Part shown: positions 1 to 64,000 of the stretch, one piece after another
Layout: every line of letters begins with the position of its first letter
Position numbering within the stretch: position 1 is the first letter of the stretch
Source: Phytopythium helicoides
Lineage: Eukaryota; Oomycota; Peronosporomycetes; Pythiales; Pythiaceae
Length of the DNA stretch: 64,000 nucleotides
Direction: 5' to 3'
NCBI GenBank assembly: GCA_024867545.1
Contig: JANFNE010000018.1
Span: forward strand, 124,001 to 188,000
Made by a program: the position numbers and the translations under genes
Notes under the pieces: generated by a model
Told to the model about the DNA's origin: nothing
The model's database searches: none
The model's input: the letters and a program-made list of their open reading frames with translations, nothing else

Positions 1-985
1 GGCGGGCGAGCAGTCTGCAACGGCTGCATCCGCCGCCACTTCTTCCATTACCAGGACCGCAGCAAGTGCCCCACGTGCAACATCGGCCTCACCGTCAAGC
101 CATGGGACCTGCTCGTGTGCGTGCCTCGAGCTGTGTGGTGCGAGGCCGTCGACAAGGAACTGACGAGTGGCGCATGACAGACCGGATCCGGCGTTGCGAG
201 AGCTGGTCGTGAAGCTCCTGCCCGACTTCCGGCCCGCCGAGGAGGCTGAAGGTGCGACTTGAGCACACCTTCTCGACTGTAGCAGAGCGTTGGATCACCA
301 ATTCCTTACGCTGTGGCCTTCATCCAGAGGCAGCTTTCTACGCACGACTGGGCATCAAGCGCAAGCGCTCGGAGACTCCGACCAGCAGTGAGGGGTTGAC
401 AGCCCCCAGGAGCGTCGTTCGATCTCTTGGGCCGTCACCGATGAATTTCATTCGGTTTGTGCTCCGTCCGCAACGCAGGCAAGTTTTGTTAACCGACCTT
501 GATCCGACATGTCGGATCAACGCCCGATCCGCAAGCCTCCGCTTGCGTTAGACCCGACTTGACGCTCTGACAATGTCGATGCATATCAAACGGTACAGCT
601 CGGCTTCGGTGCCCCTCTTCCTCGTCCTACGGCCGCTGGAGGATGCCAACATGAAGACCCAAGCGCTTCTCAAAGTCGGTCAATTCTGAATGTCGCCGTT
701 GGATATCGTATCGCTAACCACTCTGGCATATGTACGCGTTGGCAGATCATGTCTATTCGCAAATACCTCGCCAAAAAGTTGCGTCTGCACCGTCCCGAAG
801 AAGTCGAGATCTTGTGTCGTGGCACACCTGTAGGATCAGAGCACACGCTTCAGTTTGTAGAACGCACGCGGTGGAAGGACAGCGGACATCGAGACACACA
901 CTCGAAAATGGTGCTAGAGTACCGCCGCGCTCCGGCTGGAGTTGAGGCACGGCTCTTGTCTTCTGGTCGTCGCGCATCAGCTTAG
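1..985 (+). CDS. Polycomb-group RING finger (PCGF-like) protein, 3' part, RING + RAWUL
   Basis: The 5' end is cut by the window edge. The first reading frame gives the second half of a RING finger (CNGCIRRHFFHY then CPTCNIGL). A 64-nt intron (117-180, donor GTGCGT, acceptor CAG) restores the PCGF hallmark PDPALRELVVKLLPDF, and a second intron (252-327) joins it to FYARLGIKRKR. Further on, after an intron at about 675-745, comes a C-terminal RAWUL (ubiquitin-like) domain: SIRKYLAKKL...EVEILCRG...MVLEYRR, stop at 985. The exon junctions between about 400 and 600 are unresolved. The RING-RAWUL order is that of PCGF/DRIP subunits of PRC1-type E3 ligases, which act in the nucleus with a RING1 partner on histone H2A. 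Domain assignment is firm; the exact complex is inferred. It converges with the next gene across 137 bp. Confidence 0.75.
117..180 (+). other. Intron in PCGF-like gene
   Basis: GTGCGT donor and GACAG acceptor, 64 nt. Removing it joins the RING half to the conserved LVVKLLPDF segment in one frame; without it the frame stops at about 177. Confidence 0.75.
252..327 (+). other. Intron in PCGF-like gene
   Basis: 76 nt, donor GTGCGA, acceptor CCAG, phase 1. Splicing yields ...EAEEAAFYARLG, the FYA segment that follows the LVPGLF-type motif in PCGF proteins. Confidence 0.65.
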
Positions 986-1122
986 TGCTCCTGATGGATT
1001 GTTGTCGTCACTACCAAACTTTGTTTCCGAAGAATCTCGCATTGGAATTACTCCATTTTCCGCGTGCTTGCTTACTACCTAACTACAACTTGATACATAC
1101 TTGACGATTTTTATCTCTTCCA

Positions 1123-2784
1123 TCAGAGGGGCACCGTCGCCTGCGCAGGCATGGGCTGCATAGCACCACTACCCCGGCCTACTGTCGATGACGGAAGTGA
1201 GCGTGACGGCGACACGGCCAAAAGCGGGTCTCGTGCAACAACGTGCGGCGACACTCGAGGCAGCGGCCAGTCGACGATGATGTGCCGGATTGAGTGTTCG
1301 TTGCGTGTCTGGAAACGCAGCATGAGCGTGCGAGCAGCCTCGACCGAAATGTCTGGCAGCTTCCGCAGTGCCGCCGTCTCCACCAGCTCCATGAGCTCAT
1401 CAAATGTCATGAGCACGCCGAGCTCGGCACGGGCAACAACAACTCTCATGATCCCGGCCTCGTCGCTAGGGTGGAAATATCCTTGCGTTCCCTTGGCTGC
1501 ATGCCCACTGGCGGCGCGCTTCTTGACGCGACGGTGCAAAGCAGCGAAGTGAACACCGTAGATCTTGGCTGCTGCTCGAAGACTCATTCCCTGTTGCTCA
1601 ACGGCAGCGATGGCTTTTTCCCAAACCTCGGGTGACACTGTGTGGCTGAGCTTGTACTTGCGCTTCTCCGATGCCGACGACATGGAGGACGCGGAGGACT
1701 GCTGATCATCCGGTGTCTGAACTTTGCTGGAGCTTGCTTCGCCTGTGTGCGTCATTTTCTTGCTCTTGAGCATCCTGGCTGCTACGTTCAACGGCGGGGC
1801 GTCGTGTCCCCACGGCTTCACTGGACCTGCTGGCGCGCGACTGCTGTCGCTGCTGTTGCTGGTGATGGAGCTACCTGTTTTCGTACCAGACCTGGAAACT
1901 AAGCTGACGACCTCCGGGGCATCTGTACGGATGCCGAGCGATCCCGACGGGGGCCAGATCGCGCCGCGGCGCTCGATCAGCGTTGAGATGGGCGGCACTG
2001 GCTGCGCTGGTCGCTTCGGGTGGGATGGCAGTGCCACTGTCCCGTGCGGTCGGTCCTGCGGCGCGTCGTACATGTCAGTGGCGGCTGCGCTACGGTCGGG
2101 CTCGTCGTAGTAGGGTCCGCTGGGCACTGCGTAGCGCATCTTGCTTGGCGCCGCGCCTCCGAACTCGTATCCGTATCCGTATCCGTATCGCCTGCGTCTT
2201 CGTGTGGGTCCGAGCATGGCCATCCCGCTGTATCCGTCGTCCAGGTCTGCGTCTGCCTCTCGCTCTCCGTCGCTGCTGCTGCCGACGCTCGAGTTGGTGA
2301 CGCGCGCGACGACGCTGCCGTGGTCGCCGGCGTCGCGCGGACGCCTCAGCGGCAGCAGCGAAGCGCCGGAGGCCGCTGCAGCCGCGGCCGCGAGCGCGCT
2401 TGCGCCGTCTACGGCGGCCGAGAACCCGTGGCGGCGCTTAAAGTCGAGGATCCAGCGCGTGGGCGGGAAGTCGGCCGGGAGCGCGAGGCGTCCGCCGCGG
2501 CTGGCGAGCACGCGCACGACGTAGCGCACGTCGTCCGAGGTGACGCGCTTCTCGTGCGCGAGCTGCTCGCGCAGCACGGCGGCGGCCTCGCGCTCGTCGT
2601 CGGCCGCCAGCAGCGGCGCGTCCGCCGCGGGCGGAGAGCCGTCGCCGTCCGTGGTCGGCGCGCGGGTCGAGGCCGACGAGAGCCGAGACAGCGGCGGGGA
2701 GGACCCGCCCGAGGAGGACGAGGACGCCGACGGGCGGCGCAGCAGCGACGGCAGCGGCGCGGGGGCCGGCGCCTGGCGCAGCAT
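1123..2784 (-). CDS. HTH (psq / CENP-B-type) DNA-binding protein
   Basis: About 553 aa from the ATG at 2784. The frame is open further upstream, to an ATG at 3294, but that part is Pro/Arg/Ser-rich without domain character and lies in a pyrimidine-rich leader, so the internal start is preferred. A region near residues 80-120 (VTSDDVRYVVRVLASRGG...PTRWILDFKRRHGFS) resembles the second helix set of CENP-B/Tc5-type HTH domains (W..dF+rRHg). A psq-type HTH lies near residues 375-420 (VSPEVWEKAIAAVEQQGMSLRAAAKIYGVHFAALHRRVKKR). The linkers are low-complexity Ser/Pro/Ala with a YGYGYGY run. This layout is typical of transcription factors derived from pogo/Tc5 transposases. Its target and role are unknown. 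No nuclease (DDE) domain is visible, so it is not an active transposase. Confidence 0.65.
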   Translation of the reverse strand: MLRQAPAPAPLPSLLRRPSASSSSSGGSSPPLSRLSSASTRAPTTDGDGSPPAADAPLLAADDEREAAAVLREQLAHEKRVTSDDVRYVVRVLASRGGRLALPADFPPTRWILDFKRRHGFSAAVDGASALAAAAAAASGASLLPLRRPRDAGDHGSVVARVTNSSVGSSSDGEREADADLDDGYSGMAMLGPTRRRRRYGYGYGYEFGGAAPSKMRYAVPSGPYYDEPDRSAAATDMYDAPQDRPHGTVALPSHPKRPAQPVPPISTLIERRGAIWPPSGSLGIRTDAPEVVSLVSRSGTKTGSSITSNSSDSSRAPAGPVKPWGHDAPPLNVAARMLKSKKMTHTGEASSSKVQTPDDQQSSASSMSSASEKRKYKLSHTVSPEVWEKAIAAVEQQGMSLRAAAKIYGVHFAALHRRVKKRAASGHAAKGTQGYFHPSDEAGIMRVVVARAELGVLMTFDELMELVETAALRKLPDISVEAARTLMLRFQTRNEHSIRHIIVDWPLPRVSPHVVARDPLLAVSPSRSLPSSTVGRGSGAMQPMPAQATVPL

Positions 2785-4090
2785 GTGGCGGGCGGGCGGT
2801 ACGCGGGCGGGGGAGTGGAGCGGAGCGAAGCGGCCTTTCTCGCTTGGAAGGCGGCGGGTGCGGCCTTCGGAGGTGTTCGGGGTCGGCGAAACAAGGAGAA
2901 GTGAGGGGAGAAACGGGGTCGCGGGTGTTTGGAAGAAAGACACGCGGGGGAGGGAGGACGCGCAGAGGAGGCGGAGGGGAGGAGGCGGGTTGGAAGAGGG
3001 GGAGGAGGCACGTCGCCCCTCCCCAGCCAGTCGGCTGTGGTCGTGGGGACTGTTCCGCGCGGATGCGCCACCACGGACACGGGCATACCCAGCGCAAGTG
3101 ACACTGCGGCTTTTTGCTGACTTTTGTATTTGCGCGCATGGCCCTGTGCTGCCACCCCGCGAGAACAGACGACGGGTGGGGGTGGGGGGAACCTCGCGGT
3201 CGTGCAAAAGATAGCGCCGAAACCGATGGCCAGAGGATCCTGCGCGGCTATTCGTGACCACGCAGAGAGCGCCTGCGATCACCTTTGGACACATGCGCTA
3301 CAAGTAACGCGCGCGATGACTCGGCTTCTGGAACAATCGATGGCGTTCCTTGGGACGACCATCTCCCCGGTCGTCCAGACATAGCCGAGCGCCGCACTTG
3401 GCGTTTGTATGCCGTGTAGGATCCGACAGACGACCACCACCGACCAGAGAGCTTCTATAATTAGCCCCGGTATGTATACAATTTACAAATATGGCGAGTC
3501 GCGACAACCGATGCGATCCGTCTGTCTGCCTTCTGGCTGCGCGTGAAGCCACGCTCGTGGCACCTTCAACTTGGAGCGATCACCTTGCTGTTTCATCACA
3601 TCAACCGCCACGGAACACCAAGGAATTCGCATCAGACGCGCTGTGGCAGTCGCGAAACAAAAGAGAAAAGAAACGCCACCGCCCGAATTAGCATAGCGAA
3701 GCAGGGAAAGGCGACAATGATACAGGATGCGAAAGATCGTGGGAATTCCACGGATGTGGTTGCCAACGACTTACCAGCACACACAAAAGCCAAAGTCGGA
3801 TGGTAATAACCTTACGCAATGATATTTTAGGTTTTCGCGTCTCGACACCGCCGGCACTCACATCCTGTGCGGGCCATTTCTATCTAGCACCGATCTCTCT
3901 CTCCTATCCTTCGACCAGCGACGCCAAGACGCTTGGTGTCATCTTCAGTCATGCTTCTCTGTCTTTCACTGTCGCGCGCTCCGCCCTTCATCTAGCGAGT
4001 GCAATCCACGCCGACGCCTCCCTGCGCGACTCAGTCCAAGACTCGCTCTCCGCGAGACGAGACCCGACTTCACACACCCACGAAGACCGC
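2785..4090. other. Intergenic: promoter of the HTH gene and 3' flank of HSP70 copy A
   Basis: Holds the leader and promoter of the minus-strand HTH gene and, from 3969, the 3' UTR arm shared with the second HSP70 gene. No convincing additional coding region was seen; the open frames are short and unlike the neighbours. Confidence 0.5.
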
Positions 4091-6079
4091 TTAGTCGACC
4101 TCCTCGATCTTCGGGCCCTGGTCCGCACCGCCCGAAGGAGCAGCACCCGCACCAGGCATGTCGCCACCAGGCATGCCGCCAGGAGCGCCGCCAGCAGCAG
4201 CGTACATCTTCTGCAGAATAGGGTTCGCCACACCCTCCAGCTCCTTCTGCTTCGCCTCGTACTCCTCCTTCTCCGCAGACTGGTTCGCGTCCAGCCAGTT
4301 GATCGTCTCCGTCACCTTGTCGTCAATAGCCTTGCGGTCCTCCTCAGAGATCTGGCTCTTCAGCTTCTCGTCGTTCAGCGTGTTGCGGAGGTTGTACGCG
4401 TAGTTCTCCAGACCGTTCTTCGCGTCAATGCGGACCTTGTTCGCCTCGTCCTCAGCCTTGTACTTCTCGGCCTCCGCAACCATGCGGTCAATGTCCGCCT
4501 GCGACAGACGACCCTTGTCGTTCGTGATCGTGATCTTGTTCTCCTTGCCCGTAGACTTCTCCACAGCAGACACGTTCAGGATACCGTTCGCGTCAATGTC
4601 GAACGTCACGTCGATCTGAGGCACGCCACGAGGCATCGGCGGAATGCCGTCCAGGTTGAACTTGCCCAGCAGGTTGTTGTCGCGCGTCATCGAACGCTCA
4701 CCCTCGAACACCTGGATAAGCACACCAGGCTGGTTGTCCGCGTACGTAGAGAACGTCTGCGACTTCTTCGTAGGAACCGTCGTGTTACGCGGGATCAGCG
4801 TCGTCATCACACCACCCGCCGTCTCCAGACCAAGCGACAGAGGCGTCACGTCCAGAAGAAGCAGGTCCTGCAGCTTCTCCGAAGAGTCGTTGCCGCTCAG
4901 GATAGCAGCCTGCACCGTCGCGCCGAAGGCCACAGCCTCATCGGGGTTGATCGACTTGCACGGCTCCTTGCCGTTGAAAAAGTCAGACAGCAGCTGCTGC
5001 ACCTTCGGGATACGCGTCGAGCCACCCACAAGCACAACCTCGTGCACCTGGCTCTTCGACAGCTTCGCGTCGCGGAGCACCTTCTCCACAGGCTCCATCG
5101 TCTTGCGGAAGTAGTCGCCGCACATGTCCTCGAAACGAGCACGCGTGATCGTTGAGTTGAAGTCAATGCCGTCGAACAGAGAGTCGATCTCAATGTACGC
5201 CTGCGCAGACGAAGACAGCGTGCGCTTGGCGCGCTCGCAAGCAGTGCGCAGACGACGCAGCGCGCGCTGGTTCGTCGTAATGTCCTTGCGGTGCTTGCGC
5301 TTGAACTCCTGCGTGAAGTGCTCCACCAGGCGGTTGTCAAAGTCCTCACCGCCAAGGTGCGTGTCACCAGCCGTAGCCTTCACCTCGAAGATACCCTCCT
5401 CAATGCTCAGGAGCGACACATCGAAGGTACCGCCGCCAAGGTCGAAGATCAGCACGTTGCGCTCGCCGCCCTTCTTGTCCAGACCGTACGCGATAGCAGC
5501 GGCCGTCGGCTCGTTGATGATACGCAGCACGTTCATGCCGGCAATCGCACCAGCGTCCTTGGTCGCCTGGCGCTGCGAGTCGTTGAAGTACGCCGGCACC
5601 GTGATCACCGCGTTCTTCACCTCCTTGCCAATGAACGCCTCGGCCACCTCGCGCATCTTGATCAGCACCATCGACGAAATCTCCTCCGGCTGGAACGTCT
5701 TCGACTCGCCCTTGAACTGCACCGTGATCTGCGGCTTGTCGCCTGCACCCGCCGACACCGTGAACGGCCAGTGCTTGATGTCCGCCTGCACGATCGGGTC
5801 CGTGAACTTGCGGCCGATCAGGCGCTTCGCGTCGAACACCGTGTTGTGCGCGTTCATCGCCACCTGGTTCTTGGCGGCGTCGCCGATCAGGCGCTCCGAG
5901 TCCGTGAACGCCACATACGACGGCGTCGTGCGGTTGCCCTGGTCGTTCGCGATAATCTCCACGCGGTCGTTCTGCCACACGCCCACGCACGAGTACGTCG
6001 TGCCGAGGTCGATGCCCACCGAGTAGCCAGACACAGCCTGCGCCATCTTCTCTTGTTGCTTCTAGTTGCTTGTTGCTTG
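3969..6079 (-). repeat. Inverted-repeat arm A (HSP70 copy A with UTRs)
   Basis: About 2.1 kb matching 13569-15680 in inverted orientation. It covers the 5' leader (CAAGCAACAAGCAACTAGAA), the whole CDS and about 120 bp of 3' UTR, ending at GCGCGACAG. Beyond both ends similarity drops off. Differences noticed by eye are scattered and synonymous, with one base indel in the leader and a single substitution in the 3' UTR. Confidence 0.85.
4091..6046 (-). CDS. HSP70: Cytosolic heat-shock protein 70, copy A
   Basis: 651 aa, the usual length for cytosolic Hsp70. The ATP-driven chaperone signatures are intact: [12 protein letters not shown] near residue 11, [14 protein letters not shown] near 200, [17 protein letters not shown] near 340, the interdomain linker [15 protein letters not shown] near 395, then the substrate-binding domain, a GGMPGG lid tail and terminal EEVD. 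The EEVD end binds TPR co-chaperones and marks the nucleocytosolic class, not the ER or mitochondrial forms. No introns. The protein looks identical to copy B at 13603-15558. Upstream (6302-6584) there are heat-shock elements and CCAAT boxes, so heat-inducible transcription is likely. Confidence 0.98.
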
Positions 6080-6357
6080 TTCGCGTTGCTCGAGGCAAAT
6101 TGCGGAATGGCAGGCGGTTGAGGTGGTGGATCGCGTTGCCCTTGGGTGCAAGTTGCCTCGGACCAAACAAGATGTGCGGAAAGGGCGGCGCAGAGGGAGA
6201 TTCGACGGGGTGGCACCCTCGCAAATCTAAGTTTTTGCAAGTGCGTTTGTATAGAGAAGAGAAGGGAAAGGTCCAGAGGCGGCGTCCTGACCTCCGTCCT
6301 CTTCAGAACGTTCGAGAGGCGTCGCAGCCAACCAACACTTGGTCGTAACGACTGGTG

Positions 6358-6400
6358 ATTGGCCAAAGGCGACCAATTTGGCCAATCAAAAGTAGCCAAT
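6358..6400. promoter_or_regulatory. CCAAT-box cluster
   Basis: Four CCAAT/ATTGG pentamers within 43 bp (6358-6362 reverse, 6373-6377, 6382-6386, 6396-6400). Two more follow near 6553 and 6587, interleaved with the heat-shock elements. Such boxes bind NF-Y in eukaryotes and commonly support HSP70 promoters. Confidence 0.55.
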
Positions 6401-6514
6401 CGTGGGCGACAGGGTACCAGGTGGCGGTTAGGCGATCCGGCTGTTGCGATGACGTTTGCGAGCGCGAAACACCAGCCGCGATCTTGAAATTACTTGAGCT
6501 TTGTATGCCGCTAG

Positions 6515-6584
6515 CTCGAATGTTCTCGAAGAGATTGTCACACTGCATTTTCACCAATCGTTCTCGAGCGTTCTCGAAATTTTC
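6515..6584 (-). promoter_or_regulatory. Heat-shock elements upstream of HSP70-A
   Basis: GAA-tg-TTC-tc-GAA at 6518-6530 is three perfectly alternating HSF units. A second set has TTC at 6561 and TTC-tc-GAA at 6571-6578, with another TTC at 6582. A shorter GAA-cg-TTC lies at 6306-6313. Alternating nGAAn units with 2-nt gaps are the binding sites of trimeric HSF. They lie about 0.26-0.54 kb upstream of the ATG. Confidence 0.75.
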
Positions 6585-7130
6585 AGCCAATCCCAGACAG
6601 AATATGTGTGGCCCACACCAATTTTGTTTTGCGGCGGCTCGAGTGGTCCGACGTCGCGCGTTCATGCGCAATGATGCTGTGGCTGCTTCCTGCTGCTGCT
6701 GCAAGCCAACGGTATTGCCCCCGCTACGCGTGCAGTGCGTAGGAACTACAAAGAAAAAGATTGGACGGTGTTGAGGTCCCCTCAAATTTCCATCGATCCG
6801 CAAAAAAAAAAAAAAAAAAAATTATGGTCTAGTCACCACAAACCAAAGCGAGATGCCGTTCAGTGCTTGGGATCGCCACAGACTCGCTTTCGCGAAGGAG
6901 GAAAGATCCAAATATTCAACGCAGCCGCCACGGGAAGACGGTGTTGCAGGTTGAGCACAGCACGGCTTGCGGCGTCCCACCTCGGCTCATCACGAGTCGT
7001 GCCGCTTGGATCACATGGCTACAGTTTCTGCCAATATGGCTACATTTGGTTTCCCACTTCAACGTCGCGCAACTGCCAAAAATACGCAGATAGACTACTC
7101 ATGAGGGAGGCGTGAGCGAGAGCTGCTCCA

Positions 7131-10100
7131 ATGCTGTCGATTGGCTCGGTTATTCGCCGTGACGGTGAGCCACGAGGCGATCAGCAACGCTACCAGTCTG
7201 AAACTAGCAAGCGCTTCCAATCTGCGGCGACAACAGCAGCCAGGTTCCCATCAAAGTCCAGGCGACTCAAGTCCCCAGGACTCCCAGCACTTGAACAGAT
7301 AACTAACAGCAACAATGGGGACGAGGTAAATGCCGCGCCGTTTAGACAAGCAACCGTCAGCGTCCGAAAGTGTAGGCAGACACTCGACTCCCGCTTTCCT
7401 GGTGTTGGTAGCGAAACATCAGCAATTTATGCACGAGTTGACGGCTCCAAGCAGCGATTGACTCCTTTGCCTCAGCGATCCACATTACAGCTTCATGGTC
7501 ACGAGGCAGTAGCCGTGGCTGAGGAGCAGGCGAGGATATCCAGCACCCTGGCGGTACGCGCACTCCATCGCGACCAGTACGTGGATGTGGACGCTCATGC
7601 TTTGTCGATCAGGTTGCTATGCAACGCATGGAAGCGCAGATTCCGTTGTCATTCCTCATTCGAAGCCGCCACCTGGATGTCGCCGAACGTGTTGCGCTTC
7701 GTGCCATGTGCCAAGTGCTGCGTCGTCACTATACACGTGTTTTGCGGGCTGTATTTGCTCGGTGGATCCAACGCACGGTCACGCTCCGAGTATTGGAACA
7801 ACTCGCTCAGCAGGAAGTCTTGAGCCGTCAGGCAGCGCTGGCCCATGCGTGTGCTATCGTTCGGCGAAAAGTAAACTTACGCCTGCTTTCAACCATGCGA
7901 GTGTGGCACCAAGATACTTTGCGATTGCGTGTTATTGAGCACGACGCAAACGCAAGGGTGCTTCAGCGGATCTGGCGACGGTATTCTCTACTTATCAGAT
8001 TTCAGCGACTGGCAGCGTCATATCGAGAACGTCATCGATATCAGGCAGCAGCGAAAATTCAGTCAATCGTTAGGATGCGCTTAGCGAAAGCCCGATGGCG
8101 AGAACTTGTTCATCAGCGGCGGAGAATGCTTGCTGCGTCGTGTATTCAAACTTGCTACAGAAACTATCAAATACGTCGAATAGCCTGGAAGCAGAGAAGA
8201 ATCCGTGCAGCAACTCAGATAGAGCGCGTATATCGTGGCTTCGCTGGCCGGAAAGTCTCGAAGCGCCGACGGCAACGATGCCAGGAAGCTGTCATGACGG
8301 TGATCAATTCCGTATGGATACCAATCGCTCTGTTTCGAGTCGTGCGCACACGGCTATCAGCTCTAAGCATTCAGCGCTGGTTTCGGGCTTGCAGACTTTG
8401 TTGGCGAATTAATATCTGTATGGCTATATTGCACCGACGGCGGCGATTCCTCCCGGTCTGGAAAATTCAGCAAGCATGGAAACGCTACCGCGAGTGTCAG
8501 ATTCAGCTTGTTGTTGCTGCTGCAACGACCACTGTCGAGTCTTTATTTGAAAGCGGAGCGGCTTCAATTCAGCGAGCGTTTCGGACATACATGAGTCACA
8601 AGAAGGCGGTTTGTGCTAAAAGACTGGTTAAGTTGTTTAGGTATTTCTATGCGAAGAGAGTAGTAGCAAGCATACAGATTCAGTGGCTAGAATGCTACAC
8701 CTCAACAAAGATCACGAGATGGCTGAAGGCTACCAGCGCTTTCAGTGTATGGAAGGCCAAGCTGCTTGCCCATTGGCAACATATTGATATCGTTAGAGCT
8801 GATCAACGCTCTTCATCACGACGACTTCAAGTTCGATTCATCTTTCGCTTGATGGCCGAGATGAAAAAGTTCGAAGCCGCATTTAATAACAGTCATGCCA
8901 CGCAGATCCAGCTAAGATGGCGTTGGCACCGTTTCTTAGCTCTCATCACAACCCTGAAGGCAGCCACTTTTCTGCTTCAGCGCACTATTCCCCCGCTATT
9001 TCGCCTATTCAAGCAGAGGAGGAGACGCCAACGAGTGTTGACACGATGGAAACGAGCGCGCTATGTGTGCCTACGAAACGCATTTGCTCAATGGAAGAGT
9101 GAGCACTTGTTTTTAGCACACACACGTGATCTCGAGCGGGCAAGGAATAAAGTGCAAAAGTCGAAATGGTTCCGACATCTGAAGCTACGCAAGCGAATGC
9201 TAGCTTGTTGGCGCGAGTATGTTGCCTGTCGTCATATCAAAGCTGATCGACTCGCCTCTGCTAGTGAATGGCACAAGAAAAGACTCGTTGGTAGTACCTT
9301 TAGGGCATGGGTATACGATGCTATGCCGGTACTTGTACCGCAGAACATGGTAAAGGAGCATGTACTCGTTCTTGAAGCATGGCACAAACTGCAGCTGCAC
9401 ATGAAAACGCGTCGCCGCTGGAAAATTGCTGTAGGGTGGAGGAACCAACGGGTATTAAATCGAGTGTGGTCAGCTTGGTGGGATGATCTGGTCGCGTTTA
9501 GGACTAGAACAGCTCGCGCAGCCCAATTGTCCAGCTCGAAATTGGTGCATCGAGCGTTCTTGGCTTGGCATAACCGGTGTCAACTTGTGCGCGCTGGTAA
9601 GTCAATTTGATGATTGTTGTTACTACAGGATTACTAATACTCAATGGTCGACTCTAGTGGAAACTTTCCGCGTGCATCATGCCTGCAAGCGCGCAACTCA
9701 GCAATGGGTGTTTCACATGTGCACAGTTCTCCAAGCAACAGCCTGGGCTTTCGAGACAAAGCGTTTCCGAACTCGACAGTTATGTCTGCAACACTGGCGC
9801 CTGTGGCAGGCATATGTGAAGAAACGCAGAGCCCATCGAAGGACACTGGCGGAAATGGATAAATACCGTGTTGGTGTCAGAAAGAAGCAGGTGATTAATC
9901 GTTGGCGTCAGTTTACCCCTATTCTTCAGGATATCAAAGTGACTACGTCGATGGCAAGGCATTTCAATGAGTTTCGGATCAAACAGCATGTTTTCCGCCG
10001 TGGCCTCGCTCCATTTTGGGCTATAACTGCAGGAGCTAAGAGAGTTGCGATGGCAATTCGAATCCAACGTGCATTTCGAATCAAGCGTGCACGTACTAGA

Positions 10101-13100
10101 CTGTTCATACTTCGCACCAAGATCCGGTACCAGATTGACTCTCGTGTGAGTCGAGGAAGTGACGTGATGATTTTTTCGGGCGAAGGTCTGATGGAACGGC
10201 TGCGTCAAAGCAAAAGAGACTCACGAGATATGTGGACATTTGTGTTGTTGTATGTTCCTTGGAAGCCCATTACTGAGCAGACGCGCCAACTGTTTAACCG
10301 GGTTGCGACGAATTGGACGTATCTGCGAAAGCAGCGCATGTGTTTTGCCTGCGTGGATGCAACAGATGCGGTTGAGCATCGAATTTGTGCCGCGCTTCAA
10401 GACCAAGAGGACGAAATGGATAGTGGCGTCTACAGCCTCGTGAGTGTGCTTGGACTGGACACGTCACGCCTTCCTGCAATTCTAGGATTTTGGCTTGGGT
10501 CTGGCCATGGAGTTGCCAACTCCCCTGTTGTTGGATACTCGGACGGCGGTGCTGCAATCATGAAACGGCGGCACGAGCGAGTTTGCGGGGACTCATGTCG
10601 TAAAAAACTAACACTTGATGTGCAAGGTGCATACAAAGTGGTGGATGTCATGCAATGGATCGAGAATCTGATTGATCAGAGCCAAGTGGCAACTGCAATC
10701 GATCTCCAAGCTTATGCTCGTGGATTCTTAGCTCGAAGGCATTTCAAGCGTTTGCGAGTACTTCATAAGGAGAAACTAGCTCACAGAATTCGTGAGTGGA
10801 TTGCCACATTGCAGCTCAAGTGGTACACGCGCAAAATCAATCGCGCTGCGCTTCGAATTCAGCAATTTGTGCGAGGGGTTCACGCTCGACGCATATTTTG
10901 GTTGCGACTGCGAGATTCTCTCGAAAAGTATCGGGCTGCAGCGAAGCGAGTTCAACGGAAATACCGCCAGCACATGCTTTTCAAACGCTTACGCGAGGCC
11001 ATGCTTCGCCGTCGTGCAAGCCCACAACATTTTCCGAACGCCCCGCTCTGTAATGAATGCCTCGGAATCGATTCGAAGGCATGGTTAGATGATTCGTCAG
11101 TAAAATTAATCCTTGCGAGCATTTCATGTCGAGATTGCCGACAGGCTTTCTGTGAAGACTGTGCGAGCAAGCTTCATACAGGTGGGAAACGCACGCGGCA
11201 TCTCTTTCACACGATTGAAGTGTCGGCGATGAATCATCTAGATTGTATTGTGTGCTCCACGTGCGAAGTTGCGCAGGCTGTACGTGCGTGCCAGAGCTGT
11301 TGCCAAAAACCTCCTAACCCATTGACGCCAGATTCTGCGATCAGTGGAAGCGAGATCGTGACATGTCGAGCTTGTTTTGAGCTTCGCCATTGCAAACCAC
11401 CTATGCGGATTGCCAAATTGCGGTCGCAGCGCTGGATGTGGTGGCAAGCAGATGATTTCTGTCGCCACAAGTGGAGGTTTGTTCGGTCAGACAGAGATCT
11501 GAAGACGTTGACAGGAGTGACTACTAGCCGATCAGTTATCGCCAAGTACGGCTGGATGACATTTAAGCGGCTAGAAGATTGGCGAACAGAGCAACAGACT
11601 ACCATACAGTCACGGAAAGCTCGAGAAGACGAGCTCTATGCACTGAGAGTCCAACATGAAGCCATCCTACGCGACGCATTTGATCGCTACGACGCTGACA
11701 AGTCGGGAGCGATAGACCGCAACGAGCTACGACGCATGTTTCGCGAGGAGCTTTGCCAGCCATTGAGCGAGTCGCAACTTGAAGACGCATTGCAAGTACT
11801 GGACCGCTCAGGTGATGGAAAAATCGAGTTCGACGAGCTGTTAGCGTGGTTTACAGAGGGCTTGCTTGACAAAAAACCGGATGAGAGTGATGAGGGCGGA
11901 TCGGCAGCATTGCTAAAGGAAGCCCTGAAAGCCAAACGTCAAATGAGGCGATACAAAGAGCGATTGTTAGGAGCTCTTCCGGCCTCGCCATTGGAGGTGT
12001 TAGGTAGGAAACAGGCACTCGACGACGCACTGATGGGGTCTCCACCACCACGCGCTAAAGTTCCGGGTTATGCCAGCATCGAGTGCCTCGAGGCGAGTGA
12101 CTTTGGAGCTAAGCGTCGGGTGTTCTTCCGCTTCATGCACGAAATATGTGGGCTTGACTGGGTTTTAGAGGACGAAAATGTGATCCCAATCGCGGATGCT
12201 ATGGATGTATTCTCTCAAGTGTTCCTACCGCGTTGGAATAGTGGACAGCTCACTCATGACTTCTATTACGATGGAGAGTGCTTTGAATTCGAGGGGCTTC
12301 AGTACGAGCGGCGTTGGGATGGAACCAAGCAGAAATTCGGATTCCACACGAGGAGAAAGCGAGTAGTTGAAGAAGCTCCGCCTGATGAGCGTAAAAGTCG
12401 GCGTGGTCACAAGAAATCAGCTCGCCGGAGTCATGTAGTGGGTGGCGCTACCACGGCGTCCACAGCCACGAGCGAGCAAAACGAGATATGGGAGGACACT
12501 GTCGAATGGATTGATCCGAGAAGGCGGCAGGAGCTCTGGGAGAGTGCACGAAGCGCTTTTGCGCATGCTGACCGTGATGCCTCAGGGTCTATTGACAGGC
12601 GTGAGTTTCGGCGGCTTCTGTCGGCTGAACTCTGTGAGCCATTGTCTTCAGCGCAGGCGAAGCGCGCCTTCGACACAATTGACACGGACGGCAGCGGAGC
12701 TATCGACTTTGATGAGTTCTTTGACTGGTACGCAACGCTCAAGAGTCAGGACGTACAGGAGTCGCGGCAGAAGGAGCGTCTGCGCGCGTTACTCAAGACC
12801 AAGCGTCGAGCCAAGAGGCTTGCCGAGACAGCGGTGGAGACCGCGCTCACAAGCGGCACTGCAGTCAAAGAATCTATCGAGAAGACATTGTTGGAGCAGC
12901 AGATTGCTCGTGAGAAGAGCCGCGGTGCAAGCCCCGAGCTCCTGAAGCTGATGGCGGAAGGCCACGCCAAGGCACTGGCGTTCAAGGCGCTCACGCTCCA
13001 CAATCAGGACGAAGCACGCGCTCGACAGTGGCTCGAAGAGAAGCGCGCCGAGCAAGACCAAGAGCAGGAGACCAAGGCAGCCACTGCACGCGGCAAGAAG

Positions 13101-13307
13101 GAGCGAAGCAAGCAGGCGCAACTCAAGCGGCGCAAGACCATCGCGGCTGCGCGCAACAGGCTCGCTCTGCTGCTCATGACGCGCAGCAAGAAGGACAAGC
13201 GTGCACACACGGCGCGGCTGCAAGACGCCGTGGCAAACCTCGACCACGAGATCCGCATGGTCGAGCGCCAGGCCACGCTGCGCCACGCCAAGGCCCAGCG
13301 CTTCTGA
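7131..13307 (+). CDS. Giant IQ/Sfi1-like repeat protein with B-box and four EF-hands
   Basis: Three exons: 7131-7553, 7613-9596, 9658-13307, about 2018 aa. The intron at 7554-7612 is phase 0. The intron at 9597-9657 has donor GTAAGT, a perfect TACTAAT-like branch site and acceptor CTCTAG, and keeps frame. Residues about 150-1250 are Arg/Trp-rich helical repeats with IQ cores (IQRAFR, IQSIVRMRLAKARW, IQTCYRNY, IQRAFRIKRAR, LQAYARGFLARRHF) and W-x(n)-F/W repeats like centrin-binding Sfi1 (FRAWVYD, FLAWHNRC). A B-box-like zinc site follows near 1263-1320 (CNECLG...CRDCRQAFCEDCASKLH). EF-hand pair 1 is near 1475-1540 (DADKSGAIDRNE, DRSGDGKIEFDE) and pair 2 near 1766-1828 (DRDASGSIDRRE, DTDGSGAIDFDE); all four loops have good calcium ligands. 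The C-terminus is a charged coiled coil. A calcium/centrin-regulated cytoskeletal or basal-body role is inferred. Confidence 0.85.
9597..9657 (+). other. Intron with consensus branch point
   Basis: 61 nt, GTAAGT...TTACTAATAC...CTCTAG, phase 1. It connects two long frames that otherwise overlap. An earlier AG (CTACAG) precedes the branch site and is not used in this model. Confidence 0.85.
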
Positions 13308-13422
13308 GCAGCAGCGGATCCCATCCAACCGAGTGTAGCCATGTCAACCGATGCAAGCCATGTCAATCAAAGCGTAGCCATACCGATCCAGAACCGGTAT
13401 CTTCAGTACTGTTTGCGACAGG

Positions 13423-13440
13423 TCTTCCAGAACATTCGAC
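13423..13440 (+). promoter_or_regulatory. Heat-shock element upstream of HSP70-B
   Basis: TTC-ca-GAA-ca-TTC at 13425-13437 is three contiguous alternating HSF units, about 165 bp before the ATG. The promoter is squeezed into 295 bp after the upstream gene's stop and is otherwise unlike that of copy A. Confidence 0.7.
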
Positions 13441-13568
13441 TGCCTGGGTTCGCATACTAAACCCAAGTGTCGTAGTGGTGTCCCCCCTTCGACGTTTCCG
13501 ACCTCCGTCCTAAGCGATCCAAGCTCCCTCGCGACGTACTGGGTCACTTTGCAATTTGCAAGCGACCG

Positions 13569-15680
13569 CAAGCAACAAGCAACTAGAAGCAAACAAGAGA
13601 AGATGGCGCAGGCAGTGTCTGGCTACTCGGTGGGCATCGACCTCGGCACGACGTACTCGTGCGTGGGCGTGTGGCAGAACGACCGCGTGGAGATCATCGC
13701 GAACGACCAGGGCAACCGCACGACGCCGTCGTATGTGGCGTTCACGGACTCGGAGCGCCTGATCGGCGACGCCGCCAAGAACCAGGTGGCGATGAACGCG
13801 CACAACACGGTGTTCGACGCGAAGCGCCTGATCGGCCGCAAGTTCACGGACCCGATCGTGCAGGCGGACATCAAGCACTGGCCGTTCACGGTGTCGGCGG
13901 GTGCGGGCGACAAGCCGCAGATCACGGTGCAGTTCAAGGGCGAGTCGAAGACGTTCCAGCCGGAGGAGATTTCGTCGATGGTGCTGATCAAGATGCGCGA
14001 GGTGGCCGAGGCGTTCATTGGCAAGGAGGTGAAGAACGCGGTGATCACGGTGCCGGCGTACTTCAACGACTCGCAGCGTCAGGCGACCAAGGACGCTGGT
14101 GCGATTGCCGGCATGAACGTGCTGCGTATCATCAACGAGCCGACGGCCGCCGCTATCGCGTACGGTCTGGACAAGAAGGGCGGCGAGCGCAACGTGCTGA
14201 TCTTCGACCTTGGCGGCGGTACCTTCGATGTGTCGCTCCTGAGCATTGAGGAGGGTATCTTCGAGGTGAAGGCTACGGCTGGTGACACGCACCTTGGCGG
14301 TGAGGACTTTGACAACCGCCTGGTGGAGCACTTCACGCAGGAGTTCAAGCGCAAGCACCGCAAGGACATTACGACGAACCAGCGCGCGCTGCGTCGTCTG
14401 CGCACTGCTTGCGAGCGCGCCAAGCGCACGCTGTCTTCGTCTGCGCAGGCGTACATTGAGATCGACTCTCTGTTCGACGGCATTGACTTCAACTCAACGA
14501 TCACGCGTGCTCGTTTCGAGGACATGTGCGGCGACTACTTCCGCAAGACGATGGAGCCTGTGGAGAAGGTGCTCCGCGACGCGAAGCTGTCGAAGAGCCA
14601 GGTGCACGAGGTTGTGCTTGTGGGTGGCTCGACGCGTATCCCGAAGGTGCAGCAGCTGCTGTCTGACTTTTTCAACGGCAAGGAGCCGTGCAAGTCGATC
14701 AACCCCGATGAGGCTGTGGCCTTCGGCGCGACGGTGCAGGCTGCTATCCTGAGCGGCAACGACTCTTCGGAGAAGCTGCAGGACCTGCTTCTTCTGGACG
14801 TGACGCCTCTGTCGCTTGGTCTGGAGACGGCGGGTGGTGTGATGACGACGCTGATCCCGCGTAACACGACGGTTCCTACGAAGAAGTCGCAGACGTTCTC
14901 CACGTACGCGGACAACCAGCCTGGTGTGCTTATCCAGGTGTTCGAGGGTGAGCGTTCGATGACGCGCGACAACAACCTGCTGGGCAAGTTCAACCTGGAC
15001 GGCATTCCGCCGATGCCTCGTGGCGTGCCTCAGATCGACGTGACGTTCGACATTGACGCGAACGGTATCCTGAACGTGTCTGCTGTGGAGAAGTCTACGG
15101 GCAAGGAGAACAAGATCACGATCACGAACGACAAGGGTCGTCTGTCGCAGGCGGACATTGACCGCATGGTTGCGGAGGCCGAGAAGTACAAGGCTGAGGA
15201 CGAGGCGAACAAGGTCCGCATTGACGCGAAGAACGGTCTGGAGAACTACGCGTACAACCTCCGCAACACGCTGAACGACGAGAAGCTGAAGAGCCAGATC
15301 TCTGAGGAGGACCGCAAGGCTATTGACGACAAGGTGACGGAGACGATCAACTGGCTGGACGCGAACCAGTCTGCGGAGAAGGAGGAGTACGAGGCGAAGC
15401 AGAAGGAGCTGGAGGGTGTGGCGAACCCTATTCTGCAGAAGATGTACGCTGCTGCTGGCGGCGCTCCTGGCGGCATGCCTGGTGGCGACATGCCTGGTGC
15501 GGGTGCTGCTCCTTCGGGCGGTGCGGACCAGGGCCCGAAGATCGAGGAGGTCGACTAAGCGGTCTTCGTGGGTGTGTGAAGTCGGGTCTCGTCTCGCGGA
15601 GAGCGAGTCTTGGACTGAGTCGCGCAGGGAGGCGTCGGCGTGGATTGCACTCGCTAGTTGAAGGGCGGAGCGCGCGACAG
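13569..15680 (+). repeat. Inverted-repeat arm B (HSP70 copy B with UTRs)
   Basis: Counterpart of 3969-6079. Homology starts about 34 nt before the ATG and ends about 120 nt after the stop codon, so the duplicated block is the transcript unit without its promoter. Confidence 0.85.
13603..15558 (+). CDS. HSP70: Cytosolic heat-shock protein 70, copy B
   Basis: 651 aa, chosen from the ATG at 13603 because this matches copy A; the frame is open 18 codons further upstream, but that is leader sequence. All Hsp70 signatures and the EEVD terminus are as in copy A, with no amino-acid difference seen. Codon differences from copy A are synonymous, which suggests concerted evolution or strong purifying selection. 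It lies 295 bp downstream of the IQ/EF-hand gene in the same direction and carries its own heat-shock element. Confidence 0.98.
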
Positions 15681-16344
15681 AGTTTGCGTTGACCTCAATG
15701 GTCATCTGCTTGCTGTAGGAAAAATCTTTCGTTGTTGCCGTAGAAGGCGCAACAGCTAAAATACATGACATTTCAGTCACGAGCGTCAAGGATTGATTTT
15801 GAACTGAGTTCGTGAGTGCACTGCCACAAGGAAGGCAAAGGACAGCGGTTGCGTCCCACCACTTCTCATAGAGTCGAGGAATTCTGTCTGCAATGACTCG
15901 TGGATTCGTGCGGGGCCAAGAACTTGCCTGCCAGATTCGGTTGGCATGGAGGGTGCTATGCGCTGTCCGATGCTGCAGATCTTCGTGACGACGCCGATCA
16001 TTGCGGCCGTCAAAGCACTCAGCTGTGCTTCACATCGGCAGGTTTCGGCTGGAACTGCTGCCTCTGCCAGAACCAAAGCGAACGCTCCGTTTAGACAGCG
16101 GAATCCCACGTGCCTGCCATCTTCAGACTGCACAGTCCTGCGTTCTCACGACTGCTCCTGCAGCCAGCAGCTCTCGCGTCGACAGCCACCACCAGCGCCG
16201 CCGCCTGCCAATCTGATTTTCAAGCGCATGGGTTCGCTTTTCTCCCGAAACCGCACTTAGCGGGGGTGGGTCGCCGATGGATTTTCCGCCGCCGCCTGCC
16301 TGGATCGAGTAGTCCGCGCACTGCCGCTCGCCGCCCGCCCCGCC
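15559..16344. other. Intergenic between HSP70-B and the SNARE gene
   Basis: The first 120 bp are the duplicated HSP70 3' UTR. The rest holds the promoter of the SNARE gene. Short frames here show no recognisable protein. Confidence 0.5.
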
Positions 16345-17658
16345 ATGTCGACGCCCTCGCCGGCGGCCAGCGCCGACCCGTTCTACGTGTTCAAGGAGTG
16401 CGTGTCCTGCGCGCTCGTCCGCGCTCTCCGCTCGCGGTCTCGCGGCCGCTGACCGATCTCTGGCTGCGCAGTGAGCTCGCGAGCAAGGTGTCGGCCGTCA
16501 ACACCAAGTACCACAAGTGGCGCGCGCTGCTGGACGCGCCGGACGCGCGCGAGCTGCCCGCGCTCACCACGCGTGCGTCGCCTGCTCTCTGGGGTCGCGT
16601 GCGGCCGCTGCTTGCTAACTGAGGCCCTGGTGCGCGCAGAGATCGAGGGCGCCGTGGCGGCGGCTGACAAGTCGCTGCGCTTCCTGGAGGACACGATCGT
16701 CATGGTCGAGGCCAACCGCGCCAAGTTCGCGCACATTGACGCGGTGCGCTACCAGTGTGGAGGTGTCTGGAAGTTTGCGTGTGACTCTGACGCTGCGGCT
16801 GTCGCGGCGAGCAGGCGGAGATCGCGAGTCGACGGGAGTTCGTTGCCACCACGCGCAAGGTGCGCTGCTGTCCGCTGGCGGGGTGACGAGGAGCTGGAAG
16901 CTGATAGGACCGTGCTTCGCTTTCCCAGGAACTGCAAGCAGTCAGCGCCGACATTTCGTCGGACGCATCCAAGGCGCGCGTGCGACGCGAAGAGCAAAAG
17001 GTGCGGCGCTGTGTTTTTCTGAGCTGCAGCTATTTGACGGATCCACTGACGAGAACATTCGACTGTGTGCAGCTCATGAAGCCTGTGACCAAGAAGAGCT
17101 CCAAGCCTATGTCCTACGAAGACGACAACGAGCGCTTCATGACCGAAGAAACCCAGCGGCAAAAAGTGAGCAGGAAGATGAAGTAGGATTCCTGCTTCGA
17201 GAGTTGGCGCGTCTGACCAGATTCGATTGGCTCGTCATGCAGCAAATCATGCAGTCGCAAGACCAGAGCGTCGACGGGCTGCTGACATCCGTGCAGGGTC
17301 TCAACCACGTTGCCGTGCAGATCAACCACGAAGTGCGCGACCAGAACAAGTGCGTCATCGCTTCACGGACCCATGCGACTAATTGGGCTGATCTAACCGC
17401 ATCTGTCGCCGACAGGATGCTGGACGACCTCAACCACGATGTTGAGGAGGCCCAGGAGCGCATGAACTTCGTCATGGACAAGATGAGCAAGATGCTCAAG
17501 ACGAAAGGTGCGTCGCTTCGACTCGTTGAACTGCCTGGCACGTGCACCAAGTGGCGCTAACGATCGTGACGTGATGGTCAGACAAATGCCAGCTGGGTCT
17601 CATCCTGTTCCTCATGCTCGTGCTCGTGGCCATGATCTTCCTCGTCATTTACACGTAG
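16345..17658 (+). CDS. Syntaxin-6/SYP61-type Qc-SNARE
   Basis: Nine exons: 16345-16397, 16472-16572, 16640-16743, 16815-16859, 16929-17000, 17073-17165, 17243-17349, 17416-17507, 17582-17658. Together they give 247 aa in one frame with GT-AG introns of 66-77 nt. The N-terminus DPFYVFKDELASKV is the start of the syntaxin-6 helical bundle, and IEGAVAAADKSLRFLEDTI...ANRAKF continues it. The Qc SNARE motif is near residues 160-220 (QSVDGLLTSVQGLNHVAVQINHEVRDQN...LDDLNHDVEEAQERM). The C-terminal anchor is LGLILFLMLVLVAMIFLVIYT. The family mediates fusion at the trans-Golgi network and endosomes. No single exon reveals the full protein; the splice model rests on phase consistency and family match. 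Confidence 0.88.
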
Positions 17659-17769
17659 CCCTAGAGATTCCGCCATGTACAATACCAGCTCTGCCTCCTC
17701 GGCACCTACAGTGCGTGTGCTATATTTCGTTCATCTAACTGCCTACGTGCGGTCCCCAGCCTCCACCTG

Positions 17770-18663
17770 CTAGACGCACTTCTCCTGCTTGGTGCGCACG
17801 CTCTTGGACGGCGAGCCCGTGACCAGGTACGGCACGAGCGTCTTGGGGTCGTACCGCAGCTGCGGCTGCGGCATGGACGACGGCATGGCCACGAGCGCGG
17901 CCGCGGCCGCGTGGCTCTCTGTGGACGTCCGCGCGGATGCGGACGCGGACGTGGACGACGGTGTGGCCGCTGCGGTCGCGGCTTGGGACGGCGCGGCCGA
18001 CGCGTCCGCAGCCAGGGCCACCGACAGCTGCATCCGCTGCACCTTCTTCTTGCGGTCGAGCTTGCGCTGGTTGGCATTGGCACGCAGCCGGTGGTAGTTG
18101 CACAGGTTGTGGTAGTCGCCGCACGACTTGAGCGCGCGCACGTTGTGGCACTTGCCCGTGCGGTACTTGCACTTGAGTTCGGCGGTGGTCGGACCTGCGG
18201 CCGAGGCTGCTGCTGCGGCTGCGGCCGCGTCCGCATCCGCGTCCACCGCGGCCGCGGACGCCGGGGCCTCGTAGAAGAGCGCGCGGAAGCTCGGCAGCTT
18301 GGTGCGCGGGTCCACGTCGGCGGCCACGTCGGCGTCCACTCCGCCGGGCGACGCGGCCGGCGACGCGGCCGAGGCCGCCGCTGCGGCCGCTGCGGCCGCG
18401 TCCGGCTCGTCCGCCGGCAGCTTGCGCTTCTTGAGCGTCACGAGCAGCGAGCGCATCGAGATGCCGTCCTGGTCGACGTCCGCGGGCTCGGCGGCCTTGC
18501 TGGCGGCGCGCGCGCGGGTTTTGCGCGCCTTGGCCGGCGCCTGCGGCCGCGCGGCCTGGCCGTCCGCAGCAAACGCCGCGCGGGCCTTGGTCGGGTTGCT
18601 GAGGTTCACGAGCGCGATGGCCTCCTGCTCGAGCGCGCGGCGCGCCTCGGCGTCGTCCAGCAT
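17770..18663 (-). CDS. Ala-rich protein with a C-x6-C-x15-C-x2-H motif
   Basis: About 297 aa from the ATG at 18663 (MLDDAEARRALEQEAIALVNLSNPTKAR). The frame is open for 69 more codons upstream, but that stretch looks like untranslated leader. A compact Cys/His site near residues 170-215 reads CKYRTGKCHNVRALKSC then LCNYHRLRANANQRKLDRKKK. Its CCCH spacing followed by a basic tail recalls WRC-type zinc motifs of plants, although the spacing differs. Flanking regions are poly-Ala and Asp/Ala repeats encoded by GC-rich DNA. A nuclear DNA- or RNA-binding role is plausible; the function is unknown. Its 3' end lies 111 bp from the end of the SNARE gene (convergent). Confidence 0.65.
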   Translation of the reverse strand: MLDDAEARRALEQEAIALVNLSNPTKARAAFAADGQAARPQAPAKARKTRARAASKAAEPADVDQDGISMRSLLVTLKKRKLPADEPDAAAAAAAAASAASPAASPGGVDADVAADVDPRTKLPSFRALFYEAPASAAAVDADADAAAAAAAASAAGPTTAELKCKYRTGKCHNVRALKSCGDYHNLCNYHRLRANANQRKLDRKKKVQRMQLSVALAADASAAPSQAATAAATPSSTSASASARTSTESHAAAAALVAMPSSMPQPQLRYDPKTLVPYLVTGSPSKSVRTKQEKCV

Positions 18664-19583
18664 GGTCGTCGCGCGGCGCGTGCGGGCGATGGCGAGTGGC
18701 GGCGGCGGTCGTGTGGCCGCGCCTGAGTCTGTGTCTGTGTGGCGCCGCGGGGCTCCTCCGCCGTTTCTGAGTTGCAGCCTGGTCTCTGGACCATTGGATC
18801 GACATACAACCGCCAAGTCAACGGCCCGCCGACTGTCTGATTCCGCGGGCTGGAAGAACGCAAATCGCAACGATCACACGACGACGCGCCAACCGGTAGC
18901 GCGATCTTCGCCTTTTGCGCCCAAGATCGCATGAAACCAACGGCAGCGAGCTCCACCCGTGCAGACAGCTACTCAGATGCAAACCACCACGCCTGACCTG
19001 ACTGGTCCTGCAGCTCCATCTTTTTTTTTTTTTTTTGCGGACCGAGTCGTCATCCGGGATCACGAGCGACTCGCTCGAGACCAGCGAGGGAGGCAGAACA
19101 AACCAACACACGAGTTGACACCCACGAAGGCGAGAACATTGCGATCTTCGACCTTTTTGGCCGTTGGCGTGCGTTGCCAGCGGGACGCCACAAAACCATT
19201 GGCCCCCAGTATGTGGCCGGTGCGCGACCATTGGCGGCGAATCTGATCCGACCGATGGGAGGAAAATTTGCAAAACTGGCCTCGCTTCCAACTTCAACTT
19301 CGTGCGTCAGCAATGCGGTCGGAGGCCATCAACGCTGGCGTGAGGCCGAGGTTTGGCCTCCACGCTGAGCGCTGTGCTGCACGACAGCGCATCATTGGGC
19401 CCAATGCCGCCTGAAGCCAGTGCCGCAGCGCCACCAGACTAGCCCACAACCACAGGACTCGACCTGCAAGTCGAGCGTGACGTTGAAGTGCGCGTCGGAA
19501 CACAGCGGCATGCTATTCCCAGACAGAATCCAACCGCCACAGACCTCCCACCGCGAGTCGCTGCAATAATCCAGCTGCCGATC
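18664..19583. promoter_or_regulatory. Divergent promoter region between the Cys-motif gene and the kinase-RhoGAP gene
   Basis: About 920 bp between two head-to-head genes, with a T16-17 run near 19020-19036. No further gene supported; no TATA or clear initiator was identified by eye. Confidence 0.5.
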
Positions 19584-22500
19584 ATGGCCAACGTACGGAT
19601 GGACGACGCGGCTGCCCGGCGAGTGCTGGCACCGCTCGGCGTCGACCTCGCGGACCCCGCCGATGAGTTTGAGCTGCAGCAGGCAGAGGGTGCCGGCGCC
19701 TCGGGTCGCGTGTTCCGTGCGAGCCGCCACAGTAATCCGAGCGAGTCCGTGGCGCTGAAAGTGATCCCGATCCCACCGCTGGTTCCCGATGCTGTAGCTC
19801 CGAGCTCGGCTGTGGCTGCAGTCGCTCGCGAGATCGCCTTCCTGCGTGCGTGCAACCACCCGAATGTCGTGACCTTCCACGGCGCCTACTACAAGTCTGG
19901 AGCGCTATGGCTTGCCATGGAGCACTGTGCTGGCGGATCTACTGCTGCCGTTCGTGCGCGCCGGCTACTGTCCGAACGCGAGGTCGCCGTCATCCTGCGT
20001 GGAGCTCTACTTGGACTCGCATATCTTCATGGTCGCAAAAAGTTGCACCGAGACGTCAAGGGGGCCAACATCCTCCTCACGGCAAGTGGACGCGTCAAGC
20101 TTGCCGATTTCGGCGTGTCTGCGTCGCTCGTCTCGGACTCGGTAGCCGCTGCCGAGAGCGAGACCCCGCCGAACGCTGCGTACCAGCGAGGGACCTTTGT
20201 GGGCACACCGTATTGGATGAGTCCCGAGATGATTCAGGATGGAGCCTACGACCACAAGGCCGACATTTGGTCACTCGGCATTACAGCAATCGAGCTCGCC
20301 GATTGTGAGCCACCATTGTTCCGCGAGCACCCGATGCGAGCTCTTCTGCAGATCCCGCGTAATCCACCGCCAACTGTGCGTGACCCGAGCTCGTGGTCAA
20401 CGGAGTTTGTAGACTTCCTCAGTTTTGTGCTGAGAAAGAACCCAAAAGAGCGACCGACAGCAACCGAATGTTTGAGTCATGCGTTCCTCAAGAAGTACGA
20501 AGGAGATGACAGTGTTCTAGAACCTGAAGCTATTGATGAGATGCAGACTCGAGATGATCATTACGAAAGCCAGGACTCGGAGAGCGTCGATATCATACCA
20601 ATCGCCAAGGCTGAGGCTGTTAGGGAGTCGCTGCCTGGCGTAGCCGAGGATGAATCCAAGGTTGACGGAGAAATAGCCGATGCGATCGCAAGGTTGGACG
20701 CCGTTGGGGACCAAGGTTTCCCGCGGACTGACGTTAGCGAGGACGAAATTGCCAACAATGTATCGAGGATACCAGATGCATCGCTATCATCGTTGTCCTC
20801 TCGGACTTCATCAACTAGAAAGGACGAGTTGCTTGAATTATCGGTGGACGAATACGAAGATCCGACCGGGGGATCTGCGCCAAACAAATGCTCGTTGGCT
20901 GGAAAAGACCTCCAACCTACTCGTGCTCACTCACCAGTCCGAGCATCTCATCGTCAACTCTCCTCGAGAAATGATGTCGCAGCCAGCCAGCGCTCCTCCT
21001 CGTCGATAACCGACTTGTCGATGGAACTACGAGCTCCACTCGAGGCATCTAGTGATGCGATTGGTGGGTCTGGCGAGTGGACTGAAGCAACATCAGTGGG
21101 CAACCCGCTGGCAGAAATTGACACATCTACATCGAGCATGCGAGTGAGTGCTTTACTGGCCTCGATCTCGTCGCCAACCAGCAGCTTTTCCGGTAGCTTT
21201 TGTGCATCGGGGAGCTTTCTAGCGCCTGAGAGCACATCAATCGCTAATCAACAGCAGCAAGTACAGCCTTGTAGTGACCCACCAGCTGCATCTTTACTTC
21301 GACGAAGCTCATTCAACCTCGCTGCATCAGCTTCATTTCGTGATTTGCTTGGGAATAGCCGCACAAGCATTAGTATCCTGACAGAGAACAATGCTCCTGG
21401 TATATCTGCACCGCCGCCGCCTCCATTACCACCATCACGGTTATCTAGTCAGTCAAGCGCATGGACTGGTCTGGTCTCCCACCAATTTGGCATCCCGCTC
21501 GATGACCAGCAGAGTCTTGACTTCGCTGGCAATTCGTCAGAGATCCCATTGCTACTGCATCTGTTGCGTCGAGAGCTTATCACCCGGGATGCACTGCAAA
21601 CCACGCGATGGATTTACCGAGCAAGTCCCGATACTCGCGAGTTTGAGAGAGCTCGCACGGCGATAGATCACGGGAGCTTCGACCCTACCTCAGTTTCGGA
21701 TCCCAATGTTTTTGCAAGTCTGCTGAAGCTCTGGCTGCGCGAACTTCCAGCACCACTGTTAGCTCCCGTAGATGTTATGTCTATCCAGAAATTGGCTCAA
21801 TTTGCGTCTTCCATTTCGGATGGAGACTTGCATTCTTCCACCCATTTACCTCTTGCATCTGTGCACGAACAAGTTGAATCAACGCTCGCAAACATCAGAG
21901 GCCGTCGTCGGGCAGTTGTAGAGTGGCTACTGGATCACTGGCTTGAGGTACTGGAGAACGGAGCCAGCAATCGTATGACGGCTCATGCACTGGCGGTTGT
22001 CATGGCACCAAGCGTTTATGCGTGCGTATACAAAGTTAATGGAAGTCAAGCTGGGAGCCGTGGAGAGGCTACTGTAGATGACATTATTGGAATGCTTCGA
22101 GTGCTCATTTATTGGCGTCGCGCATGCCGGGATACAGGCTTCGCACCAATCACAAATCACCTTGAGGACATCAGAAAAGAGAGAGGAGAAAGCATTCACT
22201 TCCGCCAGGGCGAGTGTGAATCTGCGGCGTGTACTTCTGGGGCCATGTGGTCCCACGACGACGGAAAACATTTTTCATCACCTGCAATCGATGTTACAGA
22301 GAACGGGATTGAGGCACCACATATTTCTATCGAGGCATCGCTACGGGATTGCGTTAGTCGATCAGTGGGACTACCTGACGGAAAGCTTATCGCCAACCAA
22401 CTTGGTGTTGTCTCCACGGAGCTGGAGAAAGAACGCTTTGTAGCCTTCCAGCGGTCAGTGGCCGACGTACTTTCAAGTTTTGCCAAGTCAAGTGAGGAGC

Positions 22501-23018
22501 GTTCATTTGCGGATCGATTTCGCCAACTCTTGTCTAAAAGCGGATCAGCATCTTCCACAACGAAGCAAGGGGTGGCTGACAACGACTGGGAGCAATTAAT
22601 GCAAGATCTACCTCGGCAAGTAGCGAGGGTTGAACGATGGTTGAGAGCCTCCATGAATTTTGATGTCTTTCGCCAGTTGACATACTCTGAGCGAGCGATT
22701 CATGACAAGCGTCGGCGCCTGCAAAATTTAGTATCAAACAAGGGAGCCCCAAATGATTTGCGGCTTGAACAAAGCAAAGTTGCCCAACTAATCTATCGGT
22801 ACGGCGATGGACTACCTAAATTGCGAGCACTAGAGCTTATGAAACGAGCGCATACAAGCCAGAAAAATGATCCCAGTTTACGTATTGGTGCCGAGCAAAT
22901 TATCCGAATGAATCCTGAGTTTCAGGAAAATCGCCCCGATATTCTCCATGAATTAGTCGACCTGGGCAAGGAAGAACCTGCCGTTGGGTTCGTTCTGCTC
23001 GCTGCAATTGAGCATTAG
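19584..23018 (+). CDS. Ste20/MST-like protein kinase fused to a RhoGAP domain
   Basis: 1144 aa in one exon, from the ATG at 19584; the frame's earlier in-frame start is GTG. The kinase is near residues 28-290: glycine loop GAGASGRVF, VALK lysine, HRDVKGANILL catalytic loop, DFGVSA, and the Ste20 signature GTPYWMSPEMI. A Ser/Thr-rich linker with the proline run PPPPPLPPS follows. A RhoGAP-like domain lies near residues 627-850: FGIPLDD, the arginine-bearing WIYRAS segment, FASLLKLWLRELPAPLL, and RMTAHALAVVMAPSVY. The C-terminal 290 residues are helical and unrecognised. The protein probably links a Ste20-type kinase output to Rho/Rac GTPase switching at membranes or the actin cortex. The GAP arginine sits in a divergent context, so catalytic competence is not certain. 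Confidence 0.88.
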   Translation: MANVRMDDAAARRVLAPLGVDLADPADEFELQQAEGAGASGRVFRASRHSNPSESVALKVIPIPPLVPDAVAPSSAVAAVAREIAFLRACNHPNVVTFHGAYYKSGALWLAMEHCAGGSTAAVRARRLLSEREVAVILRGALLGLAYLHGRKKLHRDVKGANILLTASGRVKLADFGVSASLVSDSVAAAESETPPNAAYQRGTFVGTPYWMSPEMIQDGAYDHKADIWSLGITAIELADCEPPLFREHPMRALLQIPRNPPPTVRDPSSWSTEFVDFLSFVLRKNPKERPTATECLSHAFLKKYEGDDSVLEPEAIDEMQTRDDHYESQDSESVDIIPIAKAEAVRESLPGVAEDESKVDGEIADAIARLDAVGDQGFPRTDVSEDEIANNVSRIPDASLSSLSSRTSSTRKDELLELSVDEYEDPTGGSAPNKCSLAGKDLQPTRAHSPVRASHRQLSSRNDVAASQRSSSSITDLSMELRAPLEASSDAIGGSGEWTEATSVGNPLAEIDTSTSSMRVSALLASISSPTSSFSGSFCASGSFLAPESTSIANQQQQVQPCSDPPAASLLRRSSFNLAASASFRDLLGNSRTSISILTENNAPGISAPPPPPLPPSRLSSQSSAWTGLVSHQFGIPLDDQQSLDFAGNSSEIPLLLHLLRRELITRDALQTTRWIYRASPDTREFERARTAIDHGSFDPTSVSDPNVFASLLKLWLRELPAPLLAPVDVMSIQKLAQFASSISDGDLHSSTHLPLASVHEQVESTLANIRGRRRAVVEWLLDHWLEVLENGASNRMTAHALAVVMAPSVYACVYKVNGSQAGSRGEATVDDIIGMLRVLIYWRRACRDTGFAPITNHLEDIRKERGESIHFRQGECESAACTSGAMWSHDDGKHFSSPAIDVTENGIEAPHISIEASLRDCVSRSVGLPDGKLIANQLGVVSTELEKERFVAFQRSVADVLSSFAKSSEERSFADRFRQLLSKSGSASSTTKQGVADNDWEQLMQDLPRQVARVERWLRASMNFDVFRQLTYSERAIHDKRRRLQNLVSNKGAPNDLRLEQSKVAQLIYRYGDGLPKLRALELMKRAHTSQKNDPSLRIGAEQIIRMNPEFQENRPDILHELVDLGKEEPAVGFVLLAAIEH

Positions 23019-23086
23019 CTGTACTTTTGATGTGTTAGATCTTTCTTTATGAAATGAATACATTCACACCTACAACACGCATTCTA

Positions 23087-26000
23087 TCACTTGCGCTTGC
23101 CCTTGACAGATCCAAATAGTCCCTTCTTGACTGTCGCTGTAGTCGAGCTTGATCCGGCAGCCCCAGTTGGTACAGTTGATGGAGTAGATGAAGAAGATGA
23201 ACTGCCTCCCCACAGTTTAGAACCACTAGGCTTATGATCCTTGATTTTATCCAGCACGGTTGCAACTGTCTCCACAGACAGATGTGAATATTTACCAGCC
23301 TCTCGCTGGTGAGGATCGAGGAATTTGTCTGCATTCCCTGAAAGCAGGAGCTCAACAAGTTGAGTGAGCTGCAAGAATACCTCACGAAGCTGTACGATAG
23401 GAATCGACCCTATGAAGTCCAGGAGTGCATCCAAGTTGCGCTTGAAGTTTGCGATCCCTGCAGAGTTTAGCTTCTTGACTGCCGATCCACTCAGCACTTG
23501 CTCGATCGCCTTGCATATATGAATACACGATGCGAAGTGCACAGCCTCCTTGACGACCGTAGGCAATTGCTCCAGTTGCGCAAACGTCACCTTGAGATAG
23601 TTGATGAGATCCCACATACAGGGGTCCGGCTGGGTTGAAGCGGCTGCCGGTGTCCAATTGAGAAAGTAAAAAGAGGACAGCAGCTCGTCAATCTTTTTGA
23701 GCTGCGCGGACATGTAGATGATCAGCAATGGACTTGGAAACGCATTCATCACACCGAAGTGCATACATACCATGAGCTCGCACACCATGTCTTGCGCGCG
23801 CGTCATTGTGCTCTCAAACCTCTTTTTTGCACCGGCCTTGCTAAGCAAATAGCGGCTAGCCGCAGCGTTGGCTGCATTGCTAGAATTATTGGTTGAATTG
23901 GAGCTTGCGCGTAACGTGTTTGTGACGCTGTAGCCATACGTCCTTGCCTCCCAGGCTTCGGTCTGAGCCTTGACAAGTGTCTCGAAGTGGTCGCACGCAC
24001 AGGCAAGATACGACGCATTCGTGCCAAGCATGACCGCCTACAACTCAAGCATAGTGCAGCTTAGATTGCAATGCAGATGGAATAAGTCAAACATCTTGCA
24101 CTATACCATGGACACTTGGAGATCGGAGCGCTGGTCAATCGCCTCATTGAGCACCTGGTTGAGAAACCCGAGTGCCTCAATCACGTCGTCACGCACAGCG
24201 TCTCCCCAGTCGTTCATGTTTAAATATCTAATCGACCACGTTGTCAGTCGTAAAGGAAGTTCTCAACCACACAAACGTGTCATACCTTTCATAGTCAAAC
24301 ATCATTTGAACGAGCGCTTCGATGCTTGCACAACTTTTTGAAACCACCTAGTAAGAAGCAAGTAGTATTAGCCACGATCATATCTTGTTGCTCTTTGAGC
24401 TCATAGCTCAACCGACCTCCGTGAAAGGAAGGACAACGATATCAGCGGTTAGGTCAACACTCTTTAGCATCTCTGCTTCCTTTCCAATGAGACCACACCG
24501 CGTAAGTGTCTGCTCCATACAGAATATAAATCAATCAGTGAGAATACTGTTAGCTCACACACAACACATGCTAAGATCACATTAACCTCAAGAAGATTTT
24601 CTTGTGCCAATCGGACGTTCTCGAACGTGTCGGACGCCATGAATTCACGCAGCTGTCTGTTACACCATTTGCATGGCAAGTGGTTAATCCCTTGTTATGA
24701 ATTACGCTAGCACAATTGCCACACTCAGCAGTACTTGGTTGTGTCTGTGAGCAATGAATGGCGGAAGTGTGCGCCAAGGCGTCGAAACGTATCGAACAAT
24801 GCTGTAGAATTATACTCATGAACTTCATCTCCAAGAGCCCGTCCACATTGTACCGCGCTGCGCTTGATCGCAAGAACTGTTGATGGAATCTCGATGCGAA
24901 GTACCGAAGCAGTGACGATGCCGCACAAGCTCTGAACGATAAGATGAAAGATGCCATTGATTTCCTTCTTGGTCAACAATGCCTCGTTTGAATAACGCCA
25001 CAACAGGTGTTCCAGACAAAAGGCGCCTGCGAATTTCTTGAAGAGCTCCTCATGCTGCCCAACAAATTTATCAGGTGTTACAGTCGCAATGTCTCCTCGC
25101 AAAAAAGACTGAAGCTGCAGCTGAGGTAGACGATTGGCATTGTAGAACGCTGCAAGTTCAGGTACTTGGTTCATGACACGGAAAACGTGTAGAACGCGAA
25201 GCATAGGCGATAGGTGCTTAAGTGTCAGCTTCATGTACTCTTCATGAATAGAGCTACGCTCCCGTAAGGCGTCCGCTTCCGAGTTGAGAACCTTTAGTGA
25301 AGGTAACTTTGGTAATTGATGCTGCTCTTCAGTCGAACGAGGCGACACCACTAAACCAGGCGCAATAGCTCCAGATGTAGAGTGGCGAGGTGTTGATGAA
25401 GCACCAGTACGCGCCGAGTTTGATGCTGGATTTACTGACGGCACTCCACACTTCTCAAGGATATCCTGTTCGTAATACTGCTCGCTCACTTGGTTCTCGA
25501 ATCGCCGAATAGCTTGCTCCCCAACATTCTGAAAAAAAAAAATCCATCTGTGGTTAGCATCAGGAGAAAGAAAACACACAGAACACACTTACTAAAGAAG
25601 CTGCACGGATATTTTCGAGCCACGTGGACGCACTGCGTCTCGCCTCCTCCTTAATTGTCTCCATGGCAACATGCATCCAGTCGTTCATGCGCTGGGGAAA
25701 GAGCTGACCCTACGATTATCAAGCAAACGGAGAGCGAGTAGTTATTTCACAGCTCCGATTGGATTCAGCATCCCACGCAAATATTCTCGATACCCTGAAC
25801 GAGCCAATCTCGATGCGCAAGTCCTCGAGTACCTTGAGCGCGTGAAAGAGTTTGTTCTCTTGGATACATTGATCAATCGTAGTCGCAAGACCAACCTGGA
25901 CACATGCATGTAGCCTCTCAAGATTAGTAGACTGCTGTCGCAAACCTCCAGCCAATCAGCCTACAATTCTCTGGCACTGCTGCAGCTTCTCGATCGAGTC

Positions 26001-26513
26001 GTCGATGTGTTGCTGCACGGCATAGCAGTCTACGAGCGAGTCGTGGATCGACAGCACACTTGACGTTGCAGTTGTTAGCTCGCGCTGGTATCGGTCAATG
26101 TCTCTCTTCAAGTACGAGCTTCAGTAAGCGAGTCCTGCTATATGGAGTGCTGTGGTTGGTGCAGCTAGGTACCTGCAGCCGAGCGACGTCGCCCTTCATC
26201 CTCACGATTTCCTCGATTGCGTCGACGAACTCCTGATGATTTTCACTGCAAACCTCGCGGATTTCATTCTCCTTGGTCGCTGCGTACTCCTGCAGACTCA
26301 CTGCAAGCACCCGAGGAGGCTTGGATTGTTACATTTTGCTAATGGGATCTTCAAGATTTCTGCCAAAAGCCCACCGGAGAAGTTGTTGCCCCACTGCTTC
26401 TCGATGGCCAGCTGGATGCCGGACGCCAACCGGGCATGTGACTGTGCGATGTTCTCCACCAGCACCACCCACTCGCTCTTGGACTGCCATTGCCGCGCGT
26501 GCGGTGGCTCCAT
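23087..26513 (-). CDS. SEC15: Exocyst complex subunit Sec15 (EXOC6)
   Basis: Eleven exons on the minus strand, roughly 900 aa. Exons resolved from phase: 26513-26375, 26300-26173, 26105-25965, 25895-25794, 25709-25593, 25528-24735, 24656 downward, then four more to the stop at 23087. Family landmarks run in order: ENEIREVCSENHQEFVDAIEEIVRMKGDVARLQ (N-terminal helix of Sec15), KLFHALKVLEDL, LENIRAASLNVGEQAIRRFE, and the C-terminal FLNWTPAAASTQPDPCMWDLINYLKVTFAQLEQLP, which is the Sec15 Rab-binding half. Sec15 links Rab11/Sec4-type GTPases on secretory vesicles to the exocyst tether at the plasma membrane. It converges with the kinase-RhoGAP gene (68 bp between stops). The tail is Ser/Thr-rich and ends in a basic KGKRK. 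Confidence 0.87.
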
Positions 26514-29228
26514 GCTTGGCGATCGCGTCGTGACTCTTGAAGATCTCGAGATGTGTCGAAATGTTTTGTTTTATATTTCGATTAGAATCAATACATTATG
26601 ATATATCAAAAACAATTGTGATTGAATCAAAATGACGCAAATCACAAATTTAAATCAGCTGCAACACAGGCAGCTTCCCGCGGAAATTCTCTGCGAGGAA
26701 TGCACCGCTTCTTCAAGGTGGAAGGTGTTGCCTGCGAAGGAATGCGCATTGGCGCGGCTCTTCGCGTTGGACAAGCGTGGCTTCATGCGTGCCTTGCGCC
26801 ATCTAGACCTTGGCCACGAGAGTTCAAGTGCGAATGCACCGTACACTTGGAGAAAAAGCGCGTTTTATCTCGCGCGACTGGCTTCTCTAATGCGCCAAGG
26901 GCGGACGAACATGGCCAGCAGCAACAGAGCTGGCTTCGCACGGCGCATTTTATTTTCGCGACTGGCTTTTTGCTGCAATTGAGACATCGCCAAACCAGCC
27001 GCATTACGATGGTGTGAAAATAGAGTCGTTCTCCAATAACACGATAGGCATCAGTCACAAGAGTCGTATTCATTCATGCCTTGCCTGTTGTAGTTGCTGT
27101 CAATAAAGAACTGCAAGCAACAAAGCGCTGCAGTCGCGACACGTACCATACGCTTTGAAGCAGTTCGTGACGAGCGAGATCGAGGTTTCTGCACATCCCT
27201 GTGGCGATGTTGAACCGCTGCCATCGTGGCGTTTGGCGGAAAAAATTGGCGCCATGCATCTTCCGGCCTTGCCTCGCGCTTTCGTCCACAATCGATGGGC
27301 GGTCGCTTGGACTATCCCGTGTTGAAGCCATCACGAGCAGCATTAGTGACGCGCTCCTTCGACACTGCGAAACCATTTGTGCCGCAGGTGGTGTACGGTT
27401 CAAGCGGGGTAAATTTTTTTGAAGTAAATGGCGTCAGCGAATTTGCTTTGTTTTTGCATTATTTTTGAATGTAAGCTACAAAATTCTAAACTAACTTGGT
27501 CATGTGGGCCACATCACGAACCTGGGTTGTCTTTGGCAGCCACCGCCGCCACCAAGACGGGTGTGACCGCTGGGACTCGCATGGACTGCGAGACGGCCAA
27601 CCACCAGAACCCCCTCGCGCGAAGCAGGCTCTCGATACTTTGGTGCAGTCTGGCGTGTGGCGTTGCGAAATGACTTGGAGTTTGTATAGCTGAGCGCGGC
27701 CACCCCGGCGTAGCGCATGCAATAACATTCTGCTCCCGCCTGGTCGAAGCAGCCTCCATACACTTTCCAAGACAAGCGCTCTTCAAAATGCGATCCTTTT
27801 GGCAGGGATACGCGGCGGTCAGCGCAGCACAAGTCCACGCTCAGATGTTCACTCGAGCGTCAGTCAGCACCACCTCGACAGCCAGTGGTGCTTGGGGGAG
27901 AAAGGTCTCGAAGGTCGTGATCGCCGGGCTCTGTCGCAGGCGCGCGGAGCGCCTCCTGAGTGGCTGAGCGCTCGAAGGTCGAGCTCCACGTCGCCGCCGT
28001 GGAGTGCGGCCGTGATCGCGGCTCCTGGATTCGAGAGGCTTGGCGGCCACGAGCAGGTGCTTGGAACGCGGGAGCGGGTGCGGAGGTCAATGATCCGATA
28101 CCCGGCGCAAGTGTCTATGGATCAGTGCACCACATCTCGTGGTGGCGCTCGCTCGCTGGCGAGGAGTCGGTGGTACGCGCCTCGCCTCGTGCACAATAGA
28201 CAGAAAAGGAAGCGAGATACACCGCGGGGACGTCCCAACACAGATACACACCCTCAGAAAACTAAAGACACGAAGCAGACCTGTCAGGCAGGCAAGGAAA
28301 GGTGGACCTTTGGGTTTCCTAAAAAGTTTTTTCTTTTTATCAGCAAGTGCGATTGGGACATGATCGGCCTTCGACACCACGGCACTGCCGTGCTGGCTGG
28401 CATATGGCTACAGACTTTCTTTCGCGCGAGGAGTTTCTGGCCTGTGCGTAATGGACGCGGGGGAAATATTTGCTGCAAAGCCTGCCACGACAGCGCAAGC
28501 CCGCGTTGCATCAATGCAGTGCTTTGGCACGGACAGCGACTGCTGGTGGTTGGTTGGCACAACCACACCGTGCCAATCGATGGCCATCCTCGTTCAGAAT
28601 TCTTCAGCGAGCGATGAGGTGTCCAGCCTTGTCCCTCCGTGACGGCAAGGGTGGACATCGGTTACCCATCACAGCCGAGCGCTGATTCGCTGAAAATCGA
28701 CCGATTTTGTGCTGGCGGCGCGCAATCTTCGTGCAACATCCAGATCTCGTGTTTTTTGTCGCTACCAGCGCCATCTCCTCGGCGCGCAAACTTCGAGCAA
28801 CATCCACGGGCCGCCAGTCGGGCTCGGCTCGCAATCTCCGCGCACCATCGATGGTCTCTTTTTGTCGCTGGCGAAGGCTTCGCCACCACCAAGCAGCCTG
28901 GCAAATCTGCGATATTCCATGTTTTGGCAAATCAAAAAGCTGGAAAAATTGTAAGCCACATATGATTGGCACAAAAGGGCGCAGAATTTCTCGTACGGTA
29001 TCGTACCGTACTTTTCGGCCGCACCCCGTCCGTCACACTTGGTGAAGCACCACCGCGGCTCTCGTACCCGTGCCGAGCAGGCTGGTCGCACAGGGCCATC
29101 ACCCGATCGATCGATGCTCGCGTTCGTTCGTCGGTGCTCGAGCTGCTCATTTGTCAATTCCTCGTCCGCCGCCGACCGACTGGAGCCAGCCGCCTGCCAC
29201 CGCCAGCCTCCTGACAAGCATCGCAGCC
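26514..29228. other. Gene-poor 2.7-kb interval between Sec15 and the PX-like array
   Basis: AT-rich near 26560-26660, otherwise mixed. Open frames up to 272 codons (27799-28617, +) have no recognisable domain and an atypical composition. An imperfect direct repeat (GCGCNTTTTAT..CGCGACTGGCTT) occurs near 26858 and 26943, and a degenerate repeat around CGCAA(T/A)CTTCG near 28720, 28786 and 28829. Probably decayed mobile or intergenic DNA. Confidence 0.4.
29145..29160 (+). promoter_or_regulatory. Oomycete initiator-type core promoter of PX01
   Basis: GCTCATTTGTCAATTC matches the oomycete INR/FPR consensus GCTCATTYYNCAWTTT at nearly every position and lies 69 nt before the PX01 ATG, a suitable distance for a transcription start. 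Confidence 0.6.
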
Positions 29229-29798
29229 ATGTCGACGGCCCACGCTCCGCTCATGCCTCGCCTGACGCCCATTGCCATGGCTCCGACGCTCCCATCCCGG
29301 GCCTCGGCGCCGCTGTCGTTCCTCGAGACCGTCGACCACGTTGAGATCAACGAGACCGTCGAGCGCGACGGCGTCGTGTACTACGTGCTCGACGTGTACC
29401 TCAAGCACCACTCGAGCCGCATCCCGACCAACAAGAGCGAGCAGACGCGCTTGAACCCGTCGCAGCCCGACTACCGCGTCGAGCATCGCTTCAACGACTT
29501 TGCCGACCTGCGCTACCAGGTCTGGAGCTACGCGCAGCGCAAGCACGCCACCAACGCCACGTGCGGCTACTGCGACGAGTACATGCACTTCATCGTGCAC
29601 GCCATGAATCAGCCGCGGCTGCTCGTACGCATCGGCACGGGCGTCAACAAGCGCAAGCACCTGCTCGCGAGCTTTTGCAACGAGTTCATCGCCATGGCCG
29701 TCGGCGCCAAGACGGCCTCGCGCTCGCGCAACCTCTCGTGCGACGGCTACCTCGCCATCCCGTACATCGTCGAGCGCTTCTTCCGCAAGCGCGTCTAA
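29229..29798 (+). CDS. PX-like domain protein PX01 (first of the array)
   Basis: 189 aa, no intron, no signal peptide or membrane segment. The core runs VDHVEINETVERDGVVYYVLDVYLKHH, then SRIPT at 63-67, HRFNDF at 86-91, the C-G-Y-C pair at 112-115, KRKHLLASFCNEF near 141-153 and CDGYLAIPYIVERFF from 171. The RF/NDF element plus a beta-rich N-terminal half is the PX (phox homology) pattern, a phosphoinositide-binding fold. The CxxC lies where PX domains have the proline-rich loop and helix. It is closest in layout to PX02. The start is the first ATG after an oomycete initiator. Membrane recruitment is inferred. Confidence 0.85.
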   Translation: MSTAHAPLMPRLTPIAMAPTLPSRASAPLSFLETVDHVEINETVERDGVVYYVLDVYLKHHSSRIPTNKSEQTRLNPSQPDYRVEHRFNDFADLRYQVWSYAQRKHATNATCGYCDEYMHFIVHAMNQPRLLVRIGTGVNKRKHLLASFCNEFIAMAVGAKTASRSRNLSCDGYLAIPYIVERFFRKRV

Positions 29799-31575
29799 GC
29801 CAAGCGCCAGGCACTCGCCAAGCCACCGCCATCTATTTACATGCAACTGGTCGAAGGTTGCGCCCGGCTGCCTGCCTCCCGACGCCTCCACTTCGTCGGC
29901 GAGCCACCGCGGCATGAGGCCGATCAGCTTCACCGCTCCCTAGGTATTTATTTAGTAGGTATCGAAATGGAAAAACGACACTTTTCACAACATGTTGAAA
30001 ATTTCTGGCTTTTTTCCGAATTGTGGCTGCCGATCTGACTTGGGACATGCTGATTTCTGTAAGGGCAGACCATTGTGGTAAATTTACAGATGTTTTTTGT
30101 CATATTGTAAAGACAAATTGTGACAACGCGTGTAGCCATCACCATGGTTCAGTTCACGCGCAGGCTTGCGCTCGTTGAAGCAGTCGGTTGCGCGTCATCT
30201 TCTCGCCCTCAGCGAGAACACACCAGTTGCACCTTCGTTCTCGTGAATTGCGATGTCCGCCCTTCATGGGGCGATCCATGTCCGCCCACCGATCCTTTGC
30301 ACCGTTCCTGCCACAATCCGCAGCGTCTTTGAGCGACTTGAATGAGAGTCCAATCCCGCGTGTTTTCGTACCTTGTCCGGCGTTCGCGCCGCAAACACGC
30401 TCGTCTGGCTTGCTTCTCTACCCTGTCCGACATTGAAGGTCGGTGTTTGTATGTGTGATTCAGCTCCATGCGCCAAAGCCACTGCTGATCCACTCAGAGT
30501 ACAGTACGAGCACCGAAGAAGCCTTCCCGCTTCGGTGCGAGCACATCTATGGCGTGCACCATGCAAGGTGTATGCTTTGAGGGGCTTCAGTTTGCATCGA
30601 TCGACTAAAGGGGCACATGCGCTTCCCAGCAATCGAGCTCACAGCGGCGGAGCCTCCAGCTGATTGAAAAAGGCTTGCTGACACCCGTGATTGCTCAGCG
30701 CACCGAAATTCGACCGTTTCGAGAAGGCAAGCCACTACTGTATCGCTGATGACATCGCATTACGAATAGCTTGCGCGCTCATCGAAATGCGCGCTTTAGT
30801 GGCCACCTCGAGTCCAGACCACAGCAGCCACTTTTCCCTGACGCCACTGCAGGCAGCACAGAGAGTGAGCCTCGATATCCCAGGAAGCGCAAGCGCGCTC
30901 ACCCTCGTTGAAAAGTGTTGCTCTCGGGCTTCAAGCGAGCAAATTTTTGCCGTACCTTGAGCTCTCGGGCGATCTGCTTGCTCGCCTCTGCGTTGGAAAG
31001 CCGATACGATGGAGACGCCCTCGCCTCCACCCAAGGCACGGGTCTGCTATCTGATTATGTCGCTAATGTGGCGTCGATCGACAAGAGACGAGGAAGGCGA
31101 CCGTCGCGCAGTGATGGCTCTGGAGTTCACTATGCACACTGTGGCAATGTCCACCGAGGCAAAATTCAGACTCCGAACTCATCGCCAGCCGGCCACTAAA
31201 TAATTTTGGCTCGCGAACACAAACGCGGCGTCCTCGGTCGTCTGCATAGTGAGCGGCAGTGCGCAACGTCGCCAACTGGACCAGGTTGAGGTTTGGTCGG
31301 CTTCTGCGCCATTCCTGCAGGCATTTTTTGCTCGCACCGGGTGTTTTGCCCCACAGGTCCATCGAATGCTTTTCAGAGTTGGGGCCAGCTGAAAATGGCA
31401 CGCAGCAAGGGCTTGGCGCTGCAGACCGCTGCTGCGATAGCGCTCTCTGGCCTCTTCCGCGCCGATCGCCCAATGCTCCAGGTGGGGCAATGCTCAGTCT
31501 CAAACTTGACGAGCAGTGCGCAGCAGCACAGCAGCCCCTGCTGCCTGCCCCTATTTATATATTAAAGTAGCAACC
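29799..31575. other. Intergenic 1.8 kb between PX01 and PX02
   Basis: AT-rich just after PX01 (29940-30120), then mixed sequence with only short unrecognised frames. A TATA-like stretch TATTTATATATTA at about 31553-31565 lies just ahead of the PX02 start. Confidence 0.4.
31553..31565 (+). promoter_or_regulatory. TATA-like A/T stretch ahead of PX02
   Basis: TATTTATATATTA, 11 nt before the ATG. It is too close to be a normal TATA box for this ATG unless the leader is very short, so it may be part of the leader. Confidence 0.3.
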
Positions 31576-32142
31576 ATGTGCCGCTACTGGCCTGCACCTC
31601 GCACGCCTCCGCTCGAGCCGTTCAGCCTCGTGCCAACGCGGTCGTCAAGCGCCGTGGAGCCCATCGGCGTTCTCGAGAAGATCGACCGTGTTGAGATCAG
31701 CGGTTTCGACAAGCGTGGCGGTGTCGTCTACTACGATATTGACGTATTTCTCAAGCAGCACAAGAACCGCATCCCGACCAACAAGCGACTGAGCACTGAG
31801 CGACGAGAGAAGCCCGACTACACCATCCAGCGCCGATACAGCGACTTTGAGCAGCTGCGGTACAATGTGTGGCTCTACGCTCAGCGGCGACACGACGGTG
31901 GCAAGTCCTGCAAGTACTGCGACGCATACATGGACTACATTGTGTACTCGTTCGCGCAGCCGAGACTCATCATCAAGCTCTTTGGACGCGGCAAGGGCCT
32001 GCGCCAGCGGCTCTTTCAGAAGTTTAGCAACACGTTCAAAGACCTCGCGATTGGCGGCAAGCAACGAGTCCGATACTTGATGTGCGACGGCTACCTCACA
32101 ATCCCGTCGCTGGTCGAGCGCTTCCTGCGAGAGGACGTGTAG
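31576..32142 (+). CDS. PX-like domain protein PX02
   Basis: 188 aa, single exon. It carries one of the most canonical PX cores of the set: IDRVEISGFDKRGGVVYYDIDVFLKQH, NRIPT at 64-68, RRYSDFEQLR at 86-95, C-K-Y-C at 112-115 and the terminal CDGYLTIPSLVERFL from 170. The consecutive RRY places an arginine and an aromatic where p40phox-type PX domains contact phosphatidylinositol 3-phosphate. The spacing of all motifs is the same as in PX01 within one residue, so these two are recent paralogues that diverged mainly in the first 35 residues. Confidence 0.87.
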   Translation: MCRYWPAPRTPPLEPFSLVPTRSSSAVEPIGVLEKIDRVEISGFDKRGGVVYYDIDVFLKQHKNRIPTNKRLSTERREKPDYTIQRRYSDFEQLRYNVWLYAQRRHDGGKSCKYCDAYMDYIVYSFAQPRLIIKLFGRGKGLRQRLFQKFSNTFKDLAIGGKQRVRYLMCDGYLTIPSLVERFLREDV

Positions 32143-33513
32143 AGTACAACACGAAGCAACGAGAGCAAATGGAGTCTGGCGTAGGTGTGGCCGTGGTATT
32201 TAGAAGTTGAAGCGTCAATGAAAGTGAAGTGTTGTCTGTTGCGTCACCTGTTGTCGCCTGCGTCAATTGTTGTTGCTGTTGCTGCTGCAGTTGATAGAGT
32301 GCCGACTGGTTTTGGATGAGCGATGATTTGCGGTGGTTCACCAACCTCCTTTCAGACACGACCGAAGATCCACAGTTTTGCGTGTGAGCCGCCTCCATGG
32401 AGCTTCCATCCCAACTCAAGCCAGACACGTCATTTGGCAGCTCCAGGCGCAAAATTTGAAACAGTCGAAGTGTTGCACAGCCACCAATCCGCAGCTCCGC
32501 CCATTGGCGAACAGCACCGTTCGTGCACAAATGAGACCTCCAATGCCAGAACAATACGGTAGCACGAGGAGCCCATGCGGAGAGAATGCAAATCGCCCCC
32601 GCGCTTTCTCGCGTGTCCCCGCAGGCTGGGCGGGCAGATGGACGCGAAGATCGGCGTTGACGATGGTACAGCTCACGCCAAGCGCAATCGCGACGAGTTG
32701 GAAGCGCACGTGAGCCCATCCGCTCGACGGGGCCGCAGCCGTTTCGAGTCTCCTTCAGCCGGCCTGCCACCTGTTAAACCGCCGTCGATAGGTTCACTTC
32801 CGGCCACAAGCCGCTCGAGGAATCATCCGAGGAGCAGAGGATTCTGAAGAGCTGGGCCATTACCACCGCTCGCGCGGAAATTCAGGCGAGCAACGTGCTG
32901 GCGATGGCGTCAGCGTGGGAAATTTGTGCGGGACGTCGGCCACACTGGCCCTAGTGGCGAGATTTGTACATGTAGAAGGGCCGAGCAGGCGCGAGACGCG
33001 GCGAGGGATGGCTGGCGGGGAATTGACTCAATTCACACTGTGAAGCCACCTGAATCGGTCAAGCTGGTCGTTTTCTGTGCGCTATGCGGGCATGTATAAT
33101 CTATCATCTCGCCAAAAGCGGCGCCCAGTCGATACAGTCCTCGGTTCAAAAATCCACCCAAACCCCACGTTCTGTCACTGCAGAACCGGGACTTCAAGTC
33201 CGCCCATCCGCCCTCATATACCTACCTTATTCTTCATCGAAGTATGTCGCTGGGTGGTGTTCAGCCCGCTTACGCCCTCGCCCCATGGCCGCGAGAAAAC
33301 AGGCGCTGAGGAGCGCGCGGGCGCAATCCTTTCAAGCTTCTTCCTTCCTGCTCCCGCCGCTCGCCTCTGCGCCCCATTCCTGCATCCGCCAGCAGCTCCT
33401 CCGAGCTCGAAAGTCGAAGCAATCTGCAGGCCGCTCGAAGCCCACAGGTCGAGGTCGTAGCTGCTCGCGGTCCGTCTTATTGGCACACCCACCCACACAC
33501 ACACACCATTGAG
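32143..33513. other. Intergenic between PX02 and PX03 with a short coding-like remnant
   Basis: At about 32782-32952 (+) a roughly 56-codon open stretch reads DRFTSGHKPLEESSEEQRILK and onward to SAWEIC. It looks protein-like but has no start and no recognised family, possibly a gene fragment. A CA/CCCA simple repeat is at about 33485-33508, directly before PX03. Confidence 0.35.
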
Positions 33514-34167
33514 ATGATGGAGAGCCCCGTGCACGGGAGGGCGCTGCCCCGCGGCGACTCGCTCAAGGAGCTGCAGCCGCTGCGCATGTGGCCCTGCCAG
33601 TACACGCGCGCGTCCGACTCGCTCGCGTTCCTCAAGACCGTCGACCGCGTCGAGGTCAGCGGCGTCGTCAAGCGCCACGGAGGCCTGCACTTCGTCTTCG
33701 ACGTCTACCTGCACAACCCCGAGGTCCGCATCCCCACGAGCCGGCTGTCCATCACGCGCAAGTCGTCGATCGCCGACGAGCGAGAGGCGCGAGAGGCGCC
33801 GCCGCCGCCGCCCAAGGAGCCCGACTACCAGGTCGAGCGACGCTTTGCCGAGTTCGAGAAGCTGCGCTACAACATTTGGGTGCACGCGCAGCAGCCACGC
33901 CCGCGCAGCGGATGCGTCTATTGCGAGGACATCACGGCCTACGTGGGCGACTACAACCGCAAGCCGCCGACCATCCGCGACCGACTGCTCTCGACGCGGT
34001 CGCGGCAGCAGGAGGTCATGGAGGTCTACATCAACAAGATGATCACGCTCGCCATCGGCAAGGCCGGCGACGGACAGCGCTCGCCCACGTGCCACGGCTT
34101 CGACCACATCCCCAACCGCCTCGTGCGCTTTTTGAAGAAACGCAGCGTCATCGAGACGCTCCACTGA
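33514..34167 (+). CDS. PX-like domain protein PX03
   Basis: 217 aa, single exon; two adjacent ATGs (33514, 33517). Core: VDRVEVSGVVKRHGGLHFVFDVYLHN, VRIPTSR, a proline run in the 90s, RRFAEFEKLR at 109-118, C-V-Y-C at 134-137 and CHGFDHIPNRLVRFL from 193. The basic-aromatic pair (RRF) is kept. The insert between SRIPT and RRF is longer than in PX01 and PX02 (Arg/Glu-rich, then six consecutive prolines). An extra tail KKRSVIETLH follows the usual end. Confidence 0.85.
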   Translation: MMESPVHGRALPRGDSLKELQPLRMWPCQYTRASDSLAFLKTVDRVEVSGVVKRHGGLHFVFDVYLHNPEVRIPTSRLSITRKSSIADEREAREAPPPPPKEPDYQVERRFAEFEKLRYNIWVHAQQPRPRSGCVYCEDITAYVGDYNRKPPTIRDRLLSTRSRQQEVMEVYINKMITLAIGKAGDGQRSPTCHGFDHIPNRLVRFLKKRSVIETLH

Positions 34168-35703
34168 CAAGCCCCTCGCGCCTACTTTATTCGTCTTGCT
34201 ATCATAATGGGTCTAGGAGATAATGATACACTTGCATGAACACCTTCTCTCTCGCCATGCTGGGTTTCCTTCTCCACGGTGGAGGGTTGCTGCGAGCCAT
34301 GGAGCATTGCGGCAGCGAGCGAGCAAGCCATCACGCAACTCAGGAGGATGCGGCGAGAACAATCACGGCAGCGAGTACTGTGCGTATCTGCGCGGCCCTG
34401 AGGCAGTTCGTTCCGTGTTGCGTCGGCATCATCCTCGTGAGCTCGGTTGGGTGAGCAACCTGACCAACAAGTTCAAGTTGCCCGCAAGATCTCCACCGAG
34501 CCCTCTCACTCGATCAACCAACACGCTCAGGTGCCGACGCCTGCCTTCTCGGTCGAAAGTGTCGACGCGATAGCTTGCAGACCTCGGGTCGGCCCGATCG
34601 CGTGTGGCAGTAGCAGCCCTTCATGATGTCATGCATCGACTACGGATGATGACACCAATTAGTCTTGATTCAAGTCGAATTCACTACTTCTATCGTCATT
34701 TTTATTATATTATGTACGTATAAGGCAAATTTTAATTTAGCCAATGATCGACAATCACTAAACGCCTTTTCGACCAATGAAATCTCCCCACTCAACTTGA
34801 GCAGCGCGCTAAGCTTCCTTGCGAACACCGCTGCGAGTATGGGGCCGCCTGCACTCGGCTCAGCTCTGCTACATGCTGCAGAGCTCCGAGTCGAGGCATC
34901 CAAGAGGTTTCTGCAAGCAAAACGCAGGCGAATGCGTGCGGGTCGACTCTTTTCGACCGTCTTGACGGTCTAAGCGACAGCGTTGCGGAGATCATTACCG
35001 TGTGTTATTGGTGACTCATCACCGCCACGAATCCACGAACGCCGTAGAGAGCCGTCTGGATGGGATGCACGCGCTGCTCCGAAGCAGCGTGGCGAACGCC
35101 GACGCCGGCGCTTTGGGGTGAGCGCCAGCCGCGAGCTTCAGCATCAAATAGCCCCGCGCCACGCTGCCCGGTCACGTTGACTCGCACTTGACACCGACTG
35201 GCCGCCCCATGTCGATCCGCCAAGCACCTCGCGAGACATGTGTGCGCCGGGCACCCACGCAGCCTGGTTCCATAGCGCAGTCCCCCAATGGCAGCGGCCC
35301 CTTGCGAGCCACAAGAATGCTGACAGCAGCGAACGTTCGCTTTCGCAGCGCGTGACAGGTCCCGTCAGCGGGCAAGCCCAGCTGCTCGAAGGCGAGTCAG
35401 TCCCATCGAGTCGACCCGACTCACGCCCGTCTTACGCGACATGCAGCGCTCCTCATCTCACGCCGCTGCAGGCAGATCGCCACACTTGCACTCACTATCG
35501 CCGGCAGGCTGTGCCGCCACTCACCCACCGCCACGGAGTGCGCACCCCGTCCATCTCGCTCTGTACGCGACTCGTGCAACGTGGTGTCTACGCGGTACAG
35601 GGGGCGGGCAGCTCTCCATCCAGCGCAGCGTCTCGCCGTGCGAGGACCAGACGCGAATTCGCCGCTCGCAGCACACGTCGGACGCAGAGACCCCACACGA
35701 ACC
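34168..35703. other. Intergenic 1.5 kb between PX03 and PX04
   Basis: No supported gene. The upstream part of the long frame that runs into PX04 (from 35581) begins at a non-ATG codon and is treated as leader. Confidence 0.4.
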
Positions 35704-36519
35704 ATGCCGAGTCTTTCCAACCTGAGGACGGCGAGGCCGACATCGGCGGCGACGACCAACGAAGGAGACCGCAATCCCGCGCGCGAGCCAGCTGTCTTCG
35801 TCTGGGGGGACGATGACGACGATGCTCACCACCACCACGGTCGCCACGACCACCACGGCCACCTCGGCCACCATAGCCACCATAGCCACAAGAAGCAGGA
35901 GGCGGAGGAGGGCAAGATGCCGACGCTGCTGCCCAAGCGTGTGGCGCCCAAAGACTACTACGCGCCTGCGGCGTCGCTGCAGAAGATCGAGCGCGTGGAG
36001 ATCCGGTCCACGAAGCTCATCTCGGGCGTGGTCTTTTACGTGGTGGACGTCTTCCTGGTGCACCCGACGAGCCGCATCCCGACGCTCAACCTGCAGCAGC
36101 AGCAGCAGCTCAAGCAGCAGCAGCAGCTCAAGAAGCAGCAGCCGAGTCCTGCGTTGAAGCGCCGCGAACCCGACTTCCGCGTGCTGCGGCGCTTCAGCGA
36201 CTTTGACAAGATGCGCAGGCACGTGGGCCGCTTCGCGCGCGCGCAGCTCGCGGGCACGTGCGCCTACTGCGACGCGCTGCGGCTGTTCCTGGCCACGTGC
36301 TTCTCGGCGCCCGTGCCGCTCGTCAAGCTGCTGCGCGTGAGCCCGGCCGCGCGCATGCCCATGCTCGAGGCCTTTCTCAACCGCGCCGTGCAGCTCGCCA
36401 TCGGCCGCGCGCGCGCCGGCGGCCACCACGCGCGCCTGCCGCACCAGTCCAACTGCGCCGGCGTGCGCGCCGTGCCGACGCTCGTCGACCAGTTTCTGAA
36501 GGCAAGGTGGCTGGTGTGA
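35704..36519 (+). CDS. PX-like domain protein PX04 with His-rich and Gln-rich segments
   Basis: 271 aa. Before the PX core there is an acidic then histidine-rich segment (WGDDDDDAHHHHGRHDHH and onward, residues 34-62; at least 14 His), which could bind metal. The core is IERVEIRSTKLISGVVFYVVDVFLVH, SRIPT at 123-127, then a Gln/Lys repeat (CAG-rich DNA, residues 131-146), RRFSDFDKMR at 162-171, C-A-Y-C at 186-189, and CAGVRAVPTLVDQFL near the end. The Gln tract lies in the same variable loop between SRIPT and RRF that differs in every copy. Confidence 0.85.
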   Translation: MPSLSNLRTARPTSAATTNEGDRNPAREPAVFVWGDDDDDAHHHHGRHDHHGHLGHHSHHSHKKQEAEEGKMPTLLPKRVAPKDYYAPAASLQKIERVEIRSTKLISGVVFYVVDVFLVHPTSRIPTLNLQQQQQLKQQQQLKKQQPSPALKRREPDFRVLRRFSDFDKMRRHVGRFARAQLAGTCAYCDALRLFLATCFSAPVPLVKLLRVSPAARMPMLEAFLNRAVQLAIGRARAGGHHARLPHQSNCAGVRAVPTLVDQFLKARWLV

Positions 36520-37148
36520 CCGACCGTCACAGAACCGAGTCCGAACCGGTTTGCAGTGGTACCTGTGGTAGGCGATAGCGCCAGTCGACGGCTGCTTTCG
36601 GTCGCGCATTCAACCGAGCGCGACGCCGCGACGCAGAGAGCTGCGCGCGCATGCAGGGGACATGCAGGGGGCGGGCAGGGGCGGCGTAGACGCGGCTGGG
36701 AGCGCGCTGGTGGCCACGAGGCGGTGTCTCGCACGCTATAACTTATGAGACGGATGCGTAAGTATCGTAATGAATTCCAAGTGTATAAGTATAAGCGGTC
36801 TTGCTTGGATCAAGTCAAGCGCATTCTGGTGCAGCGACATAAGCATACGCGGGGTCCTCTGCACATCGATGACAACCACGCCCCGTCCCACTTTCCCCAT
36901 TCGCATTCACCGCAACTCTGACCAATCCCATCGTTGCAATCGACAAGTTCAACCTCTTCTCGCTTATGATTGGCCGCTGCCGCCTCTCCTCGCGCTTCCA
37001 TTGGCCAAAAACCCTTTCCGACCCACCAGAGACAAGCCCCCCCCCCCTTGACACGCATGCAAGCCCCGCCGCGCATGCATGCAGCCGAGCGGCAGCCACT
37101 CGGCAACTCGCCCGCCAGCGCGCAATCCTCAGTCCCCCGCTCTCTCCA
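36520..37148. other. Intergenic between PX04 and PX05
   Basis: 629 bp with a C10-type run near 37038-37048. No additional gene seen. Confidence 0.4.
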
Positions 37149-37763
37149 ATGCCCGCGACGACGCCCGCGACCCTCGTGCTGCCTTCGCTGCGCGCCGTGC
37201 GCCTGCTGCCCGCGCGCCACTCGCGCCACCTGCGCGCCGTCATGCGCCTGCGCCAGCTGCAGGCCGTGCGCTGCCAACGCGCCACCAAGCGCGGCGGCGC
37301 CACGCGCTTCCAGCTTGAAGTGTTCTCGACCCACCGCGCCAACTCGCGGCTGCCCGCCGGGTGGAGCGCCAAGCGGCTGCCTGGCGCCGAGGGCAGCCAG
37401 ATCGCGACGCAGCGAGCGCCAGACGGCGTCGTCGAGTGCTCGTTCGCGCAGGTGGCCGAGCTCCGCGAGCAGGTGTACCAGCTGGCGCTGGAAGCACACC
37501 CCGACAAGCGCTGCGACTTCTGCACCGAGCTCTGCGACTACATCCTGCTGGGTTTGCTGCAGCCCGGCGCGCCGTCCACCAAGCTCGCGCCGACGTCCGT
37601 GCGCGTGCGCTCGGTCGACAAGTTCGTCAACAAGCTGCTGCACATGGCCACGGCCGCGACCTCGCCGCTGAGCGTGGAAGAGCCCTGCAGCTGCCAGGAG
37701 CGCATCCCGAGCCTTCTGTGCGAGCTGCTGCAGCTCCCCAACGACCAAGAGCAAGCCGCGTGA
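37149..37763 (+). CDS. PX-like domain protein PX05 (degenerate core)
   Basis: 204 aa from the ATG at 37149. It keeps the family frame: a Leu/Pro-rich N-terminus, FQLEVFSTHRANSRLPAGW (the SRIPT equivalent is SRLPA), ECSFAQVAELREQVYQLALEAH, C-D-F-C at 122-125, and a terminal CSCQERIPSLLCELL. The Arg-aromatic pair of the PX motif is replaced by CSF and the following DF is QV, so lipid contacts expected of a PX domain are missing. It shares the YQLALEAH helix with the central copies, so it may be an intermediate form. Confidence 0.75.
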   Translation: MPATTPATLVLPSLRAVRLLPARHSRHLRAVMRLRQLQAVRCQRATKRGGATRFQLEVFSTHRANSRLPAGWSAKRLPGAEGSQIATQRAPDGVVECSFAQVAELREQVYQLALEAHPDKRCDFCTELCDYILLGLLQPGAPSTKLAPTSVRVRSVDKFVNKLLHMATAATSPLSVEEPCSCQERIPSLLCELLQLPNDQEQAA

Positions 37764-38294
37764 GCTATCGACGTGCGAGTGCCCCGCCCCTCGACTATAA
37801 GCGCCTCGCGTGGACGAGATCCAGCGACGCGCACGGGGTCGGCCACCTCACTCCCTAGTACCACCAGCGCGTGCTCGGCAAATATTTAGTTTCGACTTCG
37901 ATAACTTAGGACGCTCCCGGTCGGATCGAAGACCGGAATGCGGCCGACAAATCACACATGCATCTCTTTGGCTAGATATCATTTGCTCCTGCTTTGTTCC
38001 TCCGTGCAAAAGGAGATTCCATTCATTCATTCGCATTCACCGGCGTGACAAGCACCATGGAGATTGTCTTTGTGACCTCGCTTGGCGACGAGTTGCAGTT
38101 GTGCGTACAGTATCAAGCTCAAGCTGATGGCCAACATGCACATCATGGTGCTGATCGTGCGCGTCGTCTTTGTTGATATCAACTACGATCACAATGAACA
38201 AATGCGTGGGTTGGCGATTACTTAGATGCTATGCTACATGGAAGCCAAACTTCGCGGACAACATGGAGTGCGAGCCCGTAACACCGAGAGAAAC
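37764..38294. other. Intergenic between convergent PX05 and PX06
   Basis: 531 bp, no gene supported. An AT-rich stretch near 37880-37990 may carry the 3' ends of both genes. Confidence 0.4.
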
Positions 38295-38828
38295 TCAGTT
38301 CTGCCGCAGGAATGCCGTCAGGATGTGCACAAACTCCTGGTGGGCGTCATCGCCGTCGCTGAGTTGGCTCGCAAAGCGCAGCAGCTGATTCATGAACGCG
38401 GCGAGCGGCTCCATCTGCAGCACGGCAGCGCCATCCCACTTGCGGTGGAGAAGGCGCGGCCGCTCCCAGCACATCGAGAGGTAGTGCGCGACGCAGCGGC
38501 AGTGGTCGCAACTGCGCGAGTGTGAGGTCACACACTTGTCCAGCTTGGCGCGCAGCTTTCGGAGAGCGCCAAAGTCGGTGCGGACCGAGAAGGCAAGCAC
38601 TCGCTCAGAGATAGCATCGTCAACCTGACTGGTGCTCGCAGCAGCAGTCGGAACGATGCTCGAGGCAATGGGGGAGCCGGGGGCGAAGAGGTACACCTCG
38701 AGTGTAGCAGCGAGCGGCTTTTTGCTGTCTGCGATGGCAGCGATTTCGAGGCCCGGCTCAGCTGTCCGTGGCTGGCGCTGCTCGTGGAATACGGGTTGGG
38801 TCGGCTTGATGGACAGCGACTGGAGCAT
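38295..38828 (-). CDS. PX-like family member PX06 (most divergent, reverse strand)
   Basis: 177 aa from the ATG at 38828; the frame extends upstream only from a GTG. Membership rests on layout: an N-terminal LQSLSIKPTQPVF like the L-x-P-L...P motif of other copies, LAATLEVYLFAPGSPIASS in the strand region, RTDFGALRKLRAKLDKC in place of RRYSDF..LR, a Cys cluster CDHCRC at the CxxC position, LAAFMNQLLRFA, and a C-terminal EFVHILTAFL. The terminal Cys is absent. Possibly a neofunctionalised or decaying copy. Confidence 0.65.
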   Translation of the reverse strand: MLQSLSIKPTQPVFHEQRQPRTAEPGLEIAAIADSKKPLAATLEVYLFAPGSPIASSIVPTAAASTSQVDDAISERVLAFSVRTDFGALRKLRAKLDKCVTSHSRSCDHCRCVAHYLSMCWERPRLLHRKWDGAAVLQMEPLAAFMNQLLRFASQLSDGDDAHQEFVHILTAFLRQN

Positions 38829-40251
38829 GGCTGGTTGCTTGAGGTGGGCACTTGGGCGTGGCAAGTCGAAGGAAGATTCAAAAGTGGAGTCTGGCGGTCC
38901 TGCCTCTCTGTTTGGACAGCAGAAGGCAGGCGAAGGACACGCACCGGACTGAGGCTCGCACGGCGCCACTTGCGACGAGTCGGCACCACGCACGTGACTA
39001 GCCCTCCATACAATCCGCCATACGATCGCCGGTGAGGTGCAGCCACTCTAATCCAAAGCCGCCGCTTGTTTAGATGGAACCAACTGCAAGCGAGCGCTGC
39101 GCGTGACTCGCCTTCAGAAACCCGTTTGTGCAGTCGCGTCGCACGGAATGCTTAAATGAATGCGATAACTTCACAAGCAACTGCAGATAATACAGGTCCA
39201 TTTAAATAGGTTTCTCGACAAAGTATGCCACCATGTTCTAGATGTATCGAGTAATGGAGTGTGCTAGACGTGTGGCCAGCAGACCGGCCAAACTTCAGAA
39301 TCTCACCGACGCGCCGCGACTGTCGCATGTGAGTGGGCTGCAGACGAAAGCCTGGGGCCAATCAGCGCGCTGCCAAGGCACCGGACCGCCTCTGTGGTTC
39401 AACCACATAGAGCGACTGCTTCTCGCGCATGCCCTTGTGTCTGCGTGGGGCTGATGATGCCACGCCCATGGCGTTTGGGATTGGCGGGGGGATCTAGGTG
39501 GCGAGTGAGCGCTGCTTCGAAACGCAGGTAGCCACAGGCTGCAGAAAACACCGCGCTGCTAGGACATGGAACAGTCGCATAGTGTTGCGCAGCTGGCGGC
39601 ACGGCAATGCCGCCGCGGCATTGAGTAGCTCCCGGTTAGCCCTACATAAGGGGCACTGTCCTCTACGCAAGGCAGGTACGGACAGGTTTCCACTGACGTG
39701 GTGCGTTGAGTGGTGGCAAAGCACCGGGTCGGAAGCAAAACGAGACCGCGCGCGCGATGGCCTGACCGGCCGCGTCCGTCTCGCAGCAACGAGGCTACCC
39801 CCCGTGACTCGCAGTCAGCCAGCCAGTCAACAGCCGGATCGACCTGGAATCAGCGGCAACACGCCGACCGAGTGGACGCTGTGGATCGGAGCGTGGTCTC
39901 CGGTAATCCAGCTGATTAGAGGGGTCTGTGAGCGCCAGGCCACTTCAGAAACGCAACATCATGTCGGCCTTCGCCTCGGTGCAACTCGGCCAAACCATGA
40001 AATTCAACTAAAGCAGCACCACACTTGCGTCTAGAATGGCCATACTTTCGCCAAGCGAAATTCCATCCGTGCTTCTCATTCTCAGATTGGACGTTTGACT
40101 TGTCTCGAGTATGCGAGGAATGGAACCGTCATCGGGCGATGGTGATGGCGAGAGCGCCTGCTTTTCTTCCTTCTCCTCACTTGAACAATCGCGCCGCCCC
40201 GCTCACGTTGCCCCCCACTCCTGCTTTTTCTCCCCCCTTCGACCGCTCGCC
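38829..40251. other. Intergenic 1.4 kb between PX06 and PX07 (divergent)
   Basis: Shared upstream region of two head-to-head genes. An initiator-like TCTCATTCTCAGATT occurs at about 40074-40088 ahead of PX07. Short frames near 39500-39790 contain a vaguely hAT-like ASERCF string but no supportable element. Confidence 0.4.
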
Positions 40252-40845
40252 ATGGTGACGGACGTCAAGCTGTCTGCGCTACGCCCGCTATCGCCCGTGC
40301 CGCTGGCCCCGCAGTGCGTCTCGCAGCGCGGCCAAGTGGTCATGGCGCTGGGCAAGATTGACCGCATCGTGGTGCGGCGCCGCCCCGGCGAGCGCGACGT
40401 GACGGGCACGTACATCATGGAGCTCGTGCTGAGACCCGAGAGCCGCATCCCGACCAGCAACCTGCGCTCGCGGCTGCCCGTGCTGACGCGGTGCTCGTCG
40501 TCGGCGGCGGCCCCGAGCGGGTGCTCATCGCTGCTCGTCGAGAAGCGGCTCGAGGAGTTCGGCGAGCTGCGCACCACGCTGTACAACATCGCGTACGAGG
40601 CGCACAACGTCAACTTCTGCGCCTTCTGCAAGAGCGTGGTCGAGTGGGCCGTCTGGGGCCAAGTCGAGCCCGGCGCGCTCGCGCGGCTCGTCATGAACGA
40701 GGACAAGATGGCGCGCACGCTCGAGAAGTTCGCGGCCGAGATCCTCGACATCACGGTGCACTACCCGGCGCCCGGCAGGTCTCTGCGCTGCAGCGCCCTC
40801 GCGGACATCCCGCCGCTCGTGCACGCCTTCTTCTTCGGCGCATAG
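40252..40845 (+). CDS. PX-like domain protein PX07
   Basis: 197 aa. It starts the central subtype: an N-terminal motif LRPLSPVPLAPQCVSQRGQV, IDRIVVRRRPGER...YIMELVLRP, SRIPT at 64-68, KRLEEFGELR at 98-107 (Leu where PX has Tyr/Phe), YNIAYEAH, C-A-F-C at 123-126, VVEWAVWGQVEPGALARLV, and a terminal CSALADIPPLVHAFFFGA. The LWG/VWG-x-x-x-P-x-x-LAR segment after the CxxC is the subtype's own marker. Its end is partly duplicated at 40952-41085. Confidence 0.82.
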   Translation: MVTDVKLSALRPLSPVPLAPQCVSQRGQVVMALGKIDRIVVRRRPGERDVTGTYIMELVLRPESRIPTSNLRSRLPVLTRCSSSAAAPSGCSSLLVEKRLEEFGELRTTLYNIAYEAHNVNFCAFCKSVVEWAVWGQVEPGALARLVMNEDKMARTLEKFAAEILDITVHYPAPGRSLRCSALADIPPLVHAFFFGA

Positions 40846-41320
40846 GCCGTCATGGAGAGTATGGACGCCTTCCAGCAGCGTCCCAACCTTGCTAACTATT
40901 ATAATATGAACGTGACGTGAATCCCAACGCTTCGGTGCATGCTTGCTATGCATGGCTAGAGCCCTGACGGACGTCAAGAGCTTGCTTCTCGAGGAGCTGC
41001 CCCTCACGGACTACGTATTCGTGCGTCCCCACGAGTGAAGGTCGGGTTCACGTCCGCTTGGCTGGCCGAGTAATAGGCCGTCATGACTCGGTCGAGGCCG
41101 TGAACGTGATCACAACGTGCTGGTGAGGATTGGACGCGCTAGAGGCGCATCCTGTCGCCGCCCTATGCCGTCACCAAGCGTCGGCAAGCGGAGAAGAGCG
41201 TTCGATTCCTCCCCATGGGCTGCCGAGCCTTGTCGCATGGGCCAACCTCTGCTGGCCCAGGGCTTCCGTCACAACTCGTTCTGCGCCGTCAGCCACCACT
41301 GCTCCACATCCTAGCCTACC
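40846..41320. other. Intergenic between PX07 and PX08
   Basis: 475 bp; holds the deleted PX07 copy and otherwise nothing recognisable. Confidence 0.4.
40952..41085 (+). pseudogene. Internally deleted copy of PX07 ends
   Basis: The 14-mer TGACGGACGTCAAG found just after the PX07 start (40256-40269) recurs at 40965-40978 in the same frame after an ATG (40952: MARALTDVK...), and the 13-mer ATAGGCCGTCATG found at the PX07 stop (40842-40854) recurs at 41073-41085. The middle of the gene is missing; the mini-frame ends at 41038 after 28 codons. Together with a shared TGAACGTGA downstream, this looks like a tandem duplicate that lost its core. Confidence 0.5.
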
Positions 41321-41926
41321 ATGAGCTCGCTCAGCTCCAATCCGAAGACATGCAGTCTACGTTCGCTTTCGGTGGAGCCGATTGTGCCGAGCAAAGTGTC
41401 GCAGTACGGCCACGCCCTGGCCGCGCTCAGGACCATCGACAGCGTGCGTGTCGCTCACAACTGCGACCACTCATCAGACTCCAAGTACGTCGTGCTCGCA
41501 TACTCGAGCAAGAAGCCTCAGAGCCGCATCCCAGTCAACAGCGTCATCATCGCGGGATGGATAGAGCAATGCGACTCGATGACGCCTGCGAGAGAGAGAA
41601 TCCCCGTGTCGTCTCTGCCCAAGTCGCTCGCTGCCTTCTCAGCTCTGCGCCAGCAGGTAGAAGACATCATCTATGCTTCGCATCAGACAACGCTGTGCGG
41701 CTACTGCAAGAAGATGATGACCTACGTGCTCTGGGGGAACCTGCCTCCCAGCTCAATCAAGCGGATAGTGTCAGGAGGTGGCGACAAGGAGCTGCTACAG
41801 TCTCTCTCCAGGTTCCTCGAAGAGCTCATGCCTCTGGTGGTGTCGGGTAGCACATCGTCTAGCGATCACACGTGTCCTTCTCGCGCTAGAATTGTGCTTG
41901 TGGTGCACGCGTTCCTCTTCAACTGA
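41321..41926 (+). CDS. PX-like domain protein PX08
   Basis: 201 aa. N-terminal LRSLSVEPIVPSKVSQYGHALAALRTID, then VRVAHNCDHSSDSKYVVLAYSS, SRIPV, and PKSLAAFSALRQQV in place of RRYSDF..LR: both the basic-aromatic pair and the acidic residue are gone. C-G-Y-C at 126-129, MMTYVLWGNLPPSSIKRIV, and a terminal CPSRARIVLVVHAFLFN. The fold determinants (hydrophobic spacing, F and LR) persist, but the expected lipid contacts do not. Confidence 0.8.
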   Translation: MSSLSSNPKTCSLRSLSVEPIVPSKVSQYGHALAALRTIDSVRVAHNCDHSSDSKYVVLAYSSKKPQSRIPVNSVIIAGWIEQCDSMTPARERIPVSSLPKSLAAFSALRQQVEDIIYASHQTTLCGYCKKMMTYVLWGNLPPSSIKRIVSGGGDKELLQSLSRFLEELMPLVVSGSTSSSDHTCPSRARIVLVVHAFLFN

Positions 41927-42297
41927 TTACCGCTGCATTGCTGGATGGTGAATGGGTTCAATCGCGGCCACTGTCTCGCCTCACGGCAGCTTCTCGTCAC
42001 TCGCATGATAATTCGCGCGGTAAGCACTCAGTGGCCCTCCGTGGCGCAATCACAGCCGATGCGGCTGTGATTCTGCCTGGTCCAAGTTGAAGGTCTCATC
42101 CAGCACGTCGATTGGATGAGCTGGGGTTCTACGGTAGGCATGCACATTGCTTGGTAGTCAGTGTGTAAGATGTGGCCATCTCAACATCGGCATGGGATGG
42201 CCACCGCCCGACATTAGGCATCGGGAAGGCATTTGCTCGCCACGCACTCAGGATCCACTTTTCATTGCTCAAATTACACCTGAACCCTCAGTTCGCA
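41927..42297. other. Intergenic between PX08 and PX09
   Basis: 371 bp; contains the initiator-like element of PX09 and no gene. Confidence 0.45.
42261..42275 (+). promoter_or_regulatory. Initiator-like element of PX09
   Basis: TTCATTGCTCAAATT resembles the oomycete INR+FPR (TCATTYYNCAWTTT) with one mismatch in the YY pair, 22 nt before the ATG. Confidence 0.5.
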
Positions 42298-42882
42298 ATG
42301 TCGTCCACGGCCGCTCCGCTGCGTCGTCTAGCTCCCGAGCCGCTGCTGCCGCACCAGCCTTCAGAGCGAGGCTGTGCTCTCGTGTCACTCAAGAAGATCA
42401 GCGAGATCCGAGTCGTGCGCAACCCAGACCGCAGCTCGGAGCGCAAGTTTGTCGTCCAGGTGTTTTCGGGCTTGAGCCGCCTTCCTACCTCCAGCTCCCG
42501 CGCATTGGGGGAATACCAAACAACCAAGACGGCATCAAGCGGTAAAGTCCCATCGTCCAGTATGGCCAAGGAGCTCGACGACTTTGACAAGTTGCGGGAC
42601 GAGGTGTTCAAACTCGCACACGACGCGCACGAAAACCTAGCGACTTGCGCATTCTGCCAGCGCTTGGTCGACTACACGTTTTGGGAGAACCACCCACCGA
42701 ACGCACTCGCACGGATCCTGTTTTCGGACGACACCTCGGTGGCGGCATCACTTTCCAAGTTCGTCAGCGAGCTTGTGGTAATTGTTGAGGGAGGCTGCAC
42801 TCCTTCATCTTCTGAGCGCAGTGTGTGTAGTGGTCGTGCGCAGATCCCTCTTGTGGTGCACGCCTTCCTGAGTGAAGCATAG
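42298..42882 (+). CDS. PX-like domain protein PX09
   Basis: 194 aa. N-terminal LRRLAPEPLLPHQPSERGCALVSLKKI, then IRVVRNPDRSSERKFVVQVFS, SRLPTS, AKELDDFDKLRDEV, HDAHENLATCAFC with the pair at 117-120, VDYTFWENHPPNALARIL and a terminal CSGRAQIPLVVHAFLSEA. It is closest to PX10, with which it shares IRVVRNPDR and the LDDF core; the PX aromatic is Leu. The start is supported by the initiator element immediately upstream. Confidence 0.83.
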   Translation: MSSTAAPLRRLAPEPLLPHQPSERGCALVSLKKISEIRVVRNPDRSSERKFVVQVFSGLSRLPTSSSRALGEYQTTKTASSGKVPSSSMAKELDDFDKLRDEVFKLAHDAHENLATCAFCQRLVDYTFWENHPPNALARILFSDDTSVAASLSKFVSELVVIVEGGCTPSSSERSVCSGRAQIPLVVHAFLSEA

Positions 42883-43865
42883 CTAGCTTTCTTGCATCCA
42901 CGTCTCAATTATTATGCCAATGAAGTGTTGCTTGAAGTCATGACTCATGTCTGTAATCGGTAGACCGACAGCGCAGACTCTTCTCACTCGATCTAGAGAA
43001 GCTACGAGTAGAGCTCGAATGTTGCCAACGATTCGTTGGGAATCGCTTTTCGACAGAAATGGCGGAGCGCATCAACTTGCGCATACAGGTGGACGAACTT
43101 ACCAGCATAGAGCACCCAGCGCTTGGACAAACGAAGTGAGGCGAGATGGACTCGGCTGTGGAATGAATAGGAGAAGTCACCACAGCTCGGAGAGAATCCG
43201 CCGGCAACTGTGTTTACTCCTCGCTCGACAACGTGTTGATCTTCACTCTCGGACGCCTCGCTCGTCGGACTCCTCTCACCGTGGCTCGTTCACGTGCTCC
43301 ATCACAAGAAAACTCTTTCGTCATGACGGCGGAGACTTCTTTCGGTGCGCTGATTGGGTGGCCAATACTCGTTCATGTGTCACTCTGCTCAGCATTGAAG
43401 AAGTGCTCATCAAATACGGAGATTGGATGAGGAAGGCGCGATTCATCAATCGCATCGTGCGCGAAGCTGATAGGTACGTACTACGGTGCGTCGTCCGCGT
43501 GATGGAGGTGGATTCCGTTCGGTCGGTTGGTGTATGTTGAGCACAAAAACATACGAATGAGTGCTCATCAAATTCGCTGATAGGATGAGTCTCTCACCAA
43601 CCATACATCGATGAACACGCAAGGACAGTGAGTTACACCTGCTGACGAGGTCTCGCAAACGGTCATCTAAACCTGCTAAGCGATGCGCAGCCGTGATGCG
43701 TTCCTTTGCCGGCGATTGAGCTTGTGGCTAGTCTCGCGGTGCCATCATCATGATGGCTAGCAAGAAGCAGCGCAGGGCATACATAACGATTTGCCTTTGA
43801 GACCATTGATCAATCTGCTCAAGCAGTAGCACCTCATCCTACACACATCTCTCCACGAGACAACC
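42883..43865. other. Intergenic between PX09 and PX10 with coding-like remnants
   Basis: At about 42967-43137 (+) an open stretch ends ...LEKLRVELECC, then MAERINLRIQVDELTSIEHP, before a stop. At about 43396-43470 another frame reads IEEVLIKYGDWMRKARFINR. A related piece VLIKFADRMSLSPTIHR occurs about 155 nt later (from 43562), so part of this is a decayed direct repeat. Family not recognised; no intact gene. Confidence 0.35.
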
Positions 43866-44510
43866 ATGTCCTGGATCGTAGCGACTGGCAACTCACCTCC
43901 AGCACTTCGTCCGCTCGCGATGGAGCCGCTCGCGCCACAGCGACTGTCGGTGCGAGGACAAGCACTCACCGCCATCAAGAACATCGACACGATCCGCGTT
44001 GTGCGCAACCCAGACCGGGCTGCAGACTGCAAGTACATCGTTCAGGTTTTCTCCATGCAGTCTCAGAGCCGCATCCCAGCCTGTAGCACTCGTCTTTCTG
44101 CTTCTCCTACGTCGGCAAAGTCCGGGTCTGGCTCCACTCCCAGCGAATCAACCTCGAAAGCCGTGCTCGACGGCAAACGTCCGACATCCACGATCACCAA
44201 AACCCTCGACGACTTCCTCAACCTCCGTGACGACCTGTACAACGTCGCTCATCGCGCGCACAACACGAAAGTATGCGAGGTCTGCAGGAGTATCATCGAC
44301 TACACGCTCTGGACGAACGTTCCGTCCAACGGGATCGCACGCGCATTCATGAGCGAGGAAAAGTTGTCGCGATCGCTCACCAAGTTTCTCGTTGACCTCC
44401 TGCCGCTCATCGAGTCGGGCTGCTCTCCCACGGCTGACCGAAGGCTGTGCTCCGGACGAGCCGGAGCCCCCGTCGTGCTCCACGACTTTCTGTTCGAGCC
44501 GAATGCGTAG
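43866..44510 (+). CDS. PX-like domain protein PX10
   Basis: 214 aa. N-terminal LRPLAMEPLAPQRLSVRGQALTAIKNI, then IRVVRNPDRAADCKYIVQVFS, SRIPA, a Ser/Thr-rich loop of about 40 residues, TKTLDDFLNLRDDLYNVAHRAH, C-E-V-C at 137-140, IIDYTLWTNVPSNGIARAF, SLTKFLVDLLPLIESG and a terminal CSGRAGAPVVLHDFLFEPNA. The second residue of the CxxC interior is variable across the family (GY, KY, VY, AY, AF, EV, EF, GF), but the two cysteines never change. Confidence 0.83.
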   Translation: MSWIVATGNSPPALRPLAMEPLAPQRLSVRGQALTAIKNIDTIRVVRNPDRAADCKYIVQVFSMQSQSRIPACSTRLSASPTSAKSGSGSTPSESTSKAVLDGKRPTSTITKTLDDFLNLRDDLYNVAHRAHNTKVCEVCRSIIDYTLWTNVPSNGIARAFMSEEKLSRSLTKFLVDLLPLIESGCSPTADRRLCSGRAGAPVVLHDFLFEPNA

Positions 44511-45363
44511 CTACTCATCCATAACCGCGCCATCCCTGGTCATAATCTATGCATACATCTGCTATCAACACTGCTTTGCTCGTATGAAAGTGTCAACTCA
44601 TGATGTGGCTCCACTCTTCCGTGTTCTCGACTCCATCACGACTGTTAGCTCCGAGCTGGGAGGCGCAGATGTACACGCCGATGACGCCACCGCCACTTCA
44701 GAAATCCAGTCAGCAAGGATGCATTGCCACGTGACAGCGATGGCGTGCTCGGCGTGCGTGTACGCAGTTGAATCTGCAAGATACTCGCGCGCCATGATAT
44801 GTGACCTTTGTGTTGTAAACGAAGACGCAATGCTGTGCAGCATCCGGCGGCGATGCCGGTGCCCGAGTTGTCGCAGTCACAGTCACCGCGGACGTCGACG
44901 AATCCTCCGGCTCTCGATCGTCCAAACACCCAGTGCGATGGCACGCGCATCACCTCTCACTCTCACTCCGTCTCTCCTCCGATCAGCCGAGCTGATGAGT
45001 CCCTGGTTTTCTCGAGATCTGACTACGACACAGCCCAGCAGAAGGCTGGCTCGGCATGCCATCTCTTGGCGACCAGAAGGAGTGCTCCATGGCCACAGCC
45101 CAACATTCAGAGGCCACAGTTCAAACCCACCTCACTCCCGGTGCTTCGACTCTTCAATCGTGATGCAGCGCTGCACCACTGCTTGGCGCAGCCCGCCAGT
45201 CGAAACGCGAGCACATCGTGTAGAGCCGGGGGTGTTTACCCATCACGTCGAGTGTCTCCCCGGACCTTGAACCCGCTGGAGACGGCGCCACTCGTGCCCG
45301 GCAGCTCCATTCTCGATCTTGCCACGGCGAGCTCACTCCAGACCGAATACACAATACCAGTAC
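44511..45363. other. Intergenic between PX10 and PX11
   Basis: 853 bp, no gene supported despite a long unrecognised frame (44392-45270). It contains one copy of the 20-nt TCCAAACAC motif at 44921-44940. Confidence 0.45.
44921..44940 (+). promoter_or_regulatory. 20-nt repeated upstream motif, copy 1 (PX11)
   Basis: TCCAAACACCCAGTGCGATG, 424 nt before the PX11 ATG. Shares 17 of 20 positions or more with copies 2 and 3 at 46414 and 46492. Contains the inverted half-sites CAC-N3-GTG. Confidence 0.5.
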
Positions 45364-46062
45364 ATGAAAGCCTCGGGAAGAGTGCAGTCGCTGACTCCCG
45401 GAGCACTAGCATCGCAGCCCACCTCGCGCAGAGCGCTAGCAGTGTCCGATCTGGCCAAGATCGGATCCGTGAGCGTCTCACGTGACCGAGACGTCGAAAA
45501 TGGCTCCACGCTCTATGCCGTCTCTGTGTTTCTTGCCGACGCGTCCGACTCCAGCAGTGCCAGCACGATGAAGGAGCGTCCCAGCGATGGACGAGGTCCG
45601 TTCTGGAGCTCCATCACCACGGCCGCGACGAGAATCATGTGCTCGACTGTGGATGTCGCCGGTGGCAACGACCACGACAGCCCAACTTTTTCCAAGGAGG
45701 AATGGGGTGGCACTGAAACCCGAACGTCGAAGCGCCTGGAGGACTTTGACGCACTACGCAACAAGGTATACAGCCTCGCCATGACGTCGCACAACTTTGA
45801 GGCGTGCGGGTTCTGCGAGGAAGCACTGGTCGGTGTGCTCTGGGGCGGGAACCAGGACTACCACAAGCAGCGCAATGCACTGGCACTCCTGATTCTGGAT
45901 GAGTCAAAGCTGCTAGAGACTCTAGCTGCGCTCGTCCGCGACCTTGTCATTCTTTCCTCTGCTATCGCCCCGGTGACTCCCAGAGGCCGACGAGTCCTGT
46001 GTCGGATGGAAGACCAGCTCCCAGGAATCGTGCACGAGTTCCTATTTGGTAGCGCTAAGTGA
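45364..46062 (+). CDS. PX-like domain protein PX11 (KIGSV subtype)
   Basis: 232 aa from the ATG at 45364, chosen over the frame-open ATG at 45319 because the short form aligns with PX12 and PX13 starts. N-terminal LTPGALASQPTSRRALAVSDLAKIGSVSVS, a long Ser/Thr loop without a clear SRIPT, SKRLEDFDALRNKVYSLAMTSH, C-G-F-C, EEALVGVLWGGNQDYHKQRNALALLILDESKLLETLAALVRDLVIL, and a terminal CRMEDQLPGIVHEFLFG. The LWGxxQxYxKQRxAL block after the CxxC defines this three-gene subgroup. Confidence 0.8.
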   Translation: MKASGRVQSLTPGALASQPTSRRALAVSDLAKIGSVSVSRDRDVENGSTLYAVSVFLADASDSSSASTMKERPSDGRGPFWSSITTAATRIMCSTVDVAGGNDHDSPTFSKEEWGGTETRTSKRLEDFDALRNKVYSLAMTSHNFEACGFCEEALVGVLWGGNQDYHKQRNALALLILDESKLLETLAALVRDLVILSSAIAPVTPRGRRVLCRMEDQLPGIVHEFLFGSAK

Positions 46063-46934
46063 AGGGATCAAGGGGATCACGTAATGTAAGTATAAGCCTC
46101 GCCTCGAGGGCCATGAGAGCGTCGTGTTGGCATTGCCAACTTGGCAGTAAGTAGATCTCTAGCCTGACGAAAAAGTAACATGAAATCAACATTGAGTAAT
46201 CGTCATGTTTGGTGCCCGGCGCTCGCCTCGATGCGTTATATTGCTCGACTTCATATGATAGCCTCTGCTCATTGAGATTCATATCGAAGTGCACAAGTGC
46301 GGGATGCACATCGTACACTTTCTCCAACGATACCAACCGAGCAGTACACTCTTTTTTTTTTTTTCAGTCTCTTTGTGCCAGCATGTGCATCCGTGACTAA
46401 GCCGGAGCGGTAATCCAAACACGCTGTGCGATGCCCGTCGCACCTTGTAATGCGTCTACAGCCACTGGAAGGCAAACAGTCTGAGCATCCATCCAAACAC
46501 TCGGTGTGATGCCAATCAATACCTGCTTCCATCTGCAATATACAGTACGCACGTCCAAGCAAGTCATGTGATGCAACAACGACATGACATACTCAACTGC
46601 TATATAAGGTAGGTACGTCGTGCGGCATGGCCATCACTCACTGCAATGCCGCAATCACGAAACACGAAAAATGCCCACGACAAGACCAGAGCGCCAGAAA
46701 ATGTGGTGCTGTGGAACCTTTCTCATGGCGCCACGAGCTCCAGTAGTTAGCATGCAGTATCCATTACCCAGTGTGAGTTGTGCACGAAGACACTTGGAGG
46801 TTCGAAGTGTTGAACACCAGTTTCACGACCTTCGACTGCCCCGGGGCGACTGGAGAGGTTCCACGATGCACGGGCTTCGCGAGTGCCTGGTCACTTCAAA
46901 ACCTACTCGTTCAGACTCACATCTATTCCACGAG
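46063..46934. other. Intergenic between PX11 and PX12
   Basis: 872 bp with a T13-14 run near 46351, three copies of the 20-nt motif (46414, 46492, 46554) and a short A/T-rich TATATAAGG near 46601. The frame that extends PX12 upstream to 46620 is treated as leader. Confidence 0.5.
46414..46573 (+). promoter_or_regulatory. 20-nt repeated upstream motif, copies 2-4 (PX12)
   Basis: Copies at 46414-46433 (TCCAAACACGCTGTGCGATG), 46492-46511 (TCCAAACACTCGGTGTGATG) and 46554-46573 (TCCAAGCAAGTCATGTGATG). Consensus of the three best copies TCCAAACACNCDGTGYGATG. Starts are 78 and 62 nt apart. They lie about 360-520 nt before the PX12 ATG. The CAC-N3-GTG dyad suggests a dimeric factor. Confidence 0.55.
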
Positions 46935-47591
46935 ATGCACCTGCAACCTCTGACACCGGCGACTCTCGAGCCCAGCTGGCATTCCCCAGCGGCGCTTGTT
47001 GCCTTCAACCTGCGAAAGATCGGATCTGTCTCGGTTTCCCTACAGAAAGACGCGACCAGCCCAGTCAACGGCTTCTCAATCTCGATACTACCGTCTGCGC
47101 CAACTGCAAGTCGCATTCCAAGCGCAGCGAATTCGGATGAGCATTCGGTACCCGTGTGGAATCCCAGCACACACTCCGCAACGTGCTGCGTGCAGGATTC
47201 TAGTGGACGACTCCCAGCGTCCCAGCCACAATGCAAGCAGGATGCTGCTGTCGTGTCGATGCCTTTCAAGCGCCTCGAGGATTTCAATGAGCTCCGCTCC
47301 AAGGTCTACAACCTCGCCATCTCGCTTCATGCATTTGGAAGTACATGTGAGTACTGTGAAGCGGCACTGACCTGCGTGCTTTGGGGCCGCGGGCAATACT
47401 ACCAAAAGCAACGCGACGCCCTGCTGAGAATGGTCAACGATGAACAAAGGCTACTGGAAACGCTCGCGACTATTGTGAGGAATCTGGTCGTGCTAGGCAC
47501 GTCGAAGGACATTCGAGTATCCTGCCGCATGGAATTGGAGCTTCCGGAGATTATCCACAACTTTTTGTTTGGCGAAGCTCAAAGGAAGTAG
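46935..47591 (+). CDS. PX-like domain protein PX12 (KIGSV subtype)
   Basis: 218 aa from the ATG at 46935; the frame is open to 46620, but the short start aligns with PX13. N-terminal LTPATLEPSWHSPAALVAFNLRKIGSVSVS, FSISILPSAPTASRIPS, FKRLEDFNELRSKVYNLAISLHAF, C-E-Y-C, EAALTCVLWGRGQYYQKQRDALLRMVNDEQRLLETLATIVRNLVVL and a terminal CRMELELPEIIHNFLFGEAQRK. Very close to PX13 from the CxxC onward (about 40 residues nearly identical), so these two separated recently. Confidence 0.83.
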   Translation: MHLQPLTPATLEPSWHSPAALVAFNLRKIGSVSVSLQKDATSPVNGFSISILPSAPTASRIPSAANSDEHSVPVWNPSTHSATCCVQDSSGRLPASQPQCKQDAAVVSMPFKRLEDFNELRSKVYNLAISLHAFGSTCEYCEAALTCVLWGRGQYYQKQRDALLRMVNDEQRLLETLATIVRNLVVLGTSKDIRVSCRMELELPEIIHNFLFGEAQRK

Positions 47592-48791
47592 GAGCGGTCT
47601 CTTCTAATGTAGTGCATTTCAAATATCTTCATAGATGGTATAGTTCGACGTGACTCGCTGGTTGATCACTTTCGCCTCCGACACACGCTTGGGGGAGTAT
47701 TTCTCATGAGACTTCTTGCAAGGATCAAGAAAGCCCACAACGAGTCATCGTCCAGCTTCTGCGCAAGATAAGCGTTCATTCTCTTTCTTGACGGACGGAA
47801 CACATTGAGATTTAGCGACCACTCACACTCATCTCACCCAAGTGCTGGAAATGGTGTTGGACGAAGCTCGCTTGGTATTGAGCCAAGACTACACTCCAAA
47901 GTTGAGTGAACTTGTTACTTGTCTATCAAAAGATAAAGCACTCGCCGTGTCAACTCTCGTAAACGAAGTCTGCTATTGGTGCGTCCTTGCAAGCTGTAAC
48001 ATTTACTAGACCGGTGCAGGTAACACTTCTTCTCGACGTAGTTCCGTCTTCACTTGGACTTGTGGCTCCCTCGAAACGCTTGATTCCATAAAAGGTTACT
48101 ACAACAGGTCGTCCATTCAGATTTTTTTGCAGAGGATGAGAAGACACAGAACAACGCTTTGCTTGAAAAGATGAAGCCAGGTCGTGGCACTAGAGACCTC
48201 AAGCGTAGACTCCTCCTGGCCCAGCAAAGAAGGGTTCTGATAGGTGTCTACTGCAATGAGTGTTTCTGTCCAAGACATTCGCAAAGCCCAGGAAAGCTTT
48301 GTAGGAAGGATTGTACAAGCCGTGAACGGTGGTGGTGATGACGCTTTTCGGATTGGGACACGCAATTGACAGCTTGAAGCTGTGCTGATGTGACAGCAAG
48401 GAGGTCCCACCAAGCAGTCGGCTGATGACGCCCACCAGTCAAGTGTTGGCCAGATGAGCCACACCCACCATATTCATGACCTCTATCTTGTAATGAGTTC
48501 ATTTTACGATGCTGATTACTCCTTGCCTCGATTTATATTAAACAAGTAGTAGCATTTCTATAAATGGATACATTTACATCATCTATATCTTCATACTTGT
48601 CGTATGTCGACGGATTGTGCTGCGTGAACGCGGGGTTGAGCCGGTGCATGCCGTCAGCGTTTCTCGTGCTTCGCAGCCACGCTCCACTTTTCGACTCGAC
48701 AAGACGCGCCCCAGTCGTTCACTTGGAGCTCCAATCCCCAAGCCAGCTTTTCGCAATCTCACGTTGAGATTCGTCGGCTTACAACGACCTC
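47592..48791. other. Intergenic 1.2 kb between PX12 and PX13
   Basis: Contains a disrupted minus-strand coding remnant (47950-48470, listed separately). Otherwise AT-rich and without gene signals. Confidence 0.4.
47950..48470 (-). pseudogene. Disrupted minus-strand coding remnant, family not recognised
   Basis: Two protein-like frames follow each other on the minus strand but in different frames. 48435-48199 gives VISRLLGGTSLLSHQHSFKL, then VHGLYNPSYKAFLGFANVLD. 48147-47950 gives NLNGRPVVVTFYGIKRFEGA, then TACKDAPIADFVYES and a stop. No start codon or intact reading frame joins them; an intron with weak sites cannot be excluded. Not homologous to the PX-like genes as far as I can see. Confidence 0.4.
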
Positions 48792-49538
48792 ATGACTTCC
48801 TTGCCCTCATTGAAGCCCCTCGCGCCGGCGGTCGTCGAGCCGCAATGGCACTCGCCTCGAGCGTTTGTGGCCTCCAACCTGCGCAAGATCGGCTCGGTCA
48901 AGGTTGCAGTTGACGAGAGCAGCGAGAGGTATTCGCCAGTCTACTCGCTCGCGGTTGCCCCGTCAGAGTTTGGCAGCACTGGTATTCCGACCAGCTCCCG
49001 CATGGACCACTCCCCGGCAGTGTGGATGGAGGAGTCGCGTACTGCGGCCTGTTTCGTCGGTGCTCCGCGCATGCACGCAAGCTGCACGCTCCCCAGCAGT
49101 CCCTCAAAGCCCTCGTCTCCCATTCCATCGCCGACGAATTGGGGAGAGTCGGCGATCGGCAAGGTTAAGTTTACAACCAAGCGTCTGGAGGACTTTGACG
49201 AGCTTCGCTACAAGGTCTACAACCACGCCACGGCACTCCACGCGTTCGAGAAGTGCGAGTTTTGTGAGGCAGCACTGACCTGCGTGCTCTGGGGCCGCGG
49301 CCAGCACTACCAAAAGCAGCGGGATGCGCTCATCCGCATGGCGGAGGACGAGCAGAAGCTGCTGGAGACGCTGGCGGCAATGATGCGCGACCTCATTGTT
49401 CTCTGCTCGTCGGCAGCTTCCAGGGATCGCATCAACGCGGATCCGTCGACGCCTCCTCGCGCATTCTGCCGCATGGAAGACACCCTCCCCGGCCACGTGC
49501 ACACCTTCTTGTTCGGTTCGATTGACGCCAGCCCATGA
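48792..49538 (+). CDS. PX-like domain protein PX13 (KIGSV subtype)
   Basis: 248 aa. N-terminal LKPLAPAVVEPQWHSPRAFVASNLRKIGSVKVA, YSLAVAPSEFGSTGIPTSS, an extended loop of about 70 residues (Ser/Pro-rich), TKRLEDFDELRYKVYNHATALHAF, C-E-F-C, EAALTCVLWGRGQHYQKQRDALIRMAEDEQKLLETLAAMMRDLIVL, then a short insert and a terminal CRMEDTLPGHVHTFLFG. KRL replaces the RR-aromatic of a true PX core. Confidence 0.83.
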   Translation: MTSLPSLKPLAPAVVEPQWHSPRAFVASNLRKIGSVKVAVDESSERYSPVYSLAVAPSEFGSTGIPTSSRMDHSPAVWMEESRTAACFVGAPRMHASCTLPSSPSKPSSPIPSPTNWGESAIGKVKFTTKRLEDFDELRYKVYNHATALHAFEKCEFCEAALTCVLWGRGQHYQKQRDALIRMAEDEQKLLETLAAMMRDLIVLCSSAASRDRINADPSTPPRAFCRMEDTLPGHVHTFLFGSIDASP

Positions 49539-50485
49539 GATAGCAGCTTGGGCTAGGAATATGAGTTTATCGAGCGCGACATGGAGATACGCCGCTTTGT
49601 AATATAGACCGTTGACGTGTGGCATAAACCTCTATATCCAGTTGAACGCAGTGGCATCATCTCTTCTCGCTCCAGAGCGTGTCTATGGAGGACGCGTGAT
49701 TCAACAACCGTTTCTATCCCTCACCAGTCAACCGGACCGCAAGACCTTCCCTTCTGCACTCCGAGCTCTCGACTGCATGGCAGCAACAAGGCATTGGTGG
49801 CCCTCCTTCGCTGCTCACGAAGGGCCAATGTGGTGGCAGGACGTAGAGGCGTCGATTAACTGGCCCATCGTCGCCTGCGAGCAGTGCGCAATGAGTGGAT
49901 CTGACTCGATCGAGTCATGTGTGTCTGTCTCATGTGCGACCTGGACGAAACCTTTACGAGTTGATACAAAAGGCTGATATGCATATCAGGGACAAATCAC
50001 AAACATACAATATTGACCTCTACCAATCCATAACTGAAGTTGAGTTGGTGGTCGAATTCATTCACTGTAAGCCATGGCGCTTGGTGACGCAAAGCGACGC
50101 GAAGCAGCAAATTCATGCAAAATGATGGGCCGGAGCGGTCAACGCCTTCAGTTCTGAAGCACCTCTCCAAGCACACTTTCCCTTGGCACCAGGCAGCCGA
50201 GGCAGCTCCACCCACCCACCATGACGACCCAGGCTACACCGTAGCAAGCTTGTCTATGTCTCAGCGGTAGAATCAAGCGGTACCGCGCCTTCGTGTGCAG
50301 GTGTGCGACGCCGAGATTCGCTGGCGGCCAGCCATCCCCAAGCAGTGCCATTCGATTCTCAGTCTCGGCAGCGCTCATTTTCCAATCGCGCCCCGGACCG
50401 AGAGACCCTGCGCGTTAAATGCTCAGCGCCAACACCGGATCAATCTGCTCATCGACAGACGCTTTCAGTTGATCCTCCGACAATC
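49539..50485. other. Intergenic between PX13 and PX14
   Basis: 947 bp; no gene besides the PX14 promoter with its initiator at 50373. Confidence 0.45.
50373..50388 (+). promoter_or_regulatory. Oomycete initiator-type core promoter of PX14
   Basis: GCTCATTTTCCAATCG matches GCTCATTYYNCAWTTT except for the last two bases (and the W-T step), 98 nt before the ATG. Confidence 0.6.
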
Positions 50486-51301
50486 ATGGCTCCACGCATC
50501 GACTCCGACTGCATCGATCCGTTGCCGAGGACTCCGACCGAGTCGACTGATGGATCCGACAAGTCAATCCACACGCTCCCTTCGCTGACTCCGATGGCGT
50601 TGGAACCGGCATGTGCGTCGGAACGCGGACGCGCATTGCTCGCGCTGTCGTCTATCGACGCTATTCGCGTCACCAGCCACCCGACCCGGGATGCGTTTAT
50701 CCTCGACGTTTACACTGGCAGCAGTGGGCTCTCGCCAACGTGCATCGAAGGTTGTGGATCTTGCCAGACCGATAGCCACATCCCGACGCGGCTGCGCGAT
50801 CGCCACGCGAGCATCCCGATGCACCAGCGATTCCTCCTTCCAAGTTGCGACTGCGAAGGTGCATCTGACAGCGAGTGTTGCGACCGAAGCCCTGCTATGA
50901 CGACCGAGAGGCAGCTCGGCGCATTCATGAAGCTGCGCGACGCGCTCTACAATGCGGCGCTGGCATCCCACATGCGTGTTTTGACGTGCGACTTTTGCCG
51001 CGAGGTTATTGACTTTGCGCTGTGGGCACATCGCGTACCGGTGGGATTCGGAGCACGCGTGCTCTTCCACCGCGATCGTGAGATGGCTCGTGTTGCTGAC
51101 GTCCTCTCAGCCTTCCTGAGTGAGCTGCTCGCCCGCACCCTGCGTCCACCATGCGTTGACCGATATGCGGCTGCTGCTGCGCTCGGAGATCCCATCGCGG
51201 CGGCTGGCGTGCCCTGGTGCCGAGCCCAGTCACGAGTGCCCGTTGTAGTGCATGAGTTCCTGATGGCAGGGTTTCATAGTAGAGCGACTTCGAGACTGTA
51301 G
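50486..51301 (+). CDS. PX-like domain protein PX14, C-terminus rewritten by a hAT insertion
   Basis: 271 aa. N-terminal LTPMALEPACASERGRALLALSSID, IRVTSHPTRDAFILDVYTGSS, a Cys-rich loop (CIEGCGSCQ, CDCEGASDSECC), SHIPT, ERQLGAFMKLRDALYNAALASH, C-D-F-C, VIDFALWAHRVPVGFGARVLF and WCRAQSRVPVVVHEFLM. The last codons, from 51267, lie inside the transposon: AGFHSRATSRL is encoded by its terminal repeat. If the element and one target copy are removed, the frame would read HEFLMEMANASR and stop, a tail length typical of the family. The conserved VVHEFL end is intact, so the protein may still work. Confidence 0.85.
   Translation: MAPRIDSDCIDPLPRTPTESTDGSDKSIHTLPSLTPMALEPACASERGRALLALSSIDAIRVTSHPTRDAFILDVYTGSSGLSPTCIEGCGSCQTDSHIPTRLRDRHASIPMHQRFLLPSCDCEGASDSECCDRSPAMTTERQLGAFMKLRDALYNAALASHMRVLTCDFCREVIDFALWAHRVPVGFGARVLFHRDREMARVADVLSAFLSELLARTLRPPCVDRYAAAAALGDPIAAAGVPWCRAQSRVPVVVHEFLMAGFHSRATSRL
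51259..51266. repeat. 8-bp target-site duplication, left
   Basis: CCTGATGG immediately before the left TIR; the identical octamer follows the right TIR at 54481-54488. Confidence 0.93.
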
Positions 51302-51387
51302 GTGTCTTACTGCTTACTACGTACTCCGCTCCCAGGCTGAACCTACAGTATAACTGCTAACCGCACACGTGAATCCCTGATGTAGTA

Positions 51388-54153
51388 CTACTGTAGTAGC
51401 GAAGCAGTACTGCTTTCGACCTCCTGGCGATTTACTCGGAGCAGAAGCTGCTTCTCCGCGCGGTCGTTGTCTGTCCGTGATCGTGAAGGTGCCATGACGA
51501 TCCCAGCCGTGGAGAAGACTCGTTCTTGGTATGCCGTCGACGATACCTTGCCGAGCCATACCCTTGCAAGAGTCGAGATCATTGGAAACTGAGGCTCTCC
51601 TACTTCTCTAAACCAACGCAGAATATCGACTCTACTGAGCTCTGGCAAATTCCAGCATAGCATATCATCACCCCTCTTAAAGCACATTGTCTTTGACAGC
51701 ACAGCTCGATCAGCTTTGGGGTCCTGTGAAAGTGCTACATTGAGCCATTCCTCTTGAAACACCATCCAACGTTTGAAGTCTGCAATAGCCTCTCCTCTCA
51801 GTTCGGACTCTTGAAATCCAACTTTCGTTCTAGAAGGAACTGGTGCACCAAAAAACACTGTGGGAGACACGGTCGATGCTGTTGGTGGCTCCAGGATCCG
51901 CTTTTGCTTGGACTGAGTAGGTGATGAGATGGTGGTGAGTGGTGTCTCTTCGTTGAGTTCCTTGCCTCGAAGACGCATGTGCTCGGCGATGATTAGATCC
52001 TCGGCTTGTTTGAGTAACTTTTCTCTATGTAAATTCGGGCATCCTGTACCGTCAATAATTGCAGAGGCACAGTTCTTGGTTCTAGGGTCGAGAAGAAGAG
52101 CTACAGCCTCGTGAATAGATGGTGTAGGAAAGCGTTCGCGAATTTGTCCTAGGCATCTCGCGAGACAAGTTCGAGCAGGCTTTGACAGGGATTCAATACT
52201 GACATCCTCCCGCTCATGTTGATCTTCTGTTGTTGGACCACTGAGCGATGGTCGCATGACTAAGCATCTGAATGACTTGCACTTCAATTGCTGTTCAGCC
52301 ATTGTTCGGTACAGCACCATATATGACGCGACTAGTGTTGATGACTGTACATGAGATAGAGCAAGCTCAGCCAAGTGCTGGGTGATACCTTCCATCTCTC
52401 GAACCAGGGTCCATTCGCTGTCCGAGATATCTATGAACGGGTTTGAGGTATCCTCTTCCATGAAATAATACTTCATTGCTGTGTAGTTCACGATTGAGCG
52501 CCGCATCAACCGGCATGTCGACGCTACACGTACATCAACATCGACTAATGGCGCAATGCGAGGCAGGTTGTGAGCTTCCTGAATCTTCACCAGTTTGCTA
52601 GTCCTCTTTGGTGTTGAGAAGAAGTTGTTTAGTGCTCTTAGTTTTCGCACAATTGCCACTCCTTCAGGTAGAGCTCCACCAGTTGTCACTACTTTCCGTT
52701 CACCAATGATAACCGTTCCGTCGTCATCTTGCCTTGTTGACTTTGTTGTCTTGACGTTGTCTTTCAACCCAATGCCGTAGCCGATACAGAGATTCAACAA
52801 GTGCATTCGGCAATCCTCCTGATCTGTCTCCTCAAAGTAGTTTGCGACGGCACGAGCACTAGCTGTGGTATCGGACATCGTCCACCGTGCAAAGTCTCTA
52901 ATGTTAATGCCGTAGTGCTCAATGCAGCGATTCTCAATTAGTAACGAAACATCGCGACTGGTATGGCCGTCATTCTTCACTGATGCTAGCAAAGCAATGT
53001 GACGAAAACGCCAAGTGTGGTCGATAAAGGCCACAGATGCACCAATTACGCCAGTGCTCTTGTTGCAGGTCCAAGCATCGTGTATCAGCGTAAGGAACTT
53101 CATACCTCCCAGGTGATGGCTCTCTTCATCTAACAATGTGGAGACTGCAGTCGTGAACAGCTTAAATCTCCCCTCGGTAGAGTCGTTGTAAGTGTCTCTA
53201 GCCAAAATTTTTTGCTGTGTGTTGCCGCTAACCACCCGTATCATGTTCTGGAAAGCAGTTGTGGTCACCGTGTTGTATGCTAACCCATCGTCAGTTAGCC
53301 ACTCCGCGATCACTGTTCGAATCAGACTACCCGACGGTCGAAAGTACCTATCAATCTTCTTCTGTCTCTTCTTCAATGGCCGAGAAGTTTCTCCATCAGT
53401 ATCAAGCTGCTTTGCTGTTGACTCGTCTTTATCATCAACATCCCCGTGGCGCTTATGTATGTGCTTTGAGAGTTCATCATGGCTACGACTTATTGCTGCC
53501 GCTGCTCGATCTGTAGCTGAACTCAATGCTGCGACAGCAGCAGGATGCGCCGAATGGCGTCGACGCAGGTGTAAAAGTACGTTCGATCCATTTGATCCAC
53601 TGCATACAGCTCGTTTCCACGCACTATCGCGCTTGTGCCCTCGCTTCGATACTTGCTCAACGCAGAGGAGACACAGATGCGAGCCAATGCTTTTGCCATG
53701 ATGAATCTTCTTTTCTAGAACATACACCACCTCCCACATCTTGTGTCTCCCAGCGGTATACTTGAAGTACCGTACTTCCGCTGGTACTGTCCGTCTGCAT
53801 ACAGCAAGTAGTCGCTGAAGATTGTATGTGTCAGTGCTAGGTAGTTCGTCACTCGACATCGTAGTAGCGCTGCTGCTAACTAGGTCTTGAGTGTCATCGA
53901 CTTCAGAGCTCGAAGACATATCACTTGACTCGGTGTTCGTAACGAGAACCGTCTCCCGAGCCATGACACTTCCTTTATTAGTTGAAGCCGGAGGGTTGAT
54001 AACATCAGCGCAGTGTTTGCTACAAACTCGAACGTTTAGCTCTCCTTCCATGTACTTGTTGCTGCAAATGTGATGGACCGCACGCGTGCAATTGGCGCAT
54101 GGTTCAACAGCGAGATCAGCCCCTAGCTTGCAGTTCTTGGCTTGACAGCTCAT
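51388..54153 (-). CDS. hAT-family transposase
   Basis: 921 aa from the ATG at 54153 (MSCQAKNCKLG). The frame also runs upstream to a TTG. The N-terminus has a Cys/His cluster (CQAKNC...CANCTRAVHHIC...CSKHC), then a BED-type zinc finger near residues 135-200 (HLCLLC...LLHLRRRHSAH). The middle is the RNase-H-like catalytic region (FLTLIHDAWTCNKSTGVIGASVAFIDHTWRF with a likely catalytic Asp; later LLDPRTKNCAS). The C-terminal hAT dimerisation domain reads FPMISTLARVWLGKVSSTAYQERVFSTAG. No internal stop or frameshift was seen. It catalyses cut-and-paste transposition with 8-bp target duplications, which is what the flanks show. Confidence 0.92.
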   Translation of the reverse strand: MSCQAKNCKLGADLAVEPCANCTRAVHHICSNKYMEGELNVRVCSKHCADVINPPASTNKGSVMARETVLVTNTESSDMSSSSEVDDTQDLVSSSATTMSSDELPSTDTYNLQRLLAVCRRTVPAEVRYFKYTAGRHKMWEVVYVLEKKIHHGKSIGSHLCLLCVEQVSKRGHKRDSAWKRAVCSGSNGSNVLLHLRRRHSAHPAAVAALSSATDRAAAAISRSHDELSKHIHKRHGDVDDKDESTAKQLDTDGETSRPLKKRQKKIDRYFRPSGSLIRTVIAEWLTDDGLAYNTVTTTAFQNMIRVVSGNTQQKILARDTYNDSTEGRFKLFTTAVSTLLDEESHHLGGMKFLTLIHDAWTCNKSTGVIGASVAFIDHTWRFRHIALLASVKNDGHTSRDVSLLIENRCIEHYGINIRDFARWTMSDTTASARAVANYFEETDQEDCRMHLLNLCIGYGIGLKDNVKTTKSTRQDDDGTVIIGERKVVTTGGALPEGVAIVRKLRALNNFFSTPKRTSKLVKIQEAHNLPRIAPLVDVDVRVASTCRLMRRSIVNYTAMKYYFMEEDTSNPFIDISDSEWTLVREMEGITQHLAELALSHVQSSTLVASYMVLYRTMAEQQLKCKSFRCLVMRPSLSGPTTEDQHEREDVSIESLSKPARTCLARCLGQIRERFPTPSIHEAVALLLDPRTKNCASAIIDGTGCPNLHREKLLKQAEDLIIAEHMRLRGKELNEETPLTTISSPTQSKQKRILEPPTASTVSPTVFFGAPVPSRTKVGFQESELRGEAIADFKRWMVFQEEWLNVALSQDPKADRAVLSKTMCFKRGDDMLCWNLPELSRVDILRWFREVGEPQFPMISTLARVWLGKVSSTAYQERVFSTAGIVMAPSRSRTDNDRAEKQLLLRVNRQEVESSTASLLQ

Positions 54154-54465
54154 TTCAGTAAAGCGCGGCGGAAATTGTGTTAGGTTTTGCTTGAGGTCTA
54201 GCTGGAAAGGGCTGAAATGTGGCTGGGTTGCAGTCGTCAGCTCGCCATTTATTCTTGTTGCGCACAAGAGGATACCGAGGCAACCAAAGCTCGCAGCTTT
54301 GAGCGCTCTAAAAGTAGCTGCAGCAAGTATTACCAGTTTAGATGCATTATCATCCAGAGTAGTGATGCATGAGAATCATGCTGCACCAGAATCCGAAGAC
54401 GTAGTGTAGTTGCAGGTGATACAGTATAGTATCCTTTTGTAGCTTGATCGTCCCTACTTTTGGAA

Positions 54466-54480
54466 TACTATGAAACCCTG
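54466..54480 (-). repeat. hAT right terminal inverted repeat
   Basis: TACTATGAAACCCTG, exact reverse complement of 51267-51281; the identity ends after 15 bp. Confidence 0.93.
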
Positions 54481-54488
54481 CCTGATGG
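54481..54488. repeat. 8-bp target-site duplication, right
   Basis: CCTGATGG, identical to 51259-51266. The following bases AGATGGCGAATGCTTCAAGA then TGA continue the pre-insertion PX14 reading frame to its original stop. Confidence 0.93.
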
Positions 54489-55848
54489 AGATGGCGAATG
54501 CTTCAAGATGAGAGATCTACAGTAGTCTAGTGTATTTATCAACGAGGCAATGGAGACACGAGACGCTGGGGGCGTTTACGCCATTCGCCATGCTCTCGAT
54601 GGCCCAAAAGTTGCTGTGAGTCCTTGCGACGTGGAAGGAAGCGTGGAGGCACGCGCCTTGGCGACCATCGGCTCGATCGCAGAGTGAATTGACGAGGAAT
54701 TTCAATCACCAAGCGGAGCATGCCTCCAGCATGTCTTTGAGGCCCTGCGTATTTATACTTCGTTGCCGGCAAGTGCAAGGCTACACTTCGCTGCAAGCCG
54801 AGCTTGGTGATCGCATGGAGCCGAGTTCTTTCAAGCCTGGAGACCAAGCGAGGCACGTGCCAGCTGCTCACGATCCGCAGATGACCTGGGGTTTGGATTC
54901 GGTGTGACTCGCGTTCGTTATTGTAGCGTTGCGTTCTCGTGGTAAGCTGGTGGGCTTGACGCGGCGCGCGTGACCCTGGCGCCGACATCTCCTTCCGCTG
55001 CCTGTATCAACAGTATATATGTATGATTTGATATTACATTTTTATGTAATCATGTGCAAATGACCTGTATAAAACAGTGTGGAAGGTGGGTGTGGTAGGC
55101 GCGGCAGGGCGGATCATCAGGACGCGCGCAAGCGAGTCGCGCGCGTCAAGCGCTATGCACGAGGGTCATCGGTGTCGAGTTAAAGGTACCTTCGGTTCCA
55201 GAGGCTGTGCTGTGCTGGCTGGCCGCGGGGCGACGAGCTCGGCGCCAGTCGAAGTCCGAGGCCTGTCTTGGCGCCGGTGTATCGCGCGGAAGGACGGGGC
55301 GCTGCTTCAGAAACGGTCGACAGACAGATGGGTCGGTCGCGTCACCCGACCCGAGTGGCCCCGACGTCTACGCATCGAGTCTCACGAGAGCCGAACGTGG
55401 CGAGCAGGAAGCGTGGGCAAGCCGCCCTTGCGCCTCGCAAGCATGCGCGTCAACGTTGGCAGCGCTGGTCGCAAGCATGCGCGTCAACGTCGGCGCGCAT
55501 GGTCCGCCGTCCAGTCCCGGTTTAGCGCGCGCTGCATTTTCATTCAGATATAGAGGTTCTCCTAATCCCTTCCATTCAGTCGCTCACTCCACACTGTTCA
55601 CAAACCCATCGGTTTTAGCGGGGTATCATCTGCCATAGGGTGCGAAACTCCGAGAGCCGGGCGCGGAGTGGCACGCCGCAAACCAGGCACCACCCTGATG
55701 CGCCGCTGGGAATCAAGCATCTCCCCGGCTTCTCAACGCACGTCGCGGCTGGCTGGCAGCTCTCTGGCTGCATGGAGGCGCCGCGGCGGCTCGGCCGTCC
55801 ACCGGCGGCACTCTGCGACTCTCCGCCTGCCCCCCAAGCGCCGCCAAC
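54489..55848. other. Intergenic 1.36 kb between the hAT element and PX15
   Basis: Starts with the displaced original 3' end of PX14. A small hairpin ATTACAT-tttt-ATGTAAT lies at 55033-55050. A 22-nt direct repeat TCGCAAGCATGCGCGTCAACGT occurs at 55436 and again 33 nt later at 55469. An initiator-like TTCATTCAG near 55544 may serve PX15. No gene supported. Confidence 0.4.
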
Positions 55849-56547
55849 ATGTGCGTCGAGCTCGCCGACTGCCCCGCGCTCTCGCCCAAGCCCAGCGCCG
55901 CGTGCCTGCGGCCGCTCGGCCGCCTGCCCAGCCTCGCGCCCACGGCGCTCGTGCCGTCCTGCGTCTCGCCCCGCAGCCAGGCGCTGGCCGAGCTCGCCAA
56001 CGTCGAGTCGGTGCGCGTGCGCGCGCGCGGCGACGTGTTCGTGGTCGAGCTCTTCTCCAAGCCTGCGCCGCGCTCGGAGCGGCGCATCCCGCTGCCGCTG
56101 GCCGCCAGCTCCCGCGTGGGCGCCAGCTCGCCCTCGTCGCCCCGGTCGACCGGCAGCGCGAGCCCCAGGGCCAGCATCAAGATGGCGTCGCCCAGCGACC
56201 CCACGGCGCCGACCGTCGCGGTCGAGAAGCGCCTCGCCGACTTCTCCGACCTGCGCAACCAAATGTACCTGGGCATCATGGCGGCCCACGTGCGCCAGCC
56301 CTTCTGCGCCTACTGCCGAGAGCTCCTGAACCACTCCATCTGGGGCTACCGCGTGCCCACGGGTCTTGGCGCGCGCTTGCTGGGCATGCGCGACCGCGAG
56401 GACTCGCGCACGGTCGCGCTGCTCACGCAGTTCGCCACCGAGCTGCTCGAACGCACGCTCGCCACCGACACGCATGCGTCCACGTGCCACTGCAGCTCGC
56501 AGACCGACGTGCCCGTCATGGTGCGCGACTTCTTCTTCGGCCAGTGA
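55849..56547 (+). CDS. PX-like domain protein PX15
   Basis: 232 aa. N-terminal LRPLGRLPSLAPTALVPSCVSPRSQALAELANVESVRV, VFVVELFSKPAPRSERRIPLP, a Ser/Pro-rich loop, EKRLADFSDLRNQMYLGIMAAH, C-A-Y-C, LNHSIWGYRVPTGLGARLLGMRDRED, LTQFATELLERTL and a terminal CHCSSQTDVPVMVRDFFFGQ. The region after CxxC (WGYRVPTGLGARLL versus WAHRVPVGFGARVL in PX14) makes PX14 and PX15 sister genes now separated by the transposon. Confidence 0.83.
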   Translation: MCVELADCPALSPKPSAACLRPLGRLPSLAPTALVPSCVSPRSQALAELANVESVRVRARGDVFVVELFSKPAPRSERRIPLPLAASSRVGASSPSSPRSTGSASPRASIKMASPSDPTAPTVAVEKRLADFSDLRNQMYLGIMAAHVRQPFCAYCRELLNHSIWGYRVPTGLGARLLGMRDREDSRTVALLTQFATELLERTLATDTHASTCHCSSQTDVPVMVRDFFFGQ

Positions 56548-56756
56548 GGTGTCGAGCGACAGACACCCATTAGTATTTGATATTTAATGAGCGCGCGAGC
56601 GCAATAGATGCATGCGATTCTCTCTCAAAGACGGTGGCGGCAGTGGTGGTGGTAATGTGACAGTGGTAGTGGAGGTGTGGCAGTGGCAGTCATGGCAATA
56701 ACGGAGAGCGTCGAGTTCATTCACGACAATAAAAACTACTCATAGCTGCTCGACTT

Positions 56757-57668
56757 TCAGATGATGCCGAGCGAGGACGAGAACGGCTTGCGCAGGAAGT
56801 CGTCGACGAGCGCGACGGCCTTGACGCGCGCCTCGCATTCAGCAGGCGCCAGCTTCTCGTTGTTGCTCGCTAGCTGCTCCTCTTCCTCCTCCTCCAGCAG
56901 GTCGCTGAAGCGCGCAGCCAGATCCAGCGCATCATTGACGAGGCTGGCGAGCAGCTCTCTGCGTGAGCGCTCGGTCGAGAAGACGCGGCGCAGCTGCAGC
57001 GCCTGGTACCGCCGGCGCGCTCCCAGCGCGTGCAGCTCGCGGCAGTCGGCGCACTTGGTTGAGTCGTGCGTCGGCGAGGGCTCCACGAGCGCGCGCAGCC
57101 TCGAGCGCAGCTGCGCGAACTCGCGGAAGCGGTGCTCGACGCGGTAGTCGGACTCTCGCTCGGCGCGCATGACCTCGTCCAGCGCCTCCCTCGAGAGCGC
57201 CGAGCCCGCCGCGCTGTAGGCGCAGTCCGACAGCCGCTGGCGCTCCGAGCGCCGCTGCAGGTACACGTCCACCACGTACAGCGAGTGGCCGTCGCGCCGC
57301 AGCTTGGCCGACACCTCGACGTACTCGACGCGCTGCAGCGGCGAGAAGGAGCTGGCGCGGCCGCGGCCCCTCGCGCGCGCGCCCGCCGTGCTGGTGCTGC
57401 TCTGCGTCGACATGCGGCGGCACGCGGCGGCCGACGGCGCCGAGACCGCCAGCGCCACGACCTGCGCGGCCGTGGGCGTCAGCACGGCGCTCTCGGGCTC
57501 CTCGGGGGCCTCGGCGGTCGGCTGCGGCTTGACGAGCGCGTCGGCGTCGCCCTGCGGCTCGCGGGGGCCGAGCGTCAGCAGCGTCATGGCGCGCGGATCG
57601 TCGAATGGCGCCGCCGCGCTCAGCGAAATGGCGTGGCGTGAACATGGCGCATGCTTGCGGGACGGCAT
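56757..57668 (-). CDS. PX-like domain protein PX16 (reverse strand)
   Basis: 303 aa, the longest copy. About 105 N-terminal residues are Ala/Pro/Ser-rich. The core is LQRVEYVEVSAKLRRDGHSLYVVDVYLQRRSERQR (no SRIPT), YRVEHRFREFAQLRSRLRALVEP, C-A-D-C with the pair present, RRVFSTERSRRELLASLVNDALDLAARF, an acidic EEEEEE stretch, AECEARVKAVALVDDFLRKPF. It belongs with the outer, canonical subtype (HRF-x-EF like PX01). Tail-to-tail with PX15, 209 bp between stops, including a GGT/GTG-rich simple-sequence patch near 56633-56690. Confidence 0.82.
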   Translation of the reverse strand: MPSRKHAPCSRHAISLSAAAPFDDPRAMTLLTLGPREPQGDADALVKPQPTAEAPEEPESAVLTPTAAQVVALAVSAPSAAACRRMSTQSSTSTAGARARGRGRASSFSPLQRVEYVEVSAKLRRDGHSLYVVDVYLQRRSERQRLSDCAYSAAGSALSREALDEVMRAERESDYRVEHRFREFAQLRSRLRALVEPSPTHDSTKCADCRELHALGARRRYQALQLRRVFSTERSRRELLASLVNDALDLAARFSDLLEEEEEEQLASNNEKLAPAECEARVKAVALVDDFLRKPFSSSLGII

Positions 57669-59404
57669 GCTGTTTGTATCACGCTAAAGCGTAGAGACTG
57701 GCCGTAAAACCATGTCGCAGTGCCCAGATGTATGGGGGTTTGTATAGATTCCTCCGAATGCCGTGCGACGCTAAAATGTAGCTGGCCGGGTGGCGTCGAC
57801 GTGTTGAAGCGGCACCGCGAGGAGGAGCTGCTCCGCCGCCACCACCCACGACCGATGGTGGTGCTTGGGCACGTGGCTTCATTAGGACCGGTGGTCTTGA
57901 TCACCACTGGGTGAAAGAGCTGCCGAACGACTCGAGAACCTGCTGCGGCAGCCATTCCCATCAAAGTCGCCTTCATGCTCCTCTCGAGGCGAAATCCCTC
58001 TACTTGACGCGGGGAGATTGTGTGGCGGAAGAGCTTTGCGGGCCTTGGGTGAAACGAAGTGAGCTTCAGCCAGTTTGAGTCTTGCGAAGAATCGCGGAGC
58101 GTGACGCTGGTCTTCTAGGAAGACGGCTTTGGGCCAAAGTATCTATCGCCCTGTGTTGAAAGGAACAGCAGCAGCTGCTGTGCTTTCTCGTGCAGATGGA
58201 ACGATCCATCATGCGTTGGTGCACAGCCCAATTACACAACATGTGTGTTGCCACCAACAACGATACTCGTGCTCATTCGAGTGTACTGAACATCGTTGCG
58301 TCGTTGTGGCCGAATTGGCCCGAGGTGTAAATTACAGCCATAAGCACATGCGGTCTCGCGGCGAAGCCTTCCTGTGGATGCAGAGATCTCGGCTCGCCAA
58401 AGAGCCGCCACGTTCGCACCTGGGGACGCCCGTTTCGCGTCCTGATATTCCAGACCGCCAGTCGCAAACGGACTTGTCTGAGCGCAAATCACCGCTTCTG
58501 AGTGAGAACTTGTGATTCGAGCTCCACCTAATCTCGATGGCGACGCCCACCACAGCCAGACACTGCCGCGAGCGCGAGCTGTGTTATCCATCCCTCGCAG
58601 TGGTGCATGATGCGATGGCGATAGCGCGCGAGTGATAGTGTTCGGTGTCTCCATCTGTTGACGCGTGTACAGTAAGCACGAGCCTTCACGTGTGGCACCA
58701 GAGCACCGCACCGCCGCGATTGCGCGGCGTCACCTCGCGACGCCATAGATCGATGGTAATCGAGGGATTTGCTGTGCTTGAAGCGTGGTGGAACACCGCG
58801 CTACAAGTGCGTACAGTACCGGCATTTCTATAGCCGCAGGAGGCATCAACACGGCGCGGGCCGTCAACGGACTCGGAGCAATCAAAATCCGATTGCGGCA
58901 CCCCGCGTGGCGTCATCGATTGCTGCACACTCATTCCGCTTTGCGTGTCGCAAGGCGCCGATGATGTCGCCCCCGCCCGCCTTCGGATCGCCAGCCAGTC
59001 GCTTCACGCGGATGTGGATCGCTTCTGGTTTTTAAAACCGTTCAGCCAGCCAGCGAGCCAGCGAGCGAGAGTGTCGTAGCGAACCAGGCCAAGCGAGCAG
59101 CTATCGCACCTCGACCTGCTACTGTAGCATCCCCCCCCCTCCACTTTCTCCAAGTGCCAGCCTTTACCACCTCAAAGCTCCTCCACCAAGTCCCATCGAC
59201 GCCCACGAGCCACACGCCGCGAGCCGTTCCGCCCCCCAAATTTGTGTTTACCCATCGGGTCGGGAGCGTATTACGCGCGCGTCGCGAGGGGTAGGTCTCG
59301 GCGCGACGGGGCGTAATCGCTGCCGCACGTCCATTGGCTAAAAAGGCGGTCGAGCCAGCTTGAGGGACCGTAAGCAGCGGAAACCCCGCGGCGGCGGCAA
59401 GCAG
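57669..59404. other. Intergenic 1.7 kb between PX16 and PX17 (divergent)
   Basis: Shared upstream region of two head-to-head genes. Several open frames of 60-160 codons (for example 58129-58515 +, 58232-58711 -) have no recognisable domains. A C-rich run is near 59130-59142. Confidence 0.4.
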
Positions 59405-60187
59405 ATGACTCGAAGGCGGCGCTCATTCCGCAAGTCTCTCGCCAGGCCGCACGCCTCGCCCGCCCTCATGCCGTCGCTCATGCTCCAAGACGCGGCCGAC
59501 AGCCAGCCGCTGCGCCCGCTGCAGCTGTTGACGCGCAAGCGCTCGGCGCTCAACGTGTCGGACGCCACGGCCGCCAGCAAGGAGCTGGCGGTCTCGACCA
59601 CTACGGCCGCCAGCAGCTCGGCGCTGCCGCACGCGCCGCCGCTCTCGCCCGTGGTGGTCGAGCCCATGCGCTGGTCGTCGGCGTCCAACTCGCTCACGTT
59701 CCTCACGACCGTCGAGCGCGTCGAGATCCGCGAGACGGTGCAGCGCGACGGAGTGACCTACTACGTGCTCGACGTGTTCCTCTTCCACACCAACTCGCGC
59801 CTGCCCACGTTCGTCAACAACCCGCGCCGCGCGTCGGCCGCACGCGTCTCGGCCTGCTGCACGCGCGCCGCCAGCGAGCCAGACTTCCGCGTCGAGCGCC
59901 GCTACTCGGACTTTGAGCGCCTGCGCGCGCAGGTGCGCTGCTGGGCGTGCATGGACGCCGTCGTCATGTGCGACTTCTGCGACAACATCACCAAGTACAC
60001 GCGCTTCGAGCCGCGCCAGCCGCGCTTCCTCGTCAAGATCGCCACCAACGTCGAGCAGCGCAAGCGCATCCTCGCCAGCTTCATCAACGACTTTGTGCTC
60101 ATGGCCCAGTTCTCGCAGCACCGCAATGTGCGCTGCGAGGCGCGCGAGCACGTGCCCACGCTCATCGAGTCGTTCATCCGCGACTGA
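59405..60187 (+). CDS. PX-like domain protein PX17
   Basis: 260 aa from the ATG at 59405; a later ATG at 59468 would give 239 aa. The frame upstream of 59405 opens from a TTG only. The N-terminus is basic then Ser/Ala-rich. The family motif LSPVVVEPMRWSSASNSLTFLTTVERVEIRETVQRDG leads into VTYYVLDVFLFH, SRLPT, PDFRVERRYSDFERLRAQV, C-D-F-C, FEPRQPRFLVKIATNVEQRKRILASFINDFVLMA and a terminal CEAREHVPTLIESFIRD. Together with PX02 and PX18 this is the most PX-like copy, with RRYSDFERLR fully canonical. Confidence 0.86.
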   Translation: MTRRRRSFRKSLARPHASPALMPSLMLQDAADSQPLRPLQLLTRKRSALNVSDATAASKELAVSTTTAASSSALPHAPPLSPVVVEPMRWSSASNSLTFLTTVERVEIRETVQRDGVTYYVLDVFLFHTNSRLPTFVNNPRRASAARVSACCTRAASEPDFRVERRYSDFERLRAQVRCWACMDAVVMCDFCDNITKYTRFEPRQPRFLVKIATNVEQRKRILASFINDFVLMAQFSQHRNVRCEAREHVPTLIESFIRD

Positions 60188-60789
60188 GCGAGCCCCTTCC
60201 ATGTCGGTCTTTGTTCCCCTGCTCGGTTCGTGAAAGGACGTCGTAGTAGTAGTCGCGTCGGAGAGGCCGGTCCCAGCTAGACTCCCAGACTCGCCGGCCT
60301 CCCCCTCGCCAGTAGTTGTCCGCCTTATGACATGAATCGAGCTGTAATTTATTCCTCACGCGCTGCGTTTCCCCACCTCTTCTTCCATTAGGTGCACCCG
60401 TGGGTCCACTCGAATCTCCAGCCACCACTGGCTGGCTGCCCAACACTGCGATGTATCCATTAAGGCATCTGGACGATTTCAATCACTAGCCACATGATCG
60501 ACTACCGGTAGTTTCGCCCAGCTGTGCGGCACGTTGATGGCTACAGTACATACATGTAGACCGCGACGCCGCGTTCTCGACGGCACCGCCGCCGCCAACT
60601 GCTTCCAGCTCCATCATCTCGCGACGTCGCGAGTCGCCGCGAGAGATCTTGAGGCAGGGCACGCGGCATAATCGCCGGTGGCAGCTGCGTGATTACTGCG
60701 CCGCCACAATGAAGGTCGCTTGCGCCACGACCAACGCTCTGCGGCGGGGAGGGAAACAAGCAAGGGAAGCCGAGCCGAGCCGAGCCGGC
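60188..60789. other. Intergenic between PX17 and the CDIN1-like gene
   Basis: 602 bp; leader and promoter of the nuclease gene. A frame-open ATG at 60709 exists, but the downstream start at 60790 fits the family better. Confidence 0.4.
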
Positions 60790-61868
60790 ATGGACGACGC
60801 CGAGTTCGCGCGGATCTGCGCGCTCGAGGCGTTCCCGCGCGGCCATGACGCGCTGTCCGTGGACGAGGAGGCGTTCGCGCTCATCAAGCGCCAGCAGCGC
60901 CACCGGCAGTTGCGCGCCGCGCTGCGCCTGCACCGCAACGACAAGGCGCTGCGCAGGTACGCGGCCCGGCGCGCGGCCGGCGAGTCGCTGCGCGCGATCG
61001 CGGCGGCCGTCGACTTCTCGCCCTGCATGCTGGCGCGGCTGGTGCTCGAGAGCGAGTACGGCTGGAGCAAGACGGCCGTGTCCAACGTGTTCAAGGAGGC
61101 CATGGCGGACGCGCCGGAGGGCGAGCGCAACTGCAGGGGGCTCGCGCCGGACGAGTACGCGCGCGTGCTGCGGGAGGTGCGCCTGCGACTGCGGCTTTAC
61201 GGCGGCCATGCGTAGCGGGAGCTGACGAGGAGGAGGATGCGCAGGTGAAGGAGTGCATCGAGGAAGACCCGTACTGCTCGCCGCTGGCGGATCGAGTGCG
61301 CCACAACGTGGGCGTCGAGTACGAATACCGACTGCTCGAGACGCTGCGCAACCGCCGACTTGTGTTCGAGAGCGAGGACATGCTGCGGTGCGCTGGGCCG
61401 TGGTGACTACTCCCCATCGCCGTGACAGCGGACTGATCGCCGTGCTGCTACGATAGCGAGAAGGGCTTGTCCAAGACGCCGGATGTGCGGCTGCTGCTGC
61501 CGATTGGCGTGACGGACCCGGCCACGGGTGAGCTGCGCGTCGTCAACTGGATCGACAGCAAGGCCATGTTTGGGGACCGGCACACACACGAGACTGAAAA
61601 CGCGAGCCAGTTGCAGGGCTACGTGAACCGCTACGGCCCAGGCATGGTAATCTACTGGTTTGGGCATATCACCAACCTCAGCACCGACAGCGACGTGTTT
61701 ATCACGGACCGCTTCCCATCTGAGATCACTTTGCCGGGAGGGTTCGAGCTCCCTGAGGCCCACGTGGAGCCAATTGAGGGTGATGACGCTCCGCTGGTAG
61801 AACTTGAAGCTGAGACGGACTTTGACACGCAGTGGACGCCAATTACCACTGCGTTTCTATCCTTATAA
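60790..61868 (+). CDS. CDIN1: CDIN1-like (C15orf41 family) PD-(D/E)XK nuclease
   Basis: Three exons: 60790-61176, 61245-61387, 61457-61868; introns of 68 and 69 nt, phases 0 and 2. 313 aa (human CDIN1 is about 281). The N-terminal helical part has the family segment VDFSPCMLARLVLE (human-like YAPSLMARLILE). Then come YCSPLADRVRHNVGVEYEYRLLETL, LSKTPDVRLLLP with the catalytic Asp, NWIDSKAMFGDRHTHE with the D-x-K of the nuclease core, and GYVNRYGPGMVIYWFGHI. CDIN1 partners codanin-1, which handles histone chaperones, in animals; its role in oomycetes is unknown. It sits inside the PX-like array, between PX17 and PX18, and is unrelated to it. Confidence 0.87.
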
Positions 61869-61978
61869 ATCTAGCACGCTGTCACGCGAGCAAGGGCAAC
61901 AAGGTCAAGTCAAGTGCTAATAAATGATAGGCGTCTATTGCTATGAGGATGTCTAAATACTTTGTCTGCTCTACTGTT

Positions 61979-62641
61979 CTAGTGCTCGGCGTGGTCCAGA
62001 AGGAACGCCTCGAGCAGTGCTGGCACAACGCGCTGTGCCTCGCAGTGACGGCCGCTGGTCTTGCTGACGCTGTGGCGACCCATCTTGACAAAGTCATTGA
62101 CGAACTTGTTGAGGATGGTCTTGCGCTTCTCGGTGTTGGCCATGAGCTTGACGAGGCTGCGCGGCTGCGAGCTCTTGAAGCGAATGTACGTGACGAACTC
62201 GACGCAGTAGCTGCACAGGCACACGGGCACCTGGCTGACGGCCTCGAGCACCTGCTCACGGAGCCGTTCAAAGTCCGAGTAGCGGCGCTCGACCTTGAAG
62301 GTCGGGTGAGCGGCGCATACAGTCTTGTCATTGTCGCTCGCAGGCTCGTTCAATTGGCTCTTGGGCAGGCGCGAGCGCGGCAGCGTGAGGAACACTTCAA
62401 GCGTGTAGTAGTCGACACCGTCGCGCGAGTGGGTCTCATTGATCTCGACGCACGCAATGCTGTCGAGGAAGCCGCGCGAGAGCGTCGTGTTCCATCGGCG
62501 GTGGCGCTCCAGGTCGAGCGCGAGGCTGCTCTCGACACCCTGCGGCGGGCGGACGGCCTCAACCGGAGCCGAGGCGACCACCTGGGCGCCGTGGTCCTTG
62601 GACAGCGGCGACAGGCAGCCGTGGTGCACTGAGACGGTCAT
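61979..62641 (-). CDS. PX-like domain protein PX18 (last of the array, reverse strand)
   Basis: 220 aa from the ATG at 62641; an upstream in-frame ATG (62911) is less likely. Core: FLDSIACVEINETHSRDGVDYYTLEVFLTLP, SRLPKSQ, FKVERRYSDFERLREQV, C-S-Y-C, YIRFKSSQPRSLVKLMANTEKRKTILNKFVNDFVKMG and a terminal CEAQRVVPALLEAFLLDHAEH. RRYSDFERLR is identical to PX17 and the segments around it match closely, so PX17 and PX18 are an inverted pair flanking the CDIN1-like gene. Confidence 0.86.
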   Translation of the reverse strand: MTVSVHHGCLSPLSKDHGAQVVASAPVEAVRPPQGVESSLALDLERHRRWNTTLSRGFLDSIACVEINETHSRDGVDYYTLEVFLTLPRSRLPKSQLNEPASDNDKTVCAAHPTFKVERRYSDFERLREQVLEAVSQVPVCLCSYCVEFVTYIRFKSSQPRSLVKLMANTEKRKTILNKFVNDFVKMGRHSVSKTSGRHCEAQRVVPALLEAFLLDHAEH

Positions 62642-64000
62642 GGTCAAGAGTGGAGTGGAGTGTGCGGTTGTCGTTGGCGGAGGGAGCTGCTCGCTGTAGG
62701 CGGCAAATTCAGGAGTGACAGGCTCGCCAAGCAGCGCTTTCGAGTCGCAGAGGATGTCTCCGGCGCACAAGAGACACGGAGCACGGCGCAATCTGCTCGG
62801 GACGCCCCGCGTGCCACCGATTGCGCTGCATGCGTGGGCGGAACGCGCTGCTTGGGTTTCGGCGTCGTGCTGACTCGCCGAAATCCTGAAGTTTCGTGAG
62901 ACAGACGTCATGCGAAGCGTGACGCGCAGCTGGTCACGGTGCTTTCCGCGCCGTTGATTGGCTGATAATGTGGAGGGTAGGGATTTCGAGACAGGTCGAC
63001 CTTCATAATCCGATCCCAGTCCATAAACGACCTCTGGAATATGATACCTTACCTCCAGCATGTTATCGCGCCGAGCAAGCAACCGGCGGCGATGGCGGCG
63101 ATGGCTGTGCTGTGCGCCGTCAATCAAGTCGCGTTCGGGTCGCATCTGGTCGAGAGCGTGGGTTTTTCGCGCCAGCCGGTGCAGCTGTCACGAGAATCTC
63201 GACGAGATTCGCCGCGTTTGACGTCAGTCACCGGTCTCACTGGTGGTCGCGAGCTCGTCCGTCCGCTTGGCCCAGTCCACGCCAGCTCCTCGCAAGCGTG
63301 ACGCGTCTCGAGCGCCAGTCGATGCCCGAACACTCCGAGATGGGCCCATGCGACGAGCGGAGCGTCGCCGGCCCCGCTGTCCACGCGCCATTTGGCAACA
63401 AGTCGCCGCGGCCAATGGGCCGCCACCATCGCCGCTGCGTCAGTGAAAGCCGCGAGCGGACGCGAGGAGCAGGCGAGCGAGAGCGAGGCAGAGAGCGAGC
63501 GAGAACGACAGGAGGATGCTCGAGTCTGAATCGGCGGATGGCCGACTGACGTGTTCGCCACGCCCGACTTGACCCGACCCGACTGACACTACAGTACTGT
63601 ACACCTCATTTTGATAGCGTGGCTTCCTCACAGTGATGCCGAATATTTTGCCTCGATGCAGTCGTCAGCGCCCCACAATTTTTCACCAGCTGCATCACAT
63701 CCCAGCCGCGTAGCGGAGCTTGATGGCCGCAATGCTGGCTGGTGGTCGGCTTGGTGATCAGCGGGCTGGAGATGCGAGAGGTGGCGAGACGGTGTGGCAC
63801 TAGGTGCTGGCTACGGATGCGACTGATGCGCAAGCAGCCCCGATCCGCAAGATGAAAGGCTAAAGTGTCAACCGCATGGCGTGCGTGAATATTTTAGGTT
63901 CAAGGCGCTGTTCCGGCCTCATGCTGCTGCTACTGCGGAGGTGGTGATGGCGGCGATCCATCAGCCACGCAGCCGCTTATAAAGAACGGATACTACTACC
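62642..64000. other. Terminal 1.36 kb without a supported gene
   Basis: Upstream region of PX18 followed by mixed sequence. Frames here (up to 193 codons) lack recognisable domains; a GAGC/GAGA-rich patch lies near 63460-63510. A further PX-like gene may lie beyond the edge but none begins here. Confidence 0.4.

Follow-up and report, generated by a model that had tools for sequence, protein, structure and literature searches.

Eighteen intact genes at positions 29229-63145 of the window (the whole 64,000-nt stretch of a Phytopythium helicoides contig analysed here) belong to a tandem array of PX-like genes, and this array seems to be one branch of an oomycete "Cys-PX" class of domains, in which a PX fold carries a conserved set of cysteines. 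In our preferred reading, to which we assign a probability of roughly 0.6, the genes encode small, single-domain Cys-PX proteins with a structural zinc clamp, and the members of the central block would have given up lipid binding. Few lipid readers are as well studied as PX domains, and we know of no PX domain with a built-in metal site; oomycetes include many plant pathogens.

The first-pass annotation had described 18 intronless genes, and 18 uninterrupted ORFs were indeed read in the window (Table 1). Its array end at position 62641 has to be moved, as the last ORF of the window reaches 63145 and five more members follow beyond the window edge (C11:188043-196185). An HMM scan of the window and the next 20 kb, in which one frame at E 0.69 was disregarded, brought the array to 23 genes and found no extra member. 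A second, collinear copy of the array, approximately 91% identical, lies on C72.

Table 1. Coordinates of the array genes and of the inserted element within the window
Feature	Position	Strand	Remarks
g01, PX-like, 189 aa	29229..29798	+	HRF...H-x5-CGYC...C-x6-IP; AlphaFold model
g02, PX-like, 188 aa	31576..32142	+	clusters with P. megakarya P0041
g03, PX-like	33514..34167	+	no fourth-ligand candidate within 8 residues upstream
g04, PX-like	35704..36519	+	no fourth-ligand candidate within 8 residues upstream
g05, divergent	36966..37763	+	CSF replaces RRY; top dN and dN/dS among 22 pairs
g06, most divergent (lowest HMM score)	38295..38828	-	no distal Cys
g07, central block	40111..40845	+	
g08, central block	41321..41926	+	no Arg or aromatic
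g09, central block	42298..42882	+	no Arg or aromatic; AlphaFold model has PX fold
g10, central block	43866..44510	+	no Arg or aromatic
g11, central block	45364..46062	+	
g12, central block	46671..47591	+	outside the C72 pair comparison
g13, central block	48792..49538	+	
g14, central block	50486..51301	+	final codons supplied by hAT-like insertion
hAT-like element, 3214 bp	51267..54480		inside array
transposase-like ORF of hAT-like element	51388-54153	-	
g15, central block	55849..56547	+	
g16, separate branch with relatives P0052-P0056	56757..57668	-	
g17, right block	59405..60187	+	Pfam PX 17.2 bits (cut-off 21.6)
g18, right block	61979..63145	-	Pfam PX 21.5 bits (cut-off 21.6); start uncertain, C72 partner ORF 220 aa

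Comparison of the two copies also bears on whether the array is simply decaying, its genes being mostly functionless fossils of tandem duplication. The marked divergence of g05 and g06 and the presence of a hAT-like element within the 3′ end of g14 would suit such a reading, but for 22 of the 23 genes (g12 lay outside the comparison) C72 carries an open partner, and dN/dS ranges from 0.07 to 0.51. The array genes are under purifying selection, and this constraint largely refutes decay, which we regard as very improbable. The hAT-like element itself is bounded by an 8-bp duplication (CCTGATGG) and inverted ends (CAGGGTTTCATAGTA), and it is missing from the second copy of the array; a transposon origin of the array was thus rejected, since the hAT-like ORF is an insertion. 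An origin from a BED finger was likewise rejected, as the zf-BED match on g01 is weak and partial (14.5 bits, below the cut-off of 20.6; residues 97-116 only) and none was found in the other 22 array proteins; P0007 scored 10.9 bits.

The PX-like fold proposed in the first-pass annotation is supported by Pfam on array neighbours, by profile comparison, and by two AlphaFold models. The Pfam PX cut-off (PF00787, 21.6 bits) is exceeded by two of the 23 members, at 31.5 and 32.5 bits and both outside the window, while the remaining 21 fall below it: g18 (21.5 bits), g19 (18.4 bits), g17 (17.2 bits), and 18 others with no match. Comparison with PX profiles, one of canonical PX domains (20 pieces) and one of Cys-PX domains (eight pieces plus P0058), gave matches of graded strength, with weak values for the central block against canonical PX alone (0.044) and for g05 against Cys-PX (0.029). 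For the models of g01 and of g09, which has no Pfam match, the best structural matches are PX structures, including Nischarin, PI3K-C2 gamma, Bem3, SNX14, and the p40phox PX domain, and the PX succession of three strands followed by a helical part was found. The underlying alignments held 72 (first) and 46 (second) sequences, with array members drawn from the window only; they include PX-like relatives, and that of g09 includes P0058, a Pfam PX protein. In a Foldseek search of g01 against the PDB, ranks 1-26 were all PX (best E 0.13), though by Foldseek alone no match reached E ≤ 0.001. A search of the array profile against the sequences of solved structures returned nothing significant, the best matches being RPL37A (E 0.23) and sorting nexin-3 (E 0.46, over the RRYSDF stretch). 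FYVE identity was rejected, with no FYVE match in a Pfam scan of the 23 array proteins.

With the PX domain of PF00787, the array proteins share the order of strands and helices, a last helix that ends in FL and, in the members that retain it, the RR[YF]-x-[DE]F motif at the junction of strand 3 and helix 1. They differ from it in a C-x2-C insertion after helix 1, in a third Cys that precedes the last helix, in a His or Cys upstream, and in a degenerate proline loop, of which, by eye, at most a proline remnant is left (QPR in several members, varying in others). All 18 window genes have the C-x2-C downstream of an [LM]R motif, as claimed, and its two cysteines (C1 and C2) are invariant in all 23 array genes, where a shuffled control gave any C-x2-C in approximately 3.7 of 23 proteins. 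The distal Cys (C3) was confirmed in 17 of the 18 window genes and 22 of the 23 array genes, g06 being the exception. Other motifs required revision: [SN]R[IL]P[TSAV] occurs in 10 of the 18 window genes, RKxxL in only three, and the C-terminal motif in its full form in nine and in a looser form in 17. The PX-hallmark pattern with x3 before LR is present in none of the 18; the true spacing is x2, with L or M preceding the R, and in this form it fits 10.

Upstream of the C-x2-C, a His at -4 to -6 is found in 14 of 23 array genes and a Cys at -2 or -7 in seven others, so that 21 of 23 have a candidate fourth ligand. The candidate ligands are H106, C112, C115, and C171 in g01 and H111, C117, C120, and C177 in g09. 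Pair, C3, and candidate fourth ligand occur together in 20 of 23; the full set is missing in g03 and g04 (no fourth ligand) and g06 (no C3), as well as in C11:248325. Outside the window, the fourth-ligand count covers 50 of 53 proteins, with P0016, P0038, and P0043 unmatched by the search expression, and the tree and residue table cover 53 of 58 proteins, with P0042, P0044, P0046, P0047, and P0058 left out.

An alternative is that the cysteines form a disulfide or redox switch, in which an oxidised, thioredoxin-like C-x2-C would, under oxidative stress, alter how the proteins bind membranes. Redox motifs often take the form C-x2-C, oomycetes do face oxidative bursts, and sister PX genes have a second C-x2-C. 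On the other hand, no signal peptide was seen by eye in the N-termini, and the proteins are therefore probably in the reducing cytosol; moreover, the third Cys and the upstream His or Cys are conserved as well, and the alternation of His and Cys suits metal ligands better than a disulfide. We consider the redox reading unlikely. Conservation of the upstream His or Cys and the double C-x2-C of sister PX genes instead strengthen the case for a zinc site built from the C-x2-C, the distal Cys, and a His, which is plausible from the sequences. The ligands do not simply replace one another, however, as P0027 possesses both the upstream His and a second C-x2-C.

Residues of the lipid pocket are less constant. 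The R-[YF] residues, which p40phox work reportedly ties to phosphoinositide binding, are retained as Arg in 17 of 23 and as Tyr or Phe in 14 of 23 array genes, and the Arg of a later R-x-x-L helix is present in 12. Most genes of the left and right blocks keep both features, while in the central block (g07-g15) Leu stands in for the aromatic residue in all nine genes, the later-helix Arg is gone, and four genes lack the first Arg as well. One could argue from the left and right blocks, and from the plain PX names that UniProt gives to relatives, that these are ordinary PX proteins, full-time phosphoinositide binders like the sorting nexins, whose buried cysteines serve packing only, with no metal or redox role. 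This we hold to be rather unlikely: C1 and C2 never vary among the 23 genes while the lipid residues drift, the C-x2-C spacing and the second C-x2-C are typical of metal sites, and neither the designed CISK PX nor KIF16B shows the insertion when aligned with L126.

The cysteines are not confined to the array. Among 67 of the 69 non-array PX matches in the genome (C97:11765 and C68:43742 were left out), at least 11 pieces carry, by eye, a C-x2-C at the array-equivalent place, a lower bound because several pieces are partial or broken, and in five of the 11 a second C-x2-C occupies the position of the array's third Cys. The cysteines are therefore older than the array, and the earlier statement that standard PX domains lack this set holds for the canonical PX genes read but not for these pieces. 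Eight genes outside the array (L063, L066, L067, L068, L075, L076, L077, and L093; Pfam PX 31-50 bits) resemble it in the same-place C-x2-C and in having a Cys or a C-x2-C ahead of the last helix, but unlike the array they have FP-type proline loops (FPRR, FPKK, FPPR, etc.).

Relatives also occur in other oomycetes: g01-type genes are spread through Phytophthora, and P. megakarya has one of the g02 type. By this sequence evidence the array does not as a whole represent a young local family, and the proposed local expansion stands only in part. UniProt already calls many array relatives "PX domain-containing protein"; such entries from Phytophthora and Globisporangium are relatives of g01 and g02 (named rows 47-61% identical to g01), and the C-x2-C is present in 44 of 47 UniProt relatives. 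These are named by domain alone, and no description of their cysteine site was found in the literature searched. A profile search of all proteins with a 23-member alignment gave 10 matches among 8000 candidates sharing most words, and says little on distribution because only those word-sharing candidates were scored. A search with L076, a double-C-x2-C PX, gave one match among 92 candidates, in Pythium insidiosum, under a length rule that may have excluded longer relatives.

In the zinc-clamp reading, sequence inserted between the proline loop and helix 1 would supply an additional helix that opens with the C-x2-C, and the third Cys would directly precede the last helix. The fourth ligand would come from one of three sources: a His closing helix 1, a Cys close by, or the latter half of a second C-x2-C. 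One structural zinc could thereby clamp three helices together, namely helix 1, the inserted one, and the last. Where R-[YF] and the later-helix Arg are both retained, as in most left- and right-block members, the proteins probably still bind PI3P-type lipids on endosomes, and the central block is predicted to be a metal-stapled, protein-binding scaffold. The FYVE zinc finger, according to the available parts of PMC8233823, unites zinc and PI3P in one small module, as the array module would, but it differs from the array proteins in fold. No cysteine or zinc site in PX domains was found in the literature searched, which included the available parts of PMC2837644, PMC8233823, PMC7409359, and PMC10380299 but not preprints or most subscription papers.

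It is conceivable, if tentative, that oomycetes invented a zinc-stapled PX domain whose metal site, placed between helix 1 and the membrane loop, let the fold lose its lipid pocket, and that the array then gave rise to small protein-binding or membrane-coincidence readers with the metal site rather than the lipid site as their conserved core. If real, this single array would constitute a natural series leading from lipid-binding PX domains to PX domains without lipid residues around one conserved metal site, and Cys-PX would be a marker class for oomycete endosomal proteins.

Each of the eighteen PX-like genes that the first-pass annotation placed in the window proved to be an uninterrupted ORF lying where it had been put, and an HMM scan of the window and adjoining stretch (84 kb) found 23 members (g01–g18 within the window, g19–g23 just past its end) and no others. 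The window corresponds to C11:124001-188000, and the relatives of its genes point to an oomycete. The 49-Mb, 100-contig assembly also holds scattered relatives, as well as a collinear array copy on contig C72 (~88–92% nucleotide identity) that is read as a second haplotype or homoeologous copy. Open C72 partners were found for 22 of the 23 genes, all but g12, whose partner would span ~100 bases outside the sequence compared; dN/dS values of 0.07–0.51 (median 0.16) therefore point to purifying selection on the array genes. For some genes the start codon is uncertain: the g18 ORF has 388 aa in the window versus 220 aa on C72. A hAT-like element has replaced the last codons of g14; it shows inverted ends (CAGGGTTTCATAGTA), and its target duplication is 8 bp long (CCTGATGG). 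At the array's right end, paired ORFs form an inverted duplication.

Features in and around the array (positions without a contig or piece prefix count within the window)
Feature	Position	Strand	Remarks
Hsp70 gene	4091-6046	-	1950/1956 bases identical to the second Hsp70 gene
Hsp70 gene	13603-15558	+	opposite orientation to the first
ORF	7619-9610		overlaps the next ORF
ORF, 1274 aa	9483-13307	+	several EF-hand matches
ORF, 1144 aa	19584-23018	+	Pkinase (5e-53) joined to RhoGAP (8e-17)
Sec15 exocyst C-terminal gene	23087-24031	-	7e-33; left of array
hAT-like element, 3214 bp	51267-54480		on the window copy, not on C72
Array members g19–g23	C11:188043-196185		past window end
Other array relatives	C11:217818, C11:247300, C11:248325, C33:270545
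Array-related piece	C4:1471058		contains a stop
183-aa ORF, first copy	L009:8897-9448	-	array right end
183-aa ORF, second copy	L010:207-758	+	~1 kb from first copy
Double-C-x2-C PX genes	C2:25951-293067		L067, L068, L075, L076, L107; loosely grouped
Near-identical double-C-x2-C pair	C2:289149, C2:292705

Among the neighbouring genes, the Hsp70 pair lies within a 2.1-kb inverted repeat of 99.6% identity and is read as a recent duplication or gene conversion. The union of protein kinase and RhoGAP in one ORF is, to our knowledge, unusual, and the EF-hand ORF and the ORF overlapping its start may be the same gene.

The C-x2-C proposed for the family was present in all 18 window genes. Both of its cysteines and the LR-motif Arg were among the fixed alignment columns, and they stayed fixed in 23/23 with the five additional members; shuffling would lead one to expect any C-x2-C in ~3.7 of the 23 proteins. 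The distal Cys, just before the last helix, is missing from g06 alone (22/23). Several other proposed motifs held only loosely: the SRIPT-like motif in 10/18, RRY.DF also in 10/18 (followed by x2 before [LM]R, not the claimed x3), and RKxxL in 3/18.

It had also been claimed that standard PX domains lack this cysteine set; the canonical PX genes of the same genome fit that claim, but other PX genes there carry C-x2-C. In small pieces of 67 of the genome's 69 non-array PX hits, C-x2-C follows helix 1 and precedes the proline loop in 11, which represent only eight different sequences (the members of L063/L064 and of L066/L113 are copies from two different contigs, and L075 and L107 are near-identical and adjacent on C2). 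In five of these eleven pieces (L067, L068, L075, L107 and L076), a second C-x2-C stands directly ahead of the last helix, where L093 has C-x5-C; the same double C-x2-C occurs in P0058, a relative from Pythium insidiosum. Pfam scores of 31–50 bits, above the PX cut-off of 21.6, mark these pieces as plain PX domains, and in L126, the fuller piece of L093, sequence alignment with KIF16B and the designed CISK PX places C-x2-C inside an insertion roughly twelve residues long. All six array groups tested matched the profile of these cysteine-bearing domains (Cys-PX) better than the canonical one, g05 matched neither convincingly, and in the printed alignment of the central block (g07–g15) with the Cys-PX profile, both C-x2-C coincide. 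The cysteines are older than the array, and the simplest history would be descent of the array from an oomycete class of Cys-PX genes.

A protein search with g01 returned 47 relatives, including 30 from Phytophthora, two from Globisporangium and one each from Nothophytophthora and Peronosclerospora; 44 carry C-x2-C, and many are labeled "PX domain-containing protein" in UniProt. In an 80-sequence tree, g02 clustered at support 1.0 with a protein of P. megakarya and fell outside the clade that g01 forms with its relatives (0.81). The separation of g01 from g02 therefore probably predates divergence from Phytophthora. Local expansion, as first proposed, would account for the family only in part. 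Near-consecutive locus tags, judged from names only, suggest tandem copies in P. ramorum, P. oleae and P. infestans as well. Since the central-block relatives P0050 and P0051 and the best g01 match, P0001, all come from 40,296-base contigs, the array is probably present in another organism; beyond P0050 and P0051, central-block sampling covers close relatives only, and that block may have expanded locally.

A literature search turned up no paper that describes a cysteine or zinc site for PX domains. Two papers report an oomycete-specific RING + PX gene that potassium strongly induces in zoospores (PMC7409359) and FYVE + PX proteins in P. sojae (PMC8233823), both architectures differing from that of the array proteins.

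Judged from sequence and models, the conserved cysteines are best read as a putative metal site. In the g01 model, C112 and C115 are at the start of an inserted helix (113–125), C171 sits just ahead of the last helix (173–185), and H106 falls at the end of helix 1 (88–107); in g09, C117, C120 and C177 occupy the corresponding places, and H111 is the first residue after helix 1 (93–110). A His at −4 to −6 relative to C-x2-C is found in 14/23 array genes and a Cys at −2 or −7 in seven more (g17–g23), while g03 and g04 lack both. In structural zinc sites it is common for His and Cys to substitute for one another beside an invariant C-x2-C. Outside the window, 47 of 50 relatives have a His within eight residues of C-x2-C; the array relative at C11:247300 lacks a His in that span, and a second C-x2-C takes its place, which is also true of the five double-C-x2-C pieces. 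Six Phytophthora-group proteins (P0027, P0028, P0029, P0032, P0033 and P0043) also have a second C-x2-C, but P0027 retains the upstream His, so this is no clean ligand exchange. The alternative, that the cysteines form disulfides, is spoken against by N-termini in which no signal peptide was seen by eye.

The lipid site is retained in only part of the array, going by the residues assigned to lipid binding in p40phox. An equivalent of the key Arg occurs in 17/23 genes (missing in g05, g06, g08, g09, g10 and g14), the following aromatic in 14/23, with Leu in all nine central-block genes, and the later-helix Arg in 12/23, none of them in g07–g15. All nine central-block genes keep the three cysteines, and g09, the sole member modelled there (AlphaFold), keeps the PX fold. 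From this pattern of residue retention and loss, most left- and right-block members would be expected to bind lipid, and the central block, with its cysteines and predicted fold kept, to have a protein-binding role.
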